Shown piece by piece: positions 1 to 64,000 of a stretch of DNA of 64,000 nucleotides. The notes beneath the pieces were generated by a model. That model saw only the letters and a list, made by a program, of their open reading frames with translations, did no database searches and had not been told where the DNA came from. Source of the stretch: Cephalotus follicularis (lineage: Eukaryota > Streptophyta > Magnoliopsida > Oxalidales > Cephalotaceae). Numbering within the stretch: position 1 is the stretch's first letter; each line of letters starts with the position of its first letter. The stretch lies in assembly GCA_001972305.1 (NCBI GenBank), contig BDDD01000986.1:186001-250000 (forward strand), read 5' to 3'. Position numbers and translations under genes: made by a program.

Positions 1-7
1 AGCCAAA

Positions 8-330
8 GAGCGTCAACTGTTAAGAAGGCCATGTCAGCGCTTTGACACAATGAATTCACAAGGTTGCTCAAACACTTGAAGCGACGACGCTTAAAGGAAA
101 TCGGCAGTGCTTTGTGCAAGGCGATGACAAGTTACACTAAGGCTCGATAGTTAAAGAACGAGAAATGAATAATGCACAAACCGATGATTGTTTTATTTAA
201 AGCGTCAGTGCTTTGCTAAGCATAGAATTGAAGTTTCCAAACAGAAGAAGCTTTAAGCGGGGAGATTAAAATTAAGCTGTAGCGGTAACATCTAAGCGGC
301 GACGCTTAGATCAAAACTGCCAACGCTTTG
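8..330. repeat. Phased GTCGAC-type palindrome cluster, copia A 5' LTR
   Basis: Degenerate copies of AAGCGTCGACGCTT. My estimated dyad centres are about 15, 35, 85, 105, 125, 145, 185, 206, 225, 246, 300 and 321, so most neighbours are 18-22 bp apart and gaps near 40 are about twice that. The best copies are at 79-93 and 294-307. The cluster ends about 110 bp upstream of the TATA box. Alignment of the weakest copies is approximate. Confidence 0.75.
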
Positions 331-442
331 ATCCGGCGATTGCAATCTGCTCAATCTTATCAATGCTGAATTAAAGGCAAAGTTTTCCAAATTGTTTCCA
401 ACGGCTCTCTAACATCTTCGACGGCTATTTCCTGCTAGACAC

Positions 443-450
443 TATAAATA
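443..450 (+). promoter_or_regulatory. TATA box of the copia A 5' LTR
   Basis: TATAAATA in an ACTATAAATAGGAGG context, repeated in the 3' LTR at 36176-36183. A TATAAATA-AGGAGG arrangement is typical of plant LTR promoters. Transcription would start about 30 bp downstream. Confidence 0.7.
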
Positions 451-950
451 GGAGGCTTGAATCACAACAACAACACACAACAATCAACTCTACAATACTT
501 GGTCATCAAATTTCATTCAAGAGCTTCATATTCTTTAGGAAGTGTTACTATTTTATTTTGAGTTGTTGTAAGTGAGCACATTAAGTCAATATCAAGCCTT
601 AGAGAGGTTATACAAAAACACCCAACAACTTTGTATTGCTTTCATTACCAAGGGGAGTGAACCCAAAGTGTATGCGATTGAGTTCAATCACAAAAGTTGT
701 AAGGTGCACCGAATAGCTCCTGTAAAGATATTCGAAGTTTGTATTCAATAGTGAATACTAGTGGAATCTCAAGGAGGTCTTGGGAAAAATGAAAGTAGAC
801 AAGAGTTTAGCCAAACCACTCTAAAACTGTGTTTGCAATTTCTAAATTCTATCTCTTTTCTTATAGTCATTTTTATATTGTTATTGTAAATCGAAAAAGT
901 TCATAAGTTTATACATACTACAAATCACCCCCCTATTGAAGTATTTCAAT

Positions 951-963
951 TGGTATCTAAGCA
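951..963 (+). other. Primer binding site of copia A
   Basis: TGGTATCTAAGCA lies 28 bp after the LTR end and matches the plant initiator tRNA-Met PBS (TGGTATCAGAGC) with minor changes. The spacer contains AATCACCCCCCTATTGAA, a C-rich stretch commonly seen before the PBS of Maximus/SIRE-type elements. Confidence 0.85.
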
Positions 964-1004
964 GGTAAACTTATTATTCTTAATTGTTAGAGTTTTAAAG
1001 ATCA

Positions 1005-2010
1005 ATGGCCATGAACATGAATAGTGGTGAAAGCTAAAAACATCTCTAAGCCACCATTTTTTTTATGGCAATAATTATAGCCATTGGAAGGCTAAAATGA
1101 CTATTTTTATTAATCTTTGGGACCTAATTGTTGATGATCCAAATTTGCCTACCACCACAAATGAAAGTGGTGAAATTATTTCAAAATCAAGAACTAAATA
1201 TAATAATGACGATAGAAAAAGAGTACAAATGAATGCTAAAGCAAAACATATTATTATTTGTGCTATTAATTCTAACGATTTTAATAGAGTATCCTCATGC
1301 ATTTCGGCTAAGAAAATGTGGGATAGACTTGAGGTAACCTATGAAGGTACTAATCAAGTGAAAGAGGCCAAACTTATCATGCTTGTACATGATTATGAAA
1401 TGTGTACTATGAATGAAAACGAGGATACAAAAACTATGTTTATTAGATTCACTAATATTATAAATGCTTTAGAAGCTTTGGATGAAGTTTATACTAACAG
1501 TGAAATGATGAGAAAGATTCTTAGGTGTCGACCAAGAGTATTGATGCCGAAGGTGACAGCTATTGAGGAAGCAAAAATCTCAACATTCTTCCATTGGAGG
1601 ACCTTCTAGGTTCATTAATGAACCATGAATTATCCATCATGAAAAAAGATGAAGATGAAGAGAAGAAGAAAAGAAAGAAGAAAGTGGTAGCCTTAAAGTC
1701 TTCCACGAACGAAGAAACCGAAGATGACAGTGATGAAGAGCTTGCACTCATCACGAGGAAATTCAAGAGGTTCCTTGCAAATAAGAAGAAATTTAGAGAC
1801 AAACCAAATAAGAGCAATCCTAAAAAAGGAGAGACAAGCAAGCATGAAGATATTATTTGCTATGAATACAACAAACCGGGGCACTACAAAAGTGATTGCC
1901 CAAGACTTAAAAAGAAGGAGCAAATAAAGAAAAAAAAAATCTATGCTAGCAACTTGGGAAGAAAGTGACGATTCAAGCTCCGATGGACAGGCTCAAGAAA
2001 AAGTTCCTCA
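1005..2010 (+). pseudogene. gag: Copia A gag, N-terminal and central part
   Basis: Translation from the ATG at 1005 (MAMNMNSGES) stops at once and the frame shifts, then the main frame reads YGNNYSHWKAKM and continues to about 1600. It shows the UBN2-type copia capsid: AKHIIICAIN, CISAKKMWDRLEVTYEG and MFIRFTNIINALE. After another frameshift the next block (1594-1968) has a lysine-rich stretch and a zinc knuckle reading CYEYNKPGHYKSDC, where the second cysteine of CX2CX4HX4C is replaced by tyrosine. The frame is then cut by solo LTR B at 2011. Capsid and nucleocapsid would package element RNA, but this copy is not functional. Confidence 0.85.
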
Positions 2011-3848
2011 TGTCACACCCCGTTATTTCGGTACTTACATTACGACAGGCATATATGGTGATATCAGTATTAAACATACATTCCAGCATCTCATTTGATA
2101 ATATATAACAGTATGCGGAAGCAGTCAATAAGCCAGAATATATAAAATACAAACATCCGCATGCATCCCATACTACGCGCGGTACAAGTCAACATTATCC
2201 TTAACATAAGGAATACAATAAAAGGAGGTATGATTCTTTCGTTCATTACATTTCAAAACAATACATAAACAACAACCTTAAAAGATAAACAGAAGAAGCT
2301 CTCCAAGCTTCAGCAGCAGACTCCAAATGTCCTTGCTCAATCTGTAATGGTAGGGGTTAGCCGTTGTCCTCACTTGGCTAAGCAGGAAGATAATGTATGC
2401 AGAGGAATATATGAATGCAATATGTATGACAGTTTATATCAAAATAGCATTGTAATAGCCAATATAGGAGCAATCATGCCAAATGGCCATAAACAGTTCA
2501 TATGCAATAATACCGCATAAGGGTACAATCAATTCATTCAGTCGTTTGGGTGTCACATGTCGCTAACTCCTAGCCCCCAACTGTGCACCACCTAACTATC
2601 ACCCTTACACTCCGAGAATGATAGAAAAGGTATCAGTTACTACCGACGTTGGCGGGTAGTTTCACAGTAATTCTGCAATTGCAGATAGTAGGTGATACTC
2701 TGGCCAACTCATGGCACCCAGAATCACATCCATAGCCAGTGATAACCTCCATCACCGAACTACGGCAGTAAGCATAGACAATCAATTCAATCAGTACAAT
2801 CAGTAGTAATATTACATATATAATTTATATGCAATATCGAATGTTTTCTTTAGAAACATATAACAGTTCAGTAATCGTGCATCTCATGTGAGGAAACGAT
2901 ATCAGTACAGTAGTGGTTTCCAATTCGCATATCATTTAAGTGAATAGAAGATGTGTATGTATATTCATAAGGAAGTCAGTAGCTTATTATGGAGCTAACA
3001 ACAACCTTCTAATCAAATTAGAGGTTGCATATTCATTCACTTGAGCCAAAGTTACATTCCTTATCAATTTCATTCAATCCTAGAAGATGCTAATCATAAC
3101 CATGTTAACAAAGATTAAGCATTCTCCTAGAAGACTCACTATTTGATTATAACATCACATTAACAGGTTCGGATTTGGGACTTACCAGGAGATGTTCAAA
3201 GCTTCCCTTTTTCCTTCTTTGAGCTTTAAACTCCAACCTTCCAATGCAAGTTCTCCAAATAATCCTTCAACAATTCCTTCTTCTTTTCGTGTTTAACAAC
3301 ACTCAAAATCAGTCCATGCACAGATGATATAGGATGATCAATCTGGAATTTCGCCAGAGCCTTCACCTCTCATTTACTCCATTCTCTCTCTCACATGCAT
3401 CTTTTCATTCCTTGTCATTTCTCACATTTCTCCTCTCAATGCTGCAGGTGGCAGGTCTGCAATCTTTGCAGGGAGTGCAGAGGACATGCAAGGCATCACA
3501 TTGCATGTTATGTCAGCTTAGGACACGTAGCCCCCAAGCATGCCACGCACAAGTTCAGTTGACACCTGCACAGACACATGTTCTGTCGAATTTCCAGTCG
3601 ACTGGATGCATGTGACAATCGACTGTCCACCACACGCATCAGGCAGTCGACTGTTCCCCTGTGACAGTCGGCTGTCCTGGTTTAAATTAGGGTTTCTTAA
3701 GTGGATTCCACTCAAAATTGCATCCCAATTCATCCCAAGTAAATTACCAATCACAAATTGAAAGAATTGGACAAATAATTCAATTAAAATGTATATTTAT
3801 TATAACAATGGAATTCAATATACATTAATTGAATTTGCAGTCATTACA
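2011..3848 (-). mobile_element. Solo LTR B, gypsy, same family as G and K
   Basis: It begins TGTCACACCCCG and ends ATTACA, flanked by the direct repeat CCTCA (2006-2010 and 3849-3853), so both ends are exact. No PBS, PPT or coding region lies between, which marks a solo LTR left by unequal recombination. Reverse-complemented, it starts TGTAATGACTGC and matches the K LTR (63588 onward) in the first 300 bp. Around 2550-2750 it matches the G LTR (about 42690-42890), including a short tract beginning GCTAACTCCTAGC. At 1838 bp it is shorter than G's 2.6-kb LTR. It lies minus-strand relative to its host, copia A gag. Confidence 0.9.
3556..3674. repeat. CAGTCGACTG palindrome cluster in solo LTR B
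   Basis: Copies start at 3595, 3616, 3644 and 3665 (spacings 21, 28, 21), with a weaker CAGTTGAC at 3556. The 21/27-28 alternation is the same as in K and in the first cluster of G, as expected for one family. Confidence 0.85.
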
Positions 3849-4385
3849 CCTCAAGTGATATTGATGGCAATCAAGGAGGAAGAAGATAATGTAGAGGTAA
3901 GCCATGATGAACTCATAGTTATAATAAAAAAATATAGGTCTATTATTTCCTCTTTAAAGAAAAAGATAAAGTGCTTAACTATTGAGAGAAATCAATTAAA
4001 AACGACTACTTTGATTAATGAAGATAAATCCAAAGAAGATAAAATAGATATATTAGAAAAAGAAAATGCTAGTCTTAAAATTGAAATAAATTCTTTAAAG
4101 AAACATTCTCTAATTTTTCTAATTGTAGTGAAAAGTTAGAAAAACGTTTGGGTATGCAAATGTGTGTGTTTGACAAAGCCGGGTTAGGCTACGATGAAAT
4201 GAATAATGTTAAACATTGTCAAAACTTCTTTGAAAGAAGAAAAAAATTGAAAAAGATAAACTAAAAATGGAAGTTATTATGAAGAAAAATACAAATGTTT
4301 ATTGTAATTTTTGTGAAAGAAATGGACATATTTCAGCATCCTATTTTTACAAGAAAAATAATTTGTCTAGTTCTAAAATTTTAAG
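3849..4385 (+). pseudogene. gag: Copia A gag, C-terminal part
   Basis: Reading resumes after solo LTR B, starting within the duplicated CCTCA. It runs through an acidic, coiled-coil-like stretch (KEEEDNVEVSHDEL, then LKKKIKCLTIERNQL and DILEKENASLKIEINSLKK). After a frameshift at about 4130 it continues to a second zinc-finger-like motif, CNFCERNGHISASYFYKK, whose last cysteine is replaced by tyrosine. Long coiled coils followed by a distal knuckle are typical of Maximus/SIRE gag. The frame is cut at 4386 by solo LTR C and picks up after 30127. Confidence 0.8.
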
Positions 4386-6487
4386 TGTCACGCCCGTCCC
4401 AACCGAGACGGATGTGACCATCACGTCGCGAGCCTCCATTCGGAAACATGTACGTGATATGTTTTAAAAACCATTTTGCAACAGAAACACGTTTGATAAA
4501 ATTGGCTCAGCTCTCAGCAAACCACAACTTAAAGTAGTAATGATAAAAAGGCCAGGCTCAGCCTCGGCCAAATGGAAGTAAAAGAACTAAAAGTAAAATT
4601 AATATATACAAAACATAGTTATGAAATATAATAAAACTTGCCAAAATGCCCCAGGTGCATGAAATGCAGAAATGAGGCATGAAGACTCAGTAGGCGTACT
4701 AAGTAGCTCCTCGTAATACCTTGATCGACGGGCACAACAGAAAAGTAAGCTCGACACGAGAGCTGAACCACCGGTCTCAAAATTAAAAGAAAAGTCAAAC
4801 AGGGAGGGGGTGTCTACAGGACTAGTGAGATGAAACAAAAGAGACTCAAGATACACTCGCTCGCCTATACTCGAAGTTCAAATCAAAATACTTGTATCAG
4901 TATATGGATAAGCAGAATTAAAAACGAGTAAAACTGAATATAAAACTGAATTAAGACAGAAATAATATCAGAAGTAAAACATAATATTATCAGAATTAAA
5001 ACCGAGTAATACAGGTGATTCAAGGGTCCTTGATAGTAATAATGACGCCTGGGCCCGTCGGGCCGAACGTCCAACAGAAAGTGACGTAGGTACCTTTGTA
5101 CCCACGTATCAACAGAGCTCAATGCACGTGTAGAGATAAGCCACTAAGGTGCTAACAGTATCATCAATGATCTAAGTCCCAGAGTGCATTAACAATGTAT
5201 ACTATTTAAGGCAGAAGTTGAAGTGACTTCAAAATCCTTGCTGTAAATCTAATTTATAGAAGACATAGGCCGTGAGTACGACTACTAGTTTCAATTTAAG
5301 ATTTCAGAATATAATTGAAAAGAAGTTTCAGAAATCTATAAAAACATTAAAATCATTTCATAATTAATATGACAAAACAGAAAGTTTCACTCACTGTATG
5401 ACGTGCAACTACGTCTGGCTGTCTCCCTCTAGCCTAGCAACAGGAGCAAAGTCCTCAGCTACATGAACAATAGACATATATATACATGTTAGACCAGACT
5501 CAACAATTAAGTAGAAAAGTCAAGCACGTACTATGTCGTGTAATGCTTCATGCAATGGAATAGTGTAGATGTCAGAAAACTATAACGGACCTATACGGCC
5601 AACAATAGCAGAAGTAAGATTATAAAAACATCGTTTAAACCTCTCACAAAGGCCAATGGTCCTAAATCACATGCTTGTTTATCAAATTGTAACATTTAAA
5701 GTCCAGAGAAGTTTCTTTTTAAACTATTAAAACTAAAATCCAATGACAGTCCATTATTCAAGGGCCCAAAAGGAACCCGGAGGGTTCTCAACGGGTGCCG
5801 ATTTTTACAGTTAAAGCATCCAGGGTATCCGAAAGACTTTACAATGTCACAACCAGTTCAAATATGCTAAAAAATAGAGAGTAAAGCGATTAAACGAAGC
5901 TTACATGGAAACCGATGCATCGGGACAGAAAAACCAACGTTAAAGAGACAAAAATTGAATCGCTTGAGGCCTTACCGAAGTCTAAAGTGGATGGAACTTG
6001 AACCAGAAGATCAGTGGAGGACGATGCTCTTAAATGGTGTTGGCGCCAGGGGGACGCCGCTGCCAGAGGATGGCGCCTGCGTATCACGCGTCACCTTGCT
6101 GGACTCAGTTGGTCAGGGGCCGGTGCAGTTAGCTTCGTCTCGTTGAAAGGAGTCGGGCTATGGTCTCACAACGCTGAATGGAGCACGGCAAGGGTTCGTT
6201 GGAGTAGTACCAGCCACGAGCTTCTGGTGGCTATTTCAGGCGCTTCTGGTTGTCAAATGGCGATGATCCTTCAGACTTTTTGGTAGATCGGGGTAGAGGA
6301 TTTCAAATGGTGGTGGTGGGACCTCGGTCAGAGTCAGTCTGATATGGTCAATAGCGGTCAACAGTGATGGATGGAGGTGACTCCGATTACAAAAGGAAGC
6401 CCCGATAGAGAGGATTATAATGGTGGTGGTCTTGTGTCGATCCGATACCGGGAAGACTACGAACAACAGTGCTAAAATTCTGTTTGT

Positions 6488-6518
<31 letters not shown>

Positions 6519-6527
6519 AAAGAAAAA
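6488..6527. repeat. (GA)n microsatellite with A-rich tail at the C/D junction
   Basis: About 14 GA units followed by an A-rich stretch, directly beside the truncated end of element D. On the minus strand this is CT-rich leader sequence of LTR C just downstream of its TATA box. The repeat is a plausible break or rejoining point for the deletion that removed D's 3' end. Confidence 0.75.
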
Positions 6528-9500
6528 TCCATCGTCACATGTTCCCACTTCCACTCCGGAATGGGCAAAGGCTGCAGCAACCCTGTCGGTCTCTGGTGTT
6601 CGGCCTTAACTGTCTGGCAGGTGTAACACTTTGCAACATACTCAGCGATCTCCCGCTTCATGCCGGGCCACCAGTAACACTTCTTCATGTCTTGATACAT
6701 TTTCGTGCTACCAGGATGAATGCTGTACATAGATTTATGAGCCCCTCGAAGCAGTTCACCCTTCAGGCTCGGATCATTCGGAAGACACACACGTCCCTGA
6801 TACCTCAGAAAAACATCATCATGCACTCTAAAATCGGACTCCGAATCCAGATTCTCTCGAATCCGCTGCAGCTTCGGATCATGTGGTTGTGCATCCTTGA
6901 TGTGATGCAGTAACTCAGGCTGTACCCGCATGACTGCTCGAAAGATCCCCGGCGACTCATTGAATGGAGACCATTCCTGGAAGTCTTCCAACATCTTCCA
7001 TTGTGACACCATCGTACTAGCAAGCATAGCCTTGCGGCTCAAGGCATCTGCGACCACATTCGCTTTTCCCGGGTGATACTGGACACTGCAATCATAATCA
7101 TTGAAGAACTCTACCCACCTACGTTACCTCATGTTCAGTGTATCTTAGCAAAATAGATACCTCAAGCTTTTGTGATCGGTGAAGATCTCAAACTGCGCCC
7201 CATAAAGGTAATGCCTCCACTTCTGAAGGGCAAAGATAATAGCTGCAAGCTCAAAGTCGTGGGTCGGGTAGTTTTCTTCGTACGGTTTAAGCTTCCTCGA
7301 GGCATATGCAATCACGCTGCCTCGCTGCATCAAAACACAGCCCAGACCCTTACCCGATGCATCACTGTACACTGCAACGCCTTCATTACCCTCAGGTAAT
7401 GCCAAGATAGGAGCGGAAACTAGCCGGTCCTTCAACTCACGGAAACTAGCCTCACATTCTGCGTCCCAGATAAAAAGAGTCTTTTTCTGAGTCAGTCTGG
7501 TCAAGGGTTCAGCTATCCTTGAAAAATTATGGATAAACCTCCGGTAGTATCCCGCCAGACCAAGAAAACTGCGCACCTCCGTCACGTTCTTTGGTTGCGG
7601 CCAGTCTCTCACGACTTCAGTCTTCGACGGATCCACCGTCAAGCCTTCTCCAGATACTATGTGACCGAGAAAGATCAAATGGTCAAGCTAGAATTCGCAT
7701 TTGCCAAACTTGGCATACAACCGGTGTTCTCTGAGAATCTGCAATACCACCCTCAGATGTCGAGTGTGCTCCTCCTCACTCCTCGAATATACCAGTATAT
7801 CATCAATAAATACCACAACAAACTGGTCCAGGTAAGGTCGAAATACGTCATTCATCAATGACATAAAAGCTGCCGGGGCATTGGTAACACCGAAAGGCAT
7901 TACCAAGAACTCGTAGTGACCATACCGTGTTCGGAAGGCAGTCTTCTCTATGTCTCCTTCCCTTACTCTCAACTGGTGGTAACCCGATCTCAAATCGAGC
8001 TTAGAAAACACCCTCGATCCTTGCAACTGATCAAACAGATCCTCTATGTGGGGTAAAGGATATTTATTCTTGATAGTTGCTTTGTTCAACATTCGGTAAT
8101 CAATACAGAGTCTCATCGACCCATCTTTCTTCTTTACGAACAGTACCGGTGCACCCCATGGAGAAACACTGGGTCTTACAAAACCCTTATCAATCAGGTC
8201 TTGTAACTGTAGCTTCAGCTCTCGCAATTCAGCCGGAGCCATCCGATAGGGTGATTTAGATATAGGAGCCGTTCCAGGAACAAGATCAATAACGAAATCC
8301 ATACTCCTCTTGGGCGGTAAGGATCCCAAGTCATCAGGGAACACATCCGGAAATTCACACACAACTGGAATTTCCTCCAAGCTCAAGCTTTTCTCCTTCC
8401 TTCGATCAATAACATAAGCCAAGTATCCCTCGCATCCCTTCTCCAGGTATCTCGATGCTAGGATAAAAGATATGATCGGTGTTGAAAATCCCTTGTCTCC
8501 CTTGAACTGAAAAGTTGTTCCGTCGGGTAGACAAAAATCCACAGTCTTGTGGTAGCAATCCATACGAGCACGGTGTGCCGATAGACAATCCATCCCCAAT
8601 ATTACATCGAAGTCACGGATAGGCAGTAAAATCAGATCTGCATATAAAGGAATGCCTGCCATAGACATCTCACAACTCCTATATACCGAGTCAGTATACA
8701 TAGAAGCCCCAGTCGGTGTACTCACATCAAGTGTATAAGACAAGCAGTCAGGGGTAACATCTAAGCAAGATGCAAAATGTGCAGATATAAATGAATGCGA
8801 TGCTCTAGAGTCCATCAGTACTCTAGCAGAATAACCACATATATACAGAGTACCTCCAACAACAGAAGTCGACTCTGGAACCTCAGTCTGAGCAAGTACA
8901 AAAATTCTACCTTTAGCGATGCCCTTGCCGGTATCTCTCCTCTGTGATGGTCCCGCAGCCGCTCCACTGCTGCTCCCCGGCCCAGTAGGCGCTCTAGCAG
9001 AACTCTTCGGGCAGTCCTTCACCGAATGACCCTGTGCCCCGCACCTCAGACACCAGCCATTGAATCTCCAGCAGTCCTTCTGTTGGTGGCCGGTACGACC
9101 ACAGTAAAAGCATCCTCCAGATTTAGCATTACTCCCCTGACTGGGAGTATCCTGAGAAGTAGTCTGCTGATACTTGTTCTTCGACGACTTCGTCGGAGAA
9201 CCACCATCTTGCCACTTTGACGATGCCGGTCGGGACTGTGTAGGACTCTGCTTACTCTCCTTCGCGCGAGCTCTCTCGGCCCTATCCTCACTAGATATCG
9301 TCTCAAGCAGTCTAGCTTTCTGAGCAACCTCAACATAAGTTCTCAGCTCCATGGCCCTAATCCTTGACCGAAGATCCGGTTGTAACCCTCTCAAGAACCT
9401 CCGTATCTTCTTTGCTTCATCAGCTACTAGATACGGTGAATGTCTGGCCAACTCCATAAACTTTGCCTGATATTCTGCAACAGTCATCTCTCCCTGCCGT

Positions 9501-9661
9501 AACTCCAAGAGCTCAGTCTCTCATCGCTGGAAATAGTCTGCGATCCTAGCCATCGGATCTCTGTCATCCTGGGGAATATTTACCCCTTGCGGAACATTAG
9601 CTTCTTCCGGGGCATCAGCTCCAACGGCTCTAGCCCTACCACGTGTCCTCCTTCGGTCCAT
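6528..9661 (-). pseudogene. gag-pol: Gag-pol pseudogene of gypsy D, truncated in integrase
   Basis: The start ATG at 9661-9659 gives MDRRRTRGRARAVGADAP. At about 9525 the reading passes a TGA and goes straight to [17 protein letters not shown], so most of the capsid core found in G is missing. Then come two zinc knuckles ([28 protein letters not shown]), a protease site altered to MDSRASHSF (DSG to DSR), RT with FIDDILVYS, RNase H ([16 protein letters not shown]), and the integrase HHCC region ending at PEWKWEHVTMDF. Nonsense codons occur at about 7690 (TGG to TAG) and 7147. The gag deletion, altered protease and truncation make it inactive. Best relative in the window is G. Confidence 0.9.
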
Positions 9662-9755
9662 TTTCCTATAAGAAGATTGGCGGTCAGTAAAAATTTTAGG
9701 GAAACAATTTAGTAGTTGCCAAGGAACTTATCCTAGCTAAGCATATATGGAATAT

Positions 9756-9768
9756 GCTCTGATACCAC
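9756..9768 (-). other. Primer binding site of gypsy D
   Basis: The minus strand reads GTGGTATCAGAGC, the initiator tRNA-Met PBS, 3 bp from the end of D's 5' LTR. Confidence 0.88.
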
Positions 9769-11098
9769 TGTTGTCACACCCCGTTTATAGAAAACGCGAC
9801 ATTAAAGCGGTAAAGGCAATTAACATAGAATACAGCTCATGCCAAAAACCATAACATTTAAAACTTTTAAACAAACTGTCAGTTGCGGAAGCATAACCAG
9901 TTCATAAGCTGTAAACACGTAACGTGCGTCCCATACCGCACGCTACCCAAATACAAGTCATCAAAGTTAATCGCCCATAAAACGGAGCGTGAGTTACAGT
10001 ACCATGTAAAATTCCTTCAGAAACAGAACCATAACAATGGTACATCCCAAAACCATAATCCACATGGGTTTAATACAAAACAGAAAGATAAACAAAACCA
10101 AGAATATAACAGCTGGATCTTCGTCCATGCCGACCCAACAGTCCACTGCATCAATCTGAAAAGTAGGGGGTTAGCCTTTGTCCTCACTTGGCTAAGTCAT
10201 AACAGTAAATCAGGATTAATATTAAATGCATATCATGATATGAATGCATAAATGATGCAGTACAGTGGGGTCCCGGTTTATACATGTATGAAAATATATA
10301 TATGTATAACAGTACAGTAAAATATCGGTGATACATATATGAGTAATATACGTATACAGTAACAGTACAGTAGTAACCCGGCCAGGGCTACATCAACAAT
10401 CACAGGAATGTCCGTAAAGGACCAGTAAACAGTACAGTACAGTATGTCCGCATAGAACCACAACAACAGTCAGGATGTCCACGTAGGACCACAACAACAG
10501 TATGTACAACGCCGCCAACTCCTGGCCCCATGCTACACTCCCACTCCGGTCCCTACTTCGGGCAACCGAGCGAGGCAACAGTACAGTGAGTCACCTAGCC
10601 AAGCTCCTGGCCCCTAGGTATAACCCTACCACTAGTCGGCGCTGGCAACCTCCGCCATGCAACTAGTAGCTCAAACACAATCACATACCAATTCACAGAG
10701 CAAACAGTGAATTTAAACAGTAACAGTACAATAACGGTAACGATCGATTTGATCGACAACAGGCAGTATTTTTCCAAAATGTTTCAAAAGGTGTCAACAT
10801 TTGAAAATAGACATTTTCAGTAAAAAATATCAATAACAGTATCAGTAGTGTAAATTGTTTATCCGGTCAGTTGAAAATGCGTTATTTAATCATTACATAT
10901 TTTCATACTCAAAATGTCCTATTCCGAGTTCACATATGCATTTTTAAATATCAATACTTTAGGAATCACAAACAATTCATCAAACAGTATACAATCAGGC
11001 AGTAACAGTGCATATGTAATGCAAACATATGCTCGAATGCACCCCAACAAGAATAGGGATTGTTTCGTATCCGTGGATGAAGAAAACCCCAAACAGTA

Positions 11099-11430
11099 AA
11101 AAAGACGTCGACGTCTTTCCCAAAGGCGTCGATGTCTTTCACGTCAGGCGTCGATGTCCAAGTCTCAGTGTCAGCGCGTTCTTCCACAGAAGGCGTCGAT
11201 GTCCATTTCTCACACGTCGACGTTCAAGGTCTGGAACCTCAAAACGATAGTGTATTATTTAATGGCGTCGACGCGTTAAAGTAGGAACCTTAGGCGTCGA
11301 CGTCTTTTACGTCAAAATCCAGGTAAGTAGCCTAGGGCATCGATGTCCTTCCATAGACGTCGATCCCTTTCGATCAGAAACAGGGCAAAACTAAAAAGCC
11401 GTCGATGTTATTCTAAAAGGCGTCGATGTC
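11099..11430. repeat. Phased GTCGAC-type palindrome cluster 1 in the D LTR
   Basis: Consensus AAGGCGTCGACGTCTTT. Dyad centres are near 11108, 11129, 11151, 11172, 11197, 11218, 11269, 11298, 11340, 11361, 11403 and 11424. Spacings are mainly 21-22, and two of the larger gaps are 42, i.e. two periods. The arms (GGC or GAC before the core) differ from those of the other families, but the core and spacing are shared. Confidence 0.85.
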
Positions 11431-11887
11431 TTTTTGAACAGTAGTCGTCTTCTACCTCAAGACTTAGTAAACAGTAACTTCTACAACCTATATACATGCA
11501 TAATAACAGGTTTTAATGGCAAGAGACCAACATGCAGATACTCCAAACATATCTAGCATACCATGGCATCAATCCAGTAACAGTATCATTTCAAGAATCA
11601 TGCGTTCTATACATTCAAAATCATAAACTATGCATGACTATCAACTCGAAATTACAGTATGACTTTCCCCTACCTTTTGTCCCAAGATAGGAACAGGAAG
11701 GTCCACCTCTTTTCGTTTCCAAACAGGTCCCAGCAGCCCCTCTAGGTTCATCCCACAGCTGCACCAGTGTTTCCAAGCTCCAAGTTCCAAGTTCAACAAT
11801 GGTGGTCAATGGAGGAAGTGTTTTCTCTTTTCACTCTCTGTTCCTTACACAGATGTCTCAGCCAAACCGGGGTTGAAGAGAGGAGGC

Positions 11888-11896
11888 GTTATATGC
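11888..11896 (-). promoter_or_regulatory. Possible TATA box of the D LTR
   Basis: GCATATAAC on the minus strand, followed downstream by a CT-rich leader-like stretch. It would place cluster 2 upstream and cluster 1 in the transcribed leader. Weak, single-motif evidence. Confidence 0.3.
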
Positions 11897-12181
11897 AGGT
11901 AGGATCTCCCTCTTCCTTCTCTAATCCATTGCATGCACTAACAATCCCATTTCCCCATTCTGTCCGTTTGTTTTGCAGTAGCAGGCATTGAAGGTGGCTC
12001 CAAGGCCTGCATGCACACCCAAGTGTCATGCCTTTCTTTCCAATCTGATGCATGCATGACTGATACCATCTAGCATGCACAACACGTATCCATCATGCCC
12101 CAAGGCGCCTGCCAAAAGCTCAATTCCAGATTCCCTTGCACGTTATTTTTCAGAAGGGTAACATGCATGGCATTCGAACTT

Positions 12182-12293
12182 AAGGCGTCGACGTCTTTCT
12201 AAAGACGTCGATGTCATCGTCCGGATCAATGTGTAGTTACGTGAACCAATCTGCCTCAAAGGCGTCGACGTGATAATGAAGGCGTTGACGTGT
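12182..12293. repeat. Phased GTCGAC-type palindrome cluster 2 in the D LTR
   Basis: Two pairs with centres near 12189/12209 and 12266/12286, each pair 20 bp apart. Motifs read AAGGCGTCGACGTCTTT, AAGACGTCGATGTC, AAGGCGTCGACGTG and AAGGCGTTGACGTG. Confidence 0.82.
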
Positions 12294-12497
12294 TTTCCCC
12301 AGAACAGCGTCGTTTTAGCCCTTATCATTCTTTTAGCATGTGACACCATAAAACAACAAAATAGGAATGGGAAAAACATCACCAAATTTGGGAAAAATTC
12401 ATCCTTCATTAATTCCGCGATTAAAAGTACAATTACATTGTGAAATTATAATACATGAAAACCTCGGGCGTTACAGGGGGGCGGAGGACAAGAGAAG

Positions 12498-12508
12498 CAT
12501 TTATAGGC
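12498..12508 (-). promoter_or_regulatory. TATA box of solo LTR C
   Basis: The minus strand reads CCTATAAATGC within the middle C piece (12476-12598). D inserted a few tens of bases downstream, so the promoter is now separated from the CT-rich leader at about 6500. Confidence 0.65.
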
Positions 12509-12598
12509 CACGACCCGACCGGTCATCCGATCCTTTTACCGGTCATCCCCAAATTCATCAATGATATTTTTATCAGTTTAACAAATATAAGGTAGTTT

Positions 12599-15354
12599 TG
12601 TAACACCCCCGATTCGGAAGGGAGTCGTCACGGGTCCTAATCCGAGACTAAACATAACCTATCTTATATCATGACTCAATTTTATTCCTTTTTATCAGAT
12701 TATTACTTAGCGTGTATTCATATTTAACTATAAATTAAGGTTCGCCTTTATTCTTACTATCAAAATATTAACTCATCTATTATTCGAATTGCGTGATGGT
12801 CTAAAACTTAATATTCAAAATCTAAAATATTGTCTAGGACTTTATTCAGAATATGAAAACTTAAACATAATCTGGAAGGTTAAACATAAACCAAAACTTA
12901 AACATAATTCTAAGTCATAAACTGAAAGGCATGACATAGTTCAAACTTATCCGATTCCGATATCTCATTACCGAGATCCAAAGTGCATACACATATGCAA
13001 AGGTGCAAGGGGTTCATGAGGCCCACATGCCAAACAGAAAGACGTGTACGGCACTACACAATCAATCTCCAGAATCCGAATCCAAAACATATCAAAAACT
13101 AGAGTATACCCATACGCCTCTATCACAAAATTGGATCCATAAATCCACCTCATGGGATTTATTCAAAACAAAGAGAGACGTCGTAGTCAAATCACACCGC
13201 TACAGAAGTATCACGTCCCCGTACCAGGCCCACGACGTGCCTATGGTACCTCCATAGGTAGGAAATATCTCTGTGTGTATCCTTATTTCAAAAATATCGC
13301 TTTATTTCTAAAAACAATTTAAAAACGAAAACACGTTTTCTAAACATTTTATGGACATATCAAAATCATTACGTAGCATCAACTCATTTATTTTTCAACC
13401 ATAAAGAGAAGATCGTATCGTAACATATCGTAAAACATAACAAAGTCTATAAAATGAGATCATAGATTAAAACTGATTTTAGTTTGTTAAAGAGATTGTT
13501 AGAGAACGAAAACATCCGTACGTTTTCACAAAAACATATAACTGATTCATTTTAATAAAATTACCAGAGTGTGTCAAGGAACGAAGAATCCGTACAAAAA
13601 CATATTTTGATTCATTTCAGTAAGACCGAAGGAATAAGCCAAAGAGCAGATTATCCGTACGTTATTCATAAAGTAAAACTATATTTTTACCATAATAAAA
13701 ATAGTAGGAGGGAATGAAAGAACGAAAAATCCGTACCTTAAGCGATCACAAAAATAACTTTACGAATTGATCAACAATTAAAAGTCCCTCGAAGCACAAC
13801 AATCTAAAAGATACAATACATTCATACAAGGGTTCAAAATCACTTTCAAACATCGAACAGTTATTTAACAATGCTTAAACCATGCTCCAATTCATTACAA
13901 AACCAAACGGCTGACAAAACTTGAAACCAGAAATTTTTTTGGGTAATTCCAGTCGATTGCATCAAGATCCAGTCGGCTACTCAAAGGTGGCAGTCGACTG
14001 TGTGGCATAGGCAGTCGACTACTCAACCTGGGTATGAATCCAGTCGACTACTCAAAGGGTGGCAGTCGACTACTCAAACTGCGTAGCATCCAGTCGGCTG
14101 GAACTGGGGTCCAGTCGACTGTTGAAGGCAAAACAGTCGGCTGCTTTGAGAGGCAGTCGACTGTTCTGGGCGACAGAACAGCAAAAACACAGCAATTCAA
14201 CTCCAATTTTCTGTCAAACTTCCAATATCACTATACTAGATGATTTAAAACACTTACATATGACTTATGTGACTTATCAGTTGCATTTAAACATCCATAA
14301 ATCATGCAGTGGGTGAACACACTTATAGGGAGAAGCAAGTTCCAATTCTTTATATGCATAATTCCATTACTAAATTCTGTCAAATACCAATTATCATATT
14401 CAAAACCTGTTTGTAACATTACAAGACACCTCCTGACTTCCTAATAATCTCAGAAACATCAACAAATCGTGCATGGCAGGGAGTGAAACAAAACATGCTA
14501 GCAACCAACATAAACATGCAACTTGATGATATAAAATGAAACTCACTACTATGCTATATTAACAGAGAAAAACCAACCTGATTCAGTGAAGCAAAGGAGA
14601 CAATAACAGGCTCTAATCCTTGCAAATTCGGTTACCAAGAAAGAGACACACAATGGAGGCACAACAATGCATAATGGCATACATATATCACTTAGAAAGG
14701 TAATTTAGGTCATGCTAAGGCAAAAAGGAAGTCAAAATCTATTATGATAAGGAAAAGGAGCAAAATTTCGGGATTTGGGGTGAGAATTGAGGGAAAGAAA
14801 TCAGTTTTTGTGAGGGAGAAGGAAGAAAAACTGGAATGGAGGGAGAGAAATAGAAAGAAAGTCTTTTATTTGTCAAAATACAATATTTATTCCCTTTTTA
14901 AAATCCTTTTGTATTAAAAACCAATTTTGATCATTTAAAAATACCAACAACAATTATTACTTATTTATAATTACATTTTATCAATTATCCAAAGGCAATA
15001 TAGTTGGTATTATAAAGCCCAAAATAAAAGGATTTGTTTTCCAATTAAAACAATTTCACCACGTTAATAATAAAAACTAATTTAATATTTATACGAAATA
15101 TAATTCAATTAATTTGCCCTATTCACGTACATAGTCCGATCAATATTCACTAGCCTAAATTTAACGTCTTTAAGCATAAAAGCCCGAATTAATATTCACC
15201 AACCATATAACAAAATAGAATTCCAAACAAAATATACACTCGAGACTCGATGTATTATAATATCATATAATAAAATAAAATTTCAAAATATGCACACCAA
15301 CATAAAATCAAACAATAATCCGAAAATAGGCACACGAACAAACGGGGTATTACA
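12599..15354 (-). repeat. 3' LTR of E (left copy)
   Basis: It is bounded by TGTAACACCCCC and GTATTACA, and matches the right copy along its length apart from scattered substitutions and one extra unit in the palindrome cluster. At 13000-13260 it is near-identical to 17230-17510. Confidence 0.88.
13950..14162. repeat. CAGTCGACTG palindrome cluster, E left LTR (10 units)
   Basis: Unit starts are 13950, 13970, 13991, 14012, 14041, 14063, 14091, 14112, 14134 and 14153, giving spacings 20, 21, 21, 29, 22, 28, 21, 22 and 19. Most units are CAGTCGACT; several are half-site variants CAGTCGGCT. The matching cluster in the right LTR has nine units. Confidence 0.9.
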
Positions 15355-15370
15355 TCTTTCCCCCCTTAAA
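15355..15370 (-). other. Polypurine tract of E
   Basis: The minus strand reads TTTAAGGGGGGAAAGA next to the 3' LTR. It is the site where plus-strand priming would occur. Confidence 0.8.
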
Positions 15371-15477
15371 AAGATTTCGTCCCGAAATCTTATCATAGAC
15401 CAATCCGAATCAATAACAGAAGAACAATTCAATATGCATAACAAACGAACACAGTTATCACATAACAAGTTGACTTA

Positions 15478-16653
15478 TCAACCCAGAACATACTTCTCAC
15501 GGTTATCAAACGAAAACAAAACCAAAACAATACCTTGAGCGTTTGCAGCTTGATGTGTCGTTAAGGCGAAGACTCTACCTCCTATGTTGCGCTGTCCGGC
15601 ATCATTACCATCTCCTCTTTTATTTCTAGTACGAGGATTCAGGCAATCCTTAAAGAGATGACCCTTTTGTCCACAAGCAAAACATGCCCCGGTGGCTTTG
15701 TAACATGTCCCAATAGGATGTCGCCTCCAACACGTATCACACAAAGCAATCTGAACATTCGAGTTATCCCCATCCTTATTATAATCCTTCTTATGCTTTT
15801 TGTCTTCACCTTGCTGTTCAGAATTCTTCCTATGAGAATCACTCCTATTCCGTTTTCGTTCTCCTTCTTGCCGAGCTGCCTGAAAGTCCAACCTCTCCAA
15901 TTCAATATTCTTCGCAGCATTTGCTACTTCAGCCACGTCAGCAAACCTAGAGTTTATCAGTTTCCCTCTAAACTGGTACTGCAATTTCCATTTGAATCTC
16001 TCGCCTTGCTCCAACGCAGACCCCGCCGCGGATCTGGCAAAACCCGCTAACCTAGTGAACCGGGCCAAAAACTCGGTGACTGATTCCCCATCCTTCTGCC
16101 TAGTGTTAACAAACTCCCTTGCGTAAGCTTCCTTGTCAGCAGTGGGGAAATACTACTGATAGAAAATTTCGCAAAACTCAAACCAGATCAAGGCATCAAT
16201 GTAGTTTCCTCCCTTAGCTAATCTCAAAGTTTACCACCACTTTTGAGCATCCCCTTCCAATTTATATGCCGCTAACCTTACCTTTTGTTCGTCATTGCAT
16301 CCCAACACATTAAAGATCTTCTCCATATGCGCCATCCAATGCTAAGCCTCTACAGGGGTAGGGGCTGAACTAAAAGACTGCGGCCTTTGCTTTTGGAACA
16401 GCTCAAGCCAAACATATGCAGGAGTGTCGGGCCGGTCCCCATTTTCTCTATCAACCTGAACATCAGCTGGTGCATTCTCCGTCGTGACTTGCTCTTGGCG
16501 TCCTTGCCCTTGATTTTGCATAGCATGAATCAGTTGATCTATTTCTTGAGCAACAACCTGTCGCACTAACTCTTCAATCATTGGCTCATTTCGTACTTCT
16601 TCACGAGTCTCAGTTGGTTCGTTTCCCTGTGGGGTATTCCTTGCTCGCACCAT
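15478..16653 (-). pseudogene. gag: Gag of E with the start of protease, then deleted
   Basis: One frame of about 392 codons begins MVRARNTPQGNEPTETREE. It holds the retrotransposon gag core (QKQRPQSFSSAPTPVEA, YKLEGDAQKWW, EFLARFTRLAGFARS), an R/K-rich linker and two zinc-binding motifs (CDTCWRRHPIGTC, CFACGQKGHLFKDC). Stops interrupt it at about 16341, 16220 and 16152. The protein ends at NREKYVLG, just before where F reads YDTGSTHS, so protease lacks its active site. Close in sequence and layout to F's gag. With no pol, the element could move only with trans-acting enzymes. Confidence 0.88.
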
Positions 16654-16810
16654 CTACGAAACATAAATTGAAAACATAACACAACAACAAGGAAACCAAG
16701 GTCGAAACAACAAACATGTCAGAAAGATCACAACAAAATATCCTAACCCAAGGTCTACCCAATCTCACAGGTCAAACCTAGATAGGTCTTCTAAGGAAAG
16801 CAAAACATAT

Positions 16811-16823
16811 TCTCTGATACCAA
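16811..16823 (-). other. Primer binding site of E
   Basis: The minus strand reads TTGGTATCAGAGA, 3 bp from the 5' LTR end, close to the initiator tRNA-Met PBS. Confidence 0.82.
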
Positions 16824-19091
16824 AACTGTAACACCCCCAATTCGGAAGGGAGTCGTCACGGTTCCTAATCCCAGACTAAACATAACCTATCTTATATCAT
16901 GACTCAATTTTATTCCTTTTTATCAGATTATTACTTAGCGTGTATTCATATTTAACTATATATCAAGGTTCGCCTTTATTCTTACTATCAAAATATTAAC
17001 TCATCTATTATTCAAATTGCGTGATGGTCTAAAACTTAATATTCAAAATCTAAAATATTGTCTAAGACTTTATTCATAATATGAAAACTTAAACATAATC
17101 TGGAAGGTTAAACATAAACCAAAACTTAAACATAATTCTAAGTCATAAACTGAAAGGCATGACATAGTTCAAACTTATCCGATTCCGATATCTCATTACC
17201 GAGATCCAAAGTGCATACACATATGCAAAGGTGCAAGGGGTTCATGAGGCCCACATGCCAAACAGAAAAACGTGTACGGCACTACACAATCAATCTCCAG
17301 AATCCGAATCCAAAACATATCAAAAACTAGAGTATACCCATACGTCTCTATCACAAAATCGAATCCATAAATCCACCTCATGGGATTTATTCAAAACCAA
17401 GAGAGACGTCGTAGTCAAATCACACCGCTACGGAAGTGTCACGTCCCCGTGCCAGGTCCACGATGTGCCTATGGTACCTCCAGAGGTAGGAAATATCTCT
17501 GTGTGTATCCTTATTTCAAAAATATTGCTTTATTTCTAAAAACGATTTAAAAACGAAAACACATTTTCTAAACATTTTATGGACATATCAAAATCATTAC
17601 GTTGCATCAACTCATTTAATTTTCAACCATAAAGAGAAGATCGTATCGTAACATATCGTAAAACATAACAAAGTCTATAAAACGAGATCATAGATTAAAA
17701 CTGATTTTAGTTTGTTAAAGAGATAGTCAGTGTAACACCCCCGGAACGGCGAGAGTCATCACAGGGTCATATCATACATAACATAACTTAACAAACTCAT
17801 AAGATTACTTTATTAGCCAAAAACAGCCAGAAATGTGGCGATCTTCTCATAACATTAAAACTTAACAATTTAACATATGATGTAGTTGCGAAAAACTCAA
17901 AACAAAAATTCAGTTCCAATTTAAAAACAGAAAACATAATAATCCATGTTTCTGACCACTAAACATAACATAAGGATCACTCTCCTAAGGATCCAACACA
18001 TAGGGTGGTCGTCACTCAATCACACTTTCCCCTGCTGCTCCTGAAAACCTGCCGGATGGAAACAAAAAAGCGGCTGAGGAAACCTCAGTACGGATAAGGG
18101 AAAAATAAAAACAGTAAACGATAATTGAAAACATTAATATTTCAATAATAATGTAACAGAAATCTTAAATAGTTTAAAACAGTTTAATCATATTCAATAA
18201 CAATTCATATCTTTTGAAACAATTACGGAACATTTCAAAAACATCATAAATCATAGTTCATAAAAACATACTGAGCCATATTCATATCACATATCATAAA
18301 TTTTTGGCAAGGGAGGCGCTAATTCCACATGCCCACTAGAATTGAAGTGTACGGCACTACACAAGTCAATTCTCACATACACATATCCGATCACACCTCG
18401 GACCATATATCTGAATTCACCTCAGATCACATAAACTAGAATCGATTCATACGCCTCTATCACACATAGCGGATCCACAAATCCACCTCATGGGATTCGT
18501 TCATACACTCAAAGACGCCGTAGTCTAATCACACTGCTACGGAAGTGTCACGTCCCCGTGCCAGGCCTACGACGTGCCTATGGTACACCCCATAGGTGGG
18601 TACAATACTCAGTATTTATTTAAAAAATAATTGATTTATCAAAATCAATTTAAAACACATAAAATATGTTCTCACAAAACATATTCAGAAAACCGCTCAC
18701 AACGGTATCATAACATGTCGTATCATAACATATCATATGTATAAAGTCGGAATCATTTCAATATCAAACCAACTTTAATTGCGAAACATGTCAAAGTCAT
18801 AAAACATCGTTGATTTCATAAACGAAGATGCTTAGTAAAATAGTTTTCAGTTCGAATATCAGATAACCAAGGAACAGAAAATCCGTACCTTATGCGCTCA
18901 CAAAGTACTTACGAATAGACAATTTAAACGGAATCCACTTGATGCACAACAATCTAAAAAGACATTCAAAAATCATACGTGTAAGAGTCTAAGACACATC
19001 AGAAGCATTAAACAGTGTTTGGAAAAGATTCGGATCGATTCGGTGATCAAACGAATCAAAACAGTTGAAAACAATACATTCCAGGGCAAAA

Positions 19092-19297
19092 CAGTCGACT
19101 AAAACAGGGCTCCAGTCGACTGGTGAAGCAAGACAGTCCACTATTAAAAAGGTCCAGTCGACTACTCAATTAAAAGTGCAGGCAGTCGACTGTGTTCATC
19201 CCTCCAGTCGACTACACAACCAAGGCAGTCGACTGCATTCATGTGGAAGTCGGCTGCACAACCATTCCAGCCGACTGTCCACAGAGACAGCCGACTG
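19092..19297. repeat. CAGTCGACTG palindrome cluster, F left LTR (10 units)
   Basis: Starts are 19092, 19113, 19134, 19155, 19183, 19205, 19226, 19247, 19268 and 19288, giving spacings 21, 21, 21, 28, 22, 21, 21, 21 and 20. The last three units are half-site variants (GTCGGC or GCCGAC). The series is identical in the right LTR. Confidence 0.92.
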
Positions 19298-19964
19298 TTC
19301 TGGGCGACAGAATAGTTGGAAATTCGACGATTTGCTACTAAAAATGGTTCAAATGGTTTCTACATTAAACTAGGGACATATGGACATAAACATATGATCA
19401 TATATGACTTGCAGGTGACATAAAAACACGGATTTGACAAGGGAACAACCTGATAGTGATTTAACTTACAAAAAGAAAGCAAGAAGACAATGGATGTATA
19501 TGTCCAGATTCTGTCTCTAATCGATTACAGATGTTATAAAACAAGTTTGTGACACATCTATGAGTATAAAACGTGGTTACAATATCACTAACACAATGAC
19601 AACACATTTAGGCAGGAATCAATGACCCAAAGACACCAAGAGCATAAAAATTCAAAGTATGCCATTGAAACAAAACTATCATTAAAGGGGACGAATTAAC
19701 TGACCTGTAGTGATTCCGAGAACACAAAAACAGTAGAAGAAACACTAGCACACACTCACAATTCGGCTGTGAACAAAAACAGAGGAAGAAGAATACAAAA
19801 CCATAGCATACTTAGACATACATAGCAAACTAAGAGAATTTAATCCAAGGAAACAACTAAAGGATTGAATTTACCTCTTCTGACTTTGAAGAATGAATTA
19901 CACAGTAGCTTGTTACACACTAACAAGGCAGAATTTGCAGTGGCTTGTAAGAAAGATGAGGGCA

Positions 19965-19977
19965 ACATATAAAATGG
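19965..19977 (-). promoter_or_regulatory. Possible TATA box of the F LTR
   Basis: The minus strand reads CCATTTTATATGT, repeated in the right LTR at about 27532. If used, the palindrome cluster would lie about 670 bp downstream, in the transcribed leader rather than upstream. Confidence 0.35.
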
Positions 19978-20448
19978 CAAAGGTACTCTAAGAAAGGAGA
20001 AAGAAGGAGACACAATTTGACAAAAGGGGGAAGAAAGGAGGATTTTCTGGAATTTGAAATAGGAAAAGAGGGACTTAGCATGTGATATTGATGGTGGGAA
20101 GAAGGAATCATGGGAAAGTAGGAGGAAAGTAGGAAGAAAGTAGGAGGAAATTGATAAAATAGGGAAAAAGGAAAATAAAGAATTAATAAAAAAAGGAATT
20201 AAGGAATTTTAAATTAAAAGATAAATAATTTGTTTTTAATAAAATGATTTTGGATTATAATAAAATAAATAAAACCCAAACCCAACATAGCATAACATAC
20301 CCAAAATTTCGGACTGGTAACAGTCAGCTCAATTCACATAAACCCAAATCATAGGGCAACCGGACTTTTAAAATTAAACAAAATTAAAAGCCCGAAAACA
20401 CATATAAAATCCGAAAAAAAAACATTTACGAACGAGCAGGGTATTACC

Positions 20449-20465
20449 TCCACCCCCCTAAAAAG
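20449..20465 (-). other. Polypurine tract of F
   Basis: The minus strand reads TTTTTAGGGGGGTGGA, next to the 3' LTR and just after the gag-pol stop. Confidence 0.8.
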
Positions 20466-20501
20466 AAGATTTCGTCCCGAAATCACCAACACAAACATAC
20501 C

Positions 20502-23500
20502 TCAAACAAACAAGTGCGGATATCGCTCCCGAATATGCTCCTCAAGCTCCCAAGTAGCTTCACTTTCGGAATGATTCCTCCACAGCACTTTCACAAAAGA
20601 AACGGTCTTGCTACGTGTCACCCGTTCCTGTCGATCCAGAATAGCCTCGGCCTCCTCGTCACAAGATAAATCCTCACAAATGCTGTCCAACGGGTAGTGA
20701 ACCACATGCAGAGGATGATACTGATAACCCCTCAGGAAAGATACGTGGAACACATTATGGACATGTGCTAACGGCGGAGGCAAAGCTAACCGATAATCAA
20801 CCGCGCCTATCTTTTTCAGAACTTTGAAAGGCCCGCTAAACCGCGGACTCAACTTTCCTTTCAGTCCAAAATGTCGGACTCCTTTCCAAGGCGAAACTTT
20901 CAAGAACACATGTTCACCGACCTTGCACTCCCAATACCTCCGATGTCTGTCCGCATAACTCTTCTGTCGAGATTGAGCCACTTTCAATCTCTCCCTTGCT
21001 ATTGCCACTTTCTCCGTAGTGATCTGCACTAGCTCAGGTCCCTCGATAACTCGTTCTCCAACTTCATCCCAATATGTCAGAGCACGACACTTCCTCCCAT
21101 AAAGAGCTTCGAATGGAGCCATACCAATGCTAGCATGCCAACTGTTATTGTAGGCAAACTCCACCAAGCTCAAATACTCATCCCAGCTCCCAGTCCACTC
21201 CAAAGCACAAGACCTCAAGATATCCTCTAAAGTCTTGATGGTCCTTTCAGTCTGCCCATCTGTCTGTGGATGAAAAGTCGTACTGTAACTGAGCCTAGTA
21301 CCCCAAACTTTCTGAAACCCTTTCCAAAACCGTGATGTGAAACGAGGATCCCTATCCGAAACAATGGATACCGGAGTCCCATGCAGTCTCACTATCTCCT
21401 GCTGAAACACCTCAGCGAAATGATCAACCGAAAAGTCTTCTCGGATAGCCAAGAAGTGAGCCGATTTCGTCAATCGATCCACTACTACCCAGATAGCATC
21501 ATTTCTTCTGAAAGTTCTCGGCAAACCCGTAACAAAGTCCATCGATATACTTTCCCATTTCCAAACCGGAACTTCCAAGGGTTGCAGTAAACCACTAGCA
21601 CGCTGGTGTTCAATCTTTACCTGCTGACAGATCAAACACTTCCCAACGTACTCCGCCACATCCCTTTTCATTCCATTCCACCAGAAATTCTTCTTCAAGT
21701 CCCTATACATTTTCGTAGAACCCGGATGTATAGAAAATGGAGAAGTATGTGCTTCTGACAAAACAGCATCTCTGATAGAAGAATCTGACGGAACACACAA
21801 CCGATTACCCAGCCATATCACACCATGCCCATCCGTATGGAACTCCGATTGCTTACCCTTTTCAACATTTTGGACTAAGGCCCAAAGCTCACCATCGTCA
21901 CTCTGAGCTGTCTTAATCCGAGATACAAGAGTAGGCTCAACATTCATCGCAGCAATACAACCATCAGAACCCCGAACGTACAGATGCAAATCCATCCGCT
22001 CCATATCAGCTATCAACTGCGGCTGAGTAAGCAAAGCCGCTACACTCCCAGAATTCTTCCGGGTAAGAGCATCAGCTACCACATTTGCTTTACCAGGATG
22101 GTACTGAATGTTCAGATCATAGTCTTTCAGAAATTCTAACCACCTTCTCTGACGCATATTGAACTCTTTATGTGTAAAGATATACTTGAGACTCTTATGA
22201 TCGGTAAAGACGTCACAAGTTTCTCCATACAAGTAGTGACTCCAAATCTTCAACGCAAACACTACTGCTGCCAATTCGAGATCATGCGTAGGATAGTTCA
22301 CTTCATAAGGCTTCAACTGTCTCGAAGCATAAGCTATCACATGACCGTGCTGCATCAGAACACAACCCAAACCCTTCTTAGAAGAATCACTGTATATCTG
22401 GTATCCACCCGACCCAGATGGTAAACGAAGAATTGGTGCTGACACAAGACCATTCTTCAATTTCTCGAAGCTTGCTTCTCGCTCCTCATTCCATTCAAAC
22501 TTCGCTCCCTTCCTCATAAGCTGAGTAAGTGGTAGGGCTATAGAGGAAAAGCCTTCCACAAATCGCCTATAATATCCAGCCAAACCCAAGAAACTCCTAA
22601 CCTCCGTCACTGTGGTAGGTCTCGGCCATTTAGTAATAGCCTTAACTTTAGCAAGATCCACACAAATACCTTCAGCTGTAACCACATGACCCAAAAATGC
22701 CACCTGTTCCAACCAGAAATCACACTTCGAGAACTTCGTTTATAACTGATTCTTCCTCAGAATCCCCAACACAATGCGAAGCTGTTCTTCATGTTCTTCC
22801 TTTGACTTGGAATACACAAGAATGTCATCTATAAACACAATAACAAACTGATCCAAGTACTCATGAAAAACCCTGTTCATCAAATCCATGAAAACTGCCG
22901 GTGCATTAGTGAGTCCAAAAGGCATCACCAAAAACTCATAATGCCCATACCGAGTACGGAAAGCAGTTTTAGGCACATCTTCATTCTTTATCCGAAGCTG
23001 ATGATATCCTGATCTCAAATCGATCTTCGAGAAATACCGAGCACCTTGGAGTTGATCAAATAAGTCATCAATCCTAGGTAGAGGGTATTTATTCCGAATA
23101 GTGATTCGGTTCAACTCTCTGTAGTCTATACATAACCTCATAGACCCATCTTTCTTCTTCACAAAAAGGACCGGAGCACCCCACGGTGAAACACTAGGCC
23201 GAATGAAACCCGGATCTAACAGCTCTTGCAACTGTTCCTTCAACTCTTGCAGTTCCAACGGTGCCATTCTGTAAGGTGCCTTAGATATAGGTGCCGCTCC
23301 GGGAATGAGTTCGATGGTAAACTCCACTTCCCCTTGCTGTGGCAAACCCGGTAACTCTTCCGGAAACACATCAGATGCCGCTCCGGGAATGAGTTCGATG
23401 GTAAACTCCACTTCCCGTTGCGGTGGCAAACCCGGTAACTCTTCCGGAAACACATCAGAAAATTCTCTAACCACAGGATAGTCTTCAAGGCGAGGCTCAA

Positions 23501-25127
23501 CCTTTGAGACATCCTTCACAACAGCTGAGAAACCTTCAGCGCCCTTAGCCACCAATTTCCTAGCCTTCAGAGCTGATATAACTTTCACTTCTTTCCTCGG
23601 CTGTGAACTCTGATAAATAAACTCAGGACTATTCACATCCCCAAACAGAACTCTCCGAGCATGGCAATCAATCGTAGCCCGATGGCGATCCAACCAGTTC
23701 ATTCCCAAAATCATATCGAAGTCGTACATATCGATAGGCAAAAGGTCCGCATTACGAACCCGATCATCAAAAACAAGAGGACAAGCATAAAAGCACTCAG
23801 ATATCACAACAGAAGAACCCGTAGGGGTCGAAAGAACCAAAGCTGGATCAAGCAACTGGGAAGACATCCCAAGATGCCGAACAAAAGACCTCGCTACAAC
23901 CGAGTGGGTCGATCCAGTGTCATACAAAACATAAGCCCTACGGTTACCAACATAAATAAAGCCCGAAACAGTACCTGGTGCGTTAGCTGCCTGCTGAGTC
24001 GTGATAGCAAAGACACGACCTCCTACATTGCACTGTCTATGGTCTGCATTGTTCCCCTTCCTTTCCTTCGCATGAGGGTAAGTGCAATCCTTCACGAAGT
24101 GCCCTTTTTGTCCACACACAAAACAAGCCCCGATAGCCTTGTAGCATACTCCCACTGGATGCTGTCTACCACACACATCACACTTGGCAATCTGGACATC
24201 CGCAGCTCCCTGTCTCTGCCTCAGGTCATTACCGGGATGTTACTGTCCCCGGTTATCATTTCTCTTCCCACGCTTACCATTCCTATTCTTATTCCGTCCA
24301 GAACCTTGCCTTTGAGAATCCCCTCTGTTTCTCTTCCTATCACTCTCCTGTCGAGCGGCCTGGAAATCTAACCTTTCCAGCTCAATGTTCTTTGCTGCAT
24401 TAGCCACTTCAGATACATCAGTGAACCTGGTGTTGATCAATTTACCCCGGAACTGATAGTGCAACTTCCACTTGAACTTTTCTGCCTGCTCCAATGCTGT
24501 CCCTGCCACAGAACCAGTAAAACCAGCAAGCCTAGTGAAACGGGTTAAGAACTCTTTCACCAACTCTCCATCCTTCTGTCTGGTATTGATAAACTCTCTG
24601 GCGTAAGCCTCCTTATCAGCGGTGGGAAAGTACTGCTGATAAAAGACCTCACAAAACTCAGACCAGGTCAAAGTCTCTGCATAGTTGCCACCCTTAGCCA
24701 AAACCACAACTTTCCACCATTTCTGAGCATCACCCTCAAGCTTGTACATAGCTAACTTAATCTTCTGTTCATCACTACAACCAAGCACATCAAAGATCTT
24801 GTCCATATTAGCAATCCAGTGCTCATCTTCCACCGGAGTCACGGCTGAGCTGAAAGACTGCGGTCTCTGCTTCTGGAACCGCTCTAGCCAAACATAAGTG
24901 GGCGTATCAGTCCTGTCCCCAGCATCTCTTCCCAACTGGACATTAGCTGGAGCATCATTAGCAACAACCGGCTCCCTACGGTCCTGATTCTGATTCTGCT
25001 CACTCAACACGCGTGGTATCTCCTGAGCGACTGCCTGACGTACCAACTCCTCCATAGTAGGCTCATTTATGACTTCCCGAGCCTCAGCGGGTGCAGTCCT
25101 CCAAGCAGCGTTCCTTGTACGTGCCAT
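20502..25127 (-). pseudogene. gag-pol: Gag-pol polyprotein of F, full length with two nonsense codons
   Basis: A single frame of about 1542 codons from MARTRNAAWRTAPAEARE to [11 protein letters not shown]. In order: gag core (FQKQRPQSFSSAVTPVEDEH), two zinc motifs ([27 protein letters not shown]), protease (LYDTGSTHS), RT ([15 protein letters not shown]; active site FIDDILVYS), RNase H ([16 protein letters not shown]), integrase HHCC ([12 protein letters not shown]) and catalytic core ([30 protein letters not shown]), then a C-terminal chromodomain ([23 protein letters not shown]). Stops are at about 24237 (probably CAA to TAA) and 22740. An 84-bp in-frame tandem duplication lies between protease and RT (23293-23460). 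All catalytic motifs are intact, so inactivation is recent. Confidence 0.94.
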
Positions 25128-25280
25128 CTACGAAAAGGCGCTTAAACATAAAACATAACATGGATCAAAATAGAAAGCAGAAAACATATCAGAAAATCAC
25201 AACCGAACAGCCTAACCCGTTGTGTACCCAATCTCACAGGTCAAACCTAGTTAGGTCTTCTAAGGAAACAAAACCTATGT

Positions 25281-25293
25281 CTCTGATACCACA
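25281..25293 (-). other. Primer binding site of F
   Basis: The minus strand reads TGTGGTATCAGAG, beside the 5' LTR end at 25297, matching the initiator tRNA-Met 3' end. Confidence 0.86.
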
Positions 25294-25296
25294 ATC

Positions 25297-28018
25297 TGTA
25301 ACACCCCCAGAACGGCGGGAGTCGTCACAGGGTCATATCATACATAACATAACTTAACAAACTCATAAGATTACTTTATTAGCCAAAAACAGCCAGAAAT
25401 GTGGCGGTCTTCTCATAACATTAAAACTTAACAATTTAACATATGATGTAGTTGCGGAAAACTCAAAACAAAAATTCAGTTCCAATTTAAAAACAGAAAA
25501 CATTATAATCCATGTTTCCGACCACTAAACATAACATAAGGATCACTCTCCTAAGGATCCAACACATAGGGTGGTCGTCACTCAATCACACTTTCCCCTG
25601 CTGCTCCTGAAAACCTGCCGCATGGAAACAAAAACGCGGCTGAGGAAACCTCAGTACGGATAAGGGAAAAATAAAAACAGTAAACGATAATTTAAAACAT
25701 TAATATTTCAATAATAATGTAACAGAAATCTTAAACAGTTTAAAACAGTTTAATCATATTCAATAACAATTGCATATCTTTCGGAACAATTACGGAACAT
25801 TTCAAAAACATCATAAATCATAGTTCATAAAAACATACTGAGCCATATTCATATCACATATCATAAATTTTTGGCAAGGGAGGCGCTAATTCCACATGCC
25901 CACTAGAATTGAAGTGTACGGCACTACACAAGTCAATTCTCACATACACATATCCGATCACACCTCGGACCATATATCTGAATTCACCTCTGATCACATA
26001 AACTAGAATCGATTCATACACCTCTATCACACATAACGGATCCACAAATCAACCTCATGGGATTCGTTCATACACTCAAAGATGCCGTAGTCTAATCACA
26101 CTACTACGGAAGTGTCACGTCCCCGTGCCAGGCCTACGACGTGCCTATGGTACGCCCCATAGGTGGGTACAATACTCAGTATTTATTTCAAAAATAATTG
26201 ATTTATCAAAATCAATTTAAAACACAAAAAATATGTTCTCACACAACATATTCAGAAAACCGCTCACAACGGTATCATAACATATCGTATCATAACATAT
26301 CATATGTATAAAGTCGGAATCATTTCAATATCAAACCAACTTTAATTGCAAAACATGTCAAAGTCATAAAACATCGTTGATTTCATAAACGAAGATGCTT
26401 AGTAAAACAGTTTTCAGTTCGAATATCAGATTACCAAGGAACAGAAAAACCGTACCTTATGCGCTCACAAAGTACTTACGAATAGACAATTTAAACGGAA
26501 TCCACTTGATGCACAACAATCTAAAAAGAAATTCAAAAATCATACGTGTAAGAGTCTAAGACACATCAGAAGCATTAAACAGTGTTTGGAAAAGATTCAG
26601 ATCGATTCGGTGATCAAACGAATCAAAAAAGTTGAAAACAGTACATTCCAGGGCAAAACAGTCGACTAAAACAGGGCTCCAGTCGACTGGGGAAGCAAGA
26701 CAATCCACTATTAAAAAGGTCCAGTCGACTACTCAATTAAAAGTACAGGCAGTCGACTGTGTTCATCCCTCCAGTCGACTACACAACCAAGGCAGTCGAC
26801 TGCATTCATGTGGCAGTCGGCTACACAACCATTCCAGCCGACTGTCCACAGAGACAGCCGACTGTTCTGGGCGACAGAACAGTTGGAATTCGATGATTTT
26901 CTACTGAAAATGGTTCAAATGGCTTCTACATTAAACTAGGGACATATGGACATAAACATATGATCATATATGACTTGCAGGTGACATAAAAACACAGATT
27001 TGACAAGGAAACAACCTGATAGTGATTTAACTTACAAAAATAAAGCAAGAAGACAATGGATGTATATGTCCAGATTCTATCCCTAATCGATTACAGATGT
27101 TATAAAACAAGTTTGTGACACATCTATGAGTATAAAATGTGTTAACAATATCACTAACACAATGACAACACATTTAGGCAGGAATCAATGACCCAAAGAC
27201 ACCAAGAGCATAAAAACTCAAAGTATGCCATTGAAACAAAACTATCATTAAAGGGGACGAATTAACTGACCTGTAGTGATTCCCAGAACACAAAAACAGT
27301 AGAAGAAACACTAGCACACACTCACAATTCGGCTGTGAACAAAAACAGAGGAAGAAGAATACAAAACCATAGCATACTTAGACATACATAGCAAACTAAG
27401 AGAATTTAATCCAAGGAAACAACTAAAGGATTGAATTTACCTCTTCTGACTTTGAAGAATGAATTACACAGCAGCTTGTTACACACTAACAAGGCAGAAT
27501 TTGCAGTGGCTTGTAAGAAAGATGAGGGCAACATATAAAATGGCAAAGGTACTCTAAGAAAGGAGAAAGAAGGAGACACAATTTGACAAAAAGGGGGAAG
27601 AAAGGAGGATTTTCTGGAATTTGAAATAGGAAAAGAGGGACTTAGCATGTGATATTGATGGTGGGAAGAAGGAATCATGGGAAAGTAGGAGGAAAGTAGG
27701 AAGAAAGTGGAGGAAATTGATAAAATAGGGAAAAAGGAAAATAAAGAATTATTAAAAAAAGGAATTAAGGAATTTTAAATTAAAAGATAAATAATTTGTT
27801 TTTAATAAAATGATTTTGGATTATAATAAAATAAATAAAACCCAAACCCAACATAGCATAACATACCCAAAATTTCGGACTGGTAACAGTCAGCTCAATT
27901 CACAGAAACCCAAATCATAGGGCAACCGGATTTTTAAAATTAAACAAAATTAAAAGCCCGAAAACACATATAAAATCCGAAAAAAAAAAATACATTTACA
28001 AACGAGCAGGGTATTACA
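25297..28018 (-). repeat. 5' LTR of F (right copy)
   Basis: It runs from TGTAACACCCCC to GTATTACA, 2722 bp, collinear with 17731-20448. Confidence 0.92.
26659..26864. repeat. CAGTCGACTG palindrome cluster, F right LTR (10 units)
   Basis: Starts are 26659, 26680, 26701, 26722, 26750, 26772, 26793, 26814, 26835 and 26855. Spacings 21, 21, 21, 28, 22, 21, 21, 21 and 20 are identical to the left copy. Confidence 0.92.
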
Positions 28019-28470
28019 GTCAGAGAATGAAAACATCCGTACGTTTTCACAAAAACATATAACTGATTCATTTTAATAAAATTACCAGAGTGTGTCAAGG
28101 AACGAAGAATCCGTACAAAAACATATTTTGATTCATTTCAGTAAGACCGAAGGAATAAGCCAAAGAGCAGAAAATCCGTACGTTATTCATAAAGTAAAAC
28201 TATATTTTTACCATAATGAAAACAGTGGGAGGGTATCAAGGAACAAAAAATTCGTACCTTAAGCGATCACAAAAATAACTTTACGAATTGATCAACAATT
28301 AAAAGTCCCTCGAAGAACAACAATCTAAAAGATACAATACATTCATACAAGGGTTCAAAACCACTTTCAAACATCAAACAGTAATTTAACAATGCTTAAA
28401 ACATGCTCCAATTCATTATAAAACCAAACGGATGACAAAACTTGAAACCAGAAATTTTTTTGGGTAATTC

Positions 28471-28662
28471 AAGTCGACTGCATCAAGATCTAGTCGGCTA
28501 CTCAAAGGTGGCAGTCGACTGTGTGGCATAGGCAGTCGACTACTCAACCTGGGTATGAGTCCAGTCGACTACTCAAATTGGGTAGCATCCAGTCAGCTGG
28601 AACAGGGGTCCAGTCGACTGTTGAAGGCAAAACAGTCGGCTGCTTTGAGAGGCAGTCAATTG
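28471..28662. repeat. CAGTCGACTG palindrome cluster, E right LTR (9 units)
   Basis: Starts are 28471, 28491, 28512, 28533, 28562, 28590, 28611, 28633 and 28653; spacings 20, 21, 21, 29, 28, 21, 22 and 20. One 22-bp unit present in the left LTR (14041-14062) is absent here. Confidence 0.9.
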
Positions 28663-30127
28663 TTCTGGGCGACAGAACAGCAAAAACACAGCAATTCAAC
28701 TCCAATTTTCTGTCAAACTTCCAATATCACTATACTAGATGATTTAAAACACTTACATATGACTTATGTGACTTATCAGTTGCATTTAAACATCCAGAAA
28801 TCATGCAGTGGGTGATCACACTTATAGGGAGAAGCAAGTTCCAATTCTTTATATGCATAATTCCATTACTAAATTCTGTCAAATACCAATTATCATATTC
28901 AAAACCTGTTTGTAACATTACAAGACACCTCCTGACTTCCTAATAATCTCAGAAACATCAACAAATCATGCATGGCAGGGAGTGAAACAAAACATGCTAG
29001 CAACCAACATAAACATGCAACTTGATGATATAAAACGAAACTCACTGCTATGCTATATTAACATAGGAAAACCAACCTTATTCAGTGAAGCAAAGGAGAC
29101 AATAACAGGCTCTAATCCTTGCAAATTCGGCTACCAAGAGAGAGACACACAATGGAGGCACAACAATGCATAATGGCATACATATATCACTTAGAAAGGT
29201 AATTTAGGTCATGCTAAGCCAAAAAGGAAGTCAAAATCTGTTATGATAAGGAAAAGAAGCAAAATTTCGGGATTTGGGGTGAGAATTGAGGGAAAGAAAT
29301 CAGTTTTTGTGAGGGAGAAGGAAGAAAAACGGGAATGGAGGGAGAGAAATAGAAAGAAAGTCTTTTATTTGCCAAAATACAATATTTATTCCCTTTTTAA
29401 AATCCTTTTGTATTAAAAACCAATTTTGATCATTTAAAAACACCAACAACAATTATTACTTATTTATAATTACATTTTATCAATTATCCAAAGGCAATAT
29501 AGTTGGTATTATAAAGCCCAAAATAAAAGGATTTGTTTTCCAATTAAAACAATTTCACCACGTTAATAATAAAAACCAATTTAATATTTATACGAAATAT
29601 AATTCAATTAATTTTACCTATTCACGTACATAGTCCGATCAATATTCACTAGCCTAAATTTAACGTCTTTAAGTATAAAAACCCGAATTAATATTCACCA
29701 ACCATATAACAAAATAGAATTCCAAAGAAAATATGCACTCAAGACTCGATGTATTATAATATCATATAATAAAAAAAAAAATTCAAAATATGCACACCAA
29801 CATTAAATCAAACAATAATCCGAAAATAGGCACACGAACAAACGGGGTATTACAAGTTTCGATATTGAAAAGCAGATAAAATACAATATCAGTTAACACC
29901 GCTAAAAGGTACACGAATTTACAGAAAAGCTTAAAAGCATTTCAGAAAAATCTAATTGATCAAGGGTATAATTTCTTAATTAGTATAAAATAACATAAAA
30001 CATGAGTAATGTGAAAGATATGTCATGTATGCCATGCATGAAATTGTGCGACTCACTGACAGACAGAAAGCCACGTGGCCACAGGGACAAGTTCAGAAAT
30101 TGACTGGGACACGGGTCTCATAGTAAG

Positions 30128-33100
30128 AATTAAGAAAATTTGGGTTTCAAAAGCAACCCCTGTTACTAACCCTAAACGACCAAAACTTGTTGGGTACCTC
30201 AAACAAAATTTTGAAATTGTTTTTGTAGATATGCTTGAAGGCGTTGTCCAAGAAGACACAATGGTACTTGGATAGTGAATGTTCGAAACATATGATCGGT
30301 GACAAAAGTTTCTTTGTTGCTTTAAAACTAAAGCAAGAAGGAGATGTTACTTTTGGAGACAATGCTAAAGGTAAAATTATGGGATTTGGCTCCATAGGTA
30401 ATGATCATACATCTATATCTAATGTTTTATACATTGATGGACTCAAACACAATCTATTGAGCATAAGTCAATTGTGACAAAAATTGTAGAGATATTTTTG
30501 AAAATTATTTTTGCAAAGTACTAGGCATCAATAATAACCTAACCAAATTTATTGGATATAGACATGACAATGTTTATGTAGTTGATATAAATGATTTACA
30601 AAATCAAAATGTCAAATGTCTAGTATCCATAAATAATGATAGTTGGTTATGGCATAGGAGACTTGATCATGTTAGTATGACAACTCTTTCAAAGATTTTA
30701 AAACATGATCTAGTTACAGGGTTCCTAAAATTAATTTTCAAGAAGATAAAACTTGTGACGCTTGTCAACATAGGAATCACACTAGAACATCTTTTAAAAA
30801 CAAGAATATAGTCTCTAAAACTAGACCATTACAACTGTTACATATTGATTTATTTGGACCTATAGATGTAAGAAGTCTATGTGGTAAATCATATGCAATG
30901 GTTATTGTTGATGACTATACAAGGTATACATGGACAATTTTTCTTGCCCATAAAATGAAGTTTCCAAAGAATTTTTACATTTTTGTAATATAGTTTAAAA
31001 ATAAAAAGACACTTCTATTTTAACTATTAGAAGTGATCATGGAAAAGAATTTTAAAACCATCTATTTGAAAATATTTGTAAAGAAAATGCTTTTATTCAT
31101 TAGTTATCTACTCCTAGAACACCTCAACAAAATGGGGTTATTTAACAGAAAAATAGAACTCTACAAGAAATGTGTAGAACTATTTTAAATGAACATCGTT
31201 TGCCAAAATATTTTTGGGCCAATGCCATAAATACCTCTTTCTATGTTTTAAGCCGAATATCGATAAGGACAATTCTCAAAAAGACTCCATATGAATAATG
31301 GAGGGGGAGAAAGCCTAACATTAGTTACTTCCATGCCTTTGGATGCAAATGCTTCATCCATAATAATAGAAAGGATCATCTTGATAAGTTCGACTCCAAA
31401 GTCGATGAAGGTATTTTTCTTGGATATTCTATTAAAAGTATAGGTTATAGATGCTTTAATAAAAGAACCTTACTTGTAGAAGAATCAATGCATGTTGTAT
31501 TTGATGAATCTAACCCTATGCTTCCAGAAGAAGTAATTGATGTTGATAATATAGAATTCATTGAAAATAGCATTGAGGAGCTAAGCCTTGAAGAAACTAA
31601 AAGTAACAAGAAAAATGAGGAGCCTACACAAGAAGTAACCCCTCAAGAAAGCTACCAAGAACCTCTTCATGGCAAGACTTTGAAGGTAGTGAAAGGACAT
31701 CCTTATGAGGAAATTATAGGTAATCCTAGACAAGGTTTAATTACTAGGTCTAGTATTAATCATAATTATGTTGCATTTATTTCACAAATAGAGCCTAAAA
31801 ATATGAAAGAGGATGAGAAAGATGAAAATTGAATTATTGCTATGCAATATGAATTAAATCAATTTGAATGCAATAAAGTTTGGAATTTAGCACCTAGGCC
31901 TAATGATCATCACATAATTGGTACTAAATAGGTATTTAGTAATAAAATGGATGATCAAGGTAGAATTGGTAGAAACAAAGCTAGGTTGGTAGCTAAGGGA
32001 TATTCCCAAGAAGAGGGTATTGATTTTGATGAATCATATACACCTGTAGCTAGATTAGAATCTATTCATATTTTGCTTGCATATGCATCATTTAAAGGTT
32101 TTACACTCTTTCAAATGGATGTTAAAAGTGCATTTTTAAATGGGTTAATAAAGGATGAAGTGTATGTGAAACAACCTCCTGGTTTTGAAGATCCTCATTT
32201 TCCAAATCACGTTTTTAAACTTACAAAAGCTTTATATGGATTAAAACAATCTTTTAGAGTTTGGTATGAAAAATTGAGTGGTTTTCTACTTGGAAATAAT
32301 TTCAAAAGAGGATCATTGATATGGCACTTTTTACAAAACCACTTAATGAAGACATACTTATTGTACAAATATATGTCGATGATGTTATCTTCGGTTCTAC
32401 TAATGAAAGTTTGTGTAAGGATTTTGCTACAATTATGCAAGATGAGTTTGAAATGAGAATGATGGGAGAACTCAATTTCTTCCTTGGACTTCAAGTCAAA
32501 CAACTCAAGGATGGCATTTTCATCAACCAATCCAAGTACGTCAGAGATCTACTCAAAAGGTTTATAATGGAAAATGTAAAGAAAAGCAAAACACCTATGA
32601 GCATAACTACAAGGTTAGATAAGGATGAGCAAGGTAAAATCATTGATAAAAAATTATATGGAAGTATGATTGGCTCATTGCTTTATCTTACCGCTTGTAG
32701 ACCTGATATTTTGTTTAGCGTATGTTTGTGTGCTCGCTTTCAACCATGTCCAAAACAATCCCATTTGCATGCTGTAAAATGAATTTTCAAATATTTAGCA
32801 TATATGCCTACCTTAGGATTGTGGTATCTCCGAAATTGAACCTTTGACTTACACACATATTCGGATGCTGACTTTGGTGGATATAAGGTATATAGAAAAA
32901 ACACTAGTGGCACTTGCCAATTTCTAGGCAATATGCTTATATCTTGGTTTAGTAAGAAACCAAATTCGGTAGCACTTTTTACAACCGAAGGCTAAGTATA
33001 TTACAGCTGGAAGTTGTTGTGTGCAAGTAATTTGGATGAAACATCTTTTAGATTATGGTTTTAAGTTTAATAATGTGCCTATAAAATGTGACAACACTAG

Positions 33101-33316
33101 TACTATATGTTTAGGTAAAAATCCTATACACCATTCTAGTAAAAAAACATATAGATATAACATATCATTTTTTTAAAAGATCGCATAGAAAAAGGAGATG
33201 TCACCTTGATTTTTGTTCCTACATAGGATCAAAGTGCAAACATTTTCACAAAACCACTTAATGAACAAACTTTTTCTAAGTTTAGAATGGAATTAGGTTT
33301 ATGTGATATTGAATGA
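30128..33316 (+). pseudogene. pol: Copia A protease-integrase-RT-RNase H
   Basis: After the C insertion the frame gives KKIWVSKA and then protease WYLDSECSKHMIGDKSF, with the catalytic DSG changed to DSE. Next are a GAG-pre-integrase zinc region (WHRRLDHVSMTTLSK), the integrase core (IDLFGPIDVRSLCGKSYAM, VIVDDYTRYTW, SDHGKEF, TPRTPQQNGV), RT ([44 protein letters not shown]) and copia RNase H (TYSDADFGG, GTCQFLGNMLISW, ending about 33316). At least a dozen stops and frameshifts are spread across it, most densely between 30990 and 31300. The domain order confirms Ty1/copia. No product is expected. Confidence 0.9.
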
Positions 33317-33460
33317 ATAATTTTGTGTGATTATAAGATTATGTGTTTTTGGTTGATATTTTGATTGTTTAATTATAATGTAATCATACATGCATCATTT
33401 GAATCATTTTACTAAACTTTCAAAAACATTCAAAAAGAGAAAACTGCACAAAGCTGCATT

Positions 33461-33560
33461 AAGTGCCGGCGCTTAAATAATAAGCGTCAGCAGTTAACAC
33501 TACTTATTTTAGGGCTTTCTTTACACTAAGCCACGATGCTATATGTTAAGCGTTGACAGT
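33461..33560. repeat. GTCGAC-type palindromes in the pol-aORF spacer of copia A
   Basis: Two pairs with centres near 33467/33488 and 33534/33554 (21 and 20 bp apart), reading AAGTGCCGGCGCTTA, TAAGCGTCAGCAGTTA, AAGCCACGATGCTA and TAAGCGTTGACAGTTA. This cluster is internal, not in an LTR, yet keeps the LTR motif and spacing. Confidence 0.72.
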
Positions 33561-33737
33561 TAAGTCGCACTTATAAGTTTAAAGCGCAGTCTGTTATATC
33601 ATTTTACGAAACCTTAATTTTTTAAAACTTATCTCTGGCGATTTTGAGGAAGAATCAAGCCAAAAATCCCTTCAAATTCTCTCATAAACATAATCCATTA
33701 AATCAAATCATTTTATCCTGTCAAGATTTCTCTACAA

Positions 33738-34893
33738 ATGGCAAGAACCAAACATCCAAATATTGTGGAGGGAGGGAGTTCAAGAAGGAGGGGTTCAAGG
33801 GCTGCAAGAGCTAGGGCTGAGACAGTAATGGGTTAACAAGAAGTTGTTGCAAAAGGAATAAGGTATCCTCAAGCTTATTATGAAAGAAAACTCCTTGTAG
33901 GAAAAACCCCATATTAGGATTTCTATATTAGGGAAGGTTTTCCGATTGTTGGTTGGCTTAATGGACTTTACCTAGGACCCTTATTCACTCTCAATCTGCC
34001 ACATTACCCAAATTTAATGAAAGAGTTTTACGCAAATTTCTATGTGAGAGCTTCGGTTAGTTTGTCTACTAGAGTAAAAGACAAACATATTACGATGAAT
34101 TACTCCACTATAGCCTCTATATGAAGTATTCCCTGTGATGGTTCTAGAGGGTGGTCTCATAGATATTGGGTTGAAGAAGAAGGGTTTAACAAAGTGGAAT
34201 GTGTGCATTTGTTATTTGGAGAACATGCACAATTGATTGAAAAAATGTTTTCTAGAAACCTTAGGTTGGACAATCGGTTTTTGCATAGAGTTGTTGCCAC
34301 TCATATCATACCAAAAGCCAGTGGTTTTGATGAAGTTACTCATATGGAAACATTCACTATGTTTCACATTATCACTGGTAGTAGGATAAATGTGCCATTG
34401 CTTATTTTTAATCATATGAAGGCAATGCAAGCTAGGGAGAATGCAAGACTCCCTTATGAAATGTAATGACTAAGATTCTCATGCATTATAATGTTGATCT
34501 AGATGGGGAAGTACACCATGAACTTCAAAACACTGATAAATTGGGAAAGGGAAACCTAGGTAGGATGGGGTTCAAGAAGCATAAATGGCTTAGGACATGG
34601 ATTCCCAAAGGTGAGGATTCGAATAAAGTGAGCGAAGAAGAAGAATAGGGAGAAGAAGGAGAAGAAGCACAAGGGAAAGAAGCAATAGCTCTAGAAATTG
34701 AGCGTAGTCCTACTCCTATTCTTACTCATAGCTCTTTTGAGGAGATTATGCAAGCTATCAGAGGCATTGAGAGAAGCCAAAGAAGGCTCAAAAGAAAGCT
34801 CATTAAGAAAGGGTTGATTGGAGATGTGGATATGACTCCTCCGTCTAGTCAAGACGATGCAACAAACAAAAAAGAAAATCAAGAGGAAGGATG
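33738..34893 (+). pseudogene. Additional 3' ORF of copia A, resembling the putative plant transposon protein domain
   Basis: It starts MARTKHPNIVEGGSSRRRG after pol and ends before the 3' LTR on the same strand. A basic N-terminus is followed, with stops, by YLGPLFTLNLPHYPNLMKEF, YANFYVRASVSLSTRVKDK and ITMNYSTIASI. The next part (34194-34648) reads RNLRLDNRFLHRVVATHII and MFHIITGSRINVPLLIFNHM, then an acidic Glu-rich tail and a basic segment (SQRRLKRKLIKKG). This resembles the domain annotated as putative plant transposon protein that recurs in plant retroelements and in places usually called env-like. I see no clear signal peptide or membrane segment. Stops at about 33832, 33915, 34120 and 34645 disable it. 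Function unknown; the family match is from memory. Confidence 0.6.
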
Positions 34894-35475
34894 AGACACC
34901 AACATCAAGGATGTTGGAGATGGCGATGACAAGGATGATACGATGGATGATTGACCATATGCATTGTACATCATTCATCATCTTGTTTTGTTAATTCCTA
35001 TTTTGTTATGTTTGCATTTGTATTGTAATCTAACTTTCACAATGCTTTGTTAAAGTTCATTTTATGATTAATAGATGCTTAATGGTTAATAGTTATTTCA
35101 ATTAGTGTTTTAAATTATTTTATTCTACTCAACTTTTTGATGCTACACAAAAAGGGGGAGAATATTAGTATCATGCACAAGTTGAGGCGAAGCAAAGGGG
35201 GTATCTCTTAATATTATTACTATTATTTGATGGATATCTCTGACTATTATTTGAATTATTATTTGATGATATATGTTGTTAGCAAAGGGGAAGCAAAGGC
35301 TAAGGGGGAGAGTAGTGAGTATTTGTAAAGGTTAAGGGGGAGAGTAGAGAGTATCTCTTAATTTTATTTGGCTTCATATTTAATGATGTCTTCAATTATG
35401 CTCTTATGCTCTACATCTCAACTTATGCTTTTGTGCTTATATCTAACAAATTTTTGTCATCATAAAAAATGGGGA
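34894..35475 (+). other. Noncoding 3' region of copia A with repeated purine-rich tracts
   Basis: AAAAAGGGGGAGA-type tracts recur at about 35149, 35290, 35335 and 35466, with direct repeats of AGGGGGAGAGTAG and GAGTATCTCTTAAT. The last tract, AAAAAATGGGGAGA at 35465-35478, sits just before the 3' LTR and is the likely PPT. Multiple PPT-like tracts are usual in Maximus/SIRE elements. Confidence 0.6.
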
Positions 35476-35589
35476 GATTTTTTACATTATTGTCTCAATC
35501 CTAATTTTGATAACATATTTGCATCTAATCATTTTCACTTTATGTGCAAGTTGTTAGAGACAAAGGTGAATTTCTAGGCAAAACAGGGC

Positions 35590-36066
35590 AAAGCAGCGAC
35601 AGTTACAATGTAACCATCAGCGCTTAGGCACAAATCGTTGAAGGGCAAATATAAAGCGCCAGCAGTTAAGCAACTTGGTATAAGTTAATATGTATAAAGC
35701 GATGACGCTTAGCTCAACACCATTAGCGCTTAGAGCCAAAAAGCACAAACTGTTAAGAAGGTCATGGCAGCGCTTTGACATAATGAATTCATGAAGTTGC
35801 TCAAACACTTGAAGCGACGACGCTTAAAGGAAACCATCAGCGCTCTGTACAAAGCGATGACAGGTTACACTAAGCCTCAATGGTTAAAGAATCAAGACTA
35901 AATAATGCACAAACCAACAATGCCTTTATTTAAAGCGTCAGTGCTTTGCTAAGCGCAGAGTTGAAGTTGCCAAACCGACGAAGCTTTAAACGGGGAGATT
36001 AAAATTAAGACGTAATGGTAACATCTAAGTGTCAACGTTTAGATCGAAACCGGCGACGCTTTGATC
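35590..36066. repeat. Phased GTCGAC-type palindrome cluster, copia A 3' LTR
   Basis: Same order of motifs as in the 5' LTR, plus the 5' part lost from the window (for example AAGCAGCGACAGTTA and AACCATCAGCGCTTA, centres 35597 and 35618, 21 bp apart). Other clear copies are GAAGCGACGACGCTTA at about 35812 and CCGGCGACGCTTTG near 36050. Confidence 0.75.
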
Positions 36067-36175
36067 TAGGGATTGCGATATTCTCAATCTTATCAAAGCT
36101 TAATTAAAGGCTGAGTTTTCCAAATTGTTTCCAATAGCTCTCTAACATCTACAACGGCTATTTCCTGCAAACCAC

Positions 36176-36183
36176 TATAAATA
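36176..36183 (+). promoter_or_regulatory. TATA box of the copia A 3' LTR
   Basis: TATAAATA followed by GGAGGCTTGAA, the same context as at 443-450. Confidence 0.65.
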
Positions 36184-37185
36184 GGAGGCTTGAAACACAA
36201 CAACAACACACAGTAATTAACACTACAATACTTGGTTATCAAATTTCGTTCAAGGGCTTCATATTCTTTAGCAAGTGTTATTATGTTATTTTGAGTTGTT
36301 GTAAGTGAGCATATTGAGTTAATATCCAACCTTAGAGAGGTTATACAAAAACACCCAACAACTTTGTATTACTTTTATTATCAAGGGGAGTGAACCCAAA
36401 GTGTATGTGATTGAGTTCAATCACAAAATTTGTAAGGTGCACCGAATAGATCCTGTAAAGATATTCGGAGTTTGTATTCAAGAGTGAATACTGTTGGAAT
36501 CTCAAGGAGGTCTTGGGAAAAGTGGATGTTCGCAAGAGTTTAGCCGAACTTCTCTAAGACTATGTTTGTAATTTCTGAACTCTATCTCTTTACTTATAGT
36601 CATTTTTATATTGGAATTATTGTTTTAGCTTTATACTGTTGTTGTAAATCGAAAAAGTTCATAAGTTTATACATACTACATTTCATGTCATGTCGCAAAC
36701 TATGAGGAAGACCCCACGGTCTGAAATGTGACATGCCATCATAAAATTCATTCATATCATCAACCAAAATGCTGTAATTTTAAAACTTGAAAACGAAATC
36801 ATGCATGAGGAAATAACCATTCAAAATCTTGCATGGGTAAACCAAAATAATGTACATCATATATCTCAAGCACTGCCACAAGCTGACAGATCAATACAAC
36901 CTAATAGCAAATACATCTCTTATACAAGGTAGGTCAATGGAAACTACAATGCTAACAAGGCATTGCTCTGTGATCCGACCCATCTGATCACTTCCATGCA
37001 TCACATGTACTTGCCCCTAGTTGTTGTGCCCATTTTGAGAATGGGTCAACAAAACCATAGCTATAATCATCTAGGGATACATACAACCACAAGGTGTGAG
37101 CAGGTAGGACTGCCATCCTTCTATGCACTCTCGGTGTCATAGGCTGAGGAGTCAAGAAGCATATGCACTCCTCGACCTCCTTGGC

Positions 37186-37345
37186 TCAAGGTAGAAGAGA
37201 AGCATTCCTTGGCCTCTTCAGCTCGAGGTAGCAGAGAAGCATTCCTCGTCCTTCTCGACTTGAGGTAGCAGAGAAGTATTCCTCGGCCTTCCCGACTTGA
37301 GGTAGCAGAGAAGTATTCCTTGGCCTCCTCGGGCTGAGGTAGCAT
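37186..37345. repeat. Tandem repeat, 37-bp unit, about 4 copies
   Basis: Units start at 37186, 37223, 37260 and 37297, each with GAGGTAGCAGAGAAG followed by YATTCCTYGKCCT. Because 37 is not a multiple of three, this is unlikely to be coding. Confidence 0.88.
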
Positions 37346-37452
37346 CACCATCGTCTACACACTACTAGTGTCATAGTGGATGGAGATGAGATAACCCTGA
37401 CTTGATTAACCCTCCACTCAATGCTAGTCTCTTTAGGACTGAAGCATACACG

Positions 37453-37935
37453 GGGTCCTCACAGTCCTCTCACAATCGGTGTCCCTCGGGTCCATCCTTG
37501 AAGTGGGTCCTACAAGGGTTCTCATCAAAGTCCTCTCACAATCTGTGTCCCTCGTATGTCCATCCATAAAGTTGATCCTGCAAGTTATCATTCGGTAATG
37601 GTCATGCTAGTCTGTTACACAGGGTCCTCACAGTTCTCTCACAAATGGTATTCCTCAGGTTCATCCATAAAGTGGGCCCTGCAAGGGTTCTCCTCACAGT
37701 TCTTTCACAATCGGTGCCCTTCATAGGTTCATCGATAAAGTGGGTCCTGCAAGTTATCCTCCGGTAATGGTAATGCTAGTCTGTTACACAGGGTCCTCAC
37801 AGTTCTCTCACAATCGGTGTCCCACGGGTTCATCCATAATGTGGGCCTTACAAGGGTTCTCCTCATAGTTCTCTCACAATCGGTGCCCCTCGTAGGTTCA
37901 TCCATAAAGTGGGTCTTGCAAGTTATCCCCTGTCT
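37453..37935. repeat. Tandem repeat, 169-bp unit, about 3 copies, with an internal sub-repeat
   Basis: GGGTCCTCACAG starts units at 37453, 37622 and 37791, exactly 169 bp apart. Each unit contains two related halves marked by TCTCACAATCGGTG about 66 bp apart (for example 37465 and 37531), so it is a higher-order repeat. A unit of 169 bp is close to plant satellite monomer lengths, but three copies inside LTR-like DNA do not make a satellite. Confidence 0.85.
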
Positions 37936-38120
37936 GACTAAGAGACTACCTCCATAATCCCCATGATATAGCAGAGGTCGGGAATAGGCTATCTCATCAG
38001 AGCTCAACAATGTCGAGCAAAAGCCATGATTAGAGAAGGGTTCATCTAGGCTACACAGCCTTAGTGTTTTCCTAAGACCTGATGTCAGACATCGAGCTTT
38101 TAGAGCTATGAACTCATCCT

Positions 38121-38280
38121 CCGAGGTCTGCCTTCAAGTACCGAGGTCTTGCCTTCAAGTACCGAGGTCTGCCTTCAAGTACCGAGGTCTGCCTTCAAGT
38201 ACCATGGTCGTGCCTTCAAGTACTGAGGTCTTGCCTTCAAGTACCGAGGTCTGCCTTCAAGTATTGAGGTCTGCCTTGAC
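38121..38280. repeat. Tandem repeat, about 20-bp unit, 8 copies
   Basis: Consensus CCGAGGTCTGCCTTCAAGTA, with 20- and 21-bp variants depending on one extra T in TCTTGCC. Confidence 0.92.
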
Positions 38281-39539
38281 CTCTACGTTCTGCAGTGTAA
38301 GATTAATCTAGGCATCGACTGTTATCTCTTAAGAAAAGCGCCAACACTTTCCGAACTTAGCAGAACGTTTAATACAACTGTTAATCAACTCATCAACAAC
38401 CAAAATACAATCCAGTCAATCTAACACTTCATCCAAGGGAGCTATATGCCCCAGAGGTCGGTTACTACTTAGAAATGACCTTAAACACTAAAATCCATAC
38501 TCGGGGATCCAAAATAGGCGAAGAGAAGAAATTTGAGTCTATAACCTCAAAATCTCCATTCTCTCTCAGGTTTCTATCTCAGTCCGATATTGAGCGAATA
38601 AAACCCCCTAATCCATTCATCTAGCCCTGATCTATCAGCTCATGGCAATACAAATCGTTTAAGGCAGTTATATACATGGATTCAAAGAACATATGTAGAA
38701 CCTACCTCAATAACGGCTCAGATGTAGATTTGGAAAAACTGGCTGTTGAATCCCTGATCTGACCCTCATTCAGGTTCTATATGTTGCGAATGGCAAAACT
38801 TTTCTGGAGCCGAAACCGGACCAAGGGGTGTAGAATGTAAAACAAAAATTTTAAACATCAAAGGCAGTGGAAGACAAAACATTCAACACCACAAACAGGT
38901 CCAATTCAGCAAGGCAGGTGACAAGGAACACCACAAACATAATCATAATTGAATGAGCATCTCCAATGCATGCAATGGTGACACACAAACATGGAAACAT
39001 GAAAGGGACAAGGAGTTCATACCGTATGGTGATGGCTCTTTCTTTCTTTGCCGGTTCACGCTTGCATAGACTCTGTCGGTGTTCTCTTCCAAGTTGAGCT
39101 CTTACTGCTCCAACAAACAAACTCCTCAGGCTTGCAAGAAAGACAATCACAATATTGTTTCCTCTCTCTCTCAAAGCTCACAAAGAGAAGATTGAGATTA
39201 ACTAAGATAGTTAATGGCAATCCACCCTAGATAAGCAACCGACTTGGTGAAGAAAACTCAGAAGGGATTTGTAAGGAATTGCTCTGCCAAAAAGTCTGGC
39301 AAAAACTTGCCTCACTATGCCAACGTCTTTTTCTCTATATGTTGCATGCCATATGCCTAGATTTTTTGGATTTTTTACAACCCCACTCATCCATCATCTT
39401 GGATCATGGTGCTCTCTCTAAAGAAAACATGACCCCATGATCCCAAAACCGTGCTCCCATCATGCTCAGACAACAGAAAGACGTTGGGAGTGGGAGAGAG
39501 AATCGCGCACATGTCGTACGCCCAAATCTGGTATGCACG

Positions 39540-39700
39540 TTATTGTTCTAAGCGTTGACGCTTTTCTATAAGCGCTAACTCTTGGACGGCTAAGCATCGA
39601 CGCCTTTCTATAAGGCATTGACGCTTTGAAGGCTAGTTAAACAAACAAATTTAGTTTAAGCTTTGACGCTTTTCCAAAAGACGTCGACGCTTTGAAGGCT
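39540..39700. repeat. GTCGAC-type palindrome cluster, copia I LTR
   Basis: Motifs include TAAGCGTTGACGCTTTT, AAGCATCGACGCCTT, AAGGCATTGACGCTTTG, AAGCTTTGACGCTTTT and AAGACGTCGACGCTTTG. Most neighbours are about 20-23 bp apart. In the minus orientation of the LTR they lie about 300 bp upstream of the TATA position seen in the right copy. Confidence 0.72.
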
Positions 39701-40967
39701 GGTTAAACAGACAAATTTAGTTTAACTCTTACTTAAATCAGTCCAACTCATTTTAGTATTAGCACATTTCCCTTCGAATATTGATTAAGTAAGATCAAAT
39801 AAATGTGTTTCCACGAATCACAAAATCCACTTAACCAACATTTGATTTTATAAATTTCACCGAGACTAAATATGTCCAACATATTTATGAATTAATCATT
39901 ATCAGACAGGGACCCTAGTAAAATCTCAGTTATAATCGGTGGTGTTCATAACCCTTAAGCCATTCTAAATAGTCTCAGACGTATTTAAATGTTCCCGGAC
40001 TAATATCCAATATTATCCTTGTTAAAAATAAATCCAACTATTTTTCTCATAATTTATTTCACACCGCCGTCACGCGAGACTTTCTAAGCTATCGGTTAGC
40101 GTGTACATAATCCCTTGTCATACTTGGCCCAATTGAGGTCTAGGGTAAGGATACGTGTCAACCCTAGATAATACATCAATGTCTAAAATATCTGATCATT
40201 ACTAGGACCTTTGGTAGACTCTCTGGAAATCTAATATTCAGTCCACCTCAACCTTGGCCAAGGATTTCATAAGTCAACGGTACAATCAGACTATGATAGA
40301 GCCGATCAGCTTCGCTCAGGTATGACAATTCCTTATTACGCACTCGTTTACATTCGTATAGATTCAATCATACACAAAGACCACCCGATTGCCATCCCTG
40401 CACAAAAATTGGGTAAAATGGAGATCAAAGTATAACCGTCTCCATACAATATAGAGTAGTCGCTCAGGTCTAAGGATCATACGAGTTCTAAAACTTGCTA
40501 AGTGACTAGCACTTATATACAACCGCAACAAATAGGAGTCACTACTGACACGAGAATAGCGACTATCCAAATAGTGTCTCCTACGCGGGTCCTGTTCAGT
40601 GTACACGCTCCCATCGCGCACCCCATATTTTCCCTAGTGTCCTAACACAGATGGTAATGAGAGAATCCATCCTCAATTTCCAAAAGCAGGAAACATACGC
40701 GCAAGTCTATCTGGTTAACTAATGCCCACAGAGTGGACCCATGACTTGGAACTAATTTGACAAAAGGAATAAGGTAGTCAATCTCATTGCCTCCATGCTT
40801 GACATCCAACCTTATGTGTAATAACCGCAATTTGAAATTCGTGTATATTGTACTCTTGATGAATAAAATATGCACTTACATTGAATTCTAATGTCCCATG
40901 GTTATATGAATTGTGATTATGGTTTTGAGTGTGGGAATAGACTTAAGTAACCAAAACCGGCCATCTA

Positions 40968-41092
40968 CAGCCGACTGTCATAGGGTAACAGTTGACTGCC
41001 TGGTTTATGGAAGAACAGCCGACTGTCGCAAGGCAACAGTCAACTAGTTGGGTTAAGTAAGGTCAGTCGACTGTCACATGATATAGTCGACT
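40968..41092. repeat. CAGTCGACTG palindrome cluster 1, G 5' LTR
   Basis: Starts are 40968, 40989, 41016, 41037, 41064 and 41084 (spacings 21, 27, 21, 27, 20). The spacing series is identical in the 3' LTR (48294 onward), though individual motifs have diverged. Confidence 0.9.
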
Positions 41093-42004
41093 AGTATGGT
41101 GCAGGACAAGTGTCTGTGCATGGCGCGAGACAGAGCAGAGACGTGGCATGCAATGGACAGGTGTTGTATGCATGCCATAAGCTGTAACAACATGTAAGGG
41201 TGATGCCTTGCATGCCCTCTATTCCTTCTACAAGACCTGCAAACCTGCAACCTAAAAAAATAGGTGAGAAATAACAAAGAAAGGCATGTGCATGTGAGAG
41301 AGAGAGAGAGAAGGGAGAAGGCTGAATTAATGGAATTTGACGAGTTCTAAGGTTTTGAAACCTCTATATCAACTACTAAGGGATGCAAAGGAGTGTTGGA
41401 AACACTTGAGAGAGAAGAAAATGCATTGGCCAGTAGCTGTTGGCAAGTTGAGGCAGGGAGTCTCAAGTGAAATTAGGAGCTTAAATCAACTAGTAAGCTT
41501 CTAGCTCGACCTACGTTACTGGTGTATGGATATACAAGTGCTAGGTATGTATAAATGCGTGCATGTAACTGCTGTTAATAGACAACTCTTGGATTAGATT
41601 TCTGGAACTTTGCATGTTGAGGTTGAAGTGTCCAAGAGAGTTAGAGCTTAGAATTTCATTGGTAAGCTATTGATTCGACCTCACTTGTTGTTGTCATGAT
41701 TAAACACCACATAAACCTACTGATTTTAATGTTTACACCTACTGTTTACATGCAAGTAGATTAAAATGCTGGAAATTGGAGTTTGAGTTGGTGTAAAGAG
41801 TTTTGAACACAAAGAGAAGAATCAATCCAATTTGATTCTGGGATAACGATTGAGGAAGGGGTATCGACATATTTTAGAAGATATAATATGTATATCATGC
41901 CTGGATGATTTTTGTGTGATTGCATGTTATTGATTGGTTGGAATTGGAATGTGACATGTATACTCTATTTTACTAAACTGCTGCCTCACGATTCTGGACA
42001 AAAA

Positions 42005-42117
42005 CAATCGACTATTTAATCCCAGCAATCGATTGCTCAATGTAAACATTCGACTGTTAAGGACAAACAGCCGACTGCCTAATGAAAAGAGCCAGCTATT
42101 CTTATGAACAGCCAACT
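42005..42117. repeat. CAGTCGACTG palindrome cluster 2, G 5' LTR (decayed)
   Basis: Starts are 42005, 42026, 42047, 42068, 42089 and 42109 (21, 21, 21, 21, 20). The first four read CAATCGACTA, CAATCGATTG, CATTCGACTG and CAGCCGACTG. The 3' LTR has perfect CAGTCGACTG at all four. Confidence 0.9.
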
Positions 42118-42166
42118 ATTAAATGACAAATTACTAATATTAGCTGCTCTTAGGCTTTAAATTGTG

Positions 42167-42173
42167 TATAAAT
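42167..42173 (+). promoter_or_regulatory. TATA box of the G 5' LTR
   Basis: TATAAAT in GTGTATAAATCCCAGG, about 50 bp downstream of palindrome cluster 2. The 3' LTR has TATAAATA at 49493-49500 in the same place. Confidence 0.65.
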
Positions 42174-43412
42174 CCCAGGCCTCCACATGGGATGATCGTA
42201 ACAGTCAATCCTGGCCTTAGGTAGTTATATTACAGAAAGGAGACAACGTATGCACTCCTTGTGAAAGAGTTGTGCAAGAATAACTAGGGTAGGCTAACAT
42301 CTTGTTGAACCATTGAATTGTGTTGTTCCGCTACTGTTTAATGATGCTTATAAATACTGTATAGCTGTTAAGTGTTCATTAAAAATATTGTCACACTTAA
42401 AATTAATGACTGAACCAACCAGTGCTATAAGCACAAAATGGGTTTTATTATTGTGGTTTTCCTAAATGAAAATTTATTGTTAATAGATTTACTAATTTTC
42501 TTCCTACGAGAGACACAACTACTGTACTGAATACCGTTTCCCCCAATGAGAGGTACGGTTACTTAATTGTTAACTGATTTCAAAAGAAAATAACTGCTAT
42601 ATTTCATATTATAAACATATGTAATATTGCTATTGAATTGGTTGAATTTTTTGTCTATGTTATTGCCGTTAGTCGAGTGATAGGAGACATCACTGGCTAC
42701 GGGGTGGTCCTATGTGCCAGGATTTGGCTAGAGCTTCCACCATAAGTATCTGCAATGCAGATCCTGATTGTTACCTCCCACTAATGCCGGCAGAATTGAC
42801 CTGATCTATCATCTTCGGAGTGTAGGGTGATAGTTAGGTGGTGCGGAGTTGGTGCTAGGAGTTAGCGACATGTGACACCCGAGCCACTGTATTGATTGAT
42901 TTTAACCTTGTGCGGTATTCCTGAATTGTATTGTCTATGGCCACTTGGCATGATTGCTTATATATATTGAAATACTTATATATATGTTATTTCATATAAC
43001 TGACATGCATGTTACATTTATATATTCTTTCTCATGCTTTATTCCTACTTAGCCAAGTGAGGACAACGGCTAACCCCCTACAATTTCATATTAAGTGAAG
43101 GCATCGGGAAAGTGCTACTGAAGCTTTATTAGAGAGCTTCTATTTTCATTGAGGTATTTATTCACTATGTTTTGTATTGAAATAAACGATCATACTCCGT
43201 TGTTGTTGTTTTACATTTCCAATATGTAAAAGGATAATTGTTGGTTTTGTATAAGCACGTAGTATGGGCTGCTTGCGGATAATTTTATAATCCGGCAATG
43301 AATGCTTCCACTTATGTTGAATGAAATTTGTTTAATGTTGAATGCTGGATTATTATTTATAACTGATGTCACCATATATGTTGTCTTTAACGGAAGGCGG
43401 GGTGTGACAGCA

Positions 43413-43425
43413 TGGTATCAGAGCT
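43413..43425 (+). other. Primer binding site of G
   Basis: TGGTATCAGAGCT, an exact match to the initiator tRNA-Met PBS, 3 bp after the LTR. Confidence 0.93.
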
Positions 43426-43515
43426 TATTTTTAAATAAGCTACCACTGGGATAAGTTTCTCGGTAATTAAGTGAGTTGTTTCGTAATGATTATGTCATTC
43501 CATATAGGAAACCAA

Positions 43516-46500
43516 ATGGATCTATGAAGAGGTAGAAGGGGAAGACGTAGAGCCGACGAAGGAACCAATGCTCCACCAGTGCATGGGAATGCTCCGCTAG
43601 TGAATGAAGGAGTCAATATTCCTCCAGTGCAAGACGAAAGGAGTAATTTTGACCGCATGGCTGACCTCTTCCACTAGTAGATGCAAGCCAATGCAGCGAA
43701 CATGGAACAGATACGACAGATGTACGAGGCTAACTGAGCCTATCAGCATACTCCTGAAGCTTGTCATACTGGTGGATTTGGCAGAGATTTGGAGCAGTTC
43801 ATGAGACAGAATCCTCCGATATTCAATGGTGAGCTGAATGCTATTGTGTCCGAGCAGTGGATGAGCGACCTAGAGAAAATATTTGCCGCCTTGTAGTGTA
43901 CTGATGAACAGAAACTCAACTTTACTATATACCGCTTATGGGGTGAGGCAACCTATTGGTGGGAGATGACTGAAGCGAAATGGGAATCTCGTGGACTTGA
44001 CAGGACTTGGGACAAATTTCAGTCTGAGTTCTCTGTAGCTTATGTTCCATAGATGGAACGTGACCGGAGGGAGACCGAGCTAATGGAGTTACGTCAAGGG
44101 GATATGACGGTAGCTTAGTAACATACTAGATTTGTGGAGTTTGCAAGGCATACACCTTATCTTGTGGAGGGTGAATCGAGGAAGATTAGAAGGTTCCTGA
44201 AAGGCCTTCGACCTGACATCAGATCTAAACTATTAACTTTGTAGCTAACTTCTTTTATAGATATTGCTGAGAGGGCAATGATTCTGGAGGCCGACGCTAA
44301 TGAAAGGAGAGCGGAACGGTCTCGTACTAATCAATCGAGGGCTGCACAGTCACAGGGGTAGGGGAGTAATAATCCTGCCAAGTCGACAAGGTCCGACAAC
44401 AAGGGTCAAGGAGGTTCTGGACGCAGAAATTCACGATCAAGAACTCCTAACCGAAGCGGTCAACAGAATTCGAGTGGATGTACTTTTTGTGGTCGCCAGA
44501 ACCATGATGAGACCGAGTGCTGGAAAAAGATAGGGAAATGCTTGAGGTGTGGTTCACAAGAACATATGTTGAATGGTTGTCCAATGATGAGGGATCAAGC
44601 ACGTGGCCAACAGGGAAGTGCTGGTGCGGGTGGTAGTGTTGCGGCTACTCAACCGCGAAAGGATACTGGAAAAGGGATTGTGAAATATATGGTCTACACC
44701 TTATCTAGATATGATGTGCCAGAATCTACTACTATTGTGGGAGGTACCATTTTTATATCTAGCATACTAGCTCATGTATTGATTGATCCTGGTGCGACAC
44801 ATTCATTCATTGCATCTGATTTTACTTGTAACTTGCATGGTGTGACTTCTAGTTTACCTTATGTATTGGAGGTGAGTACTCCAGCTGGTACTTGTCTTCT
44901 GTCTGATACTATAATGAAAGATTGTGAAATCACGGTAGCTGGGATTCAGTTATTTGCTGACTTGATAGTGTTGCCTATCCGGGATTTCGATGTAATCTTG
45001 GGGATGGACTGGCTGTATGCTCATCATGCTTGTGTTTATTGCTATAAAAAGATGATGACCTTTTATCTTCAAGATAAGACGGAGTGCAAGTTCGTCAGAG
45101 AGAAGAATGTTTCTACGCTGATCATTTCGTATACTAGAGCACATAAGTATCTCAAGCAAGGATGTGAAGGCTATTTGGCGTATGTGATTGATCATACGAA
45201 AGGTACGCCTAGTATTGAACAAGTTCCTGTTGTATGTGATTTTCCTGATGTATTTCGAGATGATCTCACTTCGTTTCCACCGGAGAGCGATGTAGAGTTT
45301 AGCATTGAACTATTTCCTAGGACTGCTCCTATATCAAAAGCTCTGTACCGAATGGCTCTTGCTGAACTGGAGGAGTTGAAGATTCAATTGCAGGATTATC
45401 TTGATAAGGGCTTCATCAGACCGAGTGTATAGCCGTGGGGAGCACCGGTCCTGTTTATGAAAAAAAAGGATGGATCGATGCGACTATGCATCTATTACAG
45501 GCTGCTGAATCAGGTAACTGTGAAGAACAAGTATCCTCTGCCACATATCGAGGAGTTGTTAGACCAATTGCAAGGCTCGACTGTATTCTCCAAACTTGAC
45601 CTGAGAACAAGTTATCATCAGTTGAGGATTCGGGAAGGCGATGTGGAGAAGACCGCATTTCAAACCAGATATGGGAATTAAGAATTTCTGATACTGCCGT
45701 TTGGTTTGACAAATGCTCCTGCAGCCTTTATGTGTTTGATGAACAGAGTGTTCCAGCCCTATATTGACCAGTTTGTCGTTATATTCTTAGACGACATCCT
45801 GATTTATTCGTGCATTGAGGAACACATGCAGCATTTAAAGATCGTACTGCAGACATTGCGGAAGGAACAATTATTCGCCAAATTCAGCAAGTGTGAGTTT
45901 TGGCTTGATCATATGACTTTCCTAGGTCACATTGTGTCGAGTGAAGGATTGTCGGTGGATCCTTCGAAGATAGAGAGTAGTGTTGATTGGCCCCAACCGA
46001 GGAGCGTTACTGAGGTTCGTAGCTTATTGGGATTGGCTGGCTACTACCGAAGATTCATCAAAGGGTTTTCGAAGCTTGCTACACCATTGACACGGTTGAC
46101 TCAGAAAAAGTCAAGTTTTGTGTGGGATGAATCTTGTGAGGCAAGCTTCCAAGAGTTGAAGAGTCGGTTGATTTCGGCTCCAGTGTTGGCATTACTGGAA
46201 GGTAATGAGGATTTTACTGTCTATACTGATGCTTCTGGGAAAGGATTGGGAGGCGTCCTCATGCAACATGGTAGGGTGATTGCATATGCATCGAGGAAGT
46301 TAAAGCCGTGCGAAGAAAATTATCCCGTACATGATCTTGAGTTGGCAGCCATAGTATTCGCCTTGAAGAAATGGTGACACTACCTCTATGGTGCTCAATT
46401 TGAGATCTTCACTAACCATAAAAGTTTAAAGTATTTGTTTTCCCAGAAGGAACTCAACATGAGACAAAGACGATGGGTGGAGTTCTTTAATGATTATAAC

Positions 46501-48101
46501 TGCAACATTCAATACCACCCAGGGAAGGCGAATGTAGTGGCGGATGCGCTGAGTCGCAAGGCAATGATTGCTAGAGAAATGGTTTCACAGTGGAAGCTAT
46601 TGGAGGAATTTAGAGATGGAATCCGTTCATGGTTTCCCGGTGAGTTATTGTGGCAAACCTGAGAGTACAACCGGAACTTCTGGAACGTATTCTGACTGCT
46701 CAATACAGTGTCTCTGAGTTATGGAGTATTCGTGAGAACCTAGACACTGATTCTGAATTCTTCATCCAAACTGATGGAATATTGAGGTTCTAAGCAAGGA
46801 TATGTGTTTCGGATGACGAGAGCATCAGGGATGAACTACTGTAGCAAGCCCACAAGTCAAAATACAGTGCTCACCCGGGAAGTTCCAAGATGTGGCATGA
46901 CCTGAAAAAGAACTACTAGTGGAGTGGTATGAAAAGAGAGATTGCTGAGTATGTAGCAAGATGTTTGACCTGTCAGAGAGTGAAGCCTGAACATCAGAAA
47001 CCTGCGGGACTACTACAATCGTTACCAGTGGTTGAGTGGAAATGGGAGCATGTGACAATGGAATTCGTGTCGGGGTTACCGAGGTCACGGAATCAGCATG
47101 AACCAGTGTGGGTTGTAGTGGACAGACTCACTAAGTCTACTCACTTTCTTCCAATGAACATGATGTATTCTATCGAGAAGTTGGCTCAATTATACATCCG
47201 GGAGATAGTGAGATTGCATGGAGTGCCGGTCAGTAGTGTTTGTGACCGAGATGCTAGATTCACTTCACGGTTCTGGAAGAAGTTCCAAGCGGCAATGGGA
47301 ACACCATTGAACTTCAGTACTGCGTTCCACCCACAGACCGACGGACAGTCTGAGCGTACCATTCACACTCTAGAGGATATGTTGCGGGCTTGCATGATTG
47401 ATTTTGATTGGAGTTGGGAGGATCATTTGTCACTGATTGAGTTCTCCTACAACAACAACTATCACACCAGCATTGGAATGGCTCCCTACGAAGCCTTGTA
47501 TGGGAGAAAGTGCAGATCACCTATTTGTTGGGACGAAGTGGGTGAGAGACAAGTGCTGGGACCAGACTTAGTACAAGATACTACTAATAAAGTGGAAATG
47601 ATCAAGAAGAGACTGCTAGCTGCACAGAGCCGGCAGAAAAGTTATGCCGATATCAAGAGGAGAAAGCTAGAGTTCTAGAAGGGGGATCATGTTTTCCTGA
47701 AGATCTCACCTTTGAAAGGGATACACCATTTTGGCCTCACAAGGAAGTTGGCTCCAAGGTATATTGGACCTTATGAGATACTAGAGAGAGTGAGGGAAGT
47801 GGCATATCAGATTGCACTACCGCCTAGTTTGTCGAATGTTCATAACTTATTTCATGTCTCCATGTTACGGAAATACGTACCCGACCCATCTCACATATTG
47901 AGCTACGACCCTAGATTCATCAGTGATAACTTATCTTATGAAGAGAGGCCGACGAGGATCGTAGATCGAATGGAGAAAGTACTGAGGAATAAGACTATTC
48001 CTATGGTAAAGGAATTGTGGCGGTTTCACGAGGTCAAAGAGGCGACCTGGGAACGTGAAGCTGATATGATGGAAACATTCCCTCACTTGTTCGGAATGTA
48101 A
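43516..48101 (+). pseudogene. gag-pol: Gag-pol of G, many nonsense codons and a frameshift
   Basis: The ATG at 43516 opens gag (MDL, then stop). The capsid region (QNPPIFNGELNAIVSEQWM, LWGEATYWWEM), zinc knuckles (CTFCGRQNHDETEC, CLRCGSQEHMLNGC), protease with DSG changed to DPG (LIDPGATHSF), RT (FLDDILIYS), RNase H ([15 protein letters not shown]), integrase ([45 protein letters not shown]) and a C-terminal chromodomain (RIVDRMEKVLRNK, ATWEREADMMETF) follow. At least ten stops interrupt it, for example at about 45430, 45679, 46374 and 47676, and the frame shifts between about 46600 and 46900. Several stops fit C-to-T or G-to-A change of Arg, Gln or Trp codons. Confidence 0.93.
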
Positions 48102-48130
48102 AGGCTAAATTCGGGGATGAATTTTCTTTA

Positions 48131-48142
48131 AGGATGGGGGAA
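48131..48142 (+). other. Polypurine tract of G
   Basis: AGGATGGGGGAA sits directly before the 3' LTR, 30 bp after the gag-pol stop. Confidence 0.88.
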
Positions 48143-48293
48143 TGTAATAACCGCAATTTGCAATTCGTGTATATTGTACTCTTGATGAATAAAATATGCA
48201 CTTACATTGAATTCTCATGTCCAAAGGTTATATGAATTGTGATTATGGTTTTGAATGTGGGAATAGACTTAAGTAACCAAAACCAGCCACCTA

Positions 48294-48419
48294 CAGTAGA
48301 CTGTCACAGTGTAACAGTCAACTGCCTGGTCTATGGAAGAACAGCCGATTGTCGCAGGGCAACAGTCGACTGCTTAGGTTAAGTAAGGACAGTCGACTGT
48401 CACAGGATGCAGTCGACTG
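48294..48419. repeat. CAGTCGACTG palindrome cluster 1, G 3' LTR
   Basis: Starts are 48294, 48315, 48342, 48363, 48390 and 48410 (21, 27, 21, 27, 20). The last three are perfect or near-perfect palindromes. Confidence 0.92.
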
Positions 48420-49330
48420 GTATGGCACAGGACAAGTGTCTATGCATGGCGCGAGACAGAGCAGAGGCGTGGCATGCAATGGACAGGTGTTGTATGCATG
48501 CCACAAGCTGTAACAACATGTAAGGGTGATGCCTTGCATGCCCTCTATTCCTTCTACAAGACCTGCAGACCTGCAACCTAAAAAAACAGGTGAGAAATAA
48601 CAAAGAAAGGCATGTGCATGTGAGAGAGAGAGAGAGAGAGAGAAGGGAGAAGGCTGAATTAATGGAATTTGACGAGTTCTAAGGTTTTGAAACCTCTATA
48701 TCAGCTACCAAGGGATGGAAAGGAGTGTTGGAAACACTTGAGAGAGAAGGAAACGCATTGGGCAGTAGCTGTTGGCAAGTTGAGGTAGGGAGTCTCAAGT
48801 GAAATTAGGAGCTCAAATCAACTGGTAAGCTTCTAGCTCGACCTACGTTACTGGTGTATGGATATACAAGTGCTAGGTATGCATAAATGCATGCATGTAA
48901 CTACTATTAACATACAATGGATTAGATTTCTGGAACTTTGCATGTTGAGGTTGAAGTGTTCAAGAGAGTTATAGCTTAGAATTTCATTGGTAAGCTATTG
49001 ATTCAACCTCACTTGTTGTTGTCATGATTAAACACCATATAAACCTACTGATTTTAATGTTTACACCTACTGTTTACATGCAAGTAGATTAAAATGCAGG
49101 AAATTGGAGTTTGAGTTGGTGTAAAGAGTTTTGCACACAAAGAGAAGAATCAACCCAATTTGATTCTGGGATAGCGATTGAGGTAGGGGTAGACATGTTT
49201 TAGAAGATATAATATGTATATCATGCCTGGATGATTTCTGTATGATTGCATGTTATTGATTGGTTGGAATTGGATTGTGACATGTATACTCTGTTTTATT
49301 AAACTACTGCCTGACGATTCTGGACAAAAA

Positions 49331-49444
49331 CAGTCGACTGTTTAATCCCAACAGTCGACTGCTCAATGTAAACAGTCGACTGTTAAGGACAAACAGTCGA
49401 CTGCCTAATGAAAACAGCTGGCTATTCTTAGGAACAGCCGACTG
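49331..49444. repeat. CAGTCGACTG palindrome cluster 2, G 3' LTR (four perfect units)
   Basis: Starts are 49331, 49352, 49373, 49394, 49415 and 49435, spacing 21, 21, 21, 21 and 20. The first four are perfect CAGTCGACTG; the last two are CAGCTGGCT and CAGCCGACT. It is the cleanest cluster in the window and ends about 50 bp before a TATA box. Confidence 0.95.
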
Positions 49445-49492
49445 TTAAATGACAAATTACTGATATTAGCTGCTGTTAGGCTTTAAATTGTG

Positions 49493-49500
49493 TATAAATA
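49493..49500 (+). promoter_or_regulatory. TATA box of the G 3' LTR
   Basis: TATAAATA in GTGTATAAATACCCAGG, equivalent to 42167 in the 5' copy. Confidence 0.65.
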
Positions 49501-50959
49501 CCCAGGCCTCCACATGGGATGATCGTAACAGTCAATCCTAGCCTTAGGTAGTTATATTACAGAAAGTAGGCAACGTATGCACTCCTTGTGAAAGAGTTGT
49601 GCAAGAATAACTAGGGTAGGCTAACATCTTGTTGAACCCTTGAATTGTGTTGTTCTGCTACTATTTAATGATGGTTATACATACTGTATAGCTGTTAAGT
49701 GTTCATAAAAACTATTGTCACATTTAAAATTAATGATTGAACCAACTAGTGCTATAAGGACAAAATGGGTTTTATTATTGTGGTTTTCCTAAATGAAAAC
49801 TTATTGTTAATCGATTTACTGATTTTCCTCCTACGAGAGACACAACTATTGTACTGAATACCGTTTCCCCCAATGAGAGGTACTGTTACTAAATTGTTAA
49901 CTTATTTCAAAAGAAAATAACTGCTATATTGCATATTATAAACATATGTAATATTGCTATTGAATTGATTGAATTGTTTGTCTATGTTATTCCCGTTAGT
50001 CGAGTGATAGGAGACATCACTGGCTATGGGGTGGTCCTATGTGCCAGGAGTTTGTTATAGCTTCCACCATACTTATCTGCAATGCAGATCCTAATTGTTA
50101 CCTGCCGCAAATGCCGGCAGAATTGACCTGATATATCATCTTCGGAGTGTAGGGTGATAGTTAGGTGGTGCAGAGTTGGTGCTAGGAGTTAGCGACATGT
50201 GACACCCAAACCACCGTATTGATTAATTTTACCCTTGTGCGGTATTCCTGAATTGTATTGTCTATGGACACTTGGCATGATTACTTATATATATTGAAAT
50301 ACTTATATATATGTTATTTTAGATAACTGACATGCATGTTACATTTATATATTCTTCCTCATGCTTTATTCCTACTTAGCCAAGTGAGGACAACGACTAA
50401 CCCCCTACAATTTTAGATTAAGTGAAGGCGTCGGGAAAGTGCTGATGAAGATTTATTGGAGAGCTTCTATTTTTGTTAAGGTTGTTATTCACTATGTTTT
50501 GTATTGAAATGAACAATCATACTCCGTTCTTGTTGTTTTACATTTCCAATATGTAAAAGGATAATTGTTGGTTTTGTATAAGCACGTAGTATGGGTTGCG
50601 TGTAAATAATTTTATAATCCGGAAATGAATGCTTCCGCTTATGTTGAATGAAATTTGTTTAATGTTGAATGCTGGATTATTATTTATTACTGATATCACC
50701 ATATATGTTGTCTTTAACGGAAGACGGGGTGTGACATTATGTCAGGGCATCACAAGTGTAAGTAGGGAAATATTAAACTACTTCAATTATGTGAAAAAAC
50801 ACAAGTGATATTTCCATATATATAATATAAATAAAATAGCACATGTCATATATTTTGAATAAGACTGTTTATATACATGGATAGATACAATACGAAAACC
50901 CATCCTATGTCTTGTCGGGTCATTCTATCTAACAATCTCTGACTTGACCCTTAAGCCAC

Positions 50960-53900
50960 GAACTCGTATAGCCTTCACCCATTGTCCCACGATGATGCTC
51001 CAAAGCCTTGGTGCCCATTACCTTGGTCAGTGGATCTGCTGTGTTCTCCTCTGAGGACATCCTCTCAAGCTGAATATCTCCCCTACCAATAATCTCTCGG
51101 ATCAAATGATAGCACTGCTCGAGGTGTTTGGATCACTGGTGAGACCGTGGTTCATTGTCTTGTGCTACAGCTCCATTATTGTCACAGTCTATTACAACCG
51201 GACTACTGATGGAAGTAACAACTCTGGGTTCACTAATGAACTTGTGCATCCATACACCCTCCTTGGCAGCATATGAGGCTGCTATGTACTCGACTTTTGT
51301 AGTAGAATATGCTATAGTCCCTTGCTTTGAACTGCGACAGCTCATAGCTCCTCCATTAAGTACAAAAACATATCCGGAGACAGATTTGTGATCATCGGGA
51401 TCACTATCAAAACTGGAGTCTGTATAGCCCTCAAATTTTAATTCATTATCCTTTCCATAGATCAAGAAGATATCCTGAGTCCTTCTAAGGTACTTCAGGA
51501 TTCCCTTGACCACCTCCCAGTGCTTCTCTCCAGGATCAAACTGAAATCGGCTTGCCATTCCCAAGGCATTCGGAAAATCAGGCGTAGTACATAACATGAC
51601 ATACATGATCGACCCTACTGCTGAAGCATAAGGTATCCGACTCATGCATGATTTCTCTTCAAATGTTTGAGGAGACATCTTTCGATAAAGATGAATTCCT
51701 TCACCTATTGGCAATAGGCCTCTCTTGGAATTCTCCATGTTAAACCTTTTCAGAACCTTGCTGATGTACTGGCTTTGGGAAAGCCCAATCAACCTATTGG
51801 ATCTATCCCTGAAAATCCTAATACCCAGTATATAGGTGACTTCTCCCAAATCTTTCATGGAAAAGTTCTTATTCAGCCATATCTTTGCAGACTGCAATGT
51901 CCCTACATCATTATCAATGAGTAGGATGTCATCTACATATAGCACTAAGAAGGTGATACTAGGTCCCTCTTGCTTTCGATAAACACAGGGCTCATCTACA
52001 TTTTCAATGACGTCAAAAGCTTTGCTGCTTCTTCAAAACGTAGATTCCAGTTACATTATGCTTGCTTCAGCCCATATATGGATCGTTCGAGCTTGTACAC
52101 CATGTGTGGATGCTCGGTAGATGTAAACCCCTCAGGTTGGGACATATATGTGTCCTCTTCAAGACACCCATTCAAAAACGCCATGTTGACATCCATTTGC
52201 CATATCTCATAATCATAATGAGCGAAAATCACAAGAAAAATCTGAATGGATTTGAGCATGGTGATAGGTAAGAATGTCTCAGTATAGTTGACACCTTGTC
52301 GTTGTCTATACCCTTTCGCCACTAATCGAGCTTTATATGTATTGATATTTCCATATGCATTCATCTTCTTCTTGAGATCCATTTGCAGCCAATAGGCACT
52401 ATGACTTCGGGTGGTTCAACCAAATTCCAAACTTGGTTGGAGTACATGGAATCCATTTCAGATTCCATGGCTCCTAGCCACGCATCGGATTTAGTGCCCT
52501 GTACTGCCTCCTGATAGCTGGTAGGCTCGTCGTCTTCAACACCGTTGACCTCATCAATACCATCAATGAGGAAACCATAACTCTCAGGTGCTAATGGGAT
52601 CCGGCCTGATCTCTTCAAAGAAGCTTTGCCTAACTGAGATTCATTCTCAGCCTGAGATCCAATCTCAGTTTTGTCTGTTGAAGGTCCAACCCCCAACTCC
52701 TCAATTTCCTGTGTGGTTTCAACCTGTGGCAACTCCTTGACTTCCACTTGACTCCCACTGTTTCCTTCAAGAAGGTATTCCTTTTTAGGAACAAACATTT
52801 CATGAAACAAATATTCTTTGTTTGCTAGGATGGTAGAAGTAGTATCCTTTAGTTTCTTTTAGATACCCCACAAACCTGCACCCGTCCGACCGTGCATCCA
52901 CCTTATCTATGTCAAGCCTCTTGACATAAGCCTGACAACCCTAAACCTTTAAATGATTCAGGTTGGGTTTCCTCTCTGACCATACCTGGTATAGAGTGGA
53001 GGGTACATATTTTGAAGAAATCTGATCCAAGATGTAGGTTGCTGTTTCTAAGGCATAACCCCAAAGATAGGCGGGAAGGTCAGTAAAAGACATCATAGAT
53101 TGAACCATGTCCAACAAAGTCCGATTCCTCCTCTCAGACACACCATTATGATGTGGTGTTCCAGGAGGTGTCCACTGAGATAGAATTCCGTTATCTCTAA
53201 GATAACTCGGGAATTCTGATGACAGGTATTCACCACCTCGGTTCGACCGAAGTATTTAATTGACTTACCTGACTGTTTTTCTACTTCAAGTCTGGACTCC
53301 TTAAATTTCTCAAAGGATTCTGACTTATGTCTCATCAGATACACACAACCAAATCTAGATAAATCATTGGTAATGGTTATGAAGTAGACATAACCCCCTC
53401 GTGCACTGACCGATATAGGACCACATACGTCGGTATGGACTAATCCCTGTAAGTCCATGGCCCTTTCTCCTTCACCAGAGAAGGGGGATTTGGTCATCTT
53501 TTCCAATAAGCCAGATTCACATGTTGGATAGGACTCCAAGTCCTAGATATCAAGAAGATCATCCTTACTCAACTGTGAAAGTCTAGCATCACTAAGATGA
53601 CCAAGTCTACAATGCCAAGTATAGGTTTTATTTAGCTCAGTTTCTCTTGGTTTTTTCTTATTACTTTGCTCTATGGACAGGACTTTAGATTGCACAGTAT
53701 TTAAAACAAATAATCCATTGCCGATAAAACCATTACCGATACAAACATTGTTAGAAAATATAAAACATCTAATGTCTTGAAATTTGAGCTCCAAGCCCAA
53801 ATTACATAAGTACGAAACACTTATAATATTCCTTACACCATTTGAAACAAAAAAACATGGATCAAGTCTTAATATATAAGCATCATTTAAAATAACATCA

Positions 53901-54297
53901 TAAATTCCAACAGCTTTAGCGATGATCCTAGATCCATCTATGAGCCGCAAGTCCAAGTCTCCATCTCCAAGCTTTCTAATTTTCTTAGTCCCTGTAATGA
54001 ATTGGAAAGGTTAGTTCGACATCCAGTATCCAATACCCATGAAGAACTACTCTTTAAAGCTAGATTGAGTTCAATCATTAACATACCTGATGTGCTCACA
54101 CCATGCGGGTTATCAGCAGAGAGTCCAGCAACAGTAACACGACAATCCTTCTTCCAGTGACCAGCCTTGCCAACCTGAAAACATGTACCCTCAGCAGCCA
54201 TCTGCTTCATACGATTCTTGGTAACGCTCCCACTAGCTCCAAGCTTTCCCTTCTTCTTCTTACCCTTGCCTTTTGTGTTGACAGGCATAAGCATACC
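50960..54297 (-). pseudogene. pol: Copia I pol: zinc knuckle, protease, integrase, RT, RNase H
   Basis: Reading down the minus strand from H: a knuckle CFQVGKAGHWKKDC (second cysteine lost), protease SSWVLDTGCRTNLS (DTG kept), GAG-pre-integrase HCRLGHLSDARLSQLS, integrase HTDVCGPISVSARGGYVYF with later pieces [61 protein letters not shown] and LYVDDILLI, RNase H SRIPYASAVGSIMYVML, GYTDSSFDSD and VSGYVFVLNGGAMS ending near 50960. Frameshifts or stops fall at about 53940, 53540, 53100, 52850, 52370, 52050 and 51133. Order and motifs are those of Ty1/copia. Confidence 0.9.
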
Positions 54298-55383
54298 TGT
54301 AATGCCCCCGATACGGATACGCTTTATGCTCAAAGTGAGCCTCGAGGGATCGGTGCATTATGTGGGGTGAAACATTAACCATTAAATCGTTTAATCATAT
54401 AACGATCTATTATCCATTTAATCTTAACTTAGATTTAAAACCTAACATCATTACTCAACGGAAACATCTCATTATATTCAATAGCCTCACAGGATCACAA
54501 TATGCTTACATCATTGAACACCAAATTACAAAACATCATATTCACATTATTATGATCATTTCTAATACCTTTTACATTCGTACATCACTTAGCATATAAC
54601 ATTACACAGCGGAAAAACATAAACTTATTACATCATAAGATAGTCATATTCGTTTCTCACCTTTACCACTAACTTCTCATACTCTCAAGTATGTGCAATA
54701 ACTTTTGATATCATCATCTTACATGAAAATATCATAACCTATAGCATTCGTTTCCTTACTTTAACATCTTTACATCGTCTATCATAAAACGTTACACAGC
54801 GGAAAACATTAACGCATGACATTAAGCATAAAACTTCATAGCATAACATACTTCTTTTCCAATACTTCATTTACGAACTTCTTCTAAAGCTCGCACTTTT
54901 ACGTTCGACATCTCCTGGAAAATCATTTAAAAACAAGACATTGAAAGGAGTGAGCTCAAATAGCCCAGTAAAGATCATAGTCGTAAAACGCCATTGAAAT
55001 CCATTGTTTTCGATAACCTTTATCAAAACATTTGCATTCATACATTTCAAAACATCATTGAAAATCAGCTTCTAGTTTTATAAAACCAGAACATTTCCAA
55101 AATGATTCATTTGCTGGTGTATAACCCAACCATACTTGAAAACGAAACATCCTTTAAAACCCTTTTCTGGTATAAAAACCAAAACATTTCACATTCATTT
55201 CCATTTCAAATCACATTCATTCTTTTCTGTTCATATCTCATTAATCAGAACATTTCATAAATAACTGAGGGGTCATAAAACATAAAGGACCCAATGAACC
55301 ATTTCAACATTCGCTTCACCGGGGCATTGTGCACTCCCCGATTACTATCCTTACATCACATGCATGTCCATGAGCACTATACA

Positions 55384-55470
55384 CTCCATTAACATCGAGC
55401 ATCTCGCTCCATTAACATTGAACATCTTGCTCCATTAACATTGAGCATCTTGCTCCATTAACATTAATCT
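55384..55470. repeat. Tandem repeat, 23-bp unit, about 4 copies, in LTR H
   Basis: Consensus CTCCATTAACATTGAGCATCT plus TG, starting at 55384, 55407, 55430 and 55453. Confidence 0.88.
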
Positions 55471-56192
55471 TTACTAGATTAATCCTCCCTGGATCGCAAT
55501 CCAGGAGTTGTTCATCTCAGTTCGTTACCATTTCCATTTCATAAAATCGTTTCATAAAACATTTCTTAATACTTTGAGTGATCAGCTCAAAGCATTCATA
55601 AACAACATCATAAAACATTTCTTTCACAATTCATAAACATTTTCATCACTTTGAGTAATTTATCTCAAACCATTCATAAAACAACTTTGCATAACGTTTG
55701 TAAATCTTGAATTTCATATAGAAATAAACACTTTCAGAGATAACTTAAAACATAAAAATTAAATTAGACATCTTCACGAATTCCTAAAGCTCAAGATCAT
55801 AAAAATTGGTTGAGAATCGAATCCGTTATGAATTTTTAAAGTGGCTGGTTCCATATGAAAACAAGACATGAGCAATAAAATGAAACATGGATTCTCATCA
55901 AGAATTCGATAGAATTTTGAGAAGCATAAAACATATCAGTTAAAGAAAACATCCTAGAGTTTCTAAAAAATTAAACTATTTGAAATTTCATCAAGAATTG
56001 AGCAACATATGAATAAAACAATCTGTTGTATAATTTGGAAGTAAAACAGAGGAACTTTGATAAAAATGGGTATGTAATTTCCTTACCTTACTTTGATCTC
56101 GTTCTCTCTTGCTCTCCCACGAATTCTCATCTTATTCCTAGCTGAAAACTCTTCCTTTCCTCAGCCAAAATGACTGAACTCAGCCTTCATTG

Positions 56193-56204
56193 CCTATAAA
56201 TAGG
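56193..56204 (-). promoter_or_regulatory. TATA box of LTR H
   Basis: CCTATAAATAGG on the plus strand, CCTATTTATAGG on the minus strand. In the minus orientation the palindrome cluster (56420-56755) lies 200-560 bp upstream. Confidence 0.6.
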
Positions 56205-56419
56205 CTAGTTGCTTGCGGACCAAGTCTCCCTCTCTCTCCTATGAGTCATTTCTATAGTTGCCCATGTGCCTTAATTTAATCCAACCAAATGGTGACACTT
56301 GTTATATCATCTGAAAATATATCAAATCCTTCTCCCCTAGCCTGCCATGTGTCCATAATTAATGAATTTAACTCACAAAAGGATAAAAAGTCAGACTTTG
56401 GCAACTAGTATGCAGCTCA

Positions 56420-56755
56420 AAGCGTCGGCACTTTCTTCTAAGTGTCGCCGCTTATGGGCTTTTTCTGAGTTCTTCAACTCCCTCCTTGACTAAAGCGCTG
56501 ACGTTTCTCCTTCAAGCATCGCCGCTCTCAGGTCTCGTCCAATTCAACTGAAACACTTGACTCTAAAGCGTCGAAGCTTACATTTAGAGCGTCATCGGTT
56601 GCACCAAGCATCGCAGCTTTCATACAAGCATCGTCAGTTAGAGGAATTTGTCCAAATTGAAAATGCCCTGGTTTTAACCGATGTTAGAAGAGGTCCAAGC
56701 GTCGAAGGTTAACTGTCAAAGAGTCACCGCTTTACCTGGAACCGTCGACGCTTAA
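56420..56755. repeat. Phased GTCGAC-type palindrome cluster, LTR H
   Basis: Pairs such as AAGCGTCGGCACTTT / AAGTGTCGCCGCTTA (centres 56426 and 56446) and AAGCGCTGACGTTT / AAGCATCGCCGCTC (56499 and 56520), then AAGCGTCGAAGCTTA, GAGCGTCATCGGTT, AAGCATCGCAGCTTT and, near 56750, GTCGACGCTTA. Same AAGC-core-GCTT form as copia A and I, although H is a different LTR family. Confidence 0.78.
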
Positions 56756-56989
56756 GCCGATTTTCTTCCCTTTCCACCACATATACAAATAGCCAATTTT
56801 CGATTTCCTTCTGAGGGCGTCGGTTAAAACCAAGCCATTAGGGTGATATCACTGGTCCCTTGAGAAAAACCCCTAAACCCCCCGAGCGTTAGGGTCATAT
56901 AATGGGTCCCTTGAAACATTTGCCAACCTTAGCAATGGCAACCATATACCCATATAACTTTAACAAAATTTCCTGGTCATTACAACGCC

Positions 56990-57703
56990 CTTCCCTTTAG
57001 GGAAGATGAGGCACTGTCCTTTCCTTGGGAAGACCTAGAAGAAGAAAGAAGTAGGGAGTGGGTCTTTGATTTTCCATAGTCAAAATCGGCCTCAGCCTAG
57101 CTATCAGCTCAGATAGAGTCACCTCTATCTTGTTCATGTGAAAGTTCACCAAGAACTGTGAGAAAGACTTAGGAAGGGACGTAAGAATAAGATCTACATA
57201 AAGATCGTGGTCCATGACAAACCCTAATGAGCCAGCTTCTCAATCATGTCTATCAACTTCAATCCATGTTCATGGACTGAAACTCCCTCTGGCATCTGCG
57301 CCTTGAAGAGTCTGCATGAGAGATTGAACCTCTGAGTCCTAGACTCAGCCCCATACATCTCCTGAAGATGAAGTAGTATGGTAGATAAGGTCTCCATCTT
57401 CTCATGTTGACGCTGCAGCTCCGGTGTCATTCCAAGAAGGGCAAGACATCAAGCTTGCTCATCATCTTCTAGCCACTTGGCTAGATGCTCCGACTCCTCT
57501 GGTGTAGGATCCGCACCAAGTGCGGGAGGCCCCCCAGTCATCACGTAAGCCATCTTATTGGCTGTCAGGACGATCTTGAGGTTGCGATACCAATTGTAAT
57601 AGTTAGGGCCCTCTAACTTGTTTGTCTCTAGAATGCGGACATTGAATATTAAAAAGCCATTTTCTAGCAACCTAGATAAGGAAACACAAAAATGAGTTAG
57701 CAT
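56990..57703 (-). pseudogene. gag: Copia I gag, N-terminal part
   Basis: The minus strand reads ILETNKLEGPNYYNWYRNLK and IVLTANKMAYVMTGGPPA, the usual start of a copia gag, followed by the UBN2 region: TILLHLQEMYGAESRTQRF, FKAQMPEGVSVHEHGLKLID and LILTSLPKSFSQFLVNFHMN. A stop at about 57449 and one between the LAH and MDHD segments (about 57222) break the frame. LTR H cuts it at 56984, and the knuckle continues at 54297. The exact start codon is not clear because upstream residues are degraded. Confidence 0.85.
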
Positions 57704-59536
57704 TTATTCCAATTTTAATATATAACAACCATAACACGTGGTCTTTAGTGCTTATGTTTCCTCCCACTATTCTAATCGTATCCCATACCCCCATATGGAA
57801 CTCAAAAATTCCAACTCCTAGTGGGGATTGGAATCTATCGCAATCATATTATGGCCTCAGCTAGGGTATGACAGACCATAATATATCCAATGGGTAGGCT
57901 GTCTTGCCAATTTGCATACAATACAAGATCCAATCATAAAATTCGGCCTCATATTCAATATAACCTTAGCTAGGGCATAACAAACCATTAGAATCACGAT
58001 AAGTCAAACACCCATAATTTTCATTGGAATGTGCTAGTTTTAACACCCACACGTAGGCGTGTCCAAGTGCTAAAATGTAGCCACCCTTTGTGGTGCCCAA
58101 CACCGACGTTGACATAGTATCCCACAGGTTACCAACCTCAGCTAGGGCATGACAAACTAATAACCCAGGTACACCACTCAACGAAAATTGTAGAAGGCCA
58201 TGGGGAACCACTCCAAGGGTTCCTATGTTCAGACTTATTATTTAGTTGAGGGAATTTGCGGTCTCATATTTTATTTACCAAGCCTTTAATTAATTCATTG
58301 GTTTCATTACCCAATTCCAATTAATTACGCCTTTGCATTCATGACGTGTATTTGGACTATCCATCTTATGCACCTTGGACTTATTTCTAAAATAAATCAA
58401 TGGAATGGCAAGGACATCACTATAAGTAATGACTTGACCCCAAAGTCACTACTCGGTCTTACTAGGTGCTATGAATTAATTTATCTATTACATTTGGAAC
58501 CATGCATTCATGGCCTTCAAAAGTCTTGTACTTCTTTTCTCCTCTCCTCCATCTGTCATTGCAAAGTCTTTATTTACAAAAAGAACTTTACATTTCAAAA
58601 TAGAAATTACATACAAAATTTCAAGGAGAAATTTCGTAAGGGGAAAAAAATGGTGCACGCAGTCACCTTATTACAGACCAATGAATATAAGATCAATTAA
58701 ATCATCCACAAAAGAAAACCAAAACTAGGTCTTGTCCTTATAAGCCATCCATTGTGCATAAGAGTATAAAACCATATCTAATATAACTTCAAAACAATAC
58801 ACAGATGCCTCTCATAATAACAAATTTTAAAATTTAATATAAGAGATTGTTTATAGGTCAAACTTCCACTAAATCAAGTAATGATTAATATCCTATAAGT
58901 GCCTTAATGCAAAAATTCCAAAATTTTAACAACAATGTAATATTATGCCTAAGCGTCGACGCCTTAAGATAAAGTGTCAATGCTTAATGCCAAAAGCGTC
59001 AACAGTTTTTAAACAAAATCTCGGCATGCGTCGACGCTTATATGCCTAAGCGTCGACGGTTTAAAATCAATGCTGATAAAGTGTCGACGCTTACTGCCTA
59101 AGCGTCGACATTTTACAACAAACTGTCAACGCTTAAGACATTAAACAACACTTAACTTAAGCACTTATATAAGCGTCAATGCCTTAACCACAAAGCGTCA
59201 ACGCTCAAGAATAAGCGTTGATGCTTAACAGTACTGCAGTAACACACCATGCAACACAACTGTAGTTTTTCAAGAATTGGACTTAGAGATCACCAGTATT
59301 TGCACTCAGCAAAACATTTAGCAAACTCAAACTGCACTATGCAAGTTCCAAACATAAGTGCAAATCATGATGTAATATAATCTCCAAGACAATATCACAA
59401 GAGAAATCCAATTTCATTCAAAATTACACCAAGGCACTTAAGGATGTATTTGACTATACAAACACACAGCAAGTAATTAAACTTCCAATCAGTCATTATC
59501 TCATGCATCATAATTCAACTATGTATGATGTGGTTA
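57704..59536 (-). other. Long leader of copia I between PBS and gag
   Basis: About 1.8 kb without coding sequence, long for a copia leader. It contains three copies of a CCTYAGCTAGGGYATRAC motif (about 57863, 57963 and 58137) and a palindrome cluster (58951-59228). The order of A/T-rich and G/C-rich stretches resembles the leader of J after 62677, though similarity is low. Confidence 0.55.
58951..59228. repeat. Phased GTCGAC-type palindrome cluster in the copia I leader
   Basis: Centres are near 58957, 58978, 59000, 59032, 59054, 59085, 59106, 59127, 59177, 59199 and 59219. Spacings are 21, 22, 32, 22, 31, 21, 21, 50, 22 and 20. Several copies keep the whole core, such as GCGTCGACGCTTA (59029) and AAGTGTCGACGCTTA (59079). 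The cluster lies outside any LTR. Confidence 0.88.
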
Positions 59537-59549
59537 GCTCTAATACCAC
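59537..59549 (-). other. Primer binding site of copia I
   Basis: The minus strand reads GTGGTATTAGAGC, one change from the initiator tRNA-Met PBS, abutting the LTR end at 59550. Confidence 0.8.
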
Positions 59550-60186
59550 TGTTGGTAATGGTAAAACATTCCCGGAGCTGAAACTGGATGAAGGGGTGTT
59601 AGAATGTAAAACAACAATTTTAAACATCAAAGGCAGCGGAAGACAAAACATTCAACACCACAAACATGTCCAATTCAGCAAGGCAGGTCACAAGGAACAC
59701 CACAAACATAATCATAATTGAATGAGCATCACCAATCCTTGCAATGGTGACACGCAAACATGGAAATATGAGAGGGACAAGGAGTTCATACCTTATGGTA
59801 ATGGCTCCTTCTTTCTTTGCTGGTTCACGCTTACGTAGACTCCCTTGGTGTTCTCTTCCAAGTCGAGCTCTTATTGCTCCAACCAACAAACTCCTTAGGC
59901 CAGCAAGAAAGACAATCACTATTTTGTTCCCTCTCTCTCTCTCTCTCTCAAAGCTCATAAAGAGAAGATTGAGAATAAATACCATATTTAATGGCAATCC
60001 ACCCTATATAAGCAACCAACTTAGTGAAGAAAACTCAGAAGGGATGTGTACAAAATTGATTTGCCAAAAAGTCCTGCAAAAACCTGCCTCACTATGCCAA
60101 CGTAATTTTATCTATATGTTGCATGCCACAATCCTAGTTTTTTGGCATTTTTTTACAACCTCACTCATCCATCATCTTGGATCATG
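59550..60186 (-). repeat. 5' LTR of copia I (right copy), first part
   Basis: Near-identical to 38782-39412 up to GGATCATG, where J begins at 60187. The remainder is to the right of the window. Confidence 0.85.
60004..60012 (-). promoter_or_regulatory. TATA box of the copia I 5' LTR
   Basis: The minus strand reads CTTATATAG; the left LTR has CTTATCTAG at the same place, so that TATA is damaged by one base. Confidence 0.55.
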
Positions 60187-61492
60187 TGTTAGGCTAGGGG
60201 TGTCCCTGTATGCCACGACATGGCTTGTTGGTTGTACGTATACACTCTTGATTTATACAATTCTGAATTCCTTTTATATTCTATGTGCATATTTAATTTA
60301 TTGGCAAGGCTATGTGGCTCATCCCAGCCAACCAAAAGGAACAGAACAATTATTCATAATTAACTGTATGTCATATAGCACCATGTCACATCAAAGGGTT
60401 GGATCTTGTGCCAAGAGGGCTATGAGAACGAGATCCTTACTCCCCGTGACAAATGTTCCAAGTCATAGGTTCACTTTCTTTGGGCCATTGCTGAACTATG
60501 AAGTCTTGTCACGTTAAGCTTGCTCCCGGGTTAGCAGTGGAGGATGGTTATCTCATAGCCATTTGTGTTTTTCCCTAAAGCTAAATATGAGGTGTATGCT
60601 AGAGAGCATGACACTGAAAAGACCACCAATAGGAAACCTATTTGGATAGTCAATACCCGATGTTAATAGGATTCCTATGGTCTCAATAGTGTATAGTCTA
60701 TGGTGACTAGTAGGTCTATAGCCTGTGTTGTCTCCTTTGATCGGAGCGACTGGCATGCATTGTGTAGTGACTGCTTGACTTTGATTTCTGCCTTCCCCAG
60801 CACTAGCCACGTGGTTGCAAAAGGGTTTTCTTTGGGTCTTATGGGAGCTGCATTGAGATGTATTGACGAGTGCGTAATAGGGGATCATCACACCTGGGCT
60901 GAGGGTGATCGGCTCTATTTATCTATGTACGTTGCAGACGTAAAAGTCCTGATCAGGCATAGGTAGACTGGGAACGAGAGGTTCCCATGGAGGTCTACCA
61001 ATAGTCTTAGTGCGATAATAGATTCATAGTTATCACAGAAATACTAGGGGTGACATTCATCAAAACCCTAGGCTATGACCGGCACCAAGTACGACGAGGG
61101 AAACTTGACACATATGCCGACGACTGGATAAAGCGACTGGCTATTCAGTCCATGATTGATAGACGTGGTAATACACAGATTTGGGGGGTGACTAGCGCTC
61201 ACACCGGGGCTATTTTGATAGTCAGTGACTGTCAGAATGGTCTTACCAGATATTGGGGTGTACTGAGAATTTATCATCATACCGGAGATCGACAGGCTTT
61301 CAGGTCATGCCTAACTTTGAACATGTTGAGATGTGGTGGGACACATATCATTTAGTGAAAGGACAACATCAAGGAAGATGTTTATTTACTAGTGAGTATT
61401 TCATTTGATGGATTCAGGTCCATGCAATGCCACGATGAAATATTCTATGCGAAGGGTTTTGAAAATAGAAGAGATTGTTTCATGTTTGTCTT

Positions 61493-61820
61493 GGGCGTCG
61501 ACGCCATGGAGAGCATGCATCAATGCCATGTCTAGTTGAGTTGCTGGGCGTTAACACAAATTTCATGCATTGACGCAGTTAAACCCAGTGGCTTTAAATG
61601 TCGATGCCATTAGAAGCATGCGTCGATGCCATAACTAGAATAAGTCGCTGGACGTTAAAGCCATGGAGAGCATGCATTGACGTTTTAAAAACAGTAGCTT
61701 ACACGTTGACGCTGTGATGTTTTATGCATCAACGCGAAGAAAAATGAGACTATCCGTCGGTTTCATCTTATCGTTGGCGTTGACGCCTAGATAATATGAA
61801 ACGCATGGCGTTGATGCCAT
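61493..61820. repeat. GTCGAC-type palindrome cluster, J LTR
   Basis: Motifs include GGGCGTCGACGCCATGG, GCATCAATGCC, GCATTGACGC, GCGTCGATGCC, GGCGTTGACGCC and GGCGTTGATGCC. Measured neighbours are 21 bp (61499 to 61520) and 19 bp (61552 to 61571) apart. A further pair at about 61990-62025 reads GCGTTGACACC and GGCGTTGACGCC. Arms are GGC/GCC rather than AAGC/GCTT. Confidence 0.75.
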
Positions 61821-61890
61821 GACATGTTCATGTGCGGGTTTTACCAACTTAAGAGGAGTTGGTGAGAGAGAGAAAGTTAAAAAGTCAAAA

Positions 61891-61900
61891 GGATAAATAC
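61891..61900 (+). promoter_or_regulatory. Possible TATA box of the J LTR
   Basis: GGATAAATAC, followed about 60 bp later by a CT-rich leader-like stretch. The main palindrome cluster would lie just upstream. Weak. Confidence 0.35.
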
Positions 61901-62663
61901 TTTATGATAATAAGACAAAAGCAAGAGAAGCTTCCATAACACACTTCCTATTTCTCTCTCTTCTCTACTGTCTCACTTCTTCCTGCTGCTAGCGTACGCG
62001 TTGACACCCAGTTCCTAGGCGTTGACGCCAATATCGCCTGGTTCGATTTTGTAGCCATTTTCAACACTCCTTTCACTACTCAAAGGTCATTATATGTGGA
62101 GATAACTTGCACACTGCAACTTATCTTTATCTAGAGTGATTTAGTGTAGGGAAAACACTTGGCCTTCATCCTTGGATCCCCCCTTTCGTGGCTTGTGGAG
62201 GAGCTTGGAGCTTTGGGAATAAAGAGTAGAGGGAGCTTGTCTTGAAGGAAGGAGTCTTCACCATTGGTAAGAATCTCTTCTTCCTCTCCCTTGTGGCAAC
62301 GAGTTGCCTTTTGGTGGTTTGTTTCTTATCCCTCAGGGTTGTGAATGTTTGGGTTTGGGTTGATTGGACTTTTGGCTAGGGTTAGTGTGTTTCCTTATGA
62401 GCCAATCTTTGGAGTCCATTTCTAGGGTTTACGACAACCCTACCGTTTCGACCCATTTTGCCTTATGCTTTGTTTTGTTTTCGGTTTGATTGATTGTTCA
62501 ATTAGGTTTCCTTGGCACTCATTGGGACAATTCGAACTTAGCTTAGGGCATCCCATTGCTTGGGCATTAATCAATTGTATGAACTTTAAAATTAATCGAC
62601 CATAAACCCTAAAGTTCGGATTGCATGTTTTTCCTGCTGCGTGTTTGAGCCATTCCCAACAAC

Positions 62664-62676
62664 TGGTATCATAGCC
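62664..62676 (+). other. Primer binding site of copia J
   Basis: TGGTATCATAGCC, one change from the initiator tRNA-Met PBS (TGGTATCAGAGCC), 2 bp after the LTR. Confidence 0.87.
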
Positions 62677-63587
62677 ACCTAATTGACTTCAATTAGACCT
62701 CAATTTGTTGTTTAGTGGATTGGAGATTGCATATGTGCTTTGGCCAATTTGCAGTAGCCATACGTTTTGTGGGAGTTGCTTATTGGTCACACTAATGAAA
62801 TAGACGAACCATTGAATGCTAGATTGTTACGTGTTTATTCAATTATATATCAGTTATATTTTTGAATTTCTTATGCATGCTGGTAGGCTTGGGACTCATC
62901 TTAGCTTTGTGTGTTTCCTTGTGTGGATGATTTAATTTCTTTGTTACATTCATGGAATTCAATCGGTCTGTAATAAGGCTGCCTACATGCGCTATATTTA
63001 TTTTCTTATTCTTTTTCTTAGAGTAGAATTCTCTTCTCCCTCAATTTTATTTCTTTTTATTTAAATGTACTAAGGATGTAATTTCAAGAAAGGAGACCAA
63101 TGGAGATTGAAGAGAAGATCAAGAAGATTGCAAGGCCAGTTGGCTCACGTGATCACTTATAGCTTATGTTCCAAGTCAGGCCACTTTTAGGGTGCATGAG
63201 ATGGATGTTTTATTTTTTAACAATCCAAACACGTCCAAGCATGTTAAGCCATCCAAATGGATTGGAAGATTAAAATTAATATAAAATGGCTTTGGTAATT
63301 ATTTAATAAAATTGATGAGACCAAATCCTTCCAACTTGCAAATAATAAGTCCATAAGCGGTGGGGCATATGGCTGCCCTATTGTTGGCCTTCCACAATCA
63401 TCATTGAATGGTGTGGACATATTAGGGATAGCAACAGCCCTCCGCTGAGGTCCCCCGCATGACAATTTCTATTCAATTTCAGTGTGAGGTACACTAGAAG
63501 GAAATAACCATGTTTTGGTTCTCTGACACGCTCCTGGGCGGGTATCAAAATCGGTTTATTTCTTTGAGGGTTATGGGTCTGACTTAT
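62677..63587 (+). other. Leader of copia J, noncoding
   Basis: No credible gag start or long reading frame. A T-rich stretch (62990-63070) precedes a purine-rich segment around 63090-63140. I see nothing else in it. Confidence 0.5.
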
Positions 63588-64000
63588 TGTAATAACCGCA
63601 AATTCAATTCGCGTACATTGTAATAATGATTAATAAAATGTGCACTTATTTGAATTTAATGTCACATTATTACAATTTGTGATTGGTAATTGCTTGGGAT
63701 GAATTGGGATGCAATTTGGTGGAAATCCAACTTAAGAAACCCTAAATTAACCCTTGACAGCCGACTACCACAGGGGGGAAGTCGACTGCCTGGTTTATGA
63801 GGGGCCAGCCGACTGCCACAGGGGAGCAGTCGACTGCCTGATGCGTATTGTGGACTGTCGACTGGCCAATGAATCCAGTCGACTGGAATTACGACAGAAC
63901 ATGTGTCTGTGCATGTGTGAAACAGGACAGGGGCATGGCATGCAAGGGGACAGGTGTCGTGGGCATGCACCAGCTGCCATGACATGCAAGGAAAGCCCTT
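63588..64000 (+). mobile_element. Gypsy LTR K (start), same family as B and G
   Basis: It begins TGTAATAACCGC after CTTAT (63583-63587, the presumed TSD) and matches solo LTR B reverse-complemented over its full visible length, including GGGATGAATTGGGATGCAAT. It also matches the start of the G LTR more distantly. Whether it is a solo LTR or a whole element cannot be seen. Confidence 0.85.
63758..63886. repeat. CAGTCGACTG palindrome cluster, LTR K
   Basis: Starts are 63758, 63779, 63806, 63827, 63855 and 63876 (21, 27, 21, 28, 21). The alternation is the same as in G cluster 1 and in B. Confidence 0.92.

Follow-up and report, generated by a model that had tools for sequence, protein, structure and literature searches.

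The 64,000-nucleotide stretch of Cephalotus follicularis DNA analyzed here (the window) holds gypsy and copia retrotransposons with clusters of short palindromes around the core GTCGAC. This locus raises the question of how such regularly spaced words came to be shared by two superfamilies, and what they might do there.

Spacing of GTCGAC in the window and in the genome

GTCGAC occurs 55 times in the window, as compared to a mean of 5.03 and a highest count of 10 in 100 shuffles. At lag 21, 11 exact pairs were detected versus 0 in all 100 shuffles, and with one mismatch allowed there were 36 pairs (shuffle mean 0.31, maximum 3). Among the 64 palindromic 6-mers scored in the window, none besides GTCGAC exceeded 2 pairs at 20-22 bp. 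The same spacing peak was found in 20 loci of 10 kb outside the window (200 kb in total, 8% N), which contain 113 exact GTCGAC sites, and a scan of all 6-mers in these loci showed that 15 of the 16 words commonest at lag 20-22 are parts of two palindromes or of their common variants. In the whole genome (1.58 Gb), 166,339 exact GTCGAC pairs lie at lag 20-22, as compared to 1,742 for the reversed pattern, and 262,153 lie across lags 15-45. The original prediction of clustering at 20-22 bp, with an autocorrelation peak above shuffled sequence and clusters beyond a few degraded window copies, was thus borne out, the peak being sharp with exact as well as one-mismatch words.

The lag breakdown was taken from the first 100 genome pairs listed, all from one contig: 76 pairs lie 19-23 bp apart, 10 at 27-28 bp, 3 at 30-32 bp, 9 at 40-42 bp and 2 at 45 bp, and none at 15-18, 24-26 or 33-39 bp. 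The palindromes had been proposed to be helically phased, and this holds locally; unbroken phasing does not, since steps of 27-29 bp are common and do not correspond to an integral number of 10.5-bp turns.

Two dialects and their host elements

The arrays split by flanking base into an A dialect, AGTCGACT, and a C dialect, CGTCGACG, and the two hardly mix. Exact neighbour pairs genome-wide amount to 107,493 for A-A and 14,867 for C-C, as compared to 153 mixed A-C pairs; T-T pairs number 120, and G-flanked GGTCGACC pairs at 20-22 bp are absent from the 1.58 Gb. In a set of 45 arrays, from which arrays with fewer than three sites and non-exact sites flanked by neither A..T nor C..G were left out, the 180 adjacent site pairs comprised 109 AA, 39 CC, 1 AC and 31 with an unclassed site. 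Letter profiles round the sites are symmetrised by construction; the commonest letters, read without symmetrising, give CAGTCGACTG for the A dialect and AAAGGCGTCGACGTCTTT for the C dialect, both of which are therefore near-palindromes.

Each dialect tolerates its own variants. Grouping by similarity reduces the 45 arrays to 25 groups, the largest with 10 members, and with the longest array of each group as representative, A-dialect sites read GTCGAC in 20/45, GCCGAC in 19/45 and ATCGAC in 2/45 cases, C-dialect sites GCCGAC in 1/56 and ATCGAC in 25/56 (Fisher p 6e-10 for the GCCGAC/ATCGAC contrast); part of this contrast might be mutational, because loss of the outer CpG yields ATCGAC and an older GCCGAC could yield GTCGAC by a C-to-T change. 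Spacers are just somewhat more alike within arrays (0.317 for A, 0.359 for C) than between arrays (0.282 and 0.275), which argues against an origin as simple tandem copies of recent date. A tandem-repeat finder reported parts of five array stretches, and a simple tandem-repeat reading was rejected.

Table 1. Arrays, LTRs and associated pol segments in the window
Feature	Position	Strand	Remark
A-dialect array, 4 sites, inside LTR 2010-3848 (minus)	3597..3672	-	LTR homologous to element K
pol of gypsy element D	6236-9520	-	primer site at 9756
C-dialect array (AAGRCGTCGAYGTCTT), presumed 5' LTR region of gypsy element D	11107..11449	-	
Second C-dialect array, 4 sites, same stretch of gypsy element D	12187..12289	-	
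AB (gypsy-type) LTR	12599..15360	-	read from match pattern
A-dialect array, 10 sites, AB LTR	13952..14161	-	
Other AB LTR copy	16827-17730 + 28019-29860		split by element C; read from match pattern
3' LTR, chromodomain gypsy element C	17731..20447	-	5' LTR at 25297-28017
A-dialect array, 10 sites, element C 3' LTR	19094..19295	-	
A-dialect array, 9 sites, element C 5' LTR	26661..26862	-	
A-dialect array, 7 sites, second AB LTR	28473..28640	-	
Three weak C-dialect sites, copia A, downstream of pol pieces, before 3' LTR match (35734)	33465..33557	+	2-mismatch scan
C-dialect array, AAGCGTCGACGCTT type, partly decayed	39554..39688	.	
A-dialect array by start of gypsy element K 5' LTR	40970..41091	+	
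Decayed A-dialect array, middle of K 5' LTR	42007..42075	+	
A-dialect array by start of gypsy element K 3' LTR	48296..48417	+	
A-dialect array, middle of K 3' LTR	49333..49442	+	TATAAA ~50 bp downstream
pol pieces of copia I	51133-54010	-	
C-dialect array, AAGCGTCGACGCTT type, copia I side, 10 sites, partly decayed	56424..56749	.	2-mismatch scan
C-dialect array (AAGCGTCGACGCTT), 11 sites, 5' side of copia I	58955..59222	.	2-mismatch scan
Degenerate C-dialect sites, GGCGTCGACGCC type, element earlier called copia J	61497..62026	.	before primer-site-like sequence (62664, one mismatch)
A-dialect array in K-like LTR continuing past window end	63760..63883	+	

In the window, the pol domains of C and K, both hosts of A-dialect arrays, are of gypsy type, and C also has a chromodomain. 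The arrays at 11107-12284 lie on the 5' side of gypsy element D and yet use the C dialect, which is also seen near copia; no LTR pair was found for D, and the placement of its array in an LTR is presumptive. Sequence comparison within the window matched no copia-side C array to any gypsy array.

With dialects assigned to pol by proximity, the A dialect lies mainly near gypsy pol, and the C dialect adjoins copia pol (loci L009, L027 and L028) as well as the gypsy pol lineages D/L025, L021 and L022; both superfamilies appear to carry the C dialect. In the pol tree, for which 17 rows formed the set and 3 with fewer than 150 columns were dropped, the C-dialect pair D/L025 stands apart from the A-dialect pairs K/L023 and C/L012. 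L024 groups with D/L025, but its nearer array is of the A dialect, and L019 falls with K in the tree although the array seen there is of the C dialect. Furthermore, A arrays lie next to copia pol at L020, and gypsy pol is present at L013 and L026 with no array in the 10 kb covered at each.

The sharing might go back to a single ancestral LTR segment that was inherited or exchanged and now has no function. Flanks had been described as unrelated between families, which fails for the A-dialect LTRs at 2010-3848, 40817-43409/48143-50736 and 63583-63991, since these align at about 64-73%; sharing of the CA..TG arms is thus partly due to common descent, as the joining of the 45 arrays into groups would also allow. 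Against this reading, palindromes persist while adjacent columns diverge, the two dialects are unlike in their flanks, in the length of their arms and in the variants they allow, and the C dialect seems to occur in both superfamilies. Hence we regard functionless descent as the least probable of the explanations considered.

Conservation and a possible role in protein binding

Between element families, 404/451 palindrome columns were identical as compared to 2118/3335 other columns, and between paired LTRs of the same element the values were 497/540 and 3377/3534, with four pairs per comparison, each counted in both marking directions, columns marked by motif match and pairwise alignments that may be motif-anchored. 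Within elements, palindromes thus decay as fast as other columns or faster, the faster decay being nominally significant for K only (3/4 tests) and not for C or AB. Since the sites are conserved between families and not between LTRs of one element, they would be held during replication and released after insertion, a pattern pointing to selection in active elements.

Given the observed arrays, spacing, dialects and conservation, we propose, with a probability of about 0.6, that the arrays are cis-regulatory clusters of sites for putative dimer-binding, sequence-specific proteins, with one specificity per dialect. We infer protein binding, dimers, activation and two proteins from sequence, the dimers from the symmetry of the sites alone. 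The putative dimeric binders would most likely be activators or anti-silencing factors needed for LTR retrotransposon transcription, and repeats of 20-22 bp would set neighbouring dimers next to each other at a distance of about two turns. Two related specificities are envisaged, one for CAGTCGACTG (A dialect) and the other for AAGRCGTCGAYGYCTT (C dialect); each array would use a single dialect, and related elements could differ in theirs. The original suggestion of a dimeric-protein array, with related proteins reading family arms, is in line with near-symmetric sites, non-mixing dialects, dialect-specific variants and conservation between families, but the binders themselves are putative. 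A more far-reaching version is offered tentatively and seems to us doubtful on balance: two related dimeric proteins, host- or TE-borne, might each drive a cross-superfamily guild of LTR retrotransposons via a non-mixing dialect, with lineages switching channel. If true, this two-channel code would comprise some 120,000 pairs of same-dialect sites in a single plant genome.

If the proposed protein binding is right, a few sequence-specific DNA-binding proteins would control numerous families of retrotransposons in this large plant genome, and removal of one protein should therefore shut down or free entire guilds at once. Moreover, it would become testable why particular elements fill some genomes, the arrays would serve as ready bait for the protein, and between-family conservation versus post-insertion decay would provide a cheap test in any genome.

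An RNA-level role was also considered, namely that neighbouring palindromes pair in the transcript as hairpins leading to small-RNA silencing or RNA dimerisation. RNA folds gave z of -4.96 to -9.85 for 4 of 8 arrays, and palindrome regions of maize Sireviruses are small-RNA hotspots according to the available portions of PMC5311732 and PMC10760457. However, the other four arrays gave z of only -1.07 to -2.69, and repeated palindromes pair with each other irrespective of purpose. Additionally, in window elements whose orientation is known or inferred, sense-strand variants comprised 5 that are G-U compatible (GTCGGC and GTCGAT) versus 22 that break pairing (GCCGAC and ATCGAC), a count in which AB, C and K are each represented by two LTRs, so that its sites are not independent. 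We consider this role unlikely. The palindromes were also considered as integration sites, a reading that was set aside: the accessible part of PMC6911290, on target sites, has just a slight palindrome preference and no GTCGAC word.

Relation to described motif systems

The claim that no described class matches the arrays is incorrect: the part of PMC2829016 available describes, for Sireviruses, palindromic repeated motifs (RM) located upstream of the LTR promoter. These are likewise palindromic, CpG-bearing and clustered in LTRs in many copies, with element-specific arms and a proposed regulatory role, and the Vitis Sirevirus RM, CGGTCGACCG, includes GTCGAC (PMC2829016). By contrast, the RM core is given there as CGG-CCG, with one exception (Tnd-1), and as Sirevirus-specific, whereas here an A or C flanks the core GTCGAC, and the arrays occur in gypsy plus copia at 20-22 bp spacing; the hosts C and K are gypsy-type and not Ty1/copia Sireviruses. 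RM clusters have at least 8 dyad-symmetric copies in the LTR or linker, as do the AB LTR (10) and the element C LTRs (10 and 9), the other window arrays having fewer sites per cluster. RM clusters also lie shortly upstream of a conserved TATA box. TATAAA counts in successive 50-bp bins outside the arrays were 0, 4, 2, 5, 3, 9, 4, 5, 1, 2, 1 and 2 (~3.2 expected per bin), with no excess just outside the arrays, so that among window elements a promoter-proximal place is seen for the K mid-LTR array only. Extra RM copies in the linker between pol and 3' LTR may have a counterpart in the three weak sites of copia A. In maize, the palindrome CACCGGACNNNGTCCGGTG is common to copia and Helitron elements, and two unrelated kinds of element in one genome have the same palindrome as their most frequent structured motif; a second dialect, gypsy carriers and fixed spacing are not reported in the available portion of PMC10760457. 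Among the open-licence literature matches listed for motif or palindrome arrays in LTRs, no title or abstract describes the pattern.

The DRE/CRT cold and drought element has the core RCCGAC and is bound by CBF/DREB proteins, which are thought to bind as monomers; barley HvCBF2 reportedly prefers GTCGAC, a preference for which the literature matches gave no confirmation. The A dialect resembles it in tolerating GCCGAC, which holds the CCGAC core, but the site here is symmetric and RCCGAC is not its main form, GTCGAC being as common or commoner (20 versus 19 of 45 A sites) and GCCGAC occurring in 1 of 56 C sites. Stress-response boxes of the Tnt1/Tto1 type are repeated transcription-factor sites in the LTR U3, in few copies and in single families, with no word known to be shared across superfamilies. 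The kind of motif is thus already known from Sireviruses and from the maize cross-element palindrome (PMC2829016, PMC10760457, each as far as available), and what is new here is the sharing by gypsy and copia, the mutual exclusion of the two dialects, the fixed spacing and the scale.

Lastly, the Arabidopsis VANDAL/VANC system resembles the arrays in its clusters of short motifs within noncoding TE sequence, density-set binding and paralogue-specific targets, as given in the part of PMC5735166 available, but it concerns DNA transposons and the non-palindromic motif YAGTATTAY; here, LTR pairs and retrotransposon domains were found instead of Mutator-like elements. By analogy, the dialects might be protein subfamilies, given that VANC binds short clustered motifs and related VANCs have different targets (PMC5735166, same part). 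Cytosines in CG/CHG context make up 404/456 in sites and 339/1180 in spacers, as palindromes tend to yield. This is improbable, since a single element-encoded protein serving both superfamilies would need to act in trans, and the 20 unspliced window ORFs of at least 150 aa showed retrotransposon-type domains or nothing, with no motif-binding protein or extra DNA-binding ORF seen. Pieces of MatK mark the source as a land plant that carries plastid-like inserts.

Extent and spacing of the GTCGAC arrays

Autocorrelation analysis of the window against shuffled sequence detected an excess of GTCGAC pairs at a lag of 21 bp, both for exact pairs (11, as compared to 0 in 100 shuffles) and with one mismatch permitted (36, as compared to a shuffle mean of 0.31), and GTCGAC itself was found 55 times against a shuffle mean of 5.03. 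GTCGAC recurs with the same spacing in 20 other 10-kb loci sampled from the genome (L009-L028), where a motif-free scan recognized 15 of the 16 6-mers most repeated at 20-22 bp as fragments of two palindromes or their common variants, AACGAT being the sole exception. Across the 1.58-Gb assembly, the window included, CAGTCGACTG is present in 197,377 copies (939 for the reversed word), and exact GTCGAC pairs number 166,339 at 20-22 bp and 262,153 at 15-45 bp (1,742 and 4,308, respectively, for the reversed control pattern). The palindrome pattern originally predicted for LTR retrotransposons of the window is thus confirmed and extends to the whole genome. Spacings were discrete in the first 100 of the listed 15-45 bp pairs, all from contig C1: 76 at 19-23 bp, 10 at 27-28 bp, 3 at 30-32 bp, 9 at 40-42 bp and 2 at 45 bp. 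The helical phasing that was part of the same prediction holds strictly for neighbors at 20-22 and 40-42 bp only, since a step of 27-29 bp corresponds to approximately 2.6-2.8 turns.

Two dialects and their carriers

The base pair flanking the core splits the arrays into an A dialect (AGTCGACT) and a C dialect (CGTCGACG). Exact pairs genome-wide amounted to 107,493 for A-A (control 336), 14,867 for C-C (control 31), 120 for T-T and 0 for G-G (control 2), and mixed A-C pairs to 82 and 71 for the two orders. Among adjacent sites in 45 arrays from 264 kb, which form 25 similarity groups, 109 pairs were AA, 39 CC and 1 AC, while 31 included an unclassed site. The commonest letters at in-phase sites, unsymmetrised, were CAGTCGACTG for A (124 distinct sites) and AAAGGCGTCGACGTCTTT for C (87 distinct sites); symmetrised profiles were informative out to about 5-6 bp and 8-9 bp from the dyad, respectively.

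The dialects also differ in tolerated variants, tallied from one representative of each array similarity group: the 45 A sites comprised GTCGAC (20), GCCGAC (19) and others (6), and the 56 C sites ATCGAC (25), GTCGAC (17), GTCAAC (11) and others (3). ATCGAC might be partly mutational, since loss of the outer CpG yields the same form. GCCGAC of the A dialect cannot be derived from GTCGAC by deamination; the opposite change would be a deamination. Asymmetric variants lie mostly in one orientation per array in the window and the other loci; on the sense strand of the window elements, GCCGAC was found 14 times and GTCGGC 4 times.

Dialects were assigned to pol genes by proximity, which is imperfect. 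The A dialect was found within or close to gypsy elements that represent at least two pol groups (K/L023 and C/L012/L010b), and the C dialect close to copia pol (L009, L027, L028) as well as gypsy pol (D/L025, L021, L022). The pol of L024 groups with D/L025, yet an A array lies about 0.7 kb from it and a C array is more distant; L019, which is mostly N, groups with K but has a C array at a distance of approximately 2 kb. At L020 a copia pol is adjoined by A arrays, perhaps due to nesting. L013 and L026 have gypsy pol and no array in the 10 kb examined at each. Each K LTR carries two arrays, one near its start and one near its middle.

Conservation, possible function and relation to known systems

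Conservation was compared in four LTR pairs per class, each counted in both marking directions. When LTRs from different elements were compared, 404/451 cells in palindrome columns and 2118/3335 in the remaining columns were identical, a contrast that is suggestive but short of proof because the motif match marks the columns and the alignment itself may be anchored by the motif. The three K-like comparisons, each significant in both directions (p 0.0042 or below), are sounder than C versus AB, which aligns poorly outside the sites (53%). Between the two LTRs of the same element, the values were 497/540 and 3377/3534. Palindromes decayed faster in the K pair (84-87% versus 93-94% for the rest; three of four tests nominally significant), and no significant difference between palindrome and other columns was detected for the C and AB pairs. 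The simplest reading, suggested by these alignments, is that the sites are needed by working elements and lost from dead copies.

As the likeliest mode of action, dimeric DNA-binding proteins would control LTR activity through these sites, which are near-symmetric, lie next to one another and seem to be retained by selection in elements that replicate; the dimer-site reading of the original prediction is plausible but unproven. The difference in tolerated variants would fit two related binding specificities, one per dialect, and site density and spacing would favor cooperative binding. GCCGAC of the A dialect resembles the DRE/CRT core, which is a lead only. The barley protein HvCBF2 may prefer GTCGAC, for which the literature passages searched gave no confirmation.

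The initial view that no described class matches has to be corrected: the closest described counterpart is the Sirevirus RM boxes, which according to PMC2829016 do not occur in classic copia elements and, with the exception of one element, have a CGG-CCG core. The arrays described here do not qualify as Sirevirus RM boxes, because their core is GTCGAC and gypsy elements are among the carriers, although they may work in the same way. Maize Sirevirus palindromes are reported to attract small RNAs (PMC5311732, PMC10760457). One maize palindrome is also reported as the commonest structured motif in copia as well as Helitron elements (PMC10760457); the sharing of a palindrome between different types of element is therefore not entirely without precedent. 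VANC targets (PMC5735166) offer a second model of related proteins with diverged motif arrays. What is new is that the motif is shared between gypsy and copia, in two dialects that almost exclude each other, at a fixed spacing and on this scale.

Element layout of the window

The window is a nested stack of LTR retrotransposons.

Elements and minor features of the window (window coordinates)
Feature	Position	Strand	Remark
Gypsy element C	17731-28017	minus	chromodomain
Element AB, one LTR	12599-15360		
Element AB, other LTR	16827-17730 plus 28019-29860		interrupted by C
Gypsy element K	40817-50736	plus	
Gypsy element D, pol	6236-9520	minus	
Copia pieces	1031-1609, 31299-32782, 51133-54010		
Second phrase, GTACGGATTTTTCGTTC-like	13550-13970, 18700-19100	minus	downstream of AB and C arrays; several copies in AB
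84-bp duplication	23292-23459		near-perfect (97%), in gypsy C coding region
254-aa open frame	23607-24371	plus	antisense to gypsy C coding pieces; no match in Pfam search
Unrelated tandem repeats	37165-38277		37-bp unit x4.9, 169-bp unit x2.9, 20-bp unit (CCGAGGTCTGCCTTCAAGTA) x7.7

Elsewhere in the assembly, plastid matK fragments, which identify the genome as that of a land plant, occur at G000:C3366:15329-15577 and three other places, three of the four with a stop, as in plastid DNA inserts.
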